NCBI GenBank assembly: GCA_943736015.1
Contig: OX031071.1
Location: forward strand, 28,490,619-28,554,618
Direction: 5' to 3'
DNA from: Tridacna crocea
Taxonomy: Eukaryota > Mollusca > Bivalvia > Cardiida > Cardiidae
Length of the DNA stretch: 64,000 nt
Part shown: in pieces, positions 1 to 64,000 of the stretch
How positions within the stretch are numbered: position 1 is the first letter of the stretch
Layout of the letters: every line of letters begins with the position of its first letter
The notes under the pieces: model-generated
What the model was told of the DNA's origin: nothing
Database searches by the model: none
Seen by the model: only the letters and a program-made list of their open reading frames with translations
Made by a program: the position numbers and the translations under genes

Positions 1-804
1 GTTTCTGACGTCACGACAGTTGTTGATGATGCTTGATGCTTCCATTGGTCAGCCATACTTTTTTGATCGTAAGGATGACGGAAGTTTGAAGGTAGATAAA
101 CATTATTTCACAGTCTGATTGCGGGTTCAGTGCATTGCTTTGATACATTATTTCAAGCAAGTCAACACATATTAATAGATTTACAAAGTCCACTTTGTCA
201 AACAACTGACAGAATCTGGATGTTAAACAGTCATTTGTCATTCATAAAATAGCATGACTCTATTATACATTTTCGATTAATTCTCTCATCAGGAAGGAAA
301 TAACATCAAAGATATTTTGTAAGAAATATTGGCAATGAAGCAAAAAGTATAGATCAAAGATCAGACCACACATGTGAAGTCTGATATTGATTTACACTGT
401 CCACATAGGTAATAAAATTTTGGTTCAAAACTACACAGGTTGATTAGATTATTTCAGTCAAGTGAAGTAGAAACTATTGTGTTTATCATACTACAGACCG
501 TTGAAACTCAAATTGTTTATCATATAACACTAACATTACTTTATCATTGGACACCATTACTAATCAAAGCGATGAGAACATTGAAGTGGTATTTGTCAAG
601 GAAGCCGTTCATCACTGGACACTATTATTTGAAATTAACTTGCTTGCTTATCACCTCTGTATCATGCTAGCATATGATATAGAGTTGAAGCACCGGTGTG
701 CTATTTTTAGTAACTGAGTCCGATGAGCTATCAAAATTTTGGTGTTCCATATTAAAGCAATGAACTTTGGTTGTGTATGGTGACGTCAGATCTTTTTATA
801 ATAG
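1..804. other. unassigned, probably intron
   Basis: This is AT-rich sequence upstream of the first visible exon. Short open frames are present, but none reads like TRANK1 and no repeat was recognised. Confidence 0.5.
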
Positions 805-963
805 GCTGATGTTGAAGGCTGGTCAGATGATGGTCCCTTGAGTGTTCTACCGCTACTAGATGAGGATTCTGAGAGTGAAGACGAAGAAGGGACCCAGTAT
901 CATGAAGATGAAGAAGAAGATCAAGACCCCGAAATCCTTCAAACAACTTCAAGGAAAAAAAAG
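805..963 (+). CDS. TRANK1: TRANK1-like exon 1 of window: acidic linker
   Basis: The exon is 53 codons, phase 0 in and 0 out, after acceptor ATAATAG and before donor AAG|GTTTTG. It encodes a run rich in D and E (LLDEDSESEDEEGT) ending in RKKK. Vertebrate TRANK1 has a comparable acidic stretch just before its conserved W-P-K block. Sequence conservation is weak here. The call rests on the open frame, the splice signals and the in-phase join to the next exon. Confidence 0.75.
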
Positions 964-3900
964 GTTTTGGCAAATCTGTGGCCATATCTAACTATTTACA
1001 ATTACACAGTCTCACCTTTTAGGTATCCCGAGGACTGAAGCTTTGAAAACATTGTGGTAAAAGTAGAAAATGTTGATAACCAGCTTTTGCTCTTTTTCAC
1101 ATGATATTTTCTACCATATTGATGCAAAAAAGTACAGTTCAAGCCATATTTAAATTGTTTTGCCTTAATACTTTTAGTTTCAACCACTCAAATTTTTGGT
1201 TGTTCTGTAAGGAATTAATATTAGAGTTCAGATAAAATTGCACTTTGATTTTTATATTCTAAAGAAATTTCTACAACATTTTAAAAGAATGCAATCAATG
1301 ATTGGCAAAATCATTTGGTCTAGCCAATCAAAAAGTCTTGTTACTTTCAATAATTGGAATAGCAATTAAGAATCCATTCAATTTGGACAAGTCTAACATT
1401 TTTTTGTTTGGTAAAGAGTTAAGTGTAATGTCTCTTATATAACCTTTGAACTACTGATGCAAAATAGCCACTAGTCTGAAGCTGGAGTTCATTTGTCATG
1501 ACCAGGCAAAATTTCAAATCGTCCTGGTCTCTCAGCTTTTAATGTACAAGGCTTGTAAAAGTTGAGTTGTATCTTCAAATCTTAGTACTCCCTGATTTTA
1601 AGGTGGATAGATGATTCTGAATGTGAATATATTCTTCACAGATTTTTTTTGTGATTTTTATGTTGGCAAGCAGACGGTTAATTAAAAACGCTCTTGTGCA
1701 ATGTACATGTACCTGTAATTTAAGTTTTTGAAACATATCAGTAGGTGCAATCGCTACCATCGTATACAAAGTTAAAGTAACATGTTCTTGATTTACTCTG
1801 TCCACAAAAGAAATTATGATGAATGAATTGCAGTAAAAATAAATACACTATAACTTCAGGTTGATCCGAGAAGGGAGATAACTTACCAAGTCTTTGTTGA
1901 AGAAGTTTGGCCCAAGATCAAAAAGAAGATGAGTTACCACCCTTCATTAGTGTGGACAGAAATCATGTCATTTATCAAGGTATTATAGCTGTTCCAGCAT
2001 CAGATAAAGAAAGAATATATGATTATTTCGGAGAAAGATCAAAGCTTATTTTATCAAGTGAACATTGTTTATAATGCTAGTGATGATGTTCACAACATGA
2101 AATAAAGTTTGATATTTAACAGAAAAAAAAAATATTCTATTTATTCACTTCACCAAAATCCAGCACAATTGCTTTGCATAATTCATAAAGCAATGCACTA
2201 CAATTTTTCTTAAAGCCCAAGAAATGTAGGGTAAATTAGAGTAAATTACTTCATATTTCCACCTTGTTGAATGGCGCACACTGTTGATTAGGTAACTAGT
2301 GCGTGGGAACTACTGTTTTCGCTTTCAGTTGAAGAGCTAAATAATATTACAATTAGTATTTCGCTGGTCATAACTATGAAAATATCAAATGATATCCCAC
2401 CTTTATTTCTGTTGGTTGGTTGGTTGGTTGGTTGAATCGGGGTTCAATGCCACTGTAACAGCTGAGGTCATATCATGGCGGTCGGTGACGCACATACATG
2501 TGTTTCCTGGCTTTCTCAAAACGATACTAACACAACTTCCTTTCCAAAGCCACCAACTACTTTTCTCACATGCTTCAGCAGAGGTGAGAGGCAGAAAAAT
2601 ATGCCGGAAAGAAAGTTTGCCACAACTGGGTATCGAACTCACAACCACCAGGTCATGAGTCCGACATGCTCACCACTGAACCACCCAGGCGGGCACCTTT
2701 ATTTCTGTATAAACAACAGAAAAAACATGAAAAAAACAAGGGCTACTTATTGTTGTATGAACATAACCTCTAGTTGTTTATGGTGGGTAAAGAGAAATTG
2801 TTGGTAATTTGACTAGCTGTTAGGTCACCTGAGCACAAAGTGCTCACGATCAGCCTTTGTAATCATTGTGTGTCCAGCGTCTGTCATATGTTGTCTGTCG
2901 TCAACTTTTACCCTGTATACATACTAGAGGCCACATTTTCAGTCCAATGCGCATGAAACTTGGTCTAAATGTTTGTCTTAATAATATTTTGGTCGAGTTT
3001 GAAAATGGCTCAAGTTGGTTCAAAAACTAGTTCACTAGGTCAAATCTTAGAAAAAACTTGCGAAGACTCTAAAGGCCACATTTTGAGTCCAGTGCTCAAA
3101 AAATTCGTTCTAGATGCTTGTCTTGATGATGTCTGAGAGAATTTTGAAAATGGGTCAGGTCAGGTCAAAAACTAGGTCACTAGGTCAAATCGTAGAAAAA
3201 CCTTATGTACACTCTAGAGGCCACATTTTCAGTCTAGTACGCTTAAAAGTTGGTCAGAATGTTTGTTTTGATTATATTTCAGACAAATGTGAAAATGGTT
3301 CATGTCAGGTTAATAACTAGGTCACTAGGTCAAATCTTAGAAAGACTAAATGCCACATTTTCAGTCCAACACTCTTGAAAGTTGTGTTTAATGTTTGTCG
3401 CCTGCCCTAGTGGTGAGCATGTCGGACTCATGACCTGGTGGTTGTGAATTTGGTACCCGGTTGAGGTGAACTTTCTTTCCAGTGTATTTTCGCCTCTCGC
3501 CTCTGCTGAAGCATGTGCGAAAAGTAGTCGGTGGCTTTGGAAAGAAAGTTGTGTTATTACTGGTGTGAGAAAGCCAGAAAATACATGCTCGTCACCGACA
3601 GCCATTATATGACCTTGGCTGTTATGCTGACGTTAAACCCAAATACAACTAACCAACTGAATGTTTGTCTTGATGGTATCTTGGATGAGTTCCAAAATGG
3701 GATAGATCAGGTCAAAAACTAGGTTACTGAGTCAGATCTTAGAAAAACTGTGTGTGCACTCAAAAGGCCACATTTTCAGTCCAGTACTCTTGAAATTAGT
3801 CAGAATATTTGTCTTGATAATAATCTCAGAGAGTATGAAGGTTTACAGTCAAAACGTACCCAAACCAAAACGTACCCAAGTCAAAACGTACCCAAGTGGA

Positions 3901-6900
3901 GTCAAAACGTACCCAACTGAAGTCAAAACGTACCCAAGTGGAGTCAAAACGTACCCACTGTAAAGTCAAAATGTACCCATGATTTTTATACTGTTTTTTT
4001 CTTCCATCTTTCCCCAAATTAATAGAAACATTGTTTTCGCTATCTTGATGATGGTAATTTTTAATTCTGCTTTATTTCAAAGTTGCCATACATGATTAAA
4101 ACAAACAATGAAGCATATCACAGAACATATAGCTAAGTCTATCAAACGCTTCATGATAAAATTACAGTGTGTGTATCTCTCTTTTTTTTTAGGCAAATAC
4201 AGTTAACATTAGGGAAAAAGCATCAGATACCTTGATATCGTTATCAATCATTATTAATATATATTTTATCAATAAAAAAAAATTGGAAAAAAAAAAATCT
4301 TCATAAGAATTAGCACTGTTATAAAAATGAGATACGTTATATAACTACATTGTTTGGGTAACAAAAGGTGCAATTTTCACACCCAAAAAGAGTGTAATAA
4401 ACTATAATTATGTGGTAAATGAATTAATTATTCACAGTGGTATTTAAGCTGCTGTATATTAACTTATTATATATTTGAATGCTTTGTAAATATTGATGAT
4501 TTGCTTTAGATGAAAAACTGATGGGTTGATTTTTTTTCTTAAATTCATTATATGCTCAGATCGAAATTTTTCTCATATTTTCCTTTTCTTTCCCTTGAAA
4601 GTTCTTCTTTGTAACATTTTTATCATCAGGAAATTCCCTAACCATGGATAAGTAAAAGATTTTGTTGTCTATGAGTGGTGACTCGGTTACACCTTCTTAT
4701 CATTATACGTATAAATATTTACACAATTTTTCAGTTAATTAAAATATTAACATTTAGAGGGCGAATATTATAAGATATATTTTGCATTGAAAATATTGTA
4801 AACTTAACTCTTTACCAATCAATAAAATCTTGGACTCTTTCATTTTGCAGAAGGATTGTAAATACTACAGATTGTGTAATTAAAGGTAACCTGTGCTTTT
4901 TGTTGGTGAAAAAAAAAGACATGTTCAACTAAATATCATTGAACATTTTCATTTTAAACTTGAATTGACTAGAACTAACTTATTTTTTGTTAAGTTTGAA
5001 AAGGGGCTCGGTGGTGAATATAATTAATACTATGTAGCATTGTGTACAAATGTTTGTAAATAATCTTTTATGAAAATAAAACTGTTAATGACAACTAGTT
5101 TGTTACACCTGATTAGTCCTGACATAAACACATCACTCATAGTTGAACGTAGGATTGAAACCATGTATTACTTTTAAAGAATTAAAAGGATATAAAGTGA
5201 GTCCGGAGTTAAAACATCCTTAAAAGGTAAGATACATGAAGTTTTCAATCTATAACTAACACTGAAATAATTTCAATGAAAATTTTACTTTGGGTACGTT
5301 TTGACTTAAATTTTGGGTACGTTTTGACTTAACTTTTAGGTACGTTTTGACTTATTTTTTGGGTATGTTTTGGTTTGGGTACGTTTTGACCGCATCCCAG
5401 TATGAAAATAGGTAGTGTCGGGTCATTAACTAATTCAAATCTTAGAAAGACTTTGTGTACGCTCTAGAGGCCATATTTTCAGTCCAGTAATCCCAAAATT
5501 TAGTCAGAATGTTTGCCTTGTCAATAATTTCTTTAGTTGTTAGCTCACCTAAGCACAAAGTGCTCACAGTGTGCTTTTGTAATCATGCTGTGTCCAGCAT
5601 CCATCGTGCATTGTCCGTCATCAACTTTTACCTTGTATACACTCTAGAGGGCACATTTTCTGTCCAATACTCATGAAACTTGGTCAAAATGTTTGTCTTG
5701 ATAATATCTCGGTCGAGTTTGAAAATGGGTCAGGTTGGGTAAAAAACTTGGTCATCTAAAAAAAAACCTTAAATGTGCTCTAGAGGCCACATTTTCAGTC
5801 CAATAATCTTGAAAGTTGGTCAGAAAGTTGATGATATCTGGGATGAGTTTAAAAATGGGTCATGTCAGGTTAATAACCAAGTCACTAGGTCAAATCTTAG
5901 GAAAACCTTGTGTCTGCTCTAGAGGCCACGTTTTCAGTCCAGTAGTCTTGAAAGTTGGTCAAAATGTTTGCCTTGACAATATCTCGGACAAATTAGAAAA
6001 TGGATCATGTTACATCACTTAGAAAAATATTGATTTTGCTCTAGAGGCCACATTTCAGTCCAATACTCCCAAACGTTAGTCAGAATGTTTGCCTTGATAG
6101 TATCTTGGATGAGTTTTGAAATGGATTATGACTGGTCAATAACTAGGTCAAATCTCAGAAAAATCTTGTGTATGCTCTAGAGGCTACATTTTCAGTCCAA
6201 TACTCTATAAAAGTTTGTCAGAATGTTTGTATTGATAATAGCTTGTGAAAATTAGAAAACAGGTCATTTTGTTCTATAACAGGGTCACTAGGTCAAATCT
6301 TAGATAAACCTTTCATTATGCTCTAGAGACCAGATTTTCAGTCCAATACTCTTTAAAGTTGGTAAGAATGTTTGTCTTGATACCTCAAATGAGTTGTAGT
6401 ATGGGTTATGTGAAGTCAATAACTAGTTTAGTAGATTAAACCTCGTGTATGCTCCAGAGGCCACATTTTCAGTCCACATACTCTTTAAAATTTGGTCAGT
6501 TTGAAAATGGGTCAGGTTGGATGAAAAACTAGGTCACTATGCCAAATTCTAAAAAAAACTTTATGTACACACTAGAGGCCACAATTTAAGTTCAATATTA
6601 ATGAAACTTGGTCAAAATGTTTGTCTTGATGACAAGGACTAGTCTAAAAAAGGGCTTGTGTACAAACTAGAGGCCTAATTTTCAATCCAATAATTATAAA
6701 AGTATGTTAGAATGTTTGTTTTTGTATCTCAAAGAGGTTTAAGATGGATCCTGTGTGGATAAAAGGCTCAGGTGGGTGACTTCAGGGCCATCATGGCCCT
6801 CTTGTCAAAAGATTTTACTGAATTGCCGTAATATGTCCACAAAATAAGTCAAGCTCTAATTTTGTAAGTTTTGGTGCAGGTCCAAATTTTGAGTTTACTA

Positions 6901-9900
6901 CAGTTGCCAAGTTGGAAAATAAGTTTCTGCTTACTTTAGGTGCAACAAAATCAGCCGAGAGTAAGAACACGGGCCAAAATGTGGATTGTGCCGTTTCGAG
7001 GAAAAAATTCGAGGAAAACCCATTTATCCTCACAGTTATCTGCAGTAGTTATCAGTGTTTCAGCCAGGATGCGCCCTTGCGGGATTCCCGCAAATAAATT
7101 AGGTTTCCAGCACATTTCCAAACATGGCACGCCAGATTTGGCGCTTAAAAATCATATTAGGCCCCTGTAACAGTGGCCTGTTACTAACACCATACATTGA
7201 ACAATGCATTCTTAAATAAACAGTGTTCACTTTTAAAAAGGGGTATTGTGTACATAAGTTGGACAGAGAGAAATCATAAAGGATGAGTGAATAAGAGTAA
7301 GTGTGTTGGATATAGGAGAGAAGAGGATTTAAGAGTTTTACTGCTTCTTTATGTGGATGTACATGTATGTTTGGTGTGTTTTGTGGTGAGTCATTTACTT
7401 TTGCAGTTTGTGATTATTTGTATTTGCAATGTAGTATGCTTAATTCTATTGAACCACTGCTTTTTTTTTTTTGTTTATTTTGTTGATACGTTTTGCTTTT
7501 CATATAGTCAAGTCGTATCTGTCTACAAATCAATCTGATCTTTTCTGTTTGCATGGCTTTGAAATAATGCTTTCAGTTTAACAAGCCTTTTACTATGCGT
7601 ATGCCTAGTTTTGTGCATGTATATGTGTTGCTATGTTTATGCCTAGTATGGTATTGGTATATGTGTTGCTGGGGCGTTTGTCATTTTTGCTGAGAGTTTG
7701 TTTTCTTTCTTATTTCATGTAGGTTGGGTCCCCGCCTTTTTTCTGGAATGTCGAGTTGATTTGGAGATTTCCGAAATATGCGATACAGAGATAGTGAAAG
7801 TTTTGAAGAGACTCTATAACCATAGGCGTTCTAATATATGAAGATTTGACCCTTACTACACACTTTCACTTTATAATACTATTTATTAAATGACTTCTGT
7901 TTTGACAGTTTTGAGGATTTTGTCCGATTTTGTTATTTCTTTCCCACAAAGGATTATGAGTGACAAAAAATTACTTTGGATCATTTTCAGTCCTTGCAGC
8001 CCCCCAAAATTGATTTGTCCGTATACGACCGCGCCAAGGTGCAAAAGTGTATGGGACGAAACTGCATTGCATACGAAAATTAATGGAACGAAATCATGAC
8101 TGGCTTAGTGTTTTTAACCCTGTAGTACTACATGAACTATCGAATGCGCTAAATCGGTCTTAATTTTTTGGTACTGGTTCCTCGCCTCTTACATCAAACA
8201 TTTGCAAATTGAGAAAAAGCTACAAAGAGCGGGTAATCTGTTTATAGTAACGTTTTCATGACGAACTAGAAACAACTGGCGGAAAAATTAAAAGAAGAAT
8301 AACCAACTTTTTCACACGCCCAAATGAGAGTGAAGAGGCAGGGCCATCAAATACTGGAAAAATAGCAAAAGTAACACCATCACAAACTTTAGGTGGTTGA
8401 AGCCTGACTAATCTGGCGATGTATCAAAGGTCCCAACAACGAAAAAAAAAACACCAAATTTTAAGTTGTTTGACTTCGGCACAGCTCCACAGAAATGGAC
8501 AAACTTGAACGGAAGGAAAATCTTTATTTCCTAAGGTATTTGAAAAAATGGTATAGACATGTATTCAGTCTTATATTGAAATAATACACTCCCCCACCTA
8601 CTCCCCCTTGCTCAAGATGATTCGCCCCTGTTTAGAATTTCAGGGGGCCAATTGGCCCCTTTTATATCAAAGCTGGCTGAAATACTGAGTTATGAATTTT
8701 ATTCTCTTGACAAATGATGTTTTTGTTCATGTGTGGGGTATTCATGTTTTATGGAAGGAGCTGAAAAATAAAATGTGGGTTAAATGCCGGTTAATTATGT
8801 ACTATTACTCTCTAGTTAAATGGCATGCATTGTTTACTGAGTTAACAACATCACAGGAACTACTTTTTCTAAATTCAAATGAAGAGTTATGGAAACGTTT
8901 ACTTACACAAGTTCACAAAGTTACGTAAGTTTAGTAACATAGGCACACAATTTCAAAAATTCTTTTCCAAAAACTAACAAATTTTTAGCCAAAACATACC
9001 CTGATCTTGTATCAGATTTTATCATTCTTTCTTAATTTAATTTAGTTTCTGTTTATTTTCAGGGATCTTTTGAAGCCCTCTCTAAACGTGAAGGCTTTCT
9101 GTCAATGGCAGACTATATGAACCTCGGGAGAAAACGTGCACCCAACTTCTCTGCAGAAAGAGAACCGATTCATAGATGTTTCAGACGCTATGAACATTTC
9201 AAGAAGCAGCATCACCTGTTTGACGAGACAGACCTTGTGCAAAATATATATAGACGTCTTGGGCGACTTGGCAATCGCCCCTGGGTGATACATGAAGTGT
9301 ATGTTGACGAGACCCAAGATTTTACCCAAGCAGAACTTTGTCTTCTGATTCAAATATGCCAAAACCCAAATGATATGTTCTTAACAGGTAATTCAGCCTG
9401 GAAGGAATTAGTTGTATACAGATTTAATTTCAATTCTGTGCTCCTTTCTCTGTGTCTTTATTAGAATTTTTCAAACCTAATGAAAGTACAAAAAGGTTTG
9501 TTGCAGAGAGATTTTTTAGCTTACCTTGGCATGCTTAATGAGCATTTGTTACTGTGTTAGTGGTCAGGCATTCATTGTCTGTCATACATTGTGAACTTTT
9601 ACCTTGTGTATGCTCTAGAAGTCAGTTTCGGTGTGATACTAACGAAACTTAGTCAGAATGTCTGTCTTGATAACATTGTAAAAAGCTAAGTGGCTACACT
9701 TCTTGTCCAGTACTCAATATAAGCATTCAAAATGTTCGTTTTGATGACGTCTTGGACAGGTATGAAACTGGGTCACATCAGGTAAAAGAATAGGTCATTG
9801 GCAGATATCCTGAAAAAAAGCCTGATGGAAACTTTAGAAATGACAATAATTATTCAGTCCACTGAGTATAACAGTCTGTCTGAACATTGGTCTCATTTTA

Positions 9901-12900
9901 GCTCCAATGGCTTTGAAAATAGATTATGTCTTATGCAAGGATAGGTCAGCAGGACACCTTGGATACACTTTAGAGACTACATTTTTTTCCCTGAAACTGA
10001 TGAAACTTGATGGGAATGTTTGCCTTGATCATAGCTCAGACAATTTTGAAGTGGGTCGCATCAAGTCAAATAAGTAGGTCACTGCGAAAAAGATTTTGGA
10101 AAACCTTGTGAACACTGTAGAGGCCATATTTTTATTATTCCAATACTCATACTAACTCGTTGAATTGTTTAAGTTGATATGTCAGATGAGTTTGAAAATG
10201 GGTCACCTTGAGACAAAAAATAGGTCACGTGGAAAAATGTCGTATACACCCTGTAGGCCACTTTTTCAGTTCAACGGTCTTGAAGCTTGGATAGAATGTT
10301 TGTCTCCCTAATCGGGTCACGTCCTGTGATAAAAATGGGGCACCCTGATGAATCTTTAGAAAACACTTTCTGGACACAATGTGGTGCAATATTCATGAAT
10401 GTTTGTCAGAATGTCTGTTGCATATATTTATTGGAGGAGTTCAAAACTGGGTCATATCAGATTAAAATGGTAAGTCACAGACACACTGATTAAAAAAACC
10501 TTAATCAGAATCTCTGGAGGGTTTGAAACTAAGTCATGTCTGGTGAAAATATAGGTCACTGCCAGGACTCTAAGAAAAACTTAATGCAGAGTATAGGGGC
10601 CTTATTTCCATCCAACACTAATGAAACTCGATTGGAAACTTTGTCAGAATAAAAAAGTAGGTACCTCTGACAATTGTTAGGAAAATCGTGTATACACTCT
10701 TGAGGATATATTTTTCATGTAGGCAGAGCTGGGTAGATACCTTCTGCAATTGTATTACACTCCCTCTTCTAAGGGAATAGCTTGTATATATATGTTTTCA
10801 ATAACCGTTACTGTTTTGACCCGAAAAATCAAAATGTTCACATGTATATTTCCAGGAGACACAGCACAGAGTATCATGAGAGGAATTTCGTTCCGATTCA
10901 GTGACTTAAAGTCCCTGTTTTATCATGCAAAACAATCTATGCAAGCCATGGGGAAAACCTCGGCCATTGCAGTCCCTAAAAAGGTGTGTTTTTTAGCTCA
11001 CCTGAGCACAGCGTGCTCAAGGGGAGCTTTTAGGATCACACGGTGTCTGTCATCCGTCGTGCGTCGTCAACAATTCTTTAAACATCAACTCACCTAAACC
11101 ACTGGGCCAGTTTGGACCAAATTGGCTGGAATGTTTTTTGGGAGGTCCTCTTTAAAAATTGTTCACAGAATTTGGTTCTGTCAAACTGGTTGCCATGGCA
11201 ACCAAATGGAATTTTCTAAGAAATTCTATAAAAAATCTTCTCTGAGACAGTTGGCCAGATTTTAAAATAATTTCACAGAGATGTTCCTTGGCTGACCCTT
11301 TTCAAAAATTGTTCGTGAAATTTTGATCCATCAAGAAACGTGGCTCTGGTGAATTGGGGCTACTTGCACTATAGGGAAATGAAGAAATTCTTAAAAATTC
11401 TTCTCTGAAACTGCTGGTCAGATTTTGAAATAATTTCTCGGGGATGTTTCTTGGGTGACCCTTTACTTGCATTATAGGGAAATGAAGAAATTCTCGAAAA
11501 TTCTTCTTCTCTGAAACGGCTGGACAGTTTTTGAAATAATTTTACAGAGTTGTTTCTTTGGTGACCCTTTTCAAAAATTTTTCCCAAAATTTTGATCCGT
11601 CAAGAAACATGACTCTGGTGAATGGGGGCTACTTGCACGATCCATAAATGAAGAAATTCTTAAAAATTCTTCTACTCTGAAACCGCTAGGGTGTTTTAGC
11701 TCACCTGAGCACGAATCTTTGAAAATCTTCTTCTCTGAAACTAGATAGCATAGAGCTTTGATATATGGTATGTAGCATCTCCTAGTGGACTTCTACCAAG
11801 ATTGTTCATATGATGTCCCTGGGGTCAAAACTGGTCCCGCCCCAGGGGTCACAAGTTTGAAACTTAAGGAAAATTTTAAAAATCTTCTTCTCTGAAACTA
11901 GAAGCCACAGAGCTTTGATATTTGGTATGTAGCATCTCCCAGTAAACCTCTACCAAGATTGTTCATATGGTCCCCCTGGGGTCAAAACTTGTCCTGCCCC
12001 TTGGGTCACAAGTTCGAAACATAGGAACAAAGAAGGAAAACTTCAAAAATCTTCTTCTCTGAAACTAGAAGGTGCAGAGTTTCGATATTTGGTATGTAGC
12101 ATCTCCTAGCGGACCTCTACCAAGATTGTTCAAATGATGTCCCTGGGGTCAAAACTGGCCCTGTCCCGGGGGTTACAAGTTTGTATTATAGGAATAAAGA
12201 AGGAAAACTTTAAAATTCTTCTTCTCTGAAACTAGAAGGCGCAAAAGTTTGATATTTGGTGTGTAGCATCTCCTAGTAGACCTCTTCAAAGATTGTTCAT
12301 ATGATGTCCCTGGGATTAAAACTGGGTGAAGCTCTACAAAAGTTGTTCAAGAGATTGAATTCCATCCAGATTTTTTGCAACCATATGGAAAAACACAGCA
12401 AAACCTTTGAAAATCTTTTTCTCTGAAACTAGAAAGTGCAGAGCTTTGATATTTGGTATGTAGCATCTCCTAGTGGATCTCTACCAAGAGTGTTCATATG
12501 ATCCCCTTGGGGTCAAAACTGGCCCCGCCCTGGGGGTCACAAGTTTGAAACATAGGAACAAAGAAGAAAAACTTTAAAATTCTTCTTCTCTGAAACTAGA
12601 AAGTGCAGAGCTTTGATATTTGGTATGTAGCATTTCCTAGTGGACCTCTACCAAGATTGTTCATATGATGCCCCTTGGGGCAAAACTGGTCCCGCCCCGG
12701 GGGTCACAAGTTTGAAACATAGAAATAAAGAAGGAAAACTTAAAGCTCTGCACCTTCTAGATTCAGAGAAGAAGAAAATTAGATATTTGGTATTTAGCAT
12801 CTCCTAGTGGACCTTTACCAAGAATGTTCATATGATGTCCCTTGGGTCAAAACTGGCCCCACCCTGGGGGTCACAAGTTTAAATCGTAGAAATAAAGAAG

Positions 12901-15900
12901 GAAAACTTTAAAATTCTTCTCTGAAACTAGAAGTTGTAGAGCTTTGATTTTTAGTAAGTAGGATCTCCTAGTGGATTTCTACAATGTTTATTAATATGAT
13001 GACCCTGGGGTCAAAACTTACCCTGCCCCTGGGGTCACAAGTTCGAAATATAGGAACAAAGGAGGAAAACTTTAGAATTCTACTTCTCTGAAACTAGAAA
13101 GAGTAGAGTTTTGATATTTTGTAAGTAGCATCTCCTAGTGGACCTCTGCCAGGATTTTTTTTAGGATGCCCCTGGGGTCAAAACTGGCCCTGCCCAGGGG
13201 TCACAAGTTTGATTTTACAGCTTAGTACTCAGGTGAGCGATATAGGACCGTCATGGTCCTCTTGTTTATTAACTCCATGATACAAATTTGTGATAAGGTT
13301 TTTTTTTTCCATACCTCTATGAAAACAGAAAAAAAGTTCTCTTTATTCCTTTTAATTCAATATCAGAGACAATAAATATGCACTTGAAAAATACCAACTG
13401 CTCTTTTCATTGAAAATCCAACATTGTTTATTTATTTAATGTCCATTTCATTCAAAATTGATAGTGCGGTAAAACTGTTGGTTTATGACATAACAATGAT
13501 GTAAATTTGTAACGTCATTATAGTATTGAACATTTGCAGGTTCAGTAGATTTATTATGAGAAGTTCAGTATGCTAGAAATAAGTTGAAAATAAATTGTTT
13601 GAACCCAGCAAAGTGATAATGTGTTTTCAGCTCTTTCACTTTGATTTTACTGTTGGATATTTTTTTTAACATTTAGAGAAAATTCAGGGAGCAGACTTGA
13701 TAAAGATCTAAAATCAGAAAGAAAGCCAATATGAAATCTCGTATAAATGTTTGTTTATGTTACTTTGACTGCAGATGTAGTCCCAGCACTGCTCATTTTT
13801 TTTTTCATGGAGTTATGAAAAAAATTTATCCAAATGGAACTTGCCATTGTTTATGAAAGAAATGCTATTGAATTATTATGTCGATGCTGTGTGAAAAGGG
13901 GATTTAATGTATCTGTAAGAAGTATTAAACAAAGTTACTGGATGTAGTCAGGTCGACCTAAATATTCTGCATGTATAAGAACCGTTCTACCTCAGAATTC
14001 AGCCAGTTTTTAGACAAAATAATTTTAACCATTTAATAACAATCCCTGGTTTTTACAACCCTGAGATAGAAGCCTTTTGAAAACATTGTGGGAAAAGGAG
14101 ACAATCCTGGTAACCAGCATTTTCTCCTTTCCTACAATGTTTTCTACCTTGCTGGACACAAATTTCACTTTTTGAGTTACTTTTATATTGTCATCAGCAA
14201 GGGCTCTCAATTTGGACCAGTCTAAAATTTTGTCGTTTGGGAAAGGGTTAATTGTCCTTTATTATCTGACGATTTTCTGAATCACAGAATTGCATTAAAC
14301 TCCTTTTTGCCTGAACATTGCTTATTTATTTGGTACCATTACAGCAAATAACTTCAATAATTTCAGGTTTATCAGCTGACACATAACTACAGATCTCATG
14401 CTGGGATTCTCTCATTGGCTAGCAGTGTCCTTGAACTTATGGTGGAATTTTTCCCAGAATCCTTTGACCGTCTGCAGCGGGACCAAGGATTGTTTACCGG
14501 TCCCCAGCCTATTTTACTAGAGTCCTGCAGTTTTGGTGACCTGGCTGTGCTCTTACGGGGAAACAAAAGAAGGACCTCACATATTGAGTTTGGAGCCCAC
14601 CAAGCAATTTTAGGTAAGAAGAAATGTTTATTTCATCAGCAAACAATGAATTTTAACAACACTGATGGAGAAGACGTTAAGAGATTGTGGGGAAAAAAGA
14701 AAATGCTAGTTACTAGCATTTTGTACTTTTCCAACTGTTTTCTATTCTTTTAAAGGACTAATGTTATCATTTTAACCACCTTTAATTCATCATCTGCTTG
14801 TGCTTTCAATTTCGAGTAGCTTAAGAATTTTGTTTATTTGGTGAAGAATTTATATTGCCATCAATAAAGTGGCACTTTTCCATAAACCATCTGTAATGTA
14901 ACAGCCTGGAAAAAGAGGGTGTTTGATAACATGGAGGAAATAAGACAAAGAAATTTCGGTTACAAGCGTCTTCTTTCCCGAAGGATGTTTTCTACTCATT
15001 CAAAATCAGTTCTCATCATCCAAGTCACATTAGAAAATTTCTTTTGAATTATTAACATACAAGCAACTGGAGGTGATTTTTTTAACCCTTTATCGCTCTG
15101 CCCCAACTTTTAACTACCTTGTGGAAACAGCCTTTTTCCACAATGTTTCTATACTTTCAAACACTGATTGTATCAATTCAGCCACAATGACTGCAAATGC
15201 TTTCAATTTGGAACAGGTCATTTGCTAAAGAGTTAAAAGATAGTTCTATGATCTTAGGCTTATGAACCTTTTTCCTTAGGTGAGAAAAAACCCAGAAAAC
15301 ACATGTGTAAATGAGGTGCCCCTGATAGTTCTGAAATATTACTGAAAGTAGAATGAACCATGATGAAAACAAATCTATGGTGTACATATCATACTGTTCT
15401 ATTACACAGTTGTGAATGAGGCAGCACGAGACACTATACCTGAAGAACTAAGATTGGGATTAGTGCTCACAATCTACGAAGCCAAAGGTTTGGAGTTCGA
15501 TGATGTGCTGCTCTATAACTTCTTCAAAGATTCGCAGGTAAGAATTTTTTGTAGCTCTTTTAAAAAATTATTATAGTTTTTTCTTGTCTGTCTCCTGGAA
15601 TTTTGCTTGTCAGGCTATATCTAGACCTACAGATTGGTAACCATATCTATAAACAAACACACACAGTTACTTCTACCTTTAGAATGGTTTAACACTCTTC
15701 AGTTTTTGCTAACATTAAATCTAATCAGTCAAGCAAATGTAATTGCCCAATAAACCAGCATTCATTCATCCATTGATTTATTTATTATTCATTCATTCAT
15801 TTAGTTACAAAAAGGGCAATAAATTGATTTGTTTTTTTGTCAATTTTTGGACAGGCTGTCAAGGAATGGAGAGTTGTAACTCAGTATCTGGAAGAACAGC

Positions 15901-18900
15901 TGCTATCTCAGAAAGATGCAGAGGGAGTGGGATTGCAGGAAAGTCTCGTGGAAATTGATGAAGGTAAGATTGTTTTACAGAGTGTGAATCTTTTAACAGC
16001 CAAACCTTAATTATGCATGCCCTGATTTTAAATTTCTCACACCACGAAAAAGGTTGGGACTTATTTTATGTTGAAAAGCAGCCTGCACTTATTTGATCAT
16101 TTGAATCGGGCATTTAAACTCTTACAGGCATTTGAAAACACAATTGGAAAAGGAAAAAAATATGATGATGACGGGGTACAGGGTAACCAGTATTTTTTTT
16201 TCTGTAGCAACAAAATTTCTTCAAGGACAGATCTACATAGCATAAAAACTAGACCTTCTCAAATCAAATTAATTTGCAGACAAAAAAGTAGAAATGACTC
16301 AGATTGCACAGATGTTCTTGAAAGATTCAGAAATTGCTTGAGAAGTGTACTCTCCATTTTTACACAAAAGACTCAGAAAATTGCTTGAGAAGTGTACTCT
16401 CCATTTTTACACAAAAGACTCAGAAATTGCTTGAGAAGTGTACTCTCCATTTTTACACAAAAGTCTCAGAAATTGCTTGAGAAGTGTACTCTCCATTTTT
16501 ACACATTTTCTGACAAAACACAATAAAAAAAAACCAAGGGTTGTAAAGAGAAAGACATTGTTTATCTTTCCTACCAGAAGATGAAATTTTATGTTTGACC
16601 CTACTGAATGCATTTTTCTCGGGTCATATTTTTGTAGGTTAAATGGTGGAGTACCACTGATTTCATACCAAATACTAAACTCTTTACAAAACAACCCGGG
16701 TTTTCACGACTCTGAGAAAGAAGTCTTTTGAAAGCCATATAAGAAAAGGAGAAAATGCCGGTAACCTGTCATTTTCTCCTTTTCCCACATTTTCCACCTT
16801 TAATTTAGTATTGTCGTCTTGCAAATGCTTTCAGATTTGGACCAGTCTGTAATTTTTTTTGGTGAAGAGTTAATGTGGAAATTATTTTCTTACATTGCAG
16901 ACATTTTGAAGCAACCTTCCAGACCACGCCCACTGACCTTTGAACCTAATTTGCATAAGGTGTTGAACTCAGAGTTGAAGCACTTGTACACAGCATTGAC
17001 TCGTGCCAGAGTAAATGTGTGGATTTTTGACGAGGACATGGAAAAGCGAGCACCAATGTTTGAATACTTCAAAGCTCGAAAGCTGGTGAAGTCCTTGACG
17101 GTCTCGGAGATTAATGAAGAGAGTAAGGAATGATTTAAAAACATTTTTGAGAGTTTAATTCAATTAACAGTTTCTAAATTTGTTTACCTTTTTTTGGTTT
17201 TCAAAAATAAAAATCTGAATATTAATCCTTGTCTCTGAGAAAGAAGCCTTTTGAAAAGTTTGTAGGAAAAAGGAGAATATGCTGGTAACCAGCATTTTCT
17301 CTTCTTACAATGTTTTCTATCCTTGTCAAAACAATTTTCAATTTTTTAGCCATATTTATTTTGTCACCTCCAAATGATTTCAACTTGGACTGGTCTACAA
17401 ATTTGTTGTTCGGTAAAGAGTTAAGCCTTTATGATGTAATCTAGTCTTTTGTTTTGAAAACATTGTAGGGTTGAGTGCAGATTTTTGTGTTAAGCCATGT
17501 AATAAAGCAATTGCATTTTATATCTCGCTGAAAACACAAAAATCTGCACTCAACCCTTATAATTGCACTCGCTGTTCACTTAAATCACTTTTCGAAAATG
17601 ATATACAGAAAAACTTCATGGACAAATACGACAGTAAATCAGAGTTACTTTCCTTTGCGGATACTTGGTAGAATACACTATCTATTTTTAGCTTTTCAAC
17701 ATATTTTTCTGATGAAGGCGGCCATTTTTGTTGGCTTTGAAATCGATACTTTCGATGATTCATTGAACAAAATTAACAAAAAAATAATTCTGTACATGAA
17801 CGATACAATCAACTATCTGAACTTGAAGCTAAGTGGACGATGTTTTTGTTCAAGTGACATTTTTACAGATAATTTGAAAAGAAAATGTGTACGTACCGAC
17901 GGCAGATTTGTTCTCGATGAGTATAGATCTATCTGTTGCCCATATAAGACTTGGTCTATCCTATGTTTCTTGTAAGATATGAATCGAATGACGCAAACGT
18001 TTTGTGACCCACTTATTAGAATATAAAAAACGGTGTCACAGAGCTCTATTAATTTTACAATATTTTTATTGTCACAGTTCTAGGCTTGTGTCTAATATTG
18101 TCCCTATCACGCCAACATTTCAAAAATTCTCAATGCAGTGTATTTACTTCTTTCGGTCCTTTCTCCAACAGTTCTTTCACTTACACATTCCATCAAATCC
18201 ATGATGACTTTTTTCTGGTCAATAGTCATCTAGATTCCATCATCTTTTTAATCTAATCCCTGCAATAAAAAAGTTTAAGAGTAACTCTGTCATGAAACAA
18301 ATCAAATTCATTTATGCAAGAGTGAATTTTTTGTTTACACAGTGCACTAAATTTAACTCAGTGACCTTGGCTTCATAGAAATCGATTGCTGCCGTATTGA
18401 ATGACAGTGTTGCTTCTAGGGCGCGGGATTGCGCGAAAATTAAAAGATTGGCACAAAAAAATCATTGGTGTGCGCCCCTCATGCCGCACGATTACATAGC
18501 TTCCCGCAATTTTCGCCCTCAGGTGCACCAGTTTAAAAAAAGATCGGTGTGCCAGCATACTATGAAGCTATCCGCCATTATTGTGTATCGAGGACAGCGG
18601 TTGGTTTGAAAGTTATTTAGCTTCTTTTTTAGCCAATCACCGTCTTTGTATCATGATTCGATAACCTTGACCTCATGCGTCATTGATCGTGTTCAAGATT
18701 GTTCAAGATTGTTGAGTTCTAAATTTTAAAAAATAAAATGAAGCAGACATTATTTGATTTTAACTTCGGTAAGGCAACTGACTGTAGTGCCGAGGAACCA
18801 CCGACGGTTTCTGAAGTCAATAATGGTAGTGTTGATGTAATTAATGAATCTGACAATGAAATTTGAAAGCATTGTGAGAAAAGGAGAAAATGCTGGTTAC

Positions 18901-21900
18901 TAGCATTTTCTCCTTTTCCCACAATGTTTTCAAAAGGCTTCTATCTCAGGATCATAAAAACCAGGGATTGTTTGGTAAATGGTTAAGAGACAAAAAGAAC
19001 CATGCAAATTTGAGGCCCCCTTTCATGAGTAAGGGGCCCCTTTTTTGGAAGTGAGGGGGCCCCAGGGCCCCATTTTGGAAAATCCTAGAAGCAACACTGG
19101 AATGATGTAACTGATGACGTCGACCATTCAGACTCTCTATTCACAATTGGCATAGTGTATCTTTATTTTTTTGGTGCAAATAAAGTTAAACACGCATCAT
19201 TTTGACAAGGTTTATTCGGTAGTTTGCTCTTTGCAAGTTTTTTTAAAGAAAAAGAAATCGATCTTTTTGCATTTGTCTGATTCAGCAAAGGAACCCTAAA
19301 TATAGCCCATAAACAGTTTGCATGAAATCTAAAATTAGATACTACACAACAATTTTGAAAAACCGAAAGTAGTGCTATTGCGTTCATCGAAAAATAACAT
19401 GCAGGTTTTTTCATCACGTGACCCGATTTTGACCAATCAAAAAACGAGTTTACAACATGAGTGCAATTATTAAAGGAAAAAGAGAAAATAGTGGCAACCA
19501 CACAGTGTCAACCCATTCAAATACAAAACATATAATGTGAGATACATTTAACTTCTTGTCTACAAATTCTTTCAATTTGGACATAATTAATGTTTCCTTT
19601 AGTTACAGCTAACCATTAAAATAGAAGAAAGTAACTTTTCAAGCTTGTAAAAAATCGAAGTGTAGCATTTTTAGCTCACCTGAGCACAACGTGCTCAAGG
19701 GGAGCTTTTAGGGTCACTGGGTGTCCATCGTGCGTCGTCCGTCGTGCGTCGTCAACAATTCTTTAAACATCAACTCCTCCTAAACTACTGGGCCAATTTG
19801 GACCAAACTTGGCAGGAATATTCCTTGGGAGGTCCTCTTAAAAAATTGTTCACAGAATTTGATTCCGTCAAAAACTCTGGTTGCCATGGCAACCAAATGG
19901 AATTTTTTAGCAAATTCTTTAAAAATCTTCTCTTCTGAAACCGCTGGTCGGATTTTGAAATAATTTCACAGATATGTTCCTTAGGTAACCCTTTTCAAAA
20001 ATTGTTCGTGAAATTTTGATCCGTCAAAAATTGTGGCTCTGGTGAATTGGGGCTACTTGCACTATACCAAAATCAAGGAATTCTTTAAAAATCTTCTCCT
20101 CTGAAACCACTGGTCGGATTTTGAAATAATTTTACAGATATGTTCCTTGGGTGACCCTTTTCAAAATCTGTTCGTGAAATTTCGATCCGTCAAAAAATGT
20201 GGGTCTGGTGAATGGGGGCTACTTGCACTACAGGGAAATGAGGAAATTCTTAAAATTTTTTCTTCTCTGAAACCGCTGGTCAGATTTTGAAATAATTTCT
20301 CAGGCATGTTCCTTGGGTGACCCTTTTCAAAAAGTGTTTGTGAAATTTTGATTGGTCAAGAAACATGGCTCTGGTGAATGGGGGGCTACTTGCATTATAG
20401 GGAAATGAAGAATTTTTTTAAAATTCTTCTTCTCTGAAACCACTGCTCGGATTTTGAAATAATTTCACAGATATGTTCTTTGGGTGACCGTTTTCAAAAA
20501 GTGTTCACAAAAATTTGATCCGTCAAAAAATGTGGCTCTGGTGAATGGGGGCTACTTGCACTATATGGAAATGAAGAAATTCTTGAAAATTCTTCTTCTC
20601 TGAAACCCCTAGTCAGATTTTAAAATAATTTGACAGAGATGTTCCTTGGGCGATCCTTGCTCTTGTGAATGGGGGCTACTTGCACTATATGGACATGATG
20701 AAATTCTTGAAAATTCTCTTTCTCTGAAACCCCTGGTCAGATTTTAAAAGAAATTTTCCGAAATGTTCCTTGGGTGACCCTTTTCAAAACTTGTTCGTAA
20801 ATTTTGATCCATCAAGAAACGTGGATTGGGGATACTTGCTCTTATACAGAAATGAAGAATTCTTAAAAATTCTTCTTTTTGAAACTGATGGTCAGATTTC
20901 GAAATGAATTTTACAGGTGACCTTTTGAGAATTGCTTAGCAAAATTATAAATTTGGTTCCAATTTTTCAATACCTCAAAAAAAAAATAGGCTGTGTTCAT
21001 CTCAAAAATTCACGTGAGCGATCCAGGGCCATCTTGGCCCTCTTGTTTTTCTTGATAATTTGGGTTTTTTTATCCATCCTGGATAAATCTTGCCAAATTT
21101 GAGAGTAAGATCCAAGATTATATCGGTATTTTTGTGCAGTCTGATTCTTAGCCATGCTGACTGCATAAAAGATTTATATTTGCATATACCAGCCACAAAG
21201 TAAATACAGTATTACATGTCTATACCGACCCTCACTCGCATCGAGAAATAAGGTGGGTTTGTATAGGGGATCAGATTATCAAGGGGTGAAGAATGGCTAG
21301 AGCAATTCCACTTAACGAACCTTGTTTCTCTGTGAACATATAGACTGGTCTATGGTTTCATTAATTTAAGATGTCATTTCACAATTTAAAATGACAGAAA
21401 TGACACAAGTTGCAGGAGTAAAAGTTTTCCGTATTGTGACGGAATTCCGTATTTTCAGGGACCGAACAGGTCATCTTTCCAAATCGTCTAAATCCAAGGA
21501 GAAAAATTTAGGGGGGGGGGGAGGGGTTACCCCTTTATCTCGTATCTTTTGCAAGTCAACAGATTTTCAGATGCCGTATCAATAAAATTTATTGTCCCAC
21601 TGCATTTGCTTTGTCTAGGGTTGATCTGGGCATGTCTCTCGTCGGACGTCTGGTGAGAGATTCCGATACGGAATCGGCCGAGTTTAGTGGCCGAGTATAC
21701 TCGGAATAGTTACTGAAGCATGCCGAATGACATTTCGAATGGTCTATTTGTAAAACGTCTTTTGATTGAACAGAACAGTGATGCTATATATGAGAAATAT
21801 ATCGGTTAGCCAGTGTGTTAGAACACCCATAAATGTTCGTGATTCACGTGTAAAGTAGAAAAATCACGTACAGTTTTTATCTGCTATACCTACCAGAACA

Positions 21901-24900
21901 TACAAAAACTCGTCCATAATACAATGGCAATCATAGAACTTTGTAATTTCGGATATAATTTGGCACCGAAATGTTCACTGTCATTCACTCTTGCTTTAGG
22001 GTTTCCCGATTCTAAAAATTGATATTGAAACGGAATGTTCTAAGGTTGTCGTATGATGTTATATCCAAAATATTGCGGCTGTATTTTAATTGGTTTGCCT
22101 ACTTTAATATTTTAGCCGCTAATATTGTAAAAGAGAATCAAGCATTAACAAAGCGATTTGTCCTAGCGGACGAATATTGGATGCAATTTGATTGTTAGCC
22201 AGCAAAAGATGGCTCAGTTTAATTTTTTTTTTTTTTTTGTTCTTTAGATAACAAATGAATGTCAGAGTTGCGGATCGGCAACTATCGTCCGATGTTAATA
22301 GTACCTGCTACTCAAACTCCTAAGTGACCGAAAAAGGGGGTGGGAATTCATTCATACACCATTATCCGATTTGCAGTGGTGGGCCAATGATTGACTTTAG
22401 CCGAAAGTCATTGGGTTTTGGCTTCCGATTGAGATAAGCTATTGAGAAATCCCGGAATCGATTGTAATCGGTACCGAAGATCGTTCGGTCGCGAAACGTG
22501 AATACTGCTAGTTTTTACTTTTTAGCGCTTGGTTTTGTGACTTGCATTAATTAGACTCTAGGATCCAACAAACACGAAAATTAGCGGGGAAAATGATAAA
22601 TATTTTTTTCCATGGATTTCTTGACAAACTTGACAACTCGGCAAGTTTCTCATTTGATCCCCGAGCCCTTGTTTTTAATGCTAGGAAATATGAAACGACA
22701 TGTCTTTGACGCTGAAAAAGATCTGCCTAATTGTCTGTCTGACGCGTGAAATTATCGTCTAGAGCTCCATATAAACTAACTTGCATGCATCCGGCAGAAA
22801 TATGAACTAAACACGATCAGTACAAAATGCGATGGACGCTTAATCTAATGAAGCTGGCGAGTCATTTATGACAAAGTAACTAAGGTGTTAATCTTCTTAT
22901 CTAGTGTAAAGTGACAGATTTTAAAGTTAACTGCAATTCAAAATGACTAACTGATGTCAAATCATGTGGTAAAAAATGTCTCCAAAAATTAATTGACACG
23001 AAAAATTGATCGTCAAAAAAAACGTGAAAACCCATGACACTACAATGATCGGCGTGGAATCTTCCGTTCATCATGACTTCAAACCATCTTCTCATCATTA
23101 ATAATGAAATTAAACAGTGAATTTACACAAGTAACTTAATAAAACAATAAGTGGAAGCTAAAATTATGTCTTGAGTGAAGGAAATTGTTGTTTTATGAAA
23201 TGAAAATATAGATCTAGATGGGGGGGGGGGGAGGTATTTTTTTTTTTTTTTAAGATTTTCTTAGGTTTTAGCATATCGTATATTTCATTCAATTCAAGAT
23301 TTTTTCAGCTTGAAAATGCTAAAACTGGATCTCATTAGAGGAATTTGAAGGTTATAAAATAGCTCAATCTCAGGAGCTTACGGGGGCCTCCGGCCCCCTG
23401 GACCCCTGGCCAGGGCGTTGCCCTGGACCCACCGGGGGCCCTAGCGGCCCCCTGGCCCCCAGCTCAATTTTCAGTATTTTCAGTTTTTTTAACTTTTACC
23501 CCTGAAGTTGTAATAAAAATGAAAATTAATGTGCATGCAGATCTACACTCTATTTACGAAAACAGGAAAATTTAAAATATAGTACTATCATCGTAAAAAA
23601 GAGCTGATTTTCATTTGCTTGCCCTCGGCTTTTTGTCTGAGAATTGTCTGTTCAGTCATTGTTTTTAGCTCCTCTACCCCTTGTAGAAACAGATTGACAT
23701 TTATTAGGGCAGAATTCCAGATTTTCAAAAGCATATTATGCACTTGCTGATACATGTATTCTGACCCCGAAAGTGGATTTTTAGAACAATGGTCACTGTC
23801 AATGTTAATCTCATATTCACTTTCGCTTTTGTATGTGCCATCTTGCTCTTTCTGCTTTAAATGTCTGTCAAATAAATGGCTCTCCCAATGGCCCTGGAAG
23901 TCTCTTCTGCCGGTAATTCACTTTCAGGATCAACAATTTGTTGATTATTGGTCAGATTTGCCCCTAATTTTCTTACCATTTCAGCGAGTGGGATTTCGTT
24001 ATCAATGTCGTTTTTGTCAGGGCTTTTTGAGAAAAGGAAAGATTGTTGCAAATGAAAATACATTGTCTTTTTTTCTCAAAAAGTTTCACAGAAAATAACT
24101 GCAGACTTTGATAAATGAGAAAAGAAGGGGTCTACGTTCAAAATTTCTGCTTATCGAGTCTCAACAACAAAGAGAATCACACGTAACAGTATTTTGATTT
24201 ATAGACAGCTTGTGACAAACTATAAACCGTTTACACATTGATGATTGATGACAGATAAAGGATTATCTAGGGGATTTTACGCAACAAATTTTGGTTGGGC
24301 CTTGCGATTAGGGTGGGTATTCAATGTAGACAGGCATCTGATTACCTGGATATTAATATAATGAAATGAAGAAAGAACTCGCCAGGACTGCAAGCTCTGA
24401 CCGGAATGGATAGAAGATCAGATTATCTCGGGGTCGGTTTGGACAGGTTATACTGTGCGTTATTGCTTACAGATGGCCCTCTTTCATGCAGCAGACCATT
24501 TTTGACAACACTTTTTATTCTTTACTAGAGGAAAAAAATTTGTGCTTGGCCTGATGAAAACTTTGGTTGTTTGCAAAGAATTAACTCTTTACAAAATGAC
24601 CAAATTTGAGACTTTTCCAAAATGAAAGCAGTTGCAGACAAACATTTAAATGTGGCCCAAATTTAAAAAAGTTATTTTGTATGAGTTATGTCTGTAAAAG
24701 TCATGGACATTGCTAAAAAGTTAATAAATTTACAAGTTAGGCCAAAAAAACTTATATCATCAGAAAGAGGAAACTTTTCTTAGCCGGTATATGAAAAAAA
24801 AAATGCCTCGACTACTAATAGTTTTTCATTCATTGGTCCTAGACTGTCTATATTGATAAGAACTCGTAGGAGGTGTTGACGTCGTCATGACATCACAACA

Positions 24901-27900
24901 TCGTTTTTCGACATTGTAATAAGGTGTCAGGTGCTTACTGTGGAATCCGTATGTATTGTGAGAGAGTCATACATGATTCAGAACTTCTGGAAATATCAAT
25001 CTTTCACTACAGCACGTTTTTGGTTCGACAGTTCCCAAGCCCTGACCCTACAATCCTGTTCAATCGTTGTATTCACCAAATCCTCCATTATATGCCAATG
25101 GTTCCTGGCCACCAGTATCTTTTGTCGTCGCCAGTTGAATTTTGCCTGTCTGAAAAACTCGCATGCCACTTGCAAACCAGTTAACAACATACAGCTGACA
25201 TTCTTGTAGCTTCAGACAGCGATTTCATGATATTTACTGGTGATTTCTCTAGAATGCCACCAAATTATGCGACATTGAATTCAGCCATTTTTGATAAAGA
25301 CATCTTCGCAGTGCTTCAGAACTTGTGTGTGCAAAATTTAATTGGCTTTGATGTCATGGTCTCTATCTTTTGGAAATAATGTCGATGTCATCCTGAATCA
25401 CAGGATAAAATTTTAAAAGAATCAGTGTGTTTTCAGTCCAGCTATAGGCTCCAGATGACATTTCAATAAGTCCATAAACAGTGTAATGAAAAACTTTTTT
25501 TTGCCAGGTCATTAAAATTTGGGATTGTATGGTAAGGACTGAAGTATGAAATCCATGAATGCTTTCTACAGCTTGGATATTCTGTTTGTTTGTTTTCTTT
25601 AAATCTTTAACATATTTATCTATTTCAGGTCTGGCTGAGACAGTTTTTGCAGAAAAGTCCAGCAAAGAGGACTGGATCAGAAGAGGCGAGGACTTCATGA
25701 GACACTCCCTCTACAATGTGGCAGCCAAATGCTTTGGAATGGCTGAGGATCTTGAGAGAGAAAAGTTGGCCCTTGCACATGTCCAAGCGTTAAAGGTTGG
25801 CCTAGTTAATTTTGTATCTGTAAGGCAGGCCAATCTCTATTGTTCTAGCTTGGCTGTTTTCAAAGAAAACATGATTGTTATAGCCCTGTCATCATTTGCG
25901 TCATGCAAAACTGTAATGTTTTATGATATCACTGTAATTACTGAAGATACTCACTTCATACTCAGACTACTTGTTAATTACCAAAAGAGAATCCCATACA
26001 ATAAGGGCAGGTAGCCATCAAAAACTTTTTGACACAGCTATAAACATTTTCATGCCCCCTTCAACGAAGTGGAAGTAAATTGCTTTGCTAATGTCATTCC
26101 ATTGGTCATTGGAGCTCACCTTATCCGGATGATAACTAGACACAGAATAGACCTAGGTTCGTCAAATATGGTACAGTCATACATCATGGAGTGTAGACGA
26201 TCTCTATTGATTTTGAGGTCTGTCAGTCAAGGTCACGGTGACCGTCAACATGTTGATATATAGACAAAATCTTGTCCGGACAATAACTAGACACATAATG
26301 GACCTAGGTTCGTCAAATTTGGCACAGACATTTGTCTTGGACTGTAGATGATCCTTATTGATTTTGAGGTCAATTGGTCATATGTTGATATATAGACCAA
26401 ACCTTGTGCAGATGATAATTAGAGACAGAATTGACCTAGGTTCTTCAAATTTGGCACAGATATTTGTGTTGGAGTGTAGATGATCCCTATTGATTTTTGG
26501 GTCAATCAATCAAAGGACAAGGTCACAGTGACCATCAACATGTTGATATATAGTCCAAACATTGTCAGGATGATAACTAGACACAGAATTGACCTAGGTT
26601 CGTCAAATTGGGCAAAGACATTTCCTGTAGGCTGAAGATGATCCCTGTAGATTTTGAGGTCAATTGGACAAATGTCAAGGTCACAGTGACAGTCAACATA
26701 TTTATATAGACCAAAACTTGTTCGGATAATAACCAGACACAGAATTGACCTATCTTGGCCAAACTTGGCACAGACATTTGTGTTGGAGTGTAGATGATCC
26801 CTTTTGATTTTGAGGTCAGTGTTAAAGGTCAAGATAACAGTGAATGTCAACATGTTGATATATAGACAAAACCTTGTCCAGCTGATAACTAGACACAGAA
26901 TTGACCTAGGTTGAATAAATTTGGCACAGACATTTGTTTTGGAGTGTAGATGATCCCTATTGATTTTGAGATTAATCGGTCAAATTTTAAGGTCACAGTG
27001 ACTGTCAACATGTTGATACAAGGAATAAACCTTGTCCAGATGATAACTAGACAGAGAATTGACCTAGGTTCACCAAATTTGGCACAGACATGTGTCGCGG
27101 AGTGTAGATGATATTTCTTGATTTTGAGTTCAATCGGTCAAATGTCAAGGTCTCATTCACCGTCAACATGTTGATACATAGAACAAACCTTGTCTGGATG
27201 ATAACTAAATATGGAATTGACCTAGGTTCTTCAAATTTGGCACAGACATTTGTCTTGGACTGTAGATGATCCTTATTGATTTTGAGGTCAATTATTTTAA
27301 TGTCAAGGTCGCAGTGACTGTCACCATATTGATATACAAACCACACCTTGTCCGGATGATAACTAGACACAGATTTGACCTAGGTTGGTCAATTTTGACA
27401 CAAACATTTGTCTCAAAGTGTAGATGATCCGGTTTGATTTTGAGATTAATCCAAGACCAATCCTTGTCTGGATGGTAACTGGACACAGAATTGACCTAGG
27501 TTCACCAAATTTAGCATAGACATGTGTCACGGAGTGTAGATGATCCTTATTGATTTTGAGTTCAATCCGTCAAATTTCAAGGTTAGAGTGACTGCCAACA
27601 TGTTGATATGTGGAACAAACCTTGTCCAGATGATAACTAGACACAGAATTGACTTAGGTTTGTCAGGTTTGGCACAGACATTTGTCTTGGAGTGTAAATG
27701 ATACATATTGATTTTGAGTTCAATCGGGCAAAGGTCAAGGTCACAGTCACCGTCAACATGTTTATATATACACCAAACCTTGTCTGGATAACTATACACA
27801 TGATGGACCTAGGTTCATCAAATTTGGCACTGACACGCGTCACGGAGTGTAGATGATCCCAGTTGATTTTTAGGTCATTCGGTCAAATACAGTGTTGCAT

Positions 27901-30900
27901 CCAGGCCGAGCGATTGCAGGATTCCCGCTTTATTTTCTGCCTTCACGCAATTTTGTGAATGTGATTGGGGAGCAATTGCCCAATATCGGTGTAACTCCCG
28001 CAAAAAGAAGACATAGCTGCGTGCATAAAAGAAAAATTGAAAAAGTTGGGTCCGGTTTCAAGTCATTTCAATAAAATAATCGGAAGTCCGACAATGTTTA
28101 CATACAGGTAGACTGTTCCAGGTGGTTTCCGATTTCGAAGTGAAGTTTCTGTTGGAGCGGGGAAACAATATATCTACGCATGCGCATTGAATGTTTACTT
28201 TCATGATGCTGACGAATTGAAGAACCCGGCGCTTTAAAACTTGCGATTTGTCGTGTATTCCGCCGAAAGAAAACATGTCAAAGACTTTCATTGGTTCTGT
28301 TGACGACGCCGATGGTTCATACGATGATATTATGGAAAGAATTGAGTGAAAACAGTGGGGAATAAACTATTAAGTTTGTTCGGCCCCAGATTCTGACTTA
28401 CTACTGAGGATGTATCGTAATCGTGAACAAAAGTTGATGTGTACATCTATAGATGCGCATTATCAATCAAGAATGAGAATCTACGAGGGTTGTTCGGGAA
28501 GTTCGTAGAATTTTGCTCTAAAATCCATATTATTTGTAATTTATAGTTAAATATCAAGGTATAAGTACTTAAACATACCGTGACTACATTTCCAAAAGAT
28601 TATTCGAAAATATCAACAATAACCGAAAATAGTGGTAACCCTAGCAACACAATATCGGGATACCGGAGCAGTCCATTTCTTAACAATGTATAACATAGTA
28701 TAACAGATTTTACATTGTATCTTTTATACTTTCTAATGGCATCAAAATGGCGCGAAAACGTCAATCGTTAACACAACGTCATGACGTCATTTCCTGCAAA
28801 TTTCATAACGTTTTCGGTTCTTTCAAACGACCTACACGATTTTGAAGGAGATATCAAAAAGTCGCTGACCGGAAGAGATGACGTCTACCGGCGACGTCGA
28901 AATGCGAAGTGTTGTGAAATTTTGTGTCGTGCTGGAAAAATCACCAACAGAAACGCTGAACATGATCAAATCTACAGGAAAATGTAAAAAATGCAGCCCA
29001 GCTACTGTATATAAGTGGCATGCGCGTTTTAGAAGCGGACGTGATTCTATTGAGGACGATTCTAGATCTGGTCGGCCGGCCGTCGTAGTGTGTTCAGTTA
29101 GGGATCGAGTGAAAGACATGGTAAATTGTGATAGGAGAATTACTGTCAGGTCGATTGCAGATGAACTCGATGTTTCGGTATCCACGGTGCATGGGATATT
29201 AACAGATGAACTGGGCATGTCTAAAGTTAGTGCGCATTGGGTGCCCCGATTGCTCAAGGAAAGTGAAAAAGAATGCCGGGTGCGATGTTCACAGGAGTTT
29301 CTTACCCGCTACGAAACAGAGGGAGACGCATTTTTAGACAGGATTATCACCACGGATGAGACCTGGCTGCACCACTTTGACCCGGAAACTAAGCGCATGT
29401 CATCGGTGTGGAAAACCCCGCGCACCCCTCCACCAAAAAAGGCTTGGGTCCAAAAAAGCACAGGAAAACAGATGTTAGTTTACTTCATGGACCGGCACGG
29501 GATGCTATTACAGCACCGAATTCCAGAGGGCCAAACAGTCACAGCGGCATACTATTCTAAGGTAAATGATAAATAAATAAATAAATAAATCTTAATAAAT
29601 AAATCTAAATAAATAAATCAAATAAATAACAAAAAATGAGATATTGATTTACGCAAACCTAATGAACCATGTATTTCTTTCTTTAGGTTCTGAGGCGGGA
29701 TCTCGTTAACGCAATACGGAAGAAACGGCCCCACTTGAACCATGACCAAGTAATACTACACCAGGATAATGCACCGGGACACCGAGCGGAATCTACACAG
29801 CTAGAGATCACTCTGCTGGGTTTTGAGGTCTTGAAGCACCCACCATACAGTCCTGACCTCGCCCCCATGGATTTTCGCGTGTTCCCGGAGCTCAAGGCAC
29901 AGTTACGCGGAATACGGTTTGATTCAGCTGACGACCTTACTAAACAAGCCCAAGCAGTTGTGTCATCATTTTCTGAAGAGTGGTATGTAGAAACGTACAC
30001 TAAGTGGATAAGCAGGCATTGGAAATGGGTGGATCTTGCGGGTGACTATGTGGAGAAAGTGCGACGTTCGTTGGACTTAAATGACGCTTGACATTACTTA
30101 TGACGTCGGCGTGCTCCGGGTATGACTTACATGCTGTTTTATTTCTGTTAGGAAAATTTTGCTATTTAAGATACTAGAAAAATACACAGGGAATGGATAG
30201 AATAAAATCTGAAATTTGTGCCCGTATATTCTATTTTATTAAACTGCGATTATAACTTGTCCTATAAAAAAAATTCTACGGACTTCCAGAACAACCCTCG
30301 TATAATGTTTTGTGTTAGAAATAAGGTAAGATCAACCCAATAGGCATCAACCCTCCCCTGTCGGCCATAGGGTACTTGCTAGATCCTATCAGCCCTTGAA
30401 AGACAGTATTCATTTCCATTCACAAAATGGAAAATGACCAGAAAAATACATATTTTGCGTATACTTAATTTTCTTTCACCAACCCCGAAATTTTTTACTC
30501 CCCACATTTTGAAAATTCCATGGGGGATCTCCCCCTCTTGGCAGAATTCCAGGATGCAACACTGAAATGTCAAGGTCACAGCGACCATCAATATGTTGAT
30601 GTATAGATCAAACCTTGTCCGGATGATAACTAGACACAGAATTGACCTAGGTTGGTCAAAATTGGCACAAACATTTGGCTCGGAGTGTAGATGATCCTTA
30701 TTGATTTTGAGATTAATCCAAGGTCACAGTGGCCTTTAACATAATGACATATAGACCAAACCTTGTCTGTAAGATAACTAGACACAGAATTGACATAGTT
30801 TCTTCAAATTCTGTACAGATATTCATTGCAGAGCGTAATTGATCCCTTTCGATTTTTAGCTCACCTGAGCACAACGTGCTCAAGTGGAGCTTTTAGGATC

Positions 30901-33900
30901 ACCTAGTGTCCTTCATTGCGTCGTCAAGAATTCTTTAAATATCATCTCCTAAACCACTGGGCCAATTTGGACAACACTTGGCTGGAATGTTCCTTGGAAG
31001 GTCCTCTATAGAAATTGTTCACAGATTTTGATTCCATCAAAAATTCTGGTTGCCATGGCAACCATATGGAATTTTCTAAGAAATTCTTTGAAAATCCTCT
31101 CCTCTGAATCTGCTGGTCAGATTTTATAATAATTTCACAGAGATGTTCATTGAGTAACCCTTTCAAAAATTGTGAAATTTTGATCCATCAAGAAAGGTGG
31201 CGCTTGTGAATGGGGGCTACTTGAACTATACAGAAATGAAGGAATTCTCAAAAATTCTTTTTCTCTGAAACGCTGGTCAGGTTTTAAAATAATTTCACAG
31301 AAATGTTCATTGGATGACCCTTTTCAAAAATTGTTTGTGAAATTTTGATCCGTCAAGAATCGTGGCTCTGGAGAATTGGGGCTCCTTGCACTATACAGAA
31401 ATGAAGAAATTCTGAAAATTCTTTTTATCTGAAACGGCTGGTCAGATTTTGAAATAATTTCACAGCAATGTTCCTTGGGTAACCATTTTCAAAAACTGTT
31501 CGCGAAATTTTGATCCGTCTATAAACATGGTGATGGTGAATGGGGGCTTCTTGCACTAAAATTCCTAAAAATTCTTCTTCTCTGAAACGGCTGATCAGAT
31601 ATTGAAAATTTCACAGAAATGCTCCTTAGCTGACCTTTTTCAAAAAATTGCTCAAGAAATTTTGATCCATCAAGAAATGCGGCTCTGATGGCTGTAGGAT
31701 ATTTAAACAAAACAGACATGAAGAAATTCTTAAAAATTCTTCTATGAAATGGCTAGAGATCCAGGGTCATCTTGGCCCTCTTGTTAGATAAACCTATCAA
31801 ATGTCAAGTTCACAGTGGCCTTCAACTTAATGATTAAAGACCAAACCTTCTCCAGTTGATAATTACACACAGGTCCTTCAAATTTTGTACAGCTATTTCT
31901 CTTGGAGTGAAAATAACCCATATAGATTTTAAGTGACCACCAGATGATTCAGTGCCTGTGCTACCATTCGCTACTTGAGCCATTTGCTAAAAAAACTTTA
32001 GGTGTCTCAAAAATCATCATATGTGGCTTAACTTGTGACTCCAACATTTTATTTTGTATTATCAGGGACAAAGTAAGCATTGAAGTCTAGTTTGAAAAAG
32101 CCAAAGTTTGAACATGCACTTTGATATCAGTTCATGAACTTTGCCACTTCCTGTATCAATGTGGCAATAGGGGGTCGTGACTGTTATACAAACATACATC
32201 TTGTTATTCTCTGCCATAGGCAGAGGGATATAGTCATTGTGGTTTCCATCTATTTGTCCTGACAGTTATATCCAAACATTCTGCTTGAAAATCGATGAGA
32301 CTCCATTTAATTGTTCCTAATGAAAGTCCGCCGACATACTTATTTGTGAGGAGTTAAATATCTATGTTTATTTGTATTTTCTGGTGTTTTTTACAACTTT
32401 CAGGCTTCAAGACTGAAGGACAATCCTAGAGAGATGCGCGGTGAATTTTTAAAGGCTGCAGAAATGTACCTCAACTGTGGTAAACCAGCAAAGGCCGCTA
32501 TTTGTCTGCAGAACGCAAAGGAGCTGGAACTATCAGCAGAGTTGTTTGAAAAACTTTCACAGGTGAACTAGTTACCAGTATTTGTCTTCTCTATCTGACC
32601 AGAAGAACATTATAAGCTTGGCTAACATTGTGGGAAAAGGAAAAAAACAATTAGGCATTATCAGAGCCCTGTCAGCATCCTGCAAAAGCCTTTACAGTTT
32701 ATGATATTTCGCATGTGTGCAGCTTGTTGAGGCGATGCCTAGAGCAAAGCTTCAGCCATCAAACTCCAAGGTCAAGGAGATAGTCTGTCCATCAGTCCTT
32801 GAGAAGATCAGTTTTCCAGACTTTTTAGCTCACCTTAGCACAAAGTGCTAAAGGTGAGCTATTGTGATCGCCCTATGTCTGGCGTCCAGCGTCAATTTCT
32901 TTAAACATCTTCTCCTCCTAAGCCACTGGGCCAATCTTCATGAAACTTGGCAGGAATGTTCCTTGGGTGAAGCTCTACCAAAATTGTTCAAAGAATTTAA
33001 TTCCACCCATAACTCTGGTTGCAATTGCAACAAGAAGGAAAAAAAAACGAAATCTTTGAAAATCTTCTCTGAAACTAGAAGGCGTAGATCTTTGATATTT
33101 GATATGTAGCATCTCCTAATGGACCTCTACCAAGTTTGTTCAAATTATGCCCCTAGGGTCAAAACTGGCCCCACCCCATGGGTCACAAGTTTGAGCATAG
33201 GAACAAACAAGGAAAACTTCAAAAATCTTCTCCTCTGAAACTTGAAGGCGTAGAGCTTTGATATTTAGTATGTGGCATCTCTTAGTGGACCTCTACCAAG
33301 TTTGTTCAAATTATGTCCCTGGGATCAAAACTGGCCCCACCCCAGGGGTCACAAGTTTGAGCATAGGGAACAAAGAAGGAAAACTTTAAAAATCTTCTCT
33401 AAACTTTAAGGCATATAGCTTTGATATTTGGTATGTAGCATCTCTAAGTGGACCTCTACCAATTGTTTTCAAATTATGTCCCTGGGGTCAATACTGGCCC
33501 CTCCACAGGGTCATTAATTTGAGCATAGGAACAAAGAAGGAAAACTTTAAAATTCTTTTCCTCAGAAACTAGACAGCATTGAGCTTTGATATTTGGTCTG
33601 TTGCATCTCCTTGTGGTCCTCTACCAAGTTTATTTTAATGATGTCCCTGGGTTCAAAACAGGCCCCACCCCAGGGGTCATTAGTTTTTTCAGCATAGGAA
33701 CAAAGAAGGAAAACTTTAGAATTCTTCTCCTCTGAAACTAGGTGGTATACAGCTTTATTATTTGGTATGTGGCATCTCCTTATGGACCTCTACCAATTTT
33801 GTTTAAATCATACCCGTGGGGTCAAAGCTGGCCTTGCCCTGGGGGTCACAAGTTTGAACATAGGAACAAAGAAGATTTTAAAATTATTCTTCTCTAAAAC

Positions 33901-36900
33901 TAGAAGGCATAGAACTATGATATTTGGCATGTAGCAATTCCTAGTGGACCTCTACCAAGTTTGAACATATGCCCTTGGGGTCAAAACTGGCCCTGCCCCT
34001 GGGGGTCACAGGTTCGAGCATAGCAATAAAAAAGGAAAACCTTAGAAATCTTCTCTGAAACTTGAAGGTACAGAGCTTTGATATTTGGTATGCAGAATCT
34101 TCTAGTGGACCAAGTTTGGTCATACGATGTCCCTGGTGTCAAAACTGGCCATGCCCCGGAGGTCACAGGTTAGAACATAGGAACAAGGAAGGAAAATTTT
34201 AAATTTCTTTTTCTCTTAAACGGAAAGGTGTAGAGCTTTGATATTTGGTATGTAGCATCTTTGAGTGGATCTCTACCAAGTTTGTTCCAAGGATGCAGCT
34301 TTGGTTAAAACTGACTCAGCCCCGGGGACCACAAGTTCGAACATAGGACAAAGAAGGAAAATTTAAAATTCTTCTTTGAAACTGGAAGGTGTAGAGCTTT
34401 GACATTTGATTGCCCTATGTCCGGCATCTGTCTCCCGTCAACAATTTCTTTAAACATCTCCTCCTAACCCACTGAGCCAATCTTGATGAAACTTGGCAGG
34501 GATGTTCCTTGGGTGAAGCTTTACCAAAGTTGCTCAAAGAATTGAATTTCACTCATAAGCTATAGTCTAAGGTGAGCATTCTGGGGCCAATGGCCCTCAT
34601 GTTTTGTAAACCCTGGCAGGTATTGAGCTGGATGTTGGCAAAATTACGGGCCTTGGACTTAGAAAATTCCATAGAAAAAAAACTGTTTTCCAGACTTTTT
34701 TCTAAACCCTGACAGATATTGAGCTGATTTTTGGTGTGAAAGTCAACAATCATGAGTTACAAATCAAGTTTGAGATTCGTTCCAGTCTACTGATTTTTAA
34801 TGAAATTACGGGCCTTGAAAAGTTGCTTTTACAGGGGCATTTGTTTTTCAGAAACATCTTGTCTGAGTAAAACTTCTTCAATGAACTTACATGAACAAGG
34901 AGAAATGTTTATGTATCTGGCTTTCATTAAAACATTAGATACAAAGACAGACATTATGTTTGTAACTCTGAAAGGAAGTAAAATAGGTTCTCTCTCCTCC
35001 ACAGAGTTTCACAATTATACATGCCAACGATATACCGGTATAAGGTCGGTATGGGACTGGGTAATACCATGCAATATTATCCGAATGCTTTTTAGCTCAC
35101 CTGAGCACAGTGTGCTCAAGGAGAGCTTTTAGGATCACCCGGTGTCAGTCGTGTGTCTGTCCATCTCGCATCGTCTACAATTCTTTAAACATCAACTCCT
35201 CTTAAACCGCTAAGCCAATTTGGATCAAACTTGGCTGGAATGTTCCTTGGGAGGTCCTGTCTTAAAAGTGTTCACAGAATTTGATTCCGTCAAAAACTCT
35301 GGTTACCATGGCAACCAAATGGAATTTTCCACCTTTTCAAAAATTGTGTGCGAAATTTTGATCCGTCAAGAAACATGGCTCTGGTGAATGGAGGCTACAT
35401 GCATTATATAGAAATTATGAAATTCTTGAAAATTCCTCTTCTCTGAAACAGCTGGTTAGATTTAGAAATAATTTCACAGCAATGTATCTTTGGGGATCCT
35501 TTTCAAAATTCGTTTGCAAAATTGTGATCCATCAAGAAAAATGACTCTGCTGAATGGTGTCTACTTTCACTTTACGGACATGAAGAAATTCTTGAAAAAG
35601 TATTTTTCTCTGAAACTGCCGGTCAGAATTTGAAATAATTTTACAGAAATGTTCCTTTAATGACCCTTTTAAAAAGTTGTTGGCAAAATTTTGATCCATC
35701 GAGAAACATGGCTCAGGTGAATGGGGGCTTCTTGCACTATACGGAAATTAAAAAAATTCTTAAAAATTCTTTTTTTTCTGAAGCTGATGTTCAGATTTTG
35801 AAAGAGTTAAAAGGATAGACTGGTTTGTTTAAAGCTTTGTTTAAAGTTTTGTGATTGTGCTTTGTCTGTCTTTCACCATTGCTATCTGTCACACTTCATC
35901 AACTTTTACCTTGAGCAGGCTCTAGAGACCACATTTTCAGCAAAATTTCCAGTCCAATATTTATGAAAGTGTGTTTGAATGTTTGTCATAATATCTCAGA
36001 AGAGATCGATTAATGGTCTTGTTTGGTCAAAAGGCTGAGGTTGGGGACTTAGGGCCATCATGGCTGTTCTCTTTATTTCAGTATGAGAGAGCAGGCGACA
36101 TTTACAGGAGGTTAAGACTGTCCATTGCTAGCAGTCGATGCTACGAACAGCTAGGTTACTTCAACAAGGCAGTAGAGGTGTTGTACGAGAACGAGAACTA
36201 TGATATGGCCATTGACACATTGAGAAGATATGAAATGCGTGTACAGGTAATCTTACATTGTTATATCAGCTTTGTTTAGTACAAACTTGCTTTATTATTG
36301 AAATATTTCATACCCTTTTACTACAGAGCTAAATTTTCATGTTACAATTAAGACCATCAGCAGATAACAAATTGCAAATGGCTAACACCGGCCATCCACT
36401 AGGACCCCGAAAGGCTCCCGATCCTAGAAATCACAGAAACTGGATGCTTCGGCACATCTTTGTAATGATCGGGAACAGTTCTTGGTGTTTCTTAAACCCA
36501 TCTGGAAACATTCTTAGTGTGTCGGGGCCGATTCGGGATCAAAAAAGCTTCGGGATCCAAAGTTTTAAACATTGGACGCCGATCGTTGAGTTCGGGGAAG
36601 TGTTGGGACCATCGGCATCCCTTCGGGGAACCATCAGCAATCGTTCCGGACGTTCTGAAACACATCGCCCATAATCTGGCAGCATTCAGCAAGGTTTTTT
36701 ATTCACTGTGTCACCCCGAGCAGTTCAGGAAAGATAACTTGCCTATATATACCTTGGCACTCACATCGCCAACATGTCGGTATTGATTCTTAAATGCTTC
36801 TGTGTGTTCTGCAAGTGAACTGCAGCATTCTGCGTGATTGGGAAACACTCGGTCAACAATCCTGGACCGATCGGCATTTTTCTGTACTGGACCCGCTTAC

Positions 36901-39900
36901 TTCGGTAAGATTTCGGCAACCTTTCGCATACTGTTCCGCGTATCACTGCCGAACAAGCCCCGTTTGCCAAGCTCCGCCCATTTTCATCCCGAAAACTCCC
37001 CAAATTTAGCCATTTTTCATCTGCAACCCTTCAACAAGCAATCGGGGTTGTAGTGGAGGGCAGGCCTAAGTTTCTATGATGTGTCTGTAAAAAGCTGTAG
37101 AAAATGCGAGAAAACAAGAAAATACTGTTTGCCAGCATTTTCTCCTTTTTTCACTATTTTAAGCTTGACTATTTTTGAAAAAAGAGTTCTTGTCAAGCTG
37201 AAATTTTTACATTTTATAATACATGTATCTGTTATTACTGAAGATATTTTCTTCGAACTTGGTCAAGACATTAACTATTAGATAGTAAACTCATAAAACA
37301 GGGACAGGTATTAACTATAAAAATGAGCCATGTTCCCTGAAAAGGGGGCTTATTGCATCCGTGAAAAGTATTGACCCAGGTCAGCCTGTGCAATTTGTGC
37401 AGGCTGACCTGGGCCAAAAGTTCTCGCTATTGATCAACTTTCTGTATGCACAAGAACAAGTCTACGTCAGGATTAAGTCCCTTGTTAACACATTACTGCA
37501 CAATCCCTACCTTTGATGACCTGAGAAAGAGGCCTGTAGAAAACATTGTGGGAAAAGGAGAAAATGCTGGTAACCAGCATTTTCTCCTTTTCCCACAATC
37601 TTTTCTACCCTTCACAAAACAAATTCCAAAATTCCAGTCACTTTTATTTTGTCGTCTGCAAATGCTTTCGATTTGACAAACCTGAAACATTGTAGTTTGA
37701 TAATGAGTTAAAAAGGTTGGGTAAGTATGTGATTGGTTGCTTGGTACCATCACAGAGATGCATTGATCCCTCCTTTGTCAGAGCATAGCTCAAGTTTTTT
37801 TGACATAGTTCTCTTCCCTTTCATCACCCAAGAATTTTCACTGAAAATCAAGCTGGAACTTGCAGCTGTGTATTTACAATGCATGAGGTGCTCCTGTTTT
37901 AAAAGCTCTCATTATCAATCATAAAAAGTCTGGATTGTATGGGAAAGGGATAGCCGTGTCGGCATTTACCATCATAGTTGTGAAACATTTTCCCATGTCT
38001 TTAGTATTATTGAAGATATTTACTTTAAATCTAGGCTAGATGTTCACTATTTTATCATGGTACTAGAAGAGCAGGAATCCCCCCCCCTTTTTTTGACCCA
38101 GTTATGCCTTTTAAACATTACCACAAATCTAGATTCTTAACATCTCGGACAAAAAAGACTTTGGAAGACATTGTTGAAAAAGGAGAAAATGCTGTTGACA
38201 GTCGTTTTCTCTTTTTGGCACAATGTTTTTTACTCTGCCTAGGTACAATTCCAATTTTTATACCCTCCACAAACAAAGTTTGGGGGTATACTGGAGTCAC
38301 CCTCTCCGTCCATCCATGCATCACGAAATCTTGTCCAGAGCATGGCTTCCAAAGTATAATAGCCAGTGACTTCAAACTTCACACACAGGTAGATCACATT
38401 TAGGAGAAGTACAGTGTACAATAACCATAACTCTATTCCAACTGTTTTTGGAGTTATTTCCCTTTGTAAATTTTAACTTTGGACTTTTGTCCGGGGCATA
38501 ACTTCCAAAGTGAAGAAGCTAGTAACATCAAGCTTCACACACAGCTAGATCACGTAAAGGAGAAGTACAGTGTAAAGAACCATAACTCTATTCCAACTGT
38601 TTTTGGAGTTATTGCCCTTTTTAGATTTTAACTTTGGATTTTTGTCCGGAGCATTACTTAAAAAGTAAGGAAGCTAGTAGCTTCAAACTTCACACACAGC
38701 TAGATCACATTAAAGAGAAGTGCAGTGTACAAAAAGCATAACTCTATTAAAATTATTTTTTGAGTTATAACCCTTTGAACATTTTAACTTTGAATTTTTG
38801 TCTGGGGCATAACATCCAAAGTTAAGAAGCTAGTAACTTTAAACAAGAACCATAACTGTATTCTTACTGTTTTTCAAGTAATAGCCCTATGTGAATTTAA
38901 ACTTTATATTTTTGTCCAGAGCATAGCTTGAAAAGGAAAGAAGCTAGTAACTTCAAACTTCAAACTCTATTCCAGCTGTTTTTTGAGTTATTGTCCTTCG
39001 TATATTTTAACTTTGGATTTTCGTCCGGGGCATAACTTCCATAATAAGAAAGCTAGTTACTTCAAACTTATATACAGATAGGTTACATTGTGGAGAAGTG
39101 CAGTCTACAAGAATCGTAACTATATACCAACAATTTTTCAAGTTATTTTCCTTTGTAAATTTTAGCTCTGGACTTTTGTCAGGGTCATAACTTCCAAAGT
39201 GAAGAAGCTAGTAACTTCAAACTTCACATACAGATAGATCACTTAAAGGAGAAGTGCAGTGTACAAGAACGATAACTATATTCCAACTGTTTTTTGAGTT
39301 ATTGCCCTTTGTAGATATTAACATTGGATTTTTGTCCGGAGCATTACTTCAAAAGTGAGGAAGCTAGTAGCTTCAAACCTCACACACAGCTAGATCACAT
39401 TAAGAAGAAGTGCACTGTTTAAGAATCATAATTCTAATCCGACAATTTTTTGAGTTATTGTCGTTGGTAAATTTTAATTTTGGATTTTATCTGGGACATA
39501 ACTTGCAAAGTACTAAAGCTAGTAACCTCAAATTTTATGTAGAATTAGATCATTGTAAGGCAAAGTGCACTTTAGAAGAACCATAACTCTATTCCCACTA
39601 TTTTTAGATAGACCACATTAACGCGAAGTGCAGAGTACAAGAACTGTAAGTCTGTTCCCACTAGGTTTTTTTTTTTTTTTGTTTTAAACCATTCTGCATT
39701 CTGTTACAAAGAGCATTTTTGTGACAAGGAGCTGGTTGGGGGTATGATCACGTTTAGTGATAGCTCTAGTTTTATTTATCCTTTACTTGTTATCTGCAAA
39801 TGCTTTCAATTTGGACTAGGCTAAAACTCATTTTTCATACAGTAAAAATTTGCACCTAAGAAGCAATTGCAACCAATTGATGGTATATTTAGGCATCTGC

Positions 39901-42900
39901 ATTATCTTTATTTCAGGATTACAGACAGACTAATGCTATTGTACCAGGATACTTACATAGTAACAGGCCTGCAGCACACCATACTGAAGAAAAACTCAGC
40001 CACAAGTAATTTTCTTCCTTTTTGGGCCCATACCGAACAACCCTCTTGTGTTGTAAGGAATGATTGTTGAATTTGTGTTTATTCATTGTTTCCATTGTAT
40101 GCTCATATTGGCAGTTCTTGTTGGGGGGGGGGGGGGGGTTGCAAGATCCATGACAAACGCCATCCTTACTTCTGCTTGGTGGTTCTTTAACAACCTCAAT
40201 TAAATAAAAGACTATTGATAATTTTAGATGTCCAGCTCTGGGGCTTAAACCTACAGCCTCAGCTAATCCAAATTTTAATGTTTACAAGTCCTGTGCTCTC
40301 GACCGGGATTCGAACCCAGGGCCTCAGGAATACCGTTCCTGAACTCTAACCAACTGAGCTACCGAACCACATATCGATACGGCCGCACGATATATCGCCA
40401 AATACCTATACCCGGCTACATATACCCCGCCAAGTTTAGAATTTGTTCCAAATTCTGGACTCTGAGAAGCATTGTGAAACAAGCTTGAGGTGCCTAAGCA
40501 GTGGGTTATTTACGTTGGCCACCGAGGAAAAGTAGCCATTTCAAATTGAACATTTTCATTGCTTCTTTACATGATAAAGTATTTATTTGTGATCAGATTT
40601 TTGTGAATTTTACAGTTTATTTATCTCATGAATAGATTTAATAAACATGTTGACTTTGAAAAAAAAATCAAAGAAACAGTAATGGAAAAGTAGCCATTTC
40701 AAGTTGAAATTTCAATTTCTAAATTACATGATGAAGTCAGCATTTACTGTCGGATTTTTATGAAACTTGCACAGTTGCTTTGTCTCATCAACAGCTGGAA
40801 ACAATCAGTATGGGAAAAGTAGTCATTTTAAGTTGAAGTTCCATTTCTTGTTTATAAATAAAAAGGCTTTTAAAAACATCACGGAGAATATTTATGTTTG
40901 CAGACCATGAATTGAAATTTATTTGTAACAGGTCGTGAAAAATATATCGCAGCTCGTCCGGGATTCAAACCCAGTTCCTCAGGAATACCGTTCCTGAACT
41001 CAAACAAACTGAGCTTTCCTTCACACTGATTTTACTGGTTTTCTTTTTGCATCATGAATTAATAATGTATGCTAGCATAAAAGCAAACTCTCTACCAATA
41101 GACCGATTTCAGGCCCTTCAGGGCCTTCTAGTTAACATTTAATCAAGATAATTTACTGATAAGTTATCCTTAGCAAATGGCAAATTTTAAAGTTCACTAC
41201 AAGGACTGTAAGAAAATTGCCTGGTGTATTTTCTGTACTCCGAAAAAAGTTGGAGATATACATGTATACACTGAAACAAAACTTGGACGTGTCCCCGCAT
41301 ACAATTTTTAAGCAATTTGTCAACCAGTTTTGTCACCAGTTCATGACAAATTTCAACATTTTGATCATATTATTGTCAACTATGAATGCTTTCAATGTAG
41401 ACTAGTCAAAATTTTGTAGTTTGGTAAAGTTGTAACTTTTCAATCCTTGTCTCTTGCAGGGCTGCTGTAAAATTCCATAGAATTGGAAACAAAGAGAGAA
41501 TGTTGAGCGCCCTTGAGTCATTCCCTAAAGTAAGTGACCAGGTTGATTTTCTGGAGAAACGTGGGTTTTTCATAGAGGCTGCCAGAATACTGGAGGATAA
41601 TGGTAAATATTTAAATAATTTGTAATTTACATGTACATACATGAAATAAAAAGCATTGGAAAACATTGTCGGAAAAGGAGATCAGTATTTTCTCCTTTGC
41701 TTGTTTTGTTTTTAGCTCACCTGAGCACAAAGTACTCAGAGTGAGCTATTGTGATCACTCACCGTCCGTCGGCATCCATCTTCCGTCCGTCGTCCATCCG
41801 TTCACATTTCCTTGTTTACACTCTAGCATCTACAAATATCAACCAATCAGCACCAAACTTGGTCAAAGTGTATATGACCATAAGATCTTGGATGAGTTCG
41901 ATTATGGGTCTAATCGAACCAGAACATCTGGAGTTACTTGCCCTTGAATTTAAAAAAATTGCTATATTTCACTTTGTTTACACTCTAGCATCTACAAATA
42001 TCAACCAATAAGCACCAAACTTGGTCAGAATGTATATGACCATAAGATCTCGGATGAGTATGATTATGGGTCTAATCTGACCAGAACGACCGGAGTTATT
42101 CGTCCTTGAATTAGAAAAATTGTTATACATGTATTTGACTTTGTTTTCACTAGCATCTACAATTATTAACCAATCGACACCAAACTCGGACAAAATATAC
42201 ATCACCATAATACCTCGGATGAGTTTGATTATGGATATAATCGGATCAGAACAACTGGAGTTCTTTGCCCTTGAATTAGAAAAAATTGCTATATTTCACT
42301 TTGTTTACACTCTAGCATCTACAAATATCAACCAGTCAGCACCAAACTTGGTCAAAATATATATGACTCAAAGATCTCAGACGAGTTCAATTATGGATGT
42401 AATCAGACCAGAACAAGTGGAGTTATTTACCCTTGAATTAGAAAAATCTTTAGAATAGTTCTTAGTCTGGAGCATAACTTTGTCATCTCTAGTCTGACTG
42501 ACTTGAAACTTGGCATTTGTGTTTGTTGCAATAACACAGAGTGCAGTGTGAAAGAACCATAACTCTTCCTCATACTGTCTATGAGTTATTTTCCTTTGAT
42601 TATCATTTTTACAGCATTTTCTGCTTGTCTGGTATATAAACTTGTCATCTACAGCTGAACATCTTCAAATTTGATATGCGTGATTGTTGAAAAATTATGA
42701 GTGCAGTGCACAAGAACCATAACTCTTCCTAGCGCAAAGTTTGAGTTATTACCCCTTTGACCTTCATTTTTATACGCCCATCGAAGACGGGACGTATTAT
42801 GGGATCACCCGTGGCGGGCGGGTGGCGTCCAGTTCTTTGTCCGGAGCATATCTCCAAAACTATACTAGCTAGGGTTATGAAATTTCATGAGTGGATAGAT

Positions 42901-45900
42901 CTCATTGAGGGGGAGTGCAGTGCACAGGAAACATAACTCTTGCTCGCTTAATTTTTGAGTTATTGCCCTTTGTTTTTTTTTCCATACTTGAATTTTGTCT
43001 GGAGCATATCTCCAAAAGTATACTAGCTAGGGTTATGAAATTTCATGGGTGGATAGATCTCATCGAGGGGGAGTGCAGTGCACAGGAATCATAACTCTTG
43101 CTTGCTTAATTTTTGAGTTATTGCCCTTTGTTGTTTTTCATACTTGAATTTTGTCCGGAGTATATCTCCAAAACTAACTAGCTAGGGTTATGAAATTTCA
43201 TGGGTGGATAGATCTCGGCGAGGGGGAGTGCAGTGCACAGAATCATAACTCTTGCTCCCTAAGTTTGTGAGTTATTGCCCTTTGTTGTTTTTCATACTTG
43301 AATTTTGTCCGGAGCATATCTCCAAAACTATACTAGCTAGGGTTATGAAATTTCATGGGTGGATAGATCGCATTGAGGGGGAGTGCAGTGCACAGGAATG
43401 ATAACTCTGGCTTGCTTAATTTTTGAGTTATTGCCCTTTGTTGTTTTTCATACTTGAATTTTGTCCGGAGCATATCTCCAAAGGTATACTAGCTAGGGTT
43501 ATGAAATTACATGGGTGGATAGATCTCACCGAGGGGGAGTGCAGCGCACAGTAATTGTAACTCTGACTTGCTTAATTTTTGAGTTATTGCCCTTTGTCAT
43601 TTTTCATACTTGAATTTTGTTCGGAGCTTATACTTGCTAGGGTTATGAAATTTCATGGGTGGATAGATCTCATCAAGGGGGACTGCAGTGCACAGGAATC
43701 ATAACTTTTGCTTGCTTAATTTTTGAGTTATTGCCCTTTGTTGTTTTTCATACTTGAATTTTGTCCGGTGCATGCCCCAGCTTTACAACTTTGGGTAAGA
43801 CGGGCGTATCTTGCGACAATTTGCCGCTCTTGTTATAGCATTTCTTGCTTGTTTGGAGCAAAACCTTATTATCTTAAGCAGGAATGACTTGAAATTTGAT
43901 ATGCTTATTTGTTGCAATATTTGGAAGTGCAGTGCACAAAAATTGTAACTGAACCTAGTGCTTTCGTTGAGGTATATCCTTTTGAATGTCATTTTTACAG
44001 CATTTTGTGAAATTCGGAATATAACTTTGTCATCTCAAGTCAGAACAACTGTTGCAATAATATGGAGTACAGTGTGTAAGAACAATAACTCTACATAGCG
44101 CAAATTTTGAGTAGTTCCACTATGATCTTCATTTTTACAGTATTTCTTGCTTGTCTGGAATGGAACTTCGAATTCTTGAGTCAGATTGCGATAATTTGCT
44201 GCTCGTGTTTCATTATCACTTGGCATTGAACCTTGTTATTTGGTATTTATCTTTATTTTAGAACTTTTCTGTTTGGTACTCAGGTGAGCGATATAGGACC
44301 ATCATGGTCCTTTGTGTTTCTAATTACAACATTACCAGGTTACCATTTGATAAATGTAGATTTGAAAATCATATCAGAGACTTGTTGATTTGCCCTTTAA
44401 ACATCTTCTCCTGATCGGCTGGGCTAATTTGGACCAAATTGAATTTGGACCAAATTGGACTGGAATGTTCCTTGGGAACTCTTCTTTGAAAATGAAATTG
44501 TTCACAGAATTGGATTCCATCAAAAACACTGGTTGCCATGGTAACCAAATGGAATTCTTAAAGAAATTCTTAAAAAATCTTCTCTGAAAAAACCACTGGT
44601 CAGATTTTGAAATAATTTCACAGAAATGTAACTTTGGTGACTCTTAACAAAATTTGTTTACGAAATTTTGATGGGGGGGGGGGGCTGGCTTAAAAAAATT
44701 CTTTGGAATTCCTATTCTCTTAAACTACTCATCACATTTTATAGTAGTTTTACAGAAATTATCCTAGGGTGCCTCTTTTGAAGAATTTTTAGCAAAATTT
44801 TAATCTAGTCCAGAAGCAAAATTTTGATCTGTCAATAAACATGGTTGTGATGTGGGATGGGGGGAGGGGGCTATTTGCAGTATACAGACATGAAGAAATT
44901 CTTGAAAATTCTTCTATTCTGAAAGCACTGGTCAGATTTTGAAATAATTTACAGAAATGATCCTTCGGTGACCTTCAGATTTTCATCAAAATAGTTTTTT
45001 TATGAAAAGGGCTATTGCAGATATCAACCTACATGTATACCAGGTAGGTGAGTGCACTGATGAGAAATGCTGATATGTAAAAGCAAGCTGTACAAGGTCA
45101 GATAACTCAAATCTTTTCAAATTATACCCTTTTTAGCTCACCTGAGCACAACATGCTGAAGGGGAGCTTTTAGGATCATCAACATCAACTCCTCCTAAAC
45201 TGCTGGGCCAATTTGGACCAAACTTTGCAGGAATGTTGCTTGGGAGGTCCTTTTTAAAAATTGTTCACAGAATTTGATTCCATCAAAAACTCTGATTGCT
45301 ATGGCAACCAAATGGAATTTTTTAGCAAATTCCTTAAAAATCTTCTCCTCTGAAACCACTGGTCAGATTTTCAAATAATTTCACAGATATGTTCCTTGGG
45401 TGACCCTTTTCAAAAATTGTTACGAAATTTTGATTCATCAAAAAATGTGGCTCTGGTGAATGGGGGCTACTTGCACCATACAGAAATGAAGGAATTCTTT
45501 AAAAATCTTCTTCTCTGAAACCGCTGGTCAGATTTTGAAATAATTTCACAGAGTTGTTCCTTGAGTGACCCTTTTCAAAAATTGTTACGAAATTTTGATT
45601 CGTCAGGAAACATGGCTCTGGTGAATGAGGGCTACTTGCACAATACAGAAATGAAGAAATTCTTAAAAATTCTTCTTCTCTGAAGCTGCTGGTCAGATTT
45701 TGAAATAAGTTCCCAGGGATGTTCTTTGGGTGACCCTTTTCAAAAAATGTTCGCGAAATTTTGATTGGTCAAGAAACATGGCTTTGGTGAATGGGGGCTA
45801 CTTGCACTATTGGGAAACGAAGAAATTCTTGAAAATTCTTCTCTGAAACGGCTGGACAGATTTTGAAATAATTTCACAGAGTTGTTCCTTGGGTGATCCA

Positions 45901-48900
45901 TTTAAAAAAGTGTTCGCGAAATTTTGATTTGTCAAGAAACATGGCTCTGGTGAATGGGGGCTACTTGCACTATATGGAAATGAAGAAATTCTTGAAAATT
46001 TTTCTTCTCTGAAACTCCTTGTTAGATTTTAAAATAATCTGACAGAGATGTTCCTTGTGTGACCCTTTTCAAAAACTGTACATATAATTTTGATCCATCA
46101 AGAAACATGGCTCTGGTGAATGGGGGCTACTTGCACTATACGGACATGATGAAATTCTTGAAAATTCTCTCTCTCTGAAACCCCTGGTCAGATTTTAAAA
46201 GAAATTTTCTGAAATGTTCCTTGGGTGACCCTTTTCAAAACTTGTTCGTAAATTTTTATCCATCAAGAAACATGGCTCTCATGGATGGGGGCTACTTGCT
46301 CTTATACAGAAATGAAGAATTCTTAAAAATTCTTCTTTTTGAAACTGATGGTCAGATTTCGAAATGACTTTTACAGGTGAACTTTCGAAAATTGCTTGGC
46401 AAAATTATGAATTTGGTTCCAATACCTCAAAAAAAAAAAAGGCTATGGTCATCTCAAAAATTCAGGTGAGCGATCCAGGGCCATCTTGGCCCTCTTGTCT
46501 TACTTAGAATTTTAACTTACTACCGGCATGCAGTGTGCCTTGTTTTACTTAAAATTTTTAGCCAATGTCAGGCATGTGCTTTTGTTGAAGAAATGGTCAA
46601 CAGGTGACCTATCCCAAATAAACTCTCCTTATTCAAAAACATGGCTGTGGTGATGATTGTAGGGATGGTGACAGATTTTAAAATGATTTTTACAGGTGAC
46701 CTTTTCAGAATTGCTTCGCTAAATTATGATTTTGTTACCAAAATTTTAATACTTCAAAAAAAAATTGGCTAGGGTCCTCTCAAAGAGGTAGGCGAGTGAT
46801 CCAGGGCCATCTTGACCCGCTTGTTTAGAAATATATCACTATTTTCTAGACAACCCTGTGTTTTAATGAAGGAGCCCTTTGAAATTATGATGGAATACAG
46901 AGAAAATGCTGGTAACCAGCTTTCAAGCAACTCTAATCTTGCAAGAACTTGAACATTTTCTCACATCTCAGTTATTACTGAATATGTTTTATCACATAAA
47001 ACCTCCTCCAGCATTGTATCAAATCCATGACTTAATTTTGATAATACACCCATGTACATGTAATATTGTTTTGGGGTCTTAGTTTTTGTTACTTTGTAGA
47101 GATGAGCACATAAAGTGGGCAAAACCAACCACAGCACATGCCTGAATTTGTACTAATGTGACATTTTGTGGAAAAATGATGTCACTATAGCTATAATGTA
47201 TATACATGGAAAGATGTATGATTTTCATATTAATGATTAGATAAAAAAAGAAGTGCAGCTTAAGTTATTTAAAACCATAAAACTTGGGAAAATATTTCAA
47301 TATACTCCTTCTATAAACTCTTTCATTCTACTTGCTGTGTAGGGTTGAATGTCACAAGCTATCTTGTTTGTCATTGACTAACATTCATTTAATTTTAATT
47401 GACCATTTTGATAAATATGATGATGCATACAAGGGCTGTTCAGAAATTATTGGGACAACACTTATAATATAAAAATGATAAGACTTGCAAATGAAATAGC
47501 TCATCACAGTTGACAAATACTTTATGACTTTATACATGGCAAATACCAGGCTGGTCTCCTGTATAAGTATCAGGGCTCGTCGAAAATATACCACCTTGCT
47601 CAGTCTGGACCACAGTGGCGTTTTGAACGTGACATCCTATCAATATTACTGCTCCTTCAAACTAATGTCATTCCTTTTCAAAATTACCCAGTCCCAGTAG
47701 CTCGGTCTGCACCATGTAGGACTTGAGAGCAGGCGACTTGGGTTTGATCTCTGGCTTGGCAATTTCTTTCAGGGGATTGATGATAGTCACTGTGACAGGA
47801 TTCATTCCTCTCCCACTGCTAACCATTGCTTTGACAATGGATATGTGGAAAAGCAGCCAGTAGCTTGGGAAAAAAAAAACAGTGCATAGTAGTAGAAAGA
47901 CTCCAGGAAAATATGGATTGGTGCACTGGCAGCTACAATATAATTGAAAATTATGCTGAAAACGGTGATAAACACCATACAATTAAAAATCAACCTTTTA
48001 AAAAAAAATACCATTTAATCTAATTGCATAATGATGTTGCTGCACCCATTTGTGGCACAGTTTTACATCATTAACTAATCTAATTACCTCAATACATTAA
48101 GTCCCTCATTCTTAAATTCACTGAATTATTGAATCTTGTACCTTTCAAGTGGAAAAACATTGATGTGATAGAAGATGTTGCATCTTTCCCAAACTATCTG
48201 TACCACCAATAACAAGAGCCTGAGTCACACCTCTCCCGCTCTATCTCACATCTGACATCTTTTTTGCATAGGAGATTTTCCATGTTTGATGCAAAACTTT
48301 ACATAAGCTAGCTGCTCCATCTTTAGGTCTCTTGCTGTTTCTTTGATAACACAAACTTCCGGAAATGGTCAAACTTGTTTAACAATTATGGGAATGTCAT
48401 GAAATTTCACTTAAAATTTGACAGAAAAACGTAGTGAATACAGCATCATTTCAGTTGACTTAATCCTGCAATTTTGATACCATTCAAACTTTCATTTAAG
48501 TGTTATTTAGTAGTATTCGAACTTACTAATTTTTACAGCAAGCTCCTGTTATTCACTACTCCTTATGATTTCAGATGATCTTTCAATTTATTAAAGATCA
48601 ATTCACAGTTATGGAAAATTTTATCCACCCACAAGATGTCAAGTTTTTCTCTCAAAACATACACTGTCACAATAAGTTTCGAATGACCCTAGTAAACTCT
48701 TATAATAGATCCCATACTGCTGGGGCAAATTGTTTATTAGCTAAAGGAAATTTGAATAAAAGGGCTAAATATTTCAACACAGATTTGTCTTTGATTTTTC
48801 ACTGTTGAAGCACTTGCAGCTGAGCATTTATACATGCATTTGGTGTTTTTGTTCCTTTTGTCATGATTGTATTTAACTCTTTACTCAATGAAAAAACTTT

Positions 48901-51900
48901 ATTCTCCACCATGTTAAATGAATTTGCAGGTTTTAAAAGAGAGATGTGGCTAAAATGACTTAATTTGTCTCTGAAAGGTAGAAAACATCATGGACAAAAA
49001 AGAAATGTTTCTCTCCTTTTTACACAATGTTTTCAAAAGCTTACTTTCTAAGGATCATTTGAAGTTTGGATCGTGTGGTAAAGGGTTAGAAGAAATATGA
49101 TGATTATATTCTAGATGAGCACAGGAAAGCAACAGACCTGTTACTCAAGCATGGGTTAGTCGGGGAGGCAACTAGAATAGCCAGAATACAACAGGATCAG
49201 GCCTTAATTGGTCACTGTATTCTCGTCTCGTGCAGAGTTGTCATGGCAAAGGGGAAAGAAGACTCTGATTTTCCTACTGTAATACCCAAATTTCAACAGA
49301 AAGAATTGTTGAGTTCTATGGCTGAAGGAATAGAGATGTTTCAAGCGTGCAAGATAAAGGACAAGTTTGGGGAACTGCGTCTGTTACAAGCAGAGCTGTC
49401 AATGAATGTTACAAATGTGAAAGATGCATGGAAGGCCTTCAAGGATTCCAAACCCCAGAATGAGGCTGGTCTGATAGAATGTGCTGACTGGCTCATGAGA
49501 CATTCCAGACTTGATGACCTTGATATTTTGAGACGGGTTGTTGAAGCTATTGGTTGTATTTTCTCAGTCTGCCATAGCCTGTCTAGACCCAACGATATGA
49601 TAAATTTGGATAAAGTGACTAAATATATGCACCTGTATGGACTGAACCATTACAGTCAATACGAGGTGGTAATTCATCCAAAGGAAAGACCAATTTGTTT
49701 GACAATTCTGCGTCCTCTTATTGGAAACATCAATGCAGACGAACGCAGTAGTTGTATTTTAAACAGAGAGGAAAGCTATATGACAGTGATGATTTTTTTA
49801 CTCCGGAGAGCTAAGCAATGGGTCAGCACAATCTGGGAAATCCTCCTTAATATTAGAAACAGAAACAGGGTTTGTGATCATTTTCAAGCTGCTCTCGAGT
49901 GTCCGAACCAAAGCACAGAGGAAAACAAATGTATTCTTATTCATGGGCCAATAAAGATGGAAAATCTGAGAATGTTGATAGACATAGATTTGCTGATGAT
50001 TGAACTAGAAGGTGAGATTCAGGCTGGTGTCAGCAGACTGAGGAGGTCATGCCCTTCAACAGTAAGAGTACTAGTAGAAAGCTTCGTTGAAGAAGCAGAG
50101 AGAGATAACAGTGAAAAGTACAAGGCATGTACAAATCTCTTAGATGATCTAATGCCATTCTCTGGACATCCAAGTTTGATCGCGGATGACAGTGTTGAAT
50201 TGATAAAACATCTCAGGAAAAATAACAAGATCCTTTTCCATATGAGAGACTTCCTAAAGGAGCAATGGAATATCAAAAGAGGACAAGAAAAAGCTTTCAA
50301 TTGTCTGGCAGCCAGGGAAATGGAAATTTTTTTCCTGTTTGAATTTGGATACCGTCTATTTGGGTTAGAATCCAAGTGTGTCCTTGAGCCATCTCCAAAG
50401 AAATGTTTGACAGCTTTTGAGTCTGCCATAGATGATGAAGTAGCAAGAGGTGTCTGGGTTATCAAAGGACTGAAAAACTTTACTTTGGTCACTTTTCAGG
50501 CTGAAGGCAAAACATTGGTTGAAAGTATTGCTAAAAGGTTTTTTGAGGCATATTCTCTCATGTCATCCAACCCAAATCCATACGAGGCTGTATTTAAATT
50601 TTCTAAGTTTGTGATACTTCAAAGGTACAGAGTATCAGTGACTCAATTACCAGAGCTTCATCACTACACAATGTGGTTGGAATTCTATCTGACGGTTGGT
50701 ATCATTTTGGTTGCAAAGCTGAGAGCCAAAGATTTTCCCGACTTTGTGTTTATTTTGCCTTCCAATTACCTTGCCTTAATGAAATTCATTGAAGCAACAT
50801 TTCCCAATCCAAAGCTGGCACAGGTTATCACTGGAATAGATTACTACCAGCCTCAACCAAAGTATTATCAAAATGAAACATCTAAACTACAGGACAGACT
50901 GAAATATATCTGTTTTGGTGTGTCTGGATTTGGTCATAACCTGAGCATTCTACAGGAAGCTTTGACTCGCAGCCAAGGTAACCCTTACTTTTATGCTGTG
51001 GTGGAGAGAATCATCATACTTCAGATGGTGCTGGTTTTGAATATTGGCAAGGCAATGCCTGTTGATTGTGAAAAAAGCCTCATGAAGGTTTTATCAAACA
51101 TTACTCTTCCAGGAGATAGCCCATACAGATTACAACATCTTGCTAAATACATTCAGCAAAAAGTCACAGGGATATCTGATCTAGCACTTGGTCTTATGTC
51201 ACTGTTGCAAAGTAGACAACAAGGGGAAGAACTCCTTGTATGTAAATGGAATATTAAATCAAAACAAAAACTCCAAACCACAAAACTTGAATCAGAAAAA
51301 CTTTTTATTACAACTTTCTTCAACAATGGAACATTAGATGCAATGCGCAACAAGGAAAAAGTTGTGGATGATATTCAAGATGAAACAACTGTTGAGGAGG
51401 ATTTTACTGAAGAAGAAACTGAACAACGAATCCAAGTTAAACAGCAACAACAGGAAAATGAAAGGAGAAATAGAGCAGCCATCAAAATTACAAAGTTCTT
51501 CAAGAGAATGTTGGCAAAAGTAAAAGCTAAACAATACATTGCTGAGAGAAAAAGAGAACTCGTCTATGGAGAATTCAAACAGTTTGATTCAGTAAAAATA
51601 ACTGATAAGTATTGTGGGTATTGTGGAGAGGATTTGGAGCTCAAGATGTCTGAGGAGTTGAGGTTTCAACAGTCACGGTTAGTAGGGGGTCAGTCTGTGA
51701 TGAATGTAAACACAGGAGATCAACAGTTCAGCAGAAGTGACTCAGTGGGAGCTACACCTACATCCCCTGATAAGGGACCTGATGCACCATTGGGATGGGG
51801 TAATGAGGCCAAGTTTGAAAACTTTGAAGGCACTAATATTCAAGAAGGTAATGTCCAACCTAGCTTTGCCAGACAACAACCTTACCAACCATTTGACAGT

Positions 51901-53203
51901 CATGTGACTTATATACAGAATAACAGCAATGATCAAAGTGTAAGAGATCCTGAGAGTGGTTATGTGTACCAAGCCTACACTGACCAATCAACTATAGCCA
52001 ATATGGGACCACAGGGTGACCAATCTGGTCATGTTGCATGGCAGAGAAGTATCAGCAATGATGGACAGATAAAACAGAGATTGCTGAAGAAAGTTAAAGA
52101 TGATCATGTACAGGGGGGAGAACATTTGAGGAAGAAATTTGAGTTTGAAATATTTGAGAAGAAATGTAGATATAAGATCATACCAAAGTTAGAAACAATA
52201 AGAGAGTTTTTGGACAATGAAGACTATCAGTTAAGGGACAAAGAATATGCAGAAAAGCACTATGAAGATAGATACATGGAGATTGAGAGGTTACAGACAA
52301 ACTTGCCAAAAATAGACTCCGAGATTCTGAAAATGTTTCAGACAAGAGAATGGTCATCTATTGGAAAGCTAGAACAACTTTCGGTAGAAATAGGTGGTGA
52401 TTTTGATGTTGTTTTGAAATACGTTGAGGATATTCATACAGAACATAAGGTAAAATTTTCCACAGTCAGTAACAATACATGTAGTGAAATTCCTCTCAGG
52501 GCTTTGACCAATTAATCTGATTTGAATACAGTAATGGTTTTGAGAAATCCCAGAACAAAATAACTGTTTTACGGAATGTTTCATGTATTCATAGCATTTG
52601 CACATGATAAACTGAATATGGCTTAACCCATTACCACACAATACCTACTTTTGACGACCCTGAGAAAGAAGCCTCCATAAAACATTGTGGGAAAAGGAGA
52701 AAAAATGCTGGTAACCAGCATTTTCTCCTTTTCCCACAATGTTTTCTACCCTTCACAAGACAAATTTTAAGTTTTCAGTCACAGTAATTTTGTCGTCTGC
52801 AAATGCTTTCAATTTGGACCAGTCTAAAATATTGTCGTTTGGTAATGGGTTAAATGATTCTGTCGTCTTTGAAATACATTTTATCATTTTTCTGAATTAT
52901 TTTCCAAAGCTTTCTTTTTACGGTTTGTTAAAACATTTTCATAAGGGTTGTTAAAACTCAGAACTGTTTAGTAAAGGATGCAGTCAAGTTCAAAGTATTT
53001 AAGATTTCTCTACATTGTAGGAAAAGGAGGAGCAAAGAGAACTTACAGCGTCTAAACTTCATCCTGGATCCTACCATTATGATGGAAGAATTGAAGAGCA
53101 GGAGGAAGAACACTTAGAGAAAGTTGTTGAGGATCCAACAAACATGAAGAAACCAAGATTATTCAAAAACTCTAATTATAGAAGAAGGCCAAGGAAGCAT
53201 TAA
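805..53203 (+). CDS. TRANK1: TRANK1-like protein, C-terminal part, 15 exons (gene is 5'-truncated by the window)
   Basis: The exons are 805-963, 1860-1980, 9063-9387, 10856-10983, 14367-14613, 15410-15537, 15855-15963, 16901-17122, 25629-25795, 32404-32562, 36082-36246, 39917-40005, 41460-41602, 49115-52449 and 53021-53203. Joined with one base ignored in exon 2, they encode about 1,892 residues. The order is an acidic linker, SF1/UvrD-type motifs II (DETQD), III (GDTAQSI), IV (QLTHNYRS), V (TIYEAKGLEFDD) and VI (LYTALTRAR), TPR-like helices (about 480-760), a long helical region, an IQ-like basic helix (about 1510), a CxxC pair (1554/1557) and a basic C-terminus. Motif order and local wording match vertebrate TRANK1. 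The ankyrin repeats and Walker A motif are upstream of the window. ATPase or helicase activity is inferred from family motifs only. Intron phases agree at every junction. The single anomaly is the exon 2 frame break. Introns reach 8.5 kb and are mostly repeats. Confidence 0.93.
1030..1423 (+). repeat. degenerate palindromic MITE plus related fragments
   Basis: 1037-1218 is a decayed copy of the TTAA MITE described at 52623. It keeps GAAAACATTGTGG, AACCAGC and an ATTAA end. 1379-1423 is a second fragment (CAATTTGGACAAGTCTAA, then TTTGGTAAAGAGTTAA). Between them, 1318-1350 resembles the centre of the foldback element at 57972. Confidence 0.6.
1860..1980 (+). CDS. TRANK1: TRANK1-like exon 2, with a one-base frame break
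   Basis: The first half reads VDPRREITYQVFVEEVWPK in the only open frame from the acceptor. The second half reads SYHPSLVWTEIMSFIK and joins exon 3 (GSFEAL), as in vertebrate TRANK1. The two halves are in different frames. They switch at a run of six A residues (1920-1925), so the exon is 121 nt instead of a multiple of three. One A too many or two too few would explain it. It may be an assembly or homopolymer error, a polymorphism or a real lesion. As written, translation leaves the frame here. Confidence 0.85.
2412..2694 (-). mobile_element. tRNA-derived SINE, copy 1
   Basis: On the minus strand it starts GCCCGCCTGGGTGGTTCAG, with an A-box-like GTTCAGTGGTGAGC and a B-box-like GAGTTCGATACC. 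It ends in a CCAACCAACC tail. It is flanked by a perfect 13-bp target duplication ACCTTTATTTCTG (2399-2411 and 2695-2707), the mark of LINE-assisted insertion. Confidence 0.9.
3400..3659 (+). mobile_element. tRNA-derived SINE, copy 2, inside a HINE
   Basis: This is the same family as 2412-2694 but on the plus strand and 260 bp. It has the head GCCTGCCCTAGTGGTGAGC, B-box-like region and tail ACTAACCAACTG. The perfect 10-bp target duplication AATGTTTGTC (3390-3399 and 3660-3669) lies in the core A repeat, so the SINE is younger than that HINE. Confidence 0.92.
3840..5398. mobile_element. foldback-type DNA element with tandem-repeat inverted ends
   Basis: This is a 1,559-bp element flanked by a perfect 8-bp duplication AGTATGAA (3832-3839 and 5399-5406). 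The left end is five or six repeats of GTCAAAACGTACCCA with spacers (3847-3980). The right end is the inverse (5290-5391, GGGTACGTTTTGACTTA). Outermost bases are GGTTTACA and TGCATCCC-type. The interior is AT-rich with no coding sequence seen. The duplication length suits MULE- or Foldback-type elements. The class is inferred. Confidence 0.85.
5539..6805 (+). mobile_element. HINE-like element with core A, copy 2 (complete ends)
   Basis: 5' end TTAGCTCACCTAAGCACAAA; 3' end GCTCAGGTGGGTGAC followed by hairpin GGGCC-ATCAT-GGCCC and CTCTTGT. About seven degenerate core A units lie between (CTCTAGAGGCCACATTTTCA). Confidence 0.85.
7053..8687. mobile_element. hAT-like element, 1.6 kb, CAGTGTTT ends
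   Basis: Left end CAGTGTTTCAGCCAGG and right end GCTGGCTGAAATACTG are inverted copies. They are flanked by a perfect 6-bp duplication AGTTAT (7047-7052 and 8688-8693). No transposase is recognisable inside. The right end contains the palindrome GGGGCCAATTGGCCCC. Similar ends occur at 18405 and 27890. Confidence 0.82.
9063..9387 (+). CDS. TRANK1: TRANK1-like exon 3: helicase motif II
   Basis: The exon encodes 108 codons plus one base (phase 0 to 1). It begins GSFEALSKREGFLS and runs to FLT|G. DETQD at 9306-9320 (fragment residues 175-179) is the Walker B-type motif II of UvrD-like SF1 enzymes, which binds Mg2+ and hydrolyses ATP. The acceptor TTTTCAG and donor ACAG|GTAATT are good. The following intron begins with unique sequence and then an old copy of the HINE core A repeat. 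Confidence 0.96.
9545..10720 (+). repeat. old HINE core A array, degenerate
   Basis: Diverged core A units are visible (GTATGCTCTAGAAGTCAG, GTTTGCCTTGATCATAGCTC, GAAAATGGGTCACC) without clear terminal hairpins. It is probably an older insertion than 5539-6805. Confidence 0.6.
10856..10983 (+). CDS. TRANK1: TRANK1-like exon 4: helicase motif III
   Basis: The exon has 128 nt, phase 1 to 0. The split glycine gives GDTAQSIMRGISFRF, the motif III equivalent (GD.xQSI) that couples ATP hydrolysis to movement in SF1 proteins. The donor is AAG|GTGTGT, followed at once by T residues and a HINE insertion starting about 10993. Confidence 0.96.
10993..11693 (+). mobile_element. HINE-like element with core B, 5' part, next to a splice donor
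   Basis: 5' end TTTTAGCTCACCTGAGCAC with hairpin GAGCAC-AGC-GTGCTC. Core B units of about 165 bp follow (TTCCTTGGGTGACCCTTTTC, TTTTGATCCGTCAAGAAAC, TGGGGGCTACTTGCACTATA). There is no 3' end. A core C element starts directly afterwards. The element begins about 10 bases after the exon 4 boundary. Confidence 0.82.
11694..13264 (+). mobile_element. HINE-like element with core C
   Basis: Starts TTTTAGCTCACCTGAGCACG. It has roughly nine units of about 170 bp (CTCTGAAACTAGAAGG, GATATTTGGTATGTAGCATC, GGACCTCTACCAAGATTGTT, CCTGGGGTCAAAACTGG). Ends with GTACTCAGGTGAGCGATATA, hairpin GGACC-GTCAT-GGTCC and CTCTTG. It may form a composite with the core B part at 10993. Confidence 0.85.
13265..14366. other. 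intron, mostly unique AT-rich sequence with one MITE
   Basis: Apart from the MITE at 14025-14251, nothing coding or repeated was recognised. Confidence 0.5.
14025..14251 (+). mobile_element. palindromic TTAA MITE copy
   Basis: TTAA at both ends, 227 bp. It has the family 5' text CAATCCCTGGTTTTTACAAC and a slightly decayed central palindrome. Two more decayed copies follow in the same region (about 14660-14850 and 15080-15235). Confidence 0.85.
14367..14613 (+). CDS. TRANK1: TRANK1-like exon 5: helicase motif IV region
   Basis: The exon has 247 nt, phase 0 to 1. QLTHNYRSHAGIL carries the NYRS motif (about residues 251-254). It is followed by FFPESFDRL and GDLAVLLRGNKR, blocks also found in vertebrate TRANK1. 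The acceptor is TTTCAG and the donor TTAG|GTAAG. Confidence 0.96.
15410..15537 (+). CDS. TRANK1: TRANK1-like exon 6: helicase motif V
   Basis: The exon has 128 nt, phase 1 to 0. LTIYEAKGLEFDDVLLYNFF (about residues 346-365) is the motif V block of UvrD-like proteins (T.x.KGLEFD). The acceptor is ATTACACAG and the donor CGCAG|GTAAGA. Confidence 0.97.
15855..15963 (+). CDS. TRANK1: TRANK1-like exon 7: linker between motifs V and VI
   Basis: The exon has 109 nt, phase 0 to 1. It encodes AVKEWRVVTQYLEEQLLSQK and an acidic tail (VEIDE). Position and the KEW block match vertebrate TRANK1. The acceptor is GGACAG and the donor GAAG|GTAAG. Confidence 0.93.
16328..16506 (+). repeat. minisatellite, about 46-bp unit, four copies
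   Basis: The repeated unit begins CAGAAATTGCTTGAGAAGTG and ends CCATTTTTACACAAAAG. Copies start at 16328, 16374, 16421 and 16467 and are nearly identical, so the array is recent. Confidence 0.92.
16676..16873 (+). mobile_element. palindromic TTAA MITE copy next to exon 8
   Basis: The right end GGTGAAGAGTTAA lies 28 bases before exon 8, so the branch-point region of this intron is close to or inside the MITE boundary. The left end is CTAAAC instead of TTAAC. Confidence 0.8.
16901..17122 (+). CDS. TRANK1: TRANK1-like exon 8: helicase motif VI
   Basis: The exon has 222 nt, phase 1 to 1. ELKHLYTALTRARVNVWIFD (about residues 430-449) contains motif VI with its arginine finger-type T-R-A-R. EKRAPMFEYF follows, as in vertebrate TRANK1. 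The donor is GAGA|GTAAGG. Reading on past the donor meets TGA after 3 codons. Confidence 0.97.
17222..17424 (+). mobile_element. palindromic TTAA MITE copy
   Basis: TTAA at 17222 and 17421. The central part GCTGGTAACCAGC is kept. The left end is shortened relative to the 228-bp form. Confidence 0.83.
17467..17557. repeat. perfect 25-bp inverted repeat, 41-nt loop
   Basis: AGGGTTGAGTGCAGATTTTT plus GTGTT at 17467-17491 is exactly complementary to 17533-17557. Transcribed RNA would form a stable hairpin. No terminal duplications were seen. It may be the end of an unrecognised element. Confidence 0.9.
17558..18404. other. intron segment with an unexplained 125-codon open frame
   Basis: 17598-17975 (+) is open for 125 residues, with motifs such as GFEIDTFDDSLNKINKK and FTDNLKRKCVRTDGRF. 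I do not recognise it and no splice context is clear. It could be chance or a decayed insertion. Confidence 0.3.
18738..18866 (+). pseudogene. possible transposase N-terminus remnant
   Basis: A 42-codon frame starts MKQTLFDFNFGKATDCSAEE and ends with TGA. Proteins of hAT/zinc-finger transposase type often begin with an M-K-Q-x-L-x-D-F stretch. Its position inside hAT-like ends fits a deleted transposase gene. The identification is tentative. Confidence 0.3.
18867..18985 (-). mobile_element. truncated palindromic TTAA MITE inside the hAT-like element
   Basis: Inverse orientation. It keeps the full palindrome (GAGAAAATGCTGGTTACTAG and its complement) and the end TTTGGTAAATGGTTAA. The other end is missing. 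Confidence 0.8.
19669..21045 (+). mobile_element. HINE-like element with core B (complete ends)
   Basis: 5' end TTTTAGCTCACCTGAGCAC with hairpin GAGCAC-AAC-GTGCTC. About seven core B units follow. The 3' end is CACGTGAGCGATCCAGGGCC, with hairpin GGGCC-ATCTT-GGCCC and CTCTTGT. Confidence 0.88.
21207..24455. mobile_element. 3.2-kb TIR element, possibly pogo/Tigger-like
   Basis: Left end CAGTATTACATGTCTATACC and right end GGACAGGTTATACTG with GGGTCGG are imperfect inverted repeats of about 25 bp. The flanks are TA on the left and TG on the right, a possible decayed TA duplication. A minus-strand open frame (24063-23857) contains DNEIPLAEMVRKL, an acidic tail of the kind seen in pogo/jerky-type transposases. 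Class is inferred. Confidence 0.55.
23375..23462. repeat. GC-rich hairpin cluster
   Basis: Three adjacent palindromes are present: GGGGGCC-TCC-GGCCCCC, CCAGGGC-GTT-GCCCTGG and GGGGGCC-CTAGC-GGCCCCC. Their GC content is far above the surroundings. They lie inside the element at 21207-24455. Confidence 0.85.
24456..25628. other. intron with a possible decayed gene fragment
   Basis: 24579-24700 looks like a partial palindromic MITE (minus). 25184-25380 (+) is an open frame without start codon reading ADILVASDSDFMIFTGDFSR. The D-S-D-F block resembles XPG/asteroid-type nuclease folds, but this is only a resemblance. Confidence 0.3.
25629..25795 (+). CDS. TRANK1: TRANK1-like exon 9: start of TPR-like region
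   Basis: The exon has 167 nt, phase 1 to 0. SSKEDWIRRGEDFMRHSLYN and VAAKCFGMAEDLEREKLALA align with the W-(x)n-VAAKC-EKLALAH block of TRANK1. This is a helical, TPR-like part. The donor ...TTAAAG|GTTGGC is weak, but the join to exon 10 is in phase. An open frame continues past the donor into the intron but shows no similarity. Confidence 0.93.
28878..30091 (+). CDS. mariner transposase (two segments, possible intron)
   Basis: The enzyme cuts and pastes the transposon at TA sites. Segments 28878-29561 (228 codons) and 29687-30091 (134 codons plus stop) give 362 residues, close to the usual 345-360. An N-terminal helix-turn-helix (ATVYKWHARFRSG) and linker motif (WVPRLL, residues 121-126) precede the DDE core. 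D160 lies in TTDETW, D255 in HQDNAPGH and D290 in SPDLAPMD, with 34 residues between the last two (the D34D mariner signature). No stop or frameshift is present within the segments. They are separated by 125 bp with donor AAG|GTAAAT and acceptor TTTCTTTAG. Without its removal, translation ends three codons later. The first ATG is taken as start; a second lies at codon 9. An AATAAA lies at 30201. Confidence 0.93.
29562..29686 (+). other. candidate intron or insertion in the transposase gene
   Basis: 125 bp, very AT-rich, largely TAAA repeats (GATAAATAAATAAATAAATA). It starts GTAAAT and ends TTTCTTTAG. Exact removal restores the conserved YYSK-VLRRDL text, so the borders behave like splice sites. 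A microsatellite insertion is the alternative. Confidence 0.7.
30857..31780 (+). mobile_element. HINE-like element with core B inside the core G array
   Basis: 5' end TTTTAGCTCACCTGAGCAC with hairpin GAGCAC-AAC-GTGCTC. 3' hairpin GGGTC-ATCTT-GGCCC then CTCTTGT. Left flank CGATTTT and right flank TAGATAAACCTATCAAATG rebuild a normal core G unit with no duplicated target except T. Confidence 0.87.
32209..32225. repeat. hairpin CTCTGCC-ATA-GGCAGAG
   Basis: A perfect 7-bp palindrome with 3-nt loop, followed by GGATATAG. It sits just after the core G 3' end and looks like the 5' hairpin of another HINE-type element whose body is not recognised. Confidence 0.6.
32404..32562 (+). CDS. TRANK1: TRANK1-like exon 10: TPR-like helices
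   Basis: The exon is 53 codons, phase 0 to 0. FLKAAEMYLNCGKPAKAAIC followed by LQNAKELELSAELFEKL shows the A/G/Y spacing of paired TPR-type helices and the LSA-LCE/LFE block of TRANK1. The acceptor is TTTCAG and the donor ACAG|GTGAAC. Confidence 0.94.
32823..34602 (+). mobile_element. HINE-like element with core C, copy 2
   Basis: The 5' end TAGCTCACCTTAGCAC pairs with GTGCTAAAGGTGAGCTA, giving a stem of about 16 bp. About nine core C units follow. The 3' end is AAGGTGAGCATTCTGGGGCC, hairpin GGGCC-AAT-GGCCC and CTCATGT. The flanks rebuild a T-run that resembles a nearby duplicate at about 34685-34740. Confidence 0.87.
34603..35090. other. intron with a short imperfect duplication
   Basis: 34605-34660 and 34695-34745 share ACCCTG.CAG.TATTGAGCTG. 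34640-34665 and 34800-34820 share AAATTACGGGCCTTG. Nothing coding was seen. Confidence 0.5.
35091..35820 (+). mobile_element. HINE-like element with core B, 3' end lost
   Basis: 5' end TTTTAGCTCACCTGAGCAC with hairpin GAGCAC-AGT-GTGCTC and about four core B units (TTTTGATCCGTCAAGAAAC). It runs into a core A remnant. Confidence 0.78.
35855..36071 (+). repeat. HINE core A remnant ending at a splice acceptor
   Basis: It contains CATCAACTTTTACCTTG, GACCACATTTTCAG and a 3' end GGCTGAGGTTGGGGACTTAG with GGGCCATCATGGC. The remaining TTTATTTCAG is the exon 11 acceptor. Confidence 0.75.
36082..36246 (+). CDS. TRANK1: TRANK1-like exon 11: TPR-like helices
   Basis: The exon is 55 codons, phase 0 to 0: YERAGDIYRRLRLSIASSRC then YEQLGYFNKAVEVLYENENY. 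These are two TPR-like helix pairs. The acceptor TTTATTTCAG follows the degenerate 3' hairpin of a HINE by about 10 bases. The donor is CAG|GTAATC. Confidence 0.95.
36391..37061. mobile_element. unclassified TIR element, about 670 bp, GC-richer than its surroundings
   Basis: Left CCATCCACTAGGACCCCGA and the complement of the right end CCCTCCACTACAACCCCGA match at about 15 of 19 positions. The interior is rich in CG-containing words (CGATCGG, TTCGGGG). No duplication or coding sequence was identified. Confidence 0.45.
37373..37415. repeat. 20-bp hairpin
   Basis: GACCCAGGTCAGCCTGTGCA, 3-nt loop, then the complement with two differences. A related weaker hairpin (TAGATTAAGGATCAG.../...TTTAATCTTGATC) lies at about 56850-56900. 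Confidence 0.85.
37485..37711 (+). mobile_element. palindromic TTAA MITE copy
   Basis: TTAA at 37485 and 37708. The palindrome at about 37540-37600 is nearly perfect. Confidence 0.9.
38130..39845 (+). mobile_element. palindromic MITE split by a HINE
   Basis: The left part 38130-38258 has GAAGACATTGTTGAAAAAGG. The right part 39770-39845 has ATCTGCAAATGCTTTCAATT. They belong to one MITE copy interrupted at a T-run by the element at 38259-39769. Confidence 0.78.
38259..39769 (+). mobile_element. HINE-like element with core F
   Basis: The 5' hairpin TATACCCTCCACAAAC-AAA pairs with GTTTGGGGGTATA. Eight or nine units of about 175 bp follow (TTTTGTCCGGGGCATAACTT, GAAGCTAGTAACTTCAAACT, ACCATAACTCTATTCCAACT). 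The 3' end is GGGGGTATG, hairpin ATCAC-GTTTA-GTGAT, then CTCTAG before T. CTAG is the Helitron-type end. Confidence 0.87.
39917..40005 (+). CDS. TRANK1: TRANK1-like exon 12 (short)
   Basis: The exon has 89 nt, phase 0 to 2. It encodes DYRQTNAIVPGYLHSNRPAA and HHTEEKLSH. It is only weakly like vertebrate TRANK1 by sequence. The call rests on acceptor TTTCAG, donor CACAA|GTAATT and exact phase agreement on both sides (AA plus G gives K at the junction with exon 13). Confidence 0.85.
40296..40368 (-). pseudogene. tRNA-like sequence, Thr-type anticodon loop, no acceptor stem
   Basis: On the minus strand, A-box TAGCTCAGTTGG, D stem GCTC/GAGT, anticodon stem CAGGA/TCCTG with loop ACGGTAT (GGT anticodon) and T arm CTGGG-TTCGAAT-CCCGG fold well. 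The acceptor strands GGTTCGG and TCGAGAG do not pair, and position 33 is C. It is therefore a tRNA pseudogene or SINE head, not a working tRNA. Confidence 0.75.
40951..41016 (-). pseudogene. second tRNA-like copy, more decayed
   Basis: Same anticodon arm (TCAGGAACGGTATTCCTGAG) and a T arm with GGGTTTGAATCCCGG. The 5' part is altered. It lies 650 bp from the first copy on the same strand. Confidence 0.65.
41460..41602 (+). CDS. TRANK1: TRANK1-like exon 13: TPR-like helices
   Basis: The exon has 143 nt, phase 2 to 1. AAVKFHRIGNKERMLSALES and DFLEKRGFFIEAARILEDN match the AA-KYL-N-MLAVLS / FLK-R-AEAADLL block of TRANK1. The donor is AATG|GTAAAT. A consensus-like GTAAGT sits inside the exon at 41530, but using it would remove the conserved second helix pair. 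Confidence 0.93.
41713..44315 (+). mobile_element. HINE-like element with core D, host of a nested HINE
   Basis: The 5' hairpin AGCTCACCTGAGCAC-AAA pairs with GTACTCAGAGTGAGCT. Four units of about 160 bp (ACTCTAGCATCTACAAATAT, CACCAAACTTGGTCAAA) follow, then units of about 180 bp (CATAACTTTGTCATCT, ACCATAACTCTTCCT). The 3' end is CAGGTGAGCGATATA, hairpin GGACC-ATCAT-GGTCC and CTTTG. The element at 42771-43833 sits inside it. Confidence 0.88.
42771..43833 (+). mobile_element. HINE-like element with core E, nested
   Basis: 5' end TATACGCCCATCGAAGACGG with hairpin to GACGGGACGTAT. About six units of 165-170 bp follow (TTTTGTCCGGAGCATATCTC, TAGCTAGGGTTATGAAATTT, GGGGGAGTGCAGTGCACAG). The 3' end is GACGGGCGTATC, hairpin-like GCGACAATTTGCCGC and CTCTTGT. 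Removing it rejoins TTCATTTTT and ATAGCATTTCTTGC, as in two neighbouring units. Confidence 0.93.
44350..45010 (+). repeat. degenerate core B array without clear ends
   Basis: It contains TTTGGACCAAATTGGACTGG, GTTGCCATGGTAACCAAATG and TTCTTGAAAATTCTTCTA. An 11-base G run lies at about 44672. Confidence 0.65.
45132..46497 (+). mobile_element. HINE-like element with core B (complete ends)
   Basis: 5' end TTTTAGCTCACCTGAGCAC. About seven core B units. 3' end TTCAGGTGAGCGATCCAGGG, hairpin GGGCC-ATCTT-GGCCC and CTCTTGT. Its last units resemble 20640-21045 closely, so the two copies are related. A further isolated 3' end of the same type lies at 46500-46824. Confidence 0.9.
46825..49114. other. long intron segment before exon 14
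   Basis: A decayed MITE lies at about 46840-46930. 47429-47455 (AGGGCTGTTCAGAAATTATT) resembles a mariner-type end. About 47690-47990 has SINE-like boxes (TAGCTCGGTCTG and GGGTTTGATCTC). A decayed MITE (minus) lies at 48950-49086 just before the exon. Nothing coding was recognised. Confidence 0.5.
49115..52449 (+). CDS. TRANK1: TRANK1-like exon 14: giant exon, C-terminal helical region
   Basis: The exon has 3,335 nt, phase 1 to 0, after acceptor TATATTCTAG. It starts DEHRKATDLLLKHGLVGEAT, the TRANK1 LL-KHG-EAARL helix pair, and runs 1,112 residues without a stop. An internal ATG (49243) opens the long reading frame but is not the start. Visible parts are mostly helical sequence, an acidic patch (VEEDFTEEETEQR, about 51390-51430), an IQ-like basic helix (AAIKITKFFKRMLAKVKAK, about 51475-51535), a CGYC pair at 51613-51624, a low-complexity Q/S/G-rich part (about 51660-52070) and a charged helix. 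The true end is donor CATAAG|GTAAAA. Reading through would add 21 codons before a stop at 52513. Confidence 0.95.
52623..52853 (+). mobile_element. palindromic TTAA MITE, reference copy, in the last intron
   Basis: 231 bp. It begins TTAACCCATTACCACACAAT and ends GTTTGGTAATGGGTTAA, an imperfect inverted pair flanked by or including TTAA. The centre (about 52682-52744) is a palindrome of about 61 nt, ACATTGTGGGAAAAGGAG...GCTGGTAACCAGC... and its complement. The right half carries TTTTGTCGTCTGCAAATGCT. TTAA ends and the CCC start are typical of piggyBac-type MITEs. No coding capacity. Confidence 0.92.
53021..53203 (+). CDS. TRANK1: TRANK1-like exon 15: C-terminus and stop
   Basis: The exon has 60 codons plus TAA, phase 0, after acceptor ACATTGTAG. 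It starts EKEEQRELTASKLHPGSYHY, continues with an acidic EEQEEEHLEK stretch and ends NYRRRPRKH. Vertebrate TRANK1 likewise ends with an acidic stretch and an RPRRRS-type basic tail, which supports this exon over read-through of exon 14. Confidence 0.88.
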   Translation, partial: EKEEQRELTASKLHPGSYHYDGRIEEQEEEHLEKVVEDPTNMKKPRLFKNSNYRRRPRKH

Positions 53204-53279
53204 AAGATTTGGGAAGGGAATGAAAAAGCTTAAAGGATACTGAAACATTTTAGATGGAAGGATAAAAGGAATTACTATT

Positions 53280-53566
53280 TAACAAAATGTTGGCTACCAG
53301 CACTTTCTCCTTTCCTCACAATCTTTTCAAAAGGCTTCTTCCATAGTGTCAATTATACCCCCGCAAACGAAGTTTGGGGGGGGGGGCGTATACTGGTCGG
53401 GCGGTCTGTCTGCAAAATCTTGTCCAACCAGCATTTTCTCCTTTTTACACAATGTTTTCTACCGTTTACAAACCAAATTTCAATTCTTGATTCACATTCA
53501 TTTTGTCGTCTGCAAATGCTTTCAATTTGGACTAGTCCGAAATTTTGTCATTTGATAAAGAGTTAA
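53280..53566 (+). mobile_element. two MITE fragments with a HINE 5' end between them
   Basis: 53285-53342 and 53427-53566 are MITE parts. 53354-53425 is the F-type 5' hairpin (ATACCCCCGCAAAC-GAA, then GTTTGGGGG...GTATACTGG) without a body. Confidence 0.75.
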
Positions 53567-54117
53567 TAGCTTCACTATTTTAGATGAAAAGGGCAAGGTA
53601 TTGTCGAGCACTATTTCTACCTTTGTCTGCATTGTCGTCTCCGTCTGCCTTGATGTCGTTGTGCAAAAAACTTTGACATTATATAATGTCTTTGTAATTA
53701 CTGAAGATAATATACTTCGAAGTCTGACTAGTTGTACAAAGAGGACCCATACTACAGGGACAGATAACCATCTGTATATTTTTGACATAGTTATGTCCCT
53801 TTTTGCCTTTGAATTTTTATTGTAAATCATCTATTTCTAAATGCAATTGTAGTTAAATATTGGCATTTGCATGCATTATTCTTTTTTCAATCTTGAATGA
53901 TTATACCTATAGGCACATACATCAAAATGGAATGGGGCTTTTTAGATTTTGATCTCTCCAAAATTTAGAATGAATTAATGGCTAATTACCCTTTGACAGC
54001 ATGACAAAATTTCATAATATCCAAACACAAAAGACAGCACTTTAGAATTGTCCAAACCCAAAGCGTTTGCAGGGAAAAAATTAACTGTGGTTAAAACCAT
54101 GGAAGTTGTTTTTGACT

Positions 54118-54243
54118 AGGAAGAAAACATTGTGGAAAATGGAGAAAATGCTGGTTACCAGCATTTTCTCCTTTTCCCTCAATGTTTTCATAGGTTTTCT
54201 CTCTCAAGGCAGTTAAGGTTCAGGATTGTTTGGTAAAGTGCTT
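54118..54243 (-). mobile_element. truncated palindromic MITE copy
   Basis: The palindrome (GAGAAAATGCTGGTTACCAG and its complement) and one end (TTTGGTAAAGTGCTTG) remain. Confidence 0.8.
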
Positions 54244-54910
54244 GATAAGGCAAGAGCTGGAAAATGTAAACAAGGAAGATAAATATGAGAAAAAAATGGT
54301 TTTCAATTTTATTTCCCTAATGGGCTACCTAGTCTCTTCAGGACTTTGTTGATTTTGCACTAGAATTTTGCTAAAGACTAAAAACTATGTGTATTCGACC
54401 CTTTAAAGGTTGAACACACAGAAAAATCAGTACCATGACACGATCTATACAATCCACAGATTCCAAAGCAACCAATCTGTTATTTTGCGATATATCTGTT
54501 CATAAGGCCCATAGGAAAAAAGCATCATAACAAAAGCCACATTGGGCAAGCCTTACAATGACAAAAGCCTGTCTGAATAAAAACCCTATAGGACAATAGC
54601 TCCATATGACAAAAGCCCCATAGGACAACAGCCTCATTGGATAAAAGCCGCGGGAGACAAAATCCCAACAGGGTAGAATCCCCATAGGAAAAAAGTCCCA
54701 AAAGACAATTTCCACATTGGACAAAAAGCCCCACATTTTTTTTATAAAATAGCGTAATTATTATGAGGAAAGATTTCATGTTGTCAAGCTTGCTAACTCA
54801 CTGTAGCATAAGTGATCAGTATGCATTTTCTAGCTACAACAAAACTTTATTTTCACAAGAGAGTCTATAATTCCTGGAACTAGCCTTTTGTTTCCAGCAA
54901 CCCTGAGATA

Positions 54911-55137
54911 TTAACTCTTTACCAACCAATCCCGACTTTTAACAACCCCGAGAAAGAAGCCTTTTGAAAACATTGAGGGAAAAGGAGAAAATACTGGTAA
55001 CCAGCATTTTCTCCTTTTCCCACAATGTTTTCTACCCTTCCCAAAACATTTCAATTTGTCAGTCACATTTAATTTGTTGTCTGCAAATGCTTTCGATTTG
55101 GACAAATCTAAAATTTTGTCGTTTGGTAATGAATTAA
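54911..55137 (+). mobile_element. palindromic TTAA MITE copy
   Basis: TTAA at 54911 and 55134. The palindrome is nearly perfect. Confidence 0.92.
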
Positions 55138-55176
55138 GTTATAATCTGAAATGACAAGATTGTTTGGGAAAAGGGT

Positions 55177-55401
55177 TTAACCCTTTACCATACGACAAAC
55201 TTTTGGACTAGACCAAATTGAAAGCATTTGCAGACGACAATTCAACTCTTGCTGAAAAAATTCTGTTTATAATAGGGTAGAAAACATTGTGGGAAAAGGA
55301 AAAAATGCTGGTTACCAGCATTTTCTCCTTTTCCCACGATGCTTTCAAAAGGCTACGATTCCAGACCCGTAAAAACCAGGGATTGTTTGGGAAAGGGTTA
55401 A
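55177..55401 (-). mobile_element. palindromic TTAA MITE copy
   Basis: TTAA at 55177 and 55398. Inverse orientation and 40 bp from the copy before it, so the pair itself forms a large inverted repeat. Confidence 0.92.
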
Positions 55402-55731
55402 CCTTAATTTCTGTTCCTTGTTCCTATTTTACAAGGATGTTTTCAAATATGTGATGAGGTCAATCAAAGCCAGCGAGTCCAAAGACACTCATGGTTTAAT
55501 GTCATGGGGTTTTTGTCTGTTTTTCTGACTGGATTGTGTCCCATCGAGTTTTTGTCCATGGCACTTTTATTGTATGTGGCTTTTACCCATGGGACTTTAA
55601 TCCTATGGGGCTTTTGTCCATAGGACCTTTTTCCTATGAGGCTTTTGTCTGTATTCCGTTTCTATAAGGGAAAAGTATAATATTTATGTTGGATTTTGTA
55701 AAGCATATCAAAACTCGACAGCAAATTTTTT

Positions 55732-55960
55732 TTAATACATTACCAAATGACAAAGTTTTAGACCAGCCCAAATTCAAAGCATTTGCAGACGACAAAATGA
55801 GCATGATGCAAAACTTTATACTTTACTTTAGAAGAGTAGAAAACATTTTAGGAAAAGGAGAAATGCTGGTTACCAGCATTTTTCTCCTTTTCCTTCAGTG
55901 TTTTCAAAAGGCTTCCTTCTAAGGGTCTATAAAAGTCGGGATGGTGTGGTAAAGAGTTGA
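55732..55960 (-). mobile_element. palindromic TTAA MITE copy
   Basis: Left TTAA at 55732; the right end is TTGA. The palindrome carries small indels. A partial copy follows at 55970-56085. Confidence 0.88.
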
Positions 55961-56115
55961 AAGTCACCCTTTACCACATATATCCGATTTTGAATGACCC
56001 TTTTATAAAAAGCTTTTCATATACTGATTTTAGGCATTTTCTCCTTTTTCTTCCATGTTCTCAACCGTGTCATGTTGTACAGAGGTTAGCTATCTAATGG
56101 CTAAACTCTTTCACC

Positions 56116-56345
56116 TTAACCCATTACCACACAATCCCTACTTTTGACACCCCTGAGAAAGAAGCCTTTAGAAAACATTGTGGGAAAAGGAGAAAATGCT
56201 GGTAACCAGCATTTTTCTCCTTTTCCCACAATGTTTTCTATCCTTCACAAAACAAACTTCAAATTTTCTGTCACTTTTATTTTGTCGTCTGCTAATGCTT
56301 TCAATTTGAACAAACCTAAAATTTTGTCGTCTGGTAAAGAGTTAA
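56116..56345 (+). mobile_element. palindromic TTAA MITE copy
   Basis: TTAA at 56116 and 56342. One extra T in the right palindrome arm. Confidence 0.92.
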
Positions 56346-56571
56346 GCTAGAACCAGTTCTGTAAAACTTTGTCACAGCATGTAACCTTTAATGTGCCTTT
56401 AACTGCTTAATAGCCTTTGCAGATGGTTTAAATAAAGATAAGGCTGAACAAAGCATCTAATGTTTATCCTGTCCACATCATGGAGACATTCTGGACATAA
56501 GAACTATATAGAGATTGTTATCTGCTTTGTTGAAAATCTAGACTAAGATAGTATATTCTGTTGTCTAAAAG

Positions 56572-56792
56572 TTAATCCTTTACTACACTGTCCCCTCTTT
56601 TCATTACCCTAATAAAGGAAGCTTTTGAATAAATTGTGGGAAAAAGAGAAAATGCTGGTAACCAGCATTTTCTCCTTTTCCCACAATGTTTTTATCTTTT
56701 TAAGAAGAAATTTATCATTTCTGCCACATTTCAATTGTCGTCTACAAAAGCTTTTGCTAGTGTAAAACTTTTTGGTGTAGTAAAGTGCTAAA
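56572..56792 (+). mobile_element. palindromic TTAA MITE copy
   Basis: Left TTAA at 56572; the right end is decayed (GTGCTAAA). The palindrome is almost intact. Confidence 0.85.
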
Positions 56793-57082
56793 TTCTTTAG
56801 AAAAAATACCTTTTGAACATTTTCAGAGCGCAGTAGTTAATGCACAGTGTAGATTAAGGATCAGACTGCATGTTTTGTGCAGTTTAATCTTGATCGACGC
56901 TATCTGCCAATTCTATCAGGTTATCTATGACAATGAAAGAATTTATTCTTTGGTAAAGTTTAACGATATAAGTAAAAGTGCATGATGTTTTCATTATAGA
57001 CAATTGTAATTTTGGAATGTACTTTGCAGTTTATTTTTTTGACATTTTTTCTACATTAAATAATTGTTTATCTTTCTTGTTG

Positions 57083-57088
57083 AATAAA
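57083..57088 (+). terminator. candidate poly(A) signal AATAAA
   Basis: AATAAA is followed by T-rich sequence. Another AATAAA lies at 56431. No canonical signal lies within a few hundred bases of the TRANK1-like stop. Either could serve a long 3' UTR that includes several MITE copies. This is a guess from motif only. Confidence 0.15.
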
Positions 57089-57119
57089 TATTATTTTCTT
57101 ATACATGGATTTTTGTTAT

Positions 57120-57510
57120 CATAACCCCCACCAATGAATTGGAGGGGGTATACAGGTTTCTGTCTGTCCGTCTATCAGTCTGTCCTTCTGTTTCGCTTTC
57201 CCTTCCGTGATCTAACTCCAAAGGAGTTCTACCTAGGACCCTAAACTTTACCAAGTGTTGCTTATGAAACCATGGAGGTGCTCTATTGCTTTTTAGGTCT
57301 CATGGGTCAAAGGTCAAATTCACAGGTGAACTTTGTTTGAAAAAAAAAATGTTTCCATGCTCTAGACTGCATAGCTCTTAGACCTAAAACTGAAACTGTT
57401 ATACAAGTGTTGCCCGAGGAGGTGCACTTTTATTTTAGAATCACATGGATCAAAGGTCAAGGTCACTTGCGATCTTTGTTTAGAAAATCATATTTGCTCT
57501 TTAACTTTGC
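57120..57510 (+). mobile_element. HINE-like element, F-type 5' hairpin, short body
   Basis: ATAACCCCCACCAAT-GAA pairs with TTGGAGGGGGTAT. About two loose units follow (GGTCAAAGGTCAAATTCAC, GTGTTGC). No clear 3' end. Confidence 0.6.
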
Positions 57511-57971
57511 TGCTTCAGTGACAAGATGCTGATAGGAAGGAAGGGTATTTGTGACAGAACTAGTGATTATCATCTGAGAGGCCTGGGTGTAGCCTGGCAT
57601 TCAGGCCCTGCATTTAAGTCATTCTAATAAACAAGGTACACAACTACAGCAAAGTCACAGACATATGTGTTGTTACTTTCCCTTCTTCTGAAATACATTT
57701 AAATATGTTAAATCAGACATTCAGAAGATTTAGAACATAGAGTTTTTGTTTTTCAGTTTTACTTGATGAGTTTGTATTAATGAAAAGGCTCTATTTAACG
57801 GACTGACACCAGTCTAGCCTGGGTGGAGCAGAGACACATATGGTGTGCATTTGTTAAATGGAACCAGGACAAGCCAGTTTTTCTCTATCAGTTTACCAAG
57901 CAGTCCCCAGTTTGGCCTCTAAAGGTGCCCTTCACAGATAAGTTACCTTTGAGGCAAGTATAGATCCAAGA

Positions 57972-58179
57972 TCTGGGTCTGTATTCACCAATCATTCTTG
58001 AGAACCTTCTTGGTCCTTTTCTTAAGAATTTTGTTAATGTGAAAGTAACAGAATTTCTGATTGGCTAAACCATTCGGTTTAGCCAATCAGAAGTTATGTT
58101 ACTTTCACAGTCAGAAAATCTTGAAGACAAAGACAGAGAACGTTCTTAAGAATGAATGATTGGTGAATACGGACCCAGA
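57972..58179. mobile_element. foldback MITE, 208 bp
   Basis: Left TCTGGGTCTGTATTCACCAA and right TTGGTGAATACGGACCCAGA are inverted. The centre is GATTGGCTAAAC-CATTCG-GTTTAGCCAATC. Almost the whole element can fold on itself. No coding capacity. Confidence 0.85.
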
Positions 58180-58338
58180 CCAGTAAAGATCCAGATCAGG
58201 TGCCTTATCGACCAACCAGAATGTCAAATTTTGTGTTTCTTTATGATAAGAAAATCTTGGAGAGTACGACTAAGAATTTTCATCAGAATGGGTAGTGAAT
58301 ACAGGGCTAAAAATTCCGCAAAACATGCAGTGTGATCG

Positions 58339-58567
58339 TTAACCCTTTCCCAAACAATCCCTGGTTTTTACGGGTCTGGAATAGTAGCCTTTAGAAAACA
58401 TTGTGGGAAAAGGAGAAAATGCTGGTAACCAGCATTTTCTCCTTTTCCCATAATGTTTTCTACCCTATCATAGACAGAAATCATCTTTTCAGCAAGAGTT
58501 GAATTGTTGTCTGCAAATGCTTTCAATTTGGTCTAGTCTAAAAGTATGTCGTTTGGGAAAACGTTAA
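58339..58567 (+). mobile_element. palindromic TTAA MITE copy
   Basis: TTAA at 58339 and 58564. Strong palindrome. Confidence 0.92.
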
Positions 58568-58990
58568 TCTTCACCATTTCTTTTGCCAAAAAACACTACA
58601 GACAAAAACAAGCCAAAGACCTTTCTGCCGATTTTGATTGGTAGGTGTTCCATCGTCTTATCGGCCAATGAAAATGCAGCATTGGGCGTCGTGTAAACAA
58701 AAAAGTCTGACACAATTTGATGTAGACGTGCGATGATTTGATCATGTCTATTTAATTATCAAAACAGCCAACACTATTCAAATTGATAAGACAGTTCCGG
58801 AAAAAAAATGTTGTTATCAACCTAGAGCGAAATATCAGCTAAAACTGAAATAAAACCTCTTTCTCTTTGTATTCGACGCCATTAGCTTGACAGACGTGTC
58901 AGGCGTTACTAAGAGGGGCGTGCCAAACTCGCGTTTACAGGAAGGTCTATTATCTCGGTCTTGTCCTAGAATGAAAATCTCCAACGGATT

Positions 58991-59605
58991 TATGTACTAC
59001 TGTAAGGGTTTTAGACTTTGAGATGGAAGGGCTCCTGAAAACAATTTGGGAAAAGGAGAAAATGCTGATAAATATTCAAACTTTTGTTCTAGACAGTCTG
59101 TTTTGCCTAACCACTGCAGAAAAAAAAAGCAAGCGAAAAATTTGTATGTACTGCTATAAGGGTTTTAGACTTTGAGATGGAAGGGCTCCTGAAAACAATT
59201 TGGGAAAAGGAGAAAATGCTGATAAATATTCAAACATTTGTTCTAGACAGTCTGTTTTGCCTAACCGCTACAGAAAAAAAAGCAAGCGAAAAATTTGTAT
59301 GTACTGCTATAAGGGTTTTAGACTTTTGAGATGGAAGGGCTCCTGAAAACAATTTGGGAAAAGGAGAAAATGCTGATAAATATTCAAACTTTTGTTCTAG
59401 ACAGTCTGTTTTGCCTAACCGCTACAGAAAAAAAAGCAAGCGAAAAATTTGTATGTACTGCTATAAGGGTTTTAGACTTTGAGATGGAAGGGCTCCTGAA
59501 AACATTTTGGGAAAAGGAGAAAATGCTGATAAATATTTAAACTTTTGTTCTAGACAGTCTGTTTTGCCTAACCGCTACAGAAAAAAAAGCAAGCGAAAAA
59601 TTTGC
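58991..59605 (+). repeat. tandem repeat, 153-154-bp unit, four copies, containing half a MITE palindrome
   Basis: Units are aligned on GGGTTTTAGACTTTGAGATG at about 59005, 59158, 59312 and 59466. Each carries TTTGGGAAAAGGAGAAAATG, the left arm of the MITE palindrome, without the right arm, and GACAGTCTGTTTTGCCTAAC. Copies are nearly identical. Confidence 0.92.
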
Positions 59606-59751
59606 ATTTATCTTCTTCCTCTCCTACAACGAAAACGTCCACTGTGGGTGGGTGAAATGGTTAACAACCCTGGGAAAATCAAAGCGCTGAAGGCACTGTT
59701 GTGGCGGTTGTCCGGTTGATCTTGAGTTTTTGGTCAGACAGACAAGCTGAC

Positions 59752-60065
59752 TCCTTTTATACCGCCCAATCACAATGTGGGGGATATAAGTTTTCAGCTT
59801 CAACAGCTAGGAAGTTATGGCCTGGACTGGACAAAAATTCCATCTGAATATCAACAAATGGCAATAACACAAAAAAACATGAATGGCAGTTTTGGTTCTT
59901 ATGCACTGCACTTCTCCATAATGTGTTCTGCCAATGTATGAAGTTTCAAGTTGATAGCTTTTATAGTTTGAAAGCCCGGGTGAAAAATTCGAGTGAAACG
60001 ATAGACTGATGGACAAGGTGACCCCAGCATTACCCCCTAAAACTTTGCTTGCTGTGGGTATTACA
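59752..60065. repeat. possible HINE remnant with F-type hairpin
   Basis: TATACCGCCCAATCA-CAA and TGTGGGGGATATA form an imperfect hairpin. GGGTATTACA-type sequence ends the stretch. No tandem core. Confidence 0.4.
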
Positions 60066-60533
60066 AAACAGGTAAAACAGTTTTGCTTATCACCTGGTAC
60101 ATGTATTTATTTAAATGTAAACTATACAGTAACAAATGTCAGAAATATTACCCCCATGACTATAATTTTTTTTCAAGTTCAACTTCACCGAGCACAAAAC
60201 TTCAAATAATAATAATAATTAAAAAAAAAACAACAGAAAATTAGACATTATTCCTTTCAGTTAATCAATAACACATTCACTGGACCTAAGCTCAGTCATT
60301 CTGTTTAAACAGATGTGTCAACACTAACAAAAAACACCTGCATATTCCAAGCAAAATTGCATTTTTGTCCATATTTTCATTTAGGCCAAATAATCTTGGA
60401 TATTTCTTCCAGGTAATCTTGCATATTCCTACCAAAATTGCATTTTTGTCAATGTGTTCACCTGAATAATCCTGAACATATTTTTTAAGGTAATCAGTAA
60501 CGCATTTATTGAATCTAAACTTCATCATTCTGC

Positions 60534-60735
60534 TTAACTCTTTACTAAACGACAAAATTTTAAACCAGTCTGTGTTGAAATACTTTGCAGACGACAAAAT
60601 AAATGTGACTTAAATATTCAACTTTTTTTTGGAAAGGGTAGCATTTTATCAGCATTTTCTCCTTTTCCAGCAGTGTTTTCAAAAGGCTTCTTTGTTAACA
60701 TCTTTAAATGTCGGGATTGTGTGGTAAAGGCTTAA
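60534..60735 (-). mobile_element. palindromic TTAA MITE copy, one arm eroded
   Basis: TTAA at 60534 and 60732. The left palindrome arm is partly lost. Confidence 0.85.
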
Positions 60736-61011
60736 AAAACATATCGACACAAATAAAAAACAACTGTATATTACAAGCAAATTTGATCTTTTGTCAATGT
60801 TTCCATCTTAAACTTGAGACAGATGATTGTGAAATTCTTCACAAGAACATAGTTCTTCACGATACGCATATTAAGTCATCAGCAAAAATTTTATTGATGT
60901 ACATCCAAGTAAACATTGTGTCGTTGAGTTTGGAAAACAAATTGTTTCATTAGCCTGATAACATGTATCATGAAATATACATGGAGGTGCTTACTGAACA
61001 AAACTATTGTA

Positions 61012-61232
61012 AGTGTAAACAATCCCTGGTTTTTACAACCTTGAAATAGAAGTCTTTTGAAAGCATTTTGAGAATGGAGAATAAGCCGGTAACCAGCATT
61101 TTCTCATTTCCCCACAATGTTTTCTACCCTGCTGGAAACGAATTTCAATTATTTAGCAACATTTACTTTGTTGTCTGCAAGTGCTTTGAATTTGGACCAT
61201 CTAAACTTTTGTTGTTTGGTAAAGGATTAATT
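61012..61232 (+). mobile_element. palindromic TTAA MITE copy
   Basis: Right TTAA at 61229; the left end is decayed. The palindrome carries several mismatches. Confidence 0.85.
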
Positions 61233-62418
61233 ATTCGCCTACAATAGTCGTGCAATAACCTGTTGGCATGTAAAAGAGCTACTAAACAAAATATCCAGCT
61301 TTAAGACTGAACAACTTTTAAACAGTATGTCCCTGATCTATCGACCAAATGGCATTAACTAACTACTCAATGATAATCATGCTGTTAGTAAATTAAATAA
61401 TCTGTATATATACATAAGGAATACAATAGTAAATACCCATTGATTTAAAGTACTCAAGACCAACTCTGAGCCTTGTAATTACACAAATCTGTCAAAACAA
61501 ACTACAGGTCTCAGTAGTTTTTTTTTTTGTTCTCCGATCTATGCTTTTTACTATCAGGTGACATATGTCAACGTGAACAACAAAAAGTAACAGCATATTC
61601 CATGCTAAACTGCATTTCTGTCCATGTTTTCACCTGAATAATTTTATCACCTACAATTTTACAGGTTTTGGCAAGAACACAGCTTTTTACTTATGCTTTC
61701 CAATTTGGTAAAGACATCAATGTAGACTAAAATCTCACACGATCAAATATGTACAGACTACTTTGCAAATATCTGCAGAAGTTGCTGAATATGTGATCTG
61801 CTTGACCTAATCGAAGCATTTTAAGAATAACATCAGCTCGCCAAAGCTTCCCTCTTTGATTAAAACTTATAACAAGACAAAAATTAGACACTATTGTTTT
61901 CTGGTTATCAATGACCTATTTACTGAATCTAAGCTCAGTCATTCTGTTTAAAAGATATGTCAACAGTAACAAAAAGCAACTGCATATTTCAAGCAAAATT
62001 GCATTTTTGTAAATGTTTCCACCTTGATAATCCCGATATATTTTTCCATGTAATCAATAATGCATCTACTGAATCTAGGCCCAATCTTCCTGTTTTAACA
62101 GATATGTCTGACACTAACAAAAAGCAACTGCATACTTTTAGCAAAATTGCATTTTTGTCAATGTTTTCAGTAAATAATCTTGAGAGATTTTTTTCGAGGT
62201 GGTCAATAATGCATGTACTGAGTCTATGCTCATTGAAACATTCTGTTTGAAAAAAATGTCAACACTAACAAAAAACACTGCATATTCCAAATAATTTTTT
62301 TTTATCATTGTCTTCACCAAGAAATCTTGAGACATATGATTTGGAAAATCTTCACAATAATATAGTTCTTCACGTTACCCTTGTTTAGTTATCAGCAAAA
62401 ATTTTATCCTATGTACAT
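61233..62418. other. intergenic, loose repeats
   Basis: The phrase CAAGCAAAATTGCATTTTTG with GAATCTAAGCTCAGTCATTC recurs at about 60300-60500, 61590-61620, 61920-62010 and 62080-62160, an old dispersed or tandem repeat. No gene was seen. Confidence 0.55.
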
Positions 62419-62647
62419 TTAACCCATTACCACACAATCCCTACTTTTGACGCCCCTGAGAAAGAAGCCTTTAGAAAACATTGTGGGAAAAGGAGAAAAT
62501 GCTGGTAACCAGCATTTTCTCCTTTTCCCATAAAGTTTTCTACCCTATGAAAGTAAAATTGCACCATTTGAGCCACTTTAAAATTGTAGTCTGCAAATGC
62601 TTTCAATTTTGATAGGTCTAAAATTTTTCCGTGTGGTAATGGGTTCA
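62419..62647 (+). mobile_element. palindromic TTAA MITE copy
   Basis: Left TTAA at 62419; the right end is GGGTTCA. The palindrome is intact except the outermost bases. Confidence 0.9.
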
Positions 62648-63006
62648 GGAAACATTGTATTGTTGAGTTTGGAAAACCAGTTGCTTCATTAGCCTCAGTA
62701 CATGTATCATGAAATATACATAGAGATATTTGTCTCTGACGTTTCCACAAAAATATATAAAAACTGTTACCTAAAATCAATCTTCAATTCTTAAGTTCAA
62801 AACACACCACTTAGTATCTCCGTAAACTATTTATTGATAAGTTAATCTTAATTAGTGCTTAGAGATTTATAGTTACAATTTAAACCAGTCAAGTGAAACC
62901 ACAGGATTTTGTCCATTTCACTGTGGTACACAAGCATTTCGGTAAAGAAAAGATGCATACTGAAATCACTCAGAAGAAACACAAAGTAAAATGTTTTTAA
63001 GATTGT

Positions 63007-63195
63007 TTAACACATTACCACACGACAAAATTTTAGGTTTGTCCAAATTGAAACCATTTGCACACAACGAAATAAATGTGACTGAAAATTTGAAATTTGT
63101 TTTGTTACCAGCATTTTCTCCTTATCCCACAATGTTTTCAAAAAGATTTCTTTTCCAGGGTTGTCAAAAGTAGGGATTGTGTAGTAATGGGTTAA
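63007..63195 (-). mobile_element. palindromic TTAA MITE copy with half the palindrome deleted
   Basis: TTAA at 63007 and 63192. Only one arm (TTACCAGCATTTTCTCCTTA) remains, so the deletion ends exactly at the palindrome centre. Confidence 0.88.
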
Positions 63196-63829
63196 CATAC
63201 AAATCTTTGTGCACAATATCAGTAATGCTGCAGAAAGCTTTTAACAAGACACCCATGCAAAGCTGATTTCCCAGCATACATGGTAGGCAAAAGTAAATAC
63301 TGGCAGATAACTCTCAACTGAGACAAACTTTTTTGCATAACAATGACAGGCTGAAAGTTCCTAGTCATATTAAGACACAGAGAAATCTAAAATTACCAAA
63401 GACCAGAAACTGGCCTTTAGATTAACAACAATATGTAAGATTAAATAATCATTTTTTTCATACATGGTCAAGGAGATCAAAATGTCAAGAGTCTCATCAA
63501 AGCTGTTGTTCAACCATTTGAGAATTTTCAAATGACTTTGCATAAATGTTCATAATGGAAAATATAGCAAGCAACCCCGGGGAATACTACTGTAGCTTAA
63601 CCGATTACCATACAATAAGTATTTGTCAGCTGCAAATGCTCTAAATTTGGGAAAGTCATAGGTTTGTAATTGTTAAATGAGTCAAAGAATTCTTAATTAT
63701 TAGGCACAAACATTCATGAACACTTTTTGCACAGCAAAGCCTCCAATGAATCACACTGGAGTATGATTCGAATACTCTGGTAACCATAGATTAAATGACT
63801 GAAAACAGTTCATGTCCACTTGAAAATAT

Positions 63830-64000
63830 TTAACCCATTACCACACAATCCTTACTTTTGACACCCCTGAAAGAAGCCTTTTGAAAACATTGTGGGAAAA
63901 GGAGGTAACCAGCATTTTCTCCTTATCCCACAGTGTTTTCTGCCCTTCGCAAAACAGATTTGAAATTTTCAGTCACTTTTATTTTGTCATCTGCAAATGT
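63830..64000 (+). mobile_element. palindromic TTAA MITE copy, cut by the window end
   Basis: TTAA at 63830. One arm lost GAGAAAATGCT around the centre. It continues beyond the window. An internally deleted relative lies at 63598-63685. Confidence 0.88.

Follow-up and report, generated by a model that had tools for sequence, protein, structure and literature searches.

Related tandem-repeat cores appear to share one Helentron-type frame, and its ends, in elements of Tridacna crocea

Results and discussion

Framed elements of the locus

The window, by which we mean the whole 64,000-nucleotide stretch of Tridacna crocea contig OX031071.1 that was analysed, carries a series of elements in which recurrent 5′ and 3′ ends enclose tandem repeats of core A, B, C or D (Table 1). 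In B and C elements, a segment of ~155 bases, referred to as LF, lies between the GTCC-rich part and the array. Scanning of the whole window with a 25-base hairpin query at up to 6 mismatches returned ten 5′ ends, all on the plus strand (2822, 5542, 10995, 11698, 19673, 30858, 32827, 35094, 41714 and 45135), and a 33-base query for the 3′ end at up to 9 mismatches returned seven places, again all on the plus strand; in 20 dinucleotide shuffles, the 5′ query matched 0.05 times on average and the 3′ query not at all. With the pairing read from the sequence, seven of the ten 5′ ends have a closing 3′ end, located by the scan at 6804, 13264, 21045, 31783, 44315 and 46497 and by alignment, beyond the scan's reach, at 34604. 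Alignment also placed a degenerate A-type 5′ end at about 9518, and the frame at 11696 is cut to about 15 bases ahead of core C. An initial annotation had listed eight sites with a common 5′ end, and all eight match with 1 to 6 mismatches per 25 bases. The shared termini it described are real at both ends and extend to two further 5′ ends, at 2820 and 35092, with the qualification that the 3′ end is frequently imperfect (8 mismatches at 6804, 7 at 44315). Its placement of the elements in a single gene could not be established: the exons are backed only by UvrD-helicase matches that fall below the curated cut-off (E 0.0017 and 0.0028).

Table 1. Framed elements of the window, with their ends and interiors
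Element	Position	Strand	Structure
A	2820..3839	+	5′ end and A array; 3′ end not found; interrupted later
A	5540..6804	+	5′ end, A array, diverged 3′ end (8 mismatches)
A	9518..10646	+	degenerate 5′ end; without clear 3′ end
B	10993..11690	+	5′ end, LF, B array; without own 3′ end
C	11696..13264	+	~15-base remnant of 5′ end, C array, 3′ end; in-register LF piece inside array (12304–12416)
B	19671..21045	+	5′ and 3′ ends; LF with palindrome at 19879
B	30856..31783	+	5′ and 3′ ends; inserted into repeat E array (empty site)
C	32825..34604	+	5′ and 3′ ends; LF ahead of array, second LF copy behind (34447–34558)
B	35092..36070	+	without 3′ end; followed by A remnant with A-type 3′ end
D	41712..44315	+	5′ and 3′ ends; D array, then F-like monomers; 3′ end closest to C type
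B	45133..46497	+	5′ and 3′ ends; flanked by B remnants (44406–44976; other up to 46823)

Some of these arrangements are composites of neighbouring elements, and the mixtures in the window might be thought to arise altogether from nesting, truncation and read-through of neighbours rather than from exchange inside an element. A B element lacking its 3′ end runs into a C element (10993/11696), another runs into an A remnant (35092–36070), one B element sits inside an E array (30856) and one has B remnants on either side (45133). The D element contains a repeat element with a different frame. Two-ended elements with a single core are nonetheless present (e.g., at 5540, 19671 and 30856) and recur in the genome sample, hence nesting accounts for the composites but not for the existence of several cores. 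As an explanation of the mixtures as a whole, we regard it as unlikely.

Anatomy and abundance of the elements

The elements are HINEs (non-autonomous Helentrons) by their anatomy, their copy number and one empty site. Read in reverse complement, the 5′ subterminal repeat GCTCACCTGAG agrees fully with the CTCAGGTGAGC of C-type 3′ ends and of intact genomic A-type 3′ ends, and at 10 of 11 positions with B-type 3′ ends, giving the inverted subterminal repeats (subTIRs) of ~11 bases that characterise HINEs. The hairpin beside the 5′ subTIR folds better than 200 of 200 shuffles at 19671 and at 41712 and weakly at 2820 (13/200 as good); the palindrome expected near the 3′ end appears as hairpins at 46464 (9/200 shuffles as good) and 44282 (1/200). 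A GTCC/GTCG-rich stretch ahead of the tandem repeats, read in genomic copies, corresponds to the HINE microsatellite. The empty site is that of the copy at 30856–31783, whose 60-base flanks join up in the E consensus with neither duplication nor loss, so that insertion between T and T without target duplication is seen in this one copy. The hallmarks found match those given in the accessible portions of PMC4067079 and PMC7492417.

The exact 28-base 5′ end TTTAGCTCACCTGAGCACNNNGTGCTCA occurs 8,289 times in the 1.05-Gb assembly (4,190 forward, 4,099 reverse), and the same string read backwards, used as a control, has 0 matches genome-wide. Searches outside this genome gave 0 matches for three patterns in viral_contigs and for two in genome_contigs. 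The view of the initial annotation that the ends act as one mobile frame is borne out, the frame being of Helentron type, by the anatomy, the thousands of copies and the empty site. Mobilisation would be the work of a Helentron, we infer. Helitron_like_N has 32 matches in this genome compared to 0 in 14 control genomes, and nine of the matches lie within open frames of 1,896 to 2,728 residues. The frame ends were absent from the 2-kb 5′-side stretches of four of the 32 Helitron_like_N places, two of these four stretches being coding throughout.

Homology of the cores

Cores were compared profile against profile, with dinucleotide-preserving shuffles as reference. Using window profiles, 0 of 300 shuffles reached the score of any of the pairs A–D, B–C, B–LF and C–LF, and the alignment of A with D has 91 of 143 columns identical. 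Using genomic profiles, A–D and B–C both stood at 0/500; among the 28 pairs formed by LFB, LFC, LFC2, LFC3, B, C, C2 and C3, 26 likewise stood at 0/500, the remaining two being LFB–C3 (1/500) and LFB–C (12/500). The A and D models recognise one another's arrays in nhmmer searches, in constant register (A model on the D array, E 7e-10; D model on A arrays, E 3.8e-8). The iterated B model in that search included LF copies and its LF matches are therefore not independent; B and LF were kept separate in the shuffle-tested profile comparisons. Judged from these comparisons, A and D are homologous to each other, and so are B, C and LF.

Whether the two groups belong together is the more delicate matter. 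With genomic profiles, A–LFC gave 0/500, which is insufficient alone because reverse-complement controls also reach low values (≤5/500 in 9 of 78 pairs, many of them via the LF palindrome). We therefore applied an in-register test of two halves, which asks whether the first and the second half of a monomer each match the superfamily at about one common diagonal, against 2000 shuffles and, as genomic controls, 600 ordinary 145-base stretches from the window. Both halves of the genomic A monomer peak on one diagonal, with a sum reached by 1/2000 shuffles; the window A monomer is reached by 0/2000, its second half peaking 10 columns off, and the A consensus is reached by 0/600 control stretches. 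The D monomer gave 18/2000 shuffles and 19/600 control stretches, with its halves on different diagonals. The test was not significant for E, F and G or for the unrelated window repeats X1 (58991) and X2 (61921), which served as negative controls. Joint A+D stood at 11/2000 against LF and at 226/2000 against LF+B, a whole-monomer rotation scan gave weak peaks that are not taken as proof, and consensus-to-consensus comparison of A with either B or LF revealed nothing. Repeats E, F and G were considered as superfamily members and rejected: E–F is significant as a pair (0/300 with window, 0/500 with genomic profiles) and A–E weakly so, while the reverse-complement controls of E are about as strong and the in-register test is negative for all three.

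An external point of comparison is the BIV160 satellite, whose primers bivR and bivF (PMC5139131) were scored against the cores along with 1000 shuffled versions of each. The bivR site is found with 1/21 mismatches in C2, 3/21 in C and 5/21 in A, with 0/1000 shuffled primers as good in each case, and its place within the monomer is identical between A and C. In B the best bivR site has 10/21 mismatches (710/1000 shuffled primers as good), thus does not qualify, and D has none either. The bivF site is unconvincing, with 10/25 mismatches in C (80/1000) and 9/25 in C2 (28/1000). By primer sites only, C and C2 thus share with the BIV160/Cg170 family of bivalves, as presented in the available part of PMC5139131, the bivR site and a period of ~160.

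The alternative that A/D and B/C/LF are two independent repeats, in which short motifs came to be shared by convergence and one frame holds two unrelated cores, draws on the register test being strong for A alone, with D by itself falling short, on A and D elements being without the LF segment, and on the LF palindrome not being found in 15 of 15 A copies. It is doubtful in view of A matching both superfamily halves on one diagonal (1/2000 shuffles, 0/600 genomic controls) and having the BIV160 primer site where C has it. The in-register test supports, if more weakly than the pairwise results, the joining of A to the B/C/LF superfamily; the link of A/D to B/C/LF is modest, and one superfamily appears more likely than two. 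The four interiors, described initially as unlike, accordingly reduce to pairs (A–D and B–C, at 0/300 and 0/500) that the in-register test joins (A 1/2000, window A 0/2000, D 18/2000). Pairwise homology and in-register test together point largely to a single diverged core family, the outcome that the initial annotation had set against its own reading.

Inheritance of ends with cores

Association of ends and cores was examined in a genomic sample of 50 copies, these being the first 50 of 100 matches listed out of 8,289. Every copy lies on contig C1 and has the exact hairpin, a choice that under-represents old copies and the D subtype. Three copies (L032, L051, L061) were untypable and were dropped; the other 47, typed by core, comprise 15 A, 16 B, 8 C, 4 C2, 3 C3 and one B variant (L070). 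Nearest-neighbour typing from 40 bases of the 5′ end (positions 19–58), which lie outside LF and core, gave the right core type in 45 of 47 copies; 2000 label shuffles averaged 4.1 correct copies and never exceeded 15. Readable 3′ ends are typed likewise, with scattered substitutions: B copies have ATTCAGGTGAGCGATCCAGGGCC, C and C2 copies ACTCAGGTGAGCGATATAGGACC, and A copies AACTCAGGTGAGCGATTTCAGGGCC. A tree built from about 60 bases of 56 5′ ends, with supports read as splits, groups the 21 B copies with L070 at support 99, the four C2 copies at 98 and the 17 A copies at 72, and leaves the C copies ungrouped. For the D pair, the best 40 of 3,071 first-look candidates all reach from the T-run ahead of the hairpin across the D array, and 39 of them lie elsewhere in the genome, at 88–90% identity; since the search ranks by likeness of frame plus core, it shows that the pair recurs and not that other pairs are absent. 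Within the sample, ends and cores are inherited together, with two exceptions among the 47 typed copies. The agreement of 5′ ends with cores, the typed 3′ ends and the recurring D pair go against free swapping.

The initial annotation had proposed that one mobile frame repeatedly captures and swaps unrelated tandem-repeat cargo, which we consider improbable. In its favour, oyster Cg_HINE_3 and Cg_HINE_6 are reported to combine related flanks with unrelated repeats (PMC7492417, in the part available), the window D element joins an A-like core to a C-like 3′ end and a 5′ end placed without support beside a C3 copy, and the C copy L052 has a 5′ end nearest B. Against it, homology links the cores pairwise and probably as a whole, the only typed copies with an end not matching their core are L070, sole member of its class, and L071, and D frame and core stand together in 39 other places. 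The conflict between end and core phylogenies that the annotation had suggested looking for is confined, in the 5′-end tree, to one mild case, L052, which joins B at support 85.

Probable renewal of the core from inside the element

We consider it probable that the elements represent one frame with cores that diverged from one ancestral monomer, that ends and core are co-inherited, and that change comes from inside the element. As HINEs, they are non-autonomous rolling-circle elements of Helentron type, which would be moved in trans by a Rep-helicase. Their frame consists in order of the 5′ hairpin with the 11-base subterminal repeat, the GTCC/GTCG-rich stretch, the tandem core, and the 3′ subterminal repeat with its hairpin and CTCTTG. 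This frame is common to subfamilies A, B, C, C2, C3 and D, whose cores, BIV160-like in C, would derive from one ancestral monomer of ~145–167 bases. Ends and core would pass on together, and the monomers, including the single pre-array LF of the B and C lineages, would be re-amplified, homogenised and lost by in-register exchange. The four interiors look as if cargo swapping is unnecessary to explain them.

The behaviour of LF is instructive in this regard. In copy L070, LF-like and B-like monomers alternate five times to form an LF–B dimer array, the odd monomers scoring 51–115 bits with LF and 17–39 with B, the even ones 87–114 with B and 18–36 with LF; in the normal B element L059, the first unit alone is LF-like. 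Pieces of LF accompany C arrays in the window, in register inside one (12304–12416) and as a second copy behind another (34447–34558). LF profiles score 90–165 among themselves, above any array, and the B profile is closer to LF (65–92) than to C (41). By these scores and arrangements, LF is itself a monomer that arrays have taken up, and its recruitment in the dimer array of L070 favours core turnover from inside the element. Copy L071 combines a C3 array with single monomers of A/D-like (A model, E 1e-7) and F-like kind, and its 3′ end is of C type; together with the window D element, this composite suggests differential amplification and loss inside a composite interior. The direction of change, with LF as the seed, is what we infer from these cases. 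A bolder and tentative proposal, which we hold possible but would not favour, makes LF an ancestral monomer that became frozen in place in the B/C lineages, where its palindrome GGTTGCCATGGCAACC is conserved, and that seeds new arrays, so that the core is renewed from inside. L070 would then be a snapshot of the process, and several satellite families would have come from one element-borne seed instead of by capture.

Relation to known elements

Close parallels exist in the Cg_HINE elements of the Pacific oyster, which according to the accessible portion of PMC7492417 have a 5′ subTIR, an IR, a microsatellite, a core of 140–180-bp repeats and a 3′ subTIR with palindrome, insert at TT without duplication, and combine related flanks with different, even unrelated, repeats as well as double arrays, each repeat cluster being constantly paired with one set of flanks. 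Unlike the situation here, where the four cores of one frame are, as argued above, probably homologous, the group-2 repeats are there called completely unrelated; a further difference is the single diverged monomer LF ahead of the B and C arrays. In the available text of PMC8268682, eight Pacific oyster elements from the set of Helitron-N2/N2C and Helitron-N3 to N40 share end boxes of 53 and 42 bp and have been tied to different satellites, and Helitron-N2 and N2C have a common 156-bp box between microsatellite and repeats, which can be likened to LF by place and length only. A description of that box as a monomer was not found in the same text, in distinction from LF. The HINE and DINE-1 elements of mite and Drosophila, as far as covered by the accessible part of PMC4067079, are alike in subTIRs, short IR, 3′ palindrome, TT preference and, in some copies, tandem repeats; they differ in that autonomous Helentrons sharing their ends were identified there, and none here in the 2-kb 5′ sides of four of 32 Helitron_like_N places. 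The principle of one frame with several cores is thus already in print for oyster elements (PMC7492417 and PMC8268682, in the portions available). What is new here is that LF is a monomer and enters arrays; a pre-array box described as a diverged monomer was not found in the literature covered, mostly the main texts of open-access papers in part.

The accessible part of PMC7492417 distinguishes two scenarios, in which the element captures its tandem repeats from outside or generates them out of sequence of its own. Should all cores of a frame go back to one monomer, and this monomer survive as a single copy ahead of the array, the own-sequence scenario becomes directly testable by phylogeny. 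Caution is also suggested for core clusters called unrelated at a 70% threshold, which may be one superfamily.

The LF palindrome GGTTGCCATGGCAACC may resemble the RFX X-box. Among typed copies, it was not found in any of the 15 of type A, and it is present with at most 2 mismatches in 29 of the 32 non-A copies.

End kinds and core families

Several kinds of end share one core family, that of the F/G-type repeats, two repeats of the window kept outside the superfamily of tandem-repeat cores A–D. The arrays of F and G are flanked by HINE-like (non-autonomous Helentron) ends of other kinds, and the two repeats are homologous by profile comparison, with none of 300 shuffles reaching the score. 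In the D element of the window the D array, too, is followed by F-like monomers.

A frame of a different type, TTAGCTCCACTGGC... with GCCAGTGGAG... on the 3' side, is seen in the genomic HINE copy L046 (~2520-4950, own coordinates). This second frame carries C-like repeats there, together with a segment resembling LF, the ~155-base pre-array monomer of B and C elements, and pieces of it are contained in the tails of L053 and L067, two genomic elements of the C-related subtype C2.

Strand of the ends

The ten 5' ends and seven 3' ends that the end-pattern scan detected in the window (2820-46823) are without exception on the + strand; across the whole assembly, exact copies of the 28-base 5' end are nearly equally distributed between strands (pattern count, 4,190 forward vs 4,099 reverse).

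Insertions and other features

The insertion in the E array is mariner-like. The 154-base repeat was used solely as negative control of the in-register test of monomer halves, and the Pfam search of the open frame at 49090-52515 gave no match at E 0.01.

Repeats, insertions and open frame in the window
Feature	Position	Strand	Details
AGTCAAAACGTACCCA short repeats	3847-3979; 5289-5388		mutually opposite orientation; both ends of stretch interrupting A array
46-base unit, four copies	16321-16505		97% matches
Insertion in E array	27890-30562		two open frames; Transposase_1/HTH_32 and DDE_3 matches above cut-offs
F and G arrays	38258-39772 and 42770-43835		flanking ends ATACCC... and TACGCCC...
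Open frame	49090-52515	+	1,141 residues
154-base unit, four copies	58991-59604		97% matches
Single F-like monomer, isolated	59834-59975	-	F-only model, E 1.5e-20
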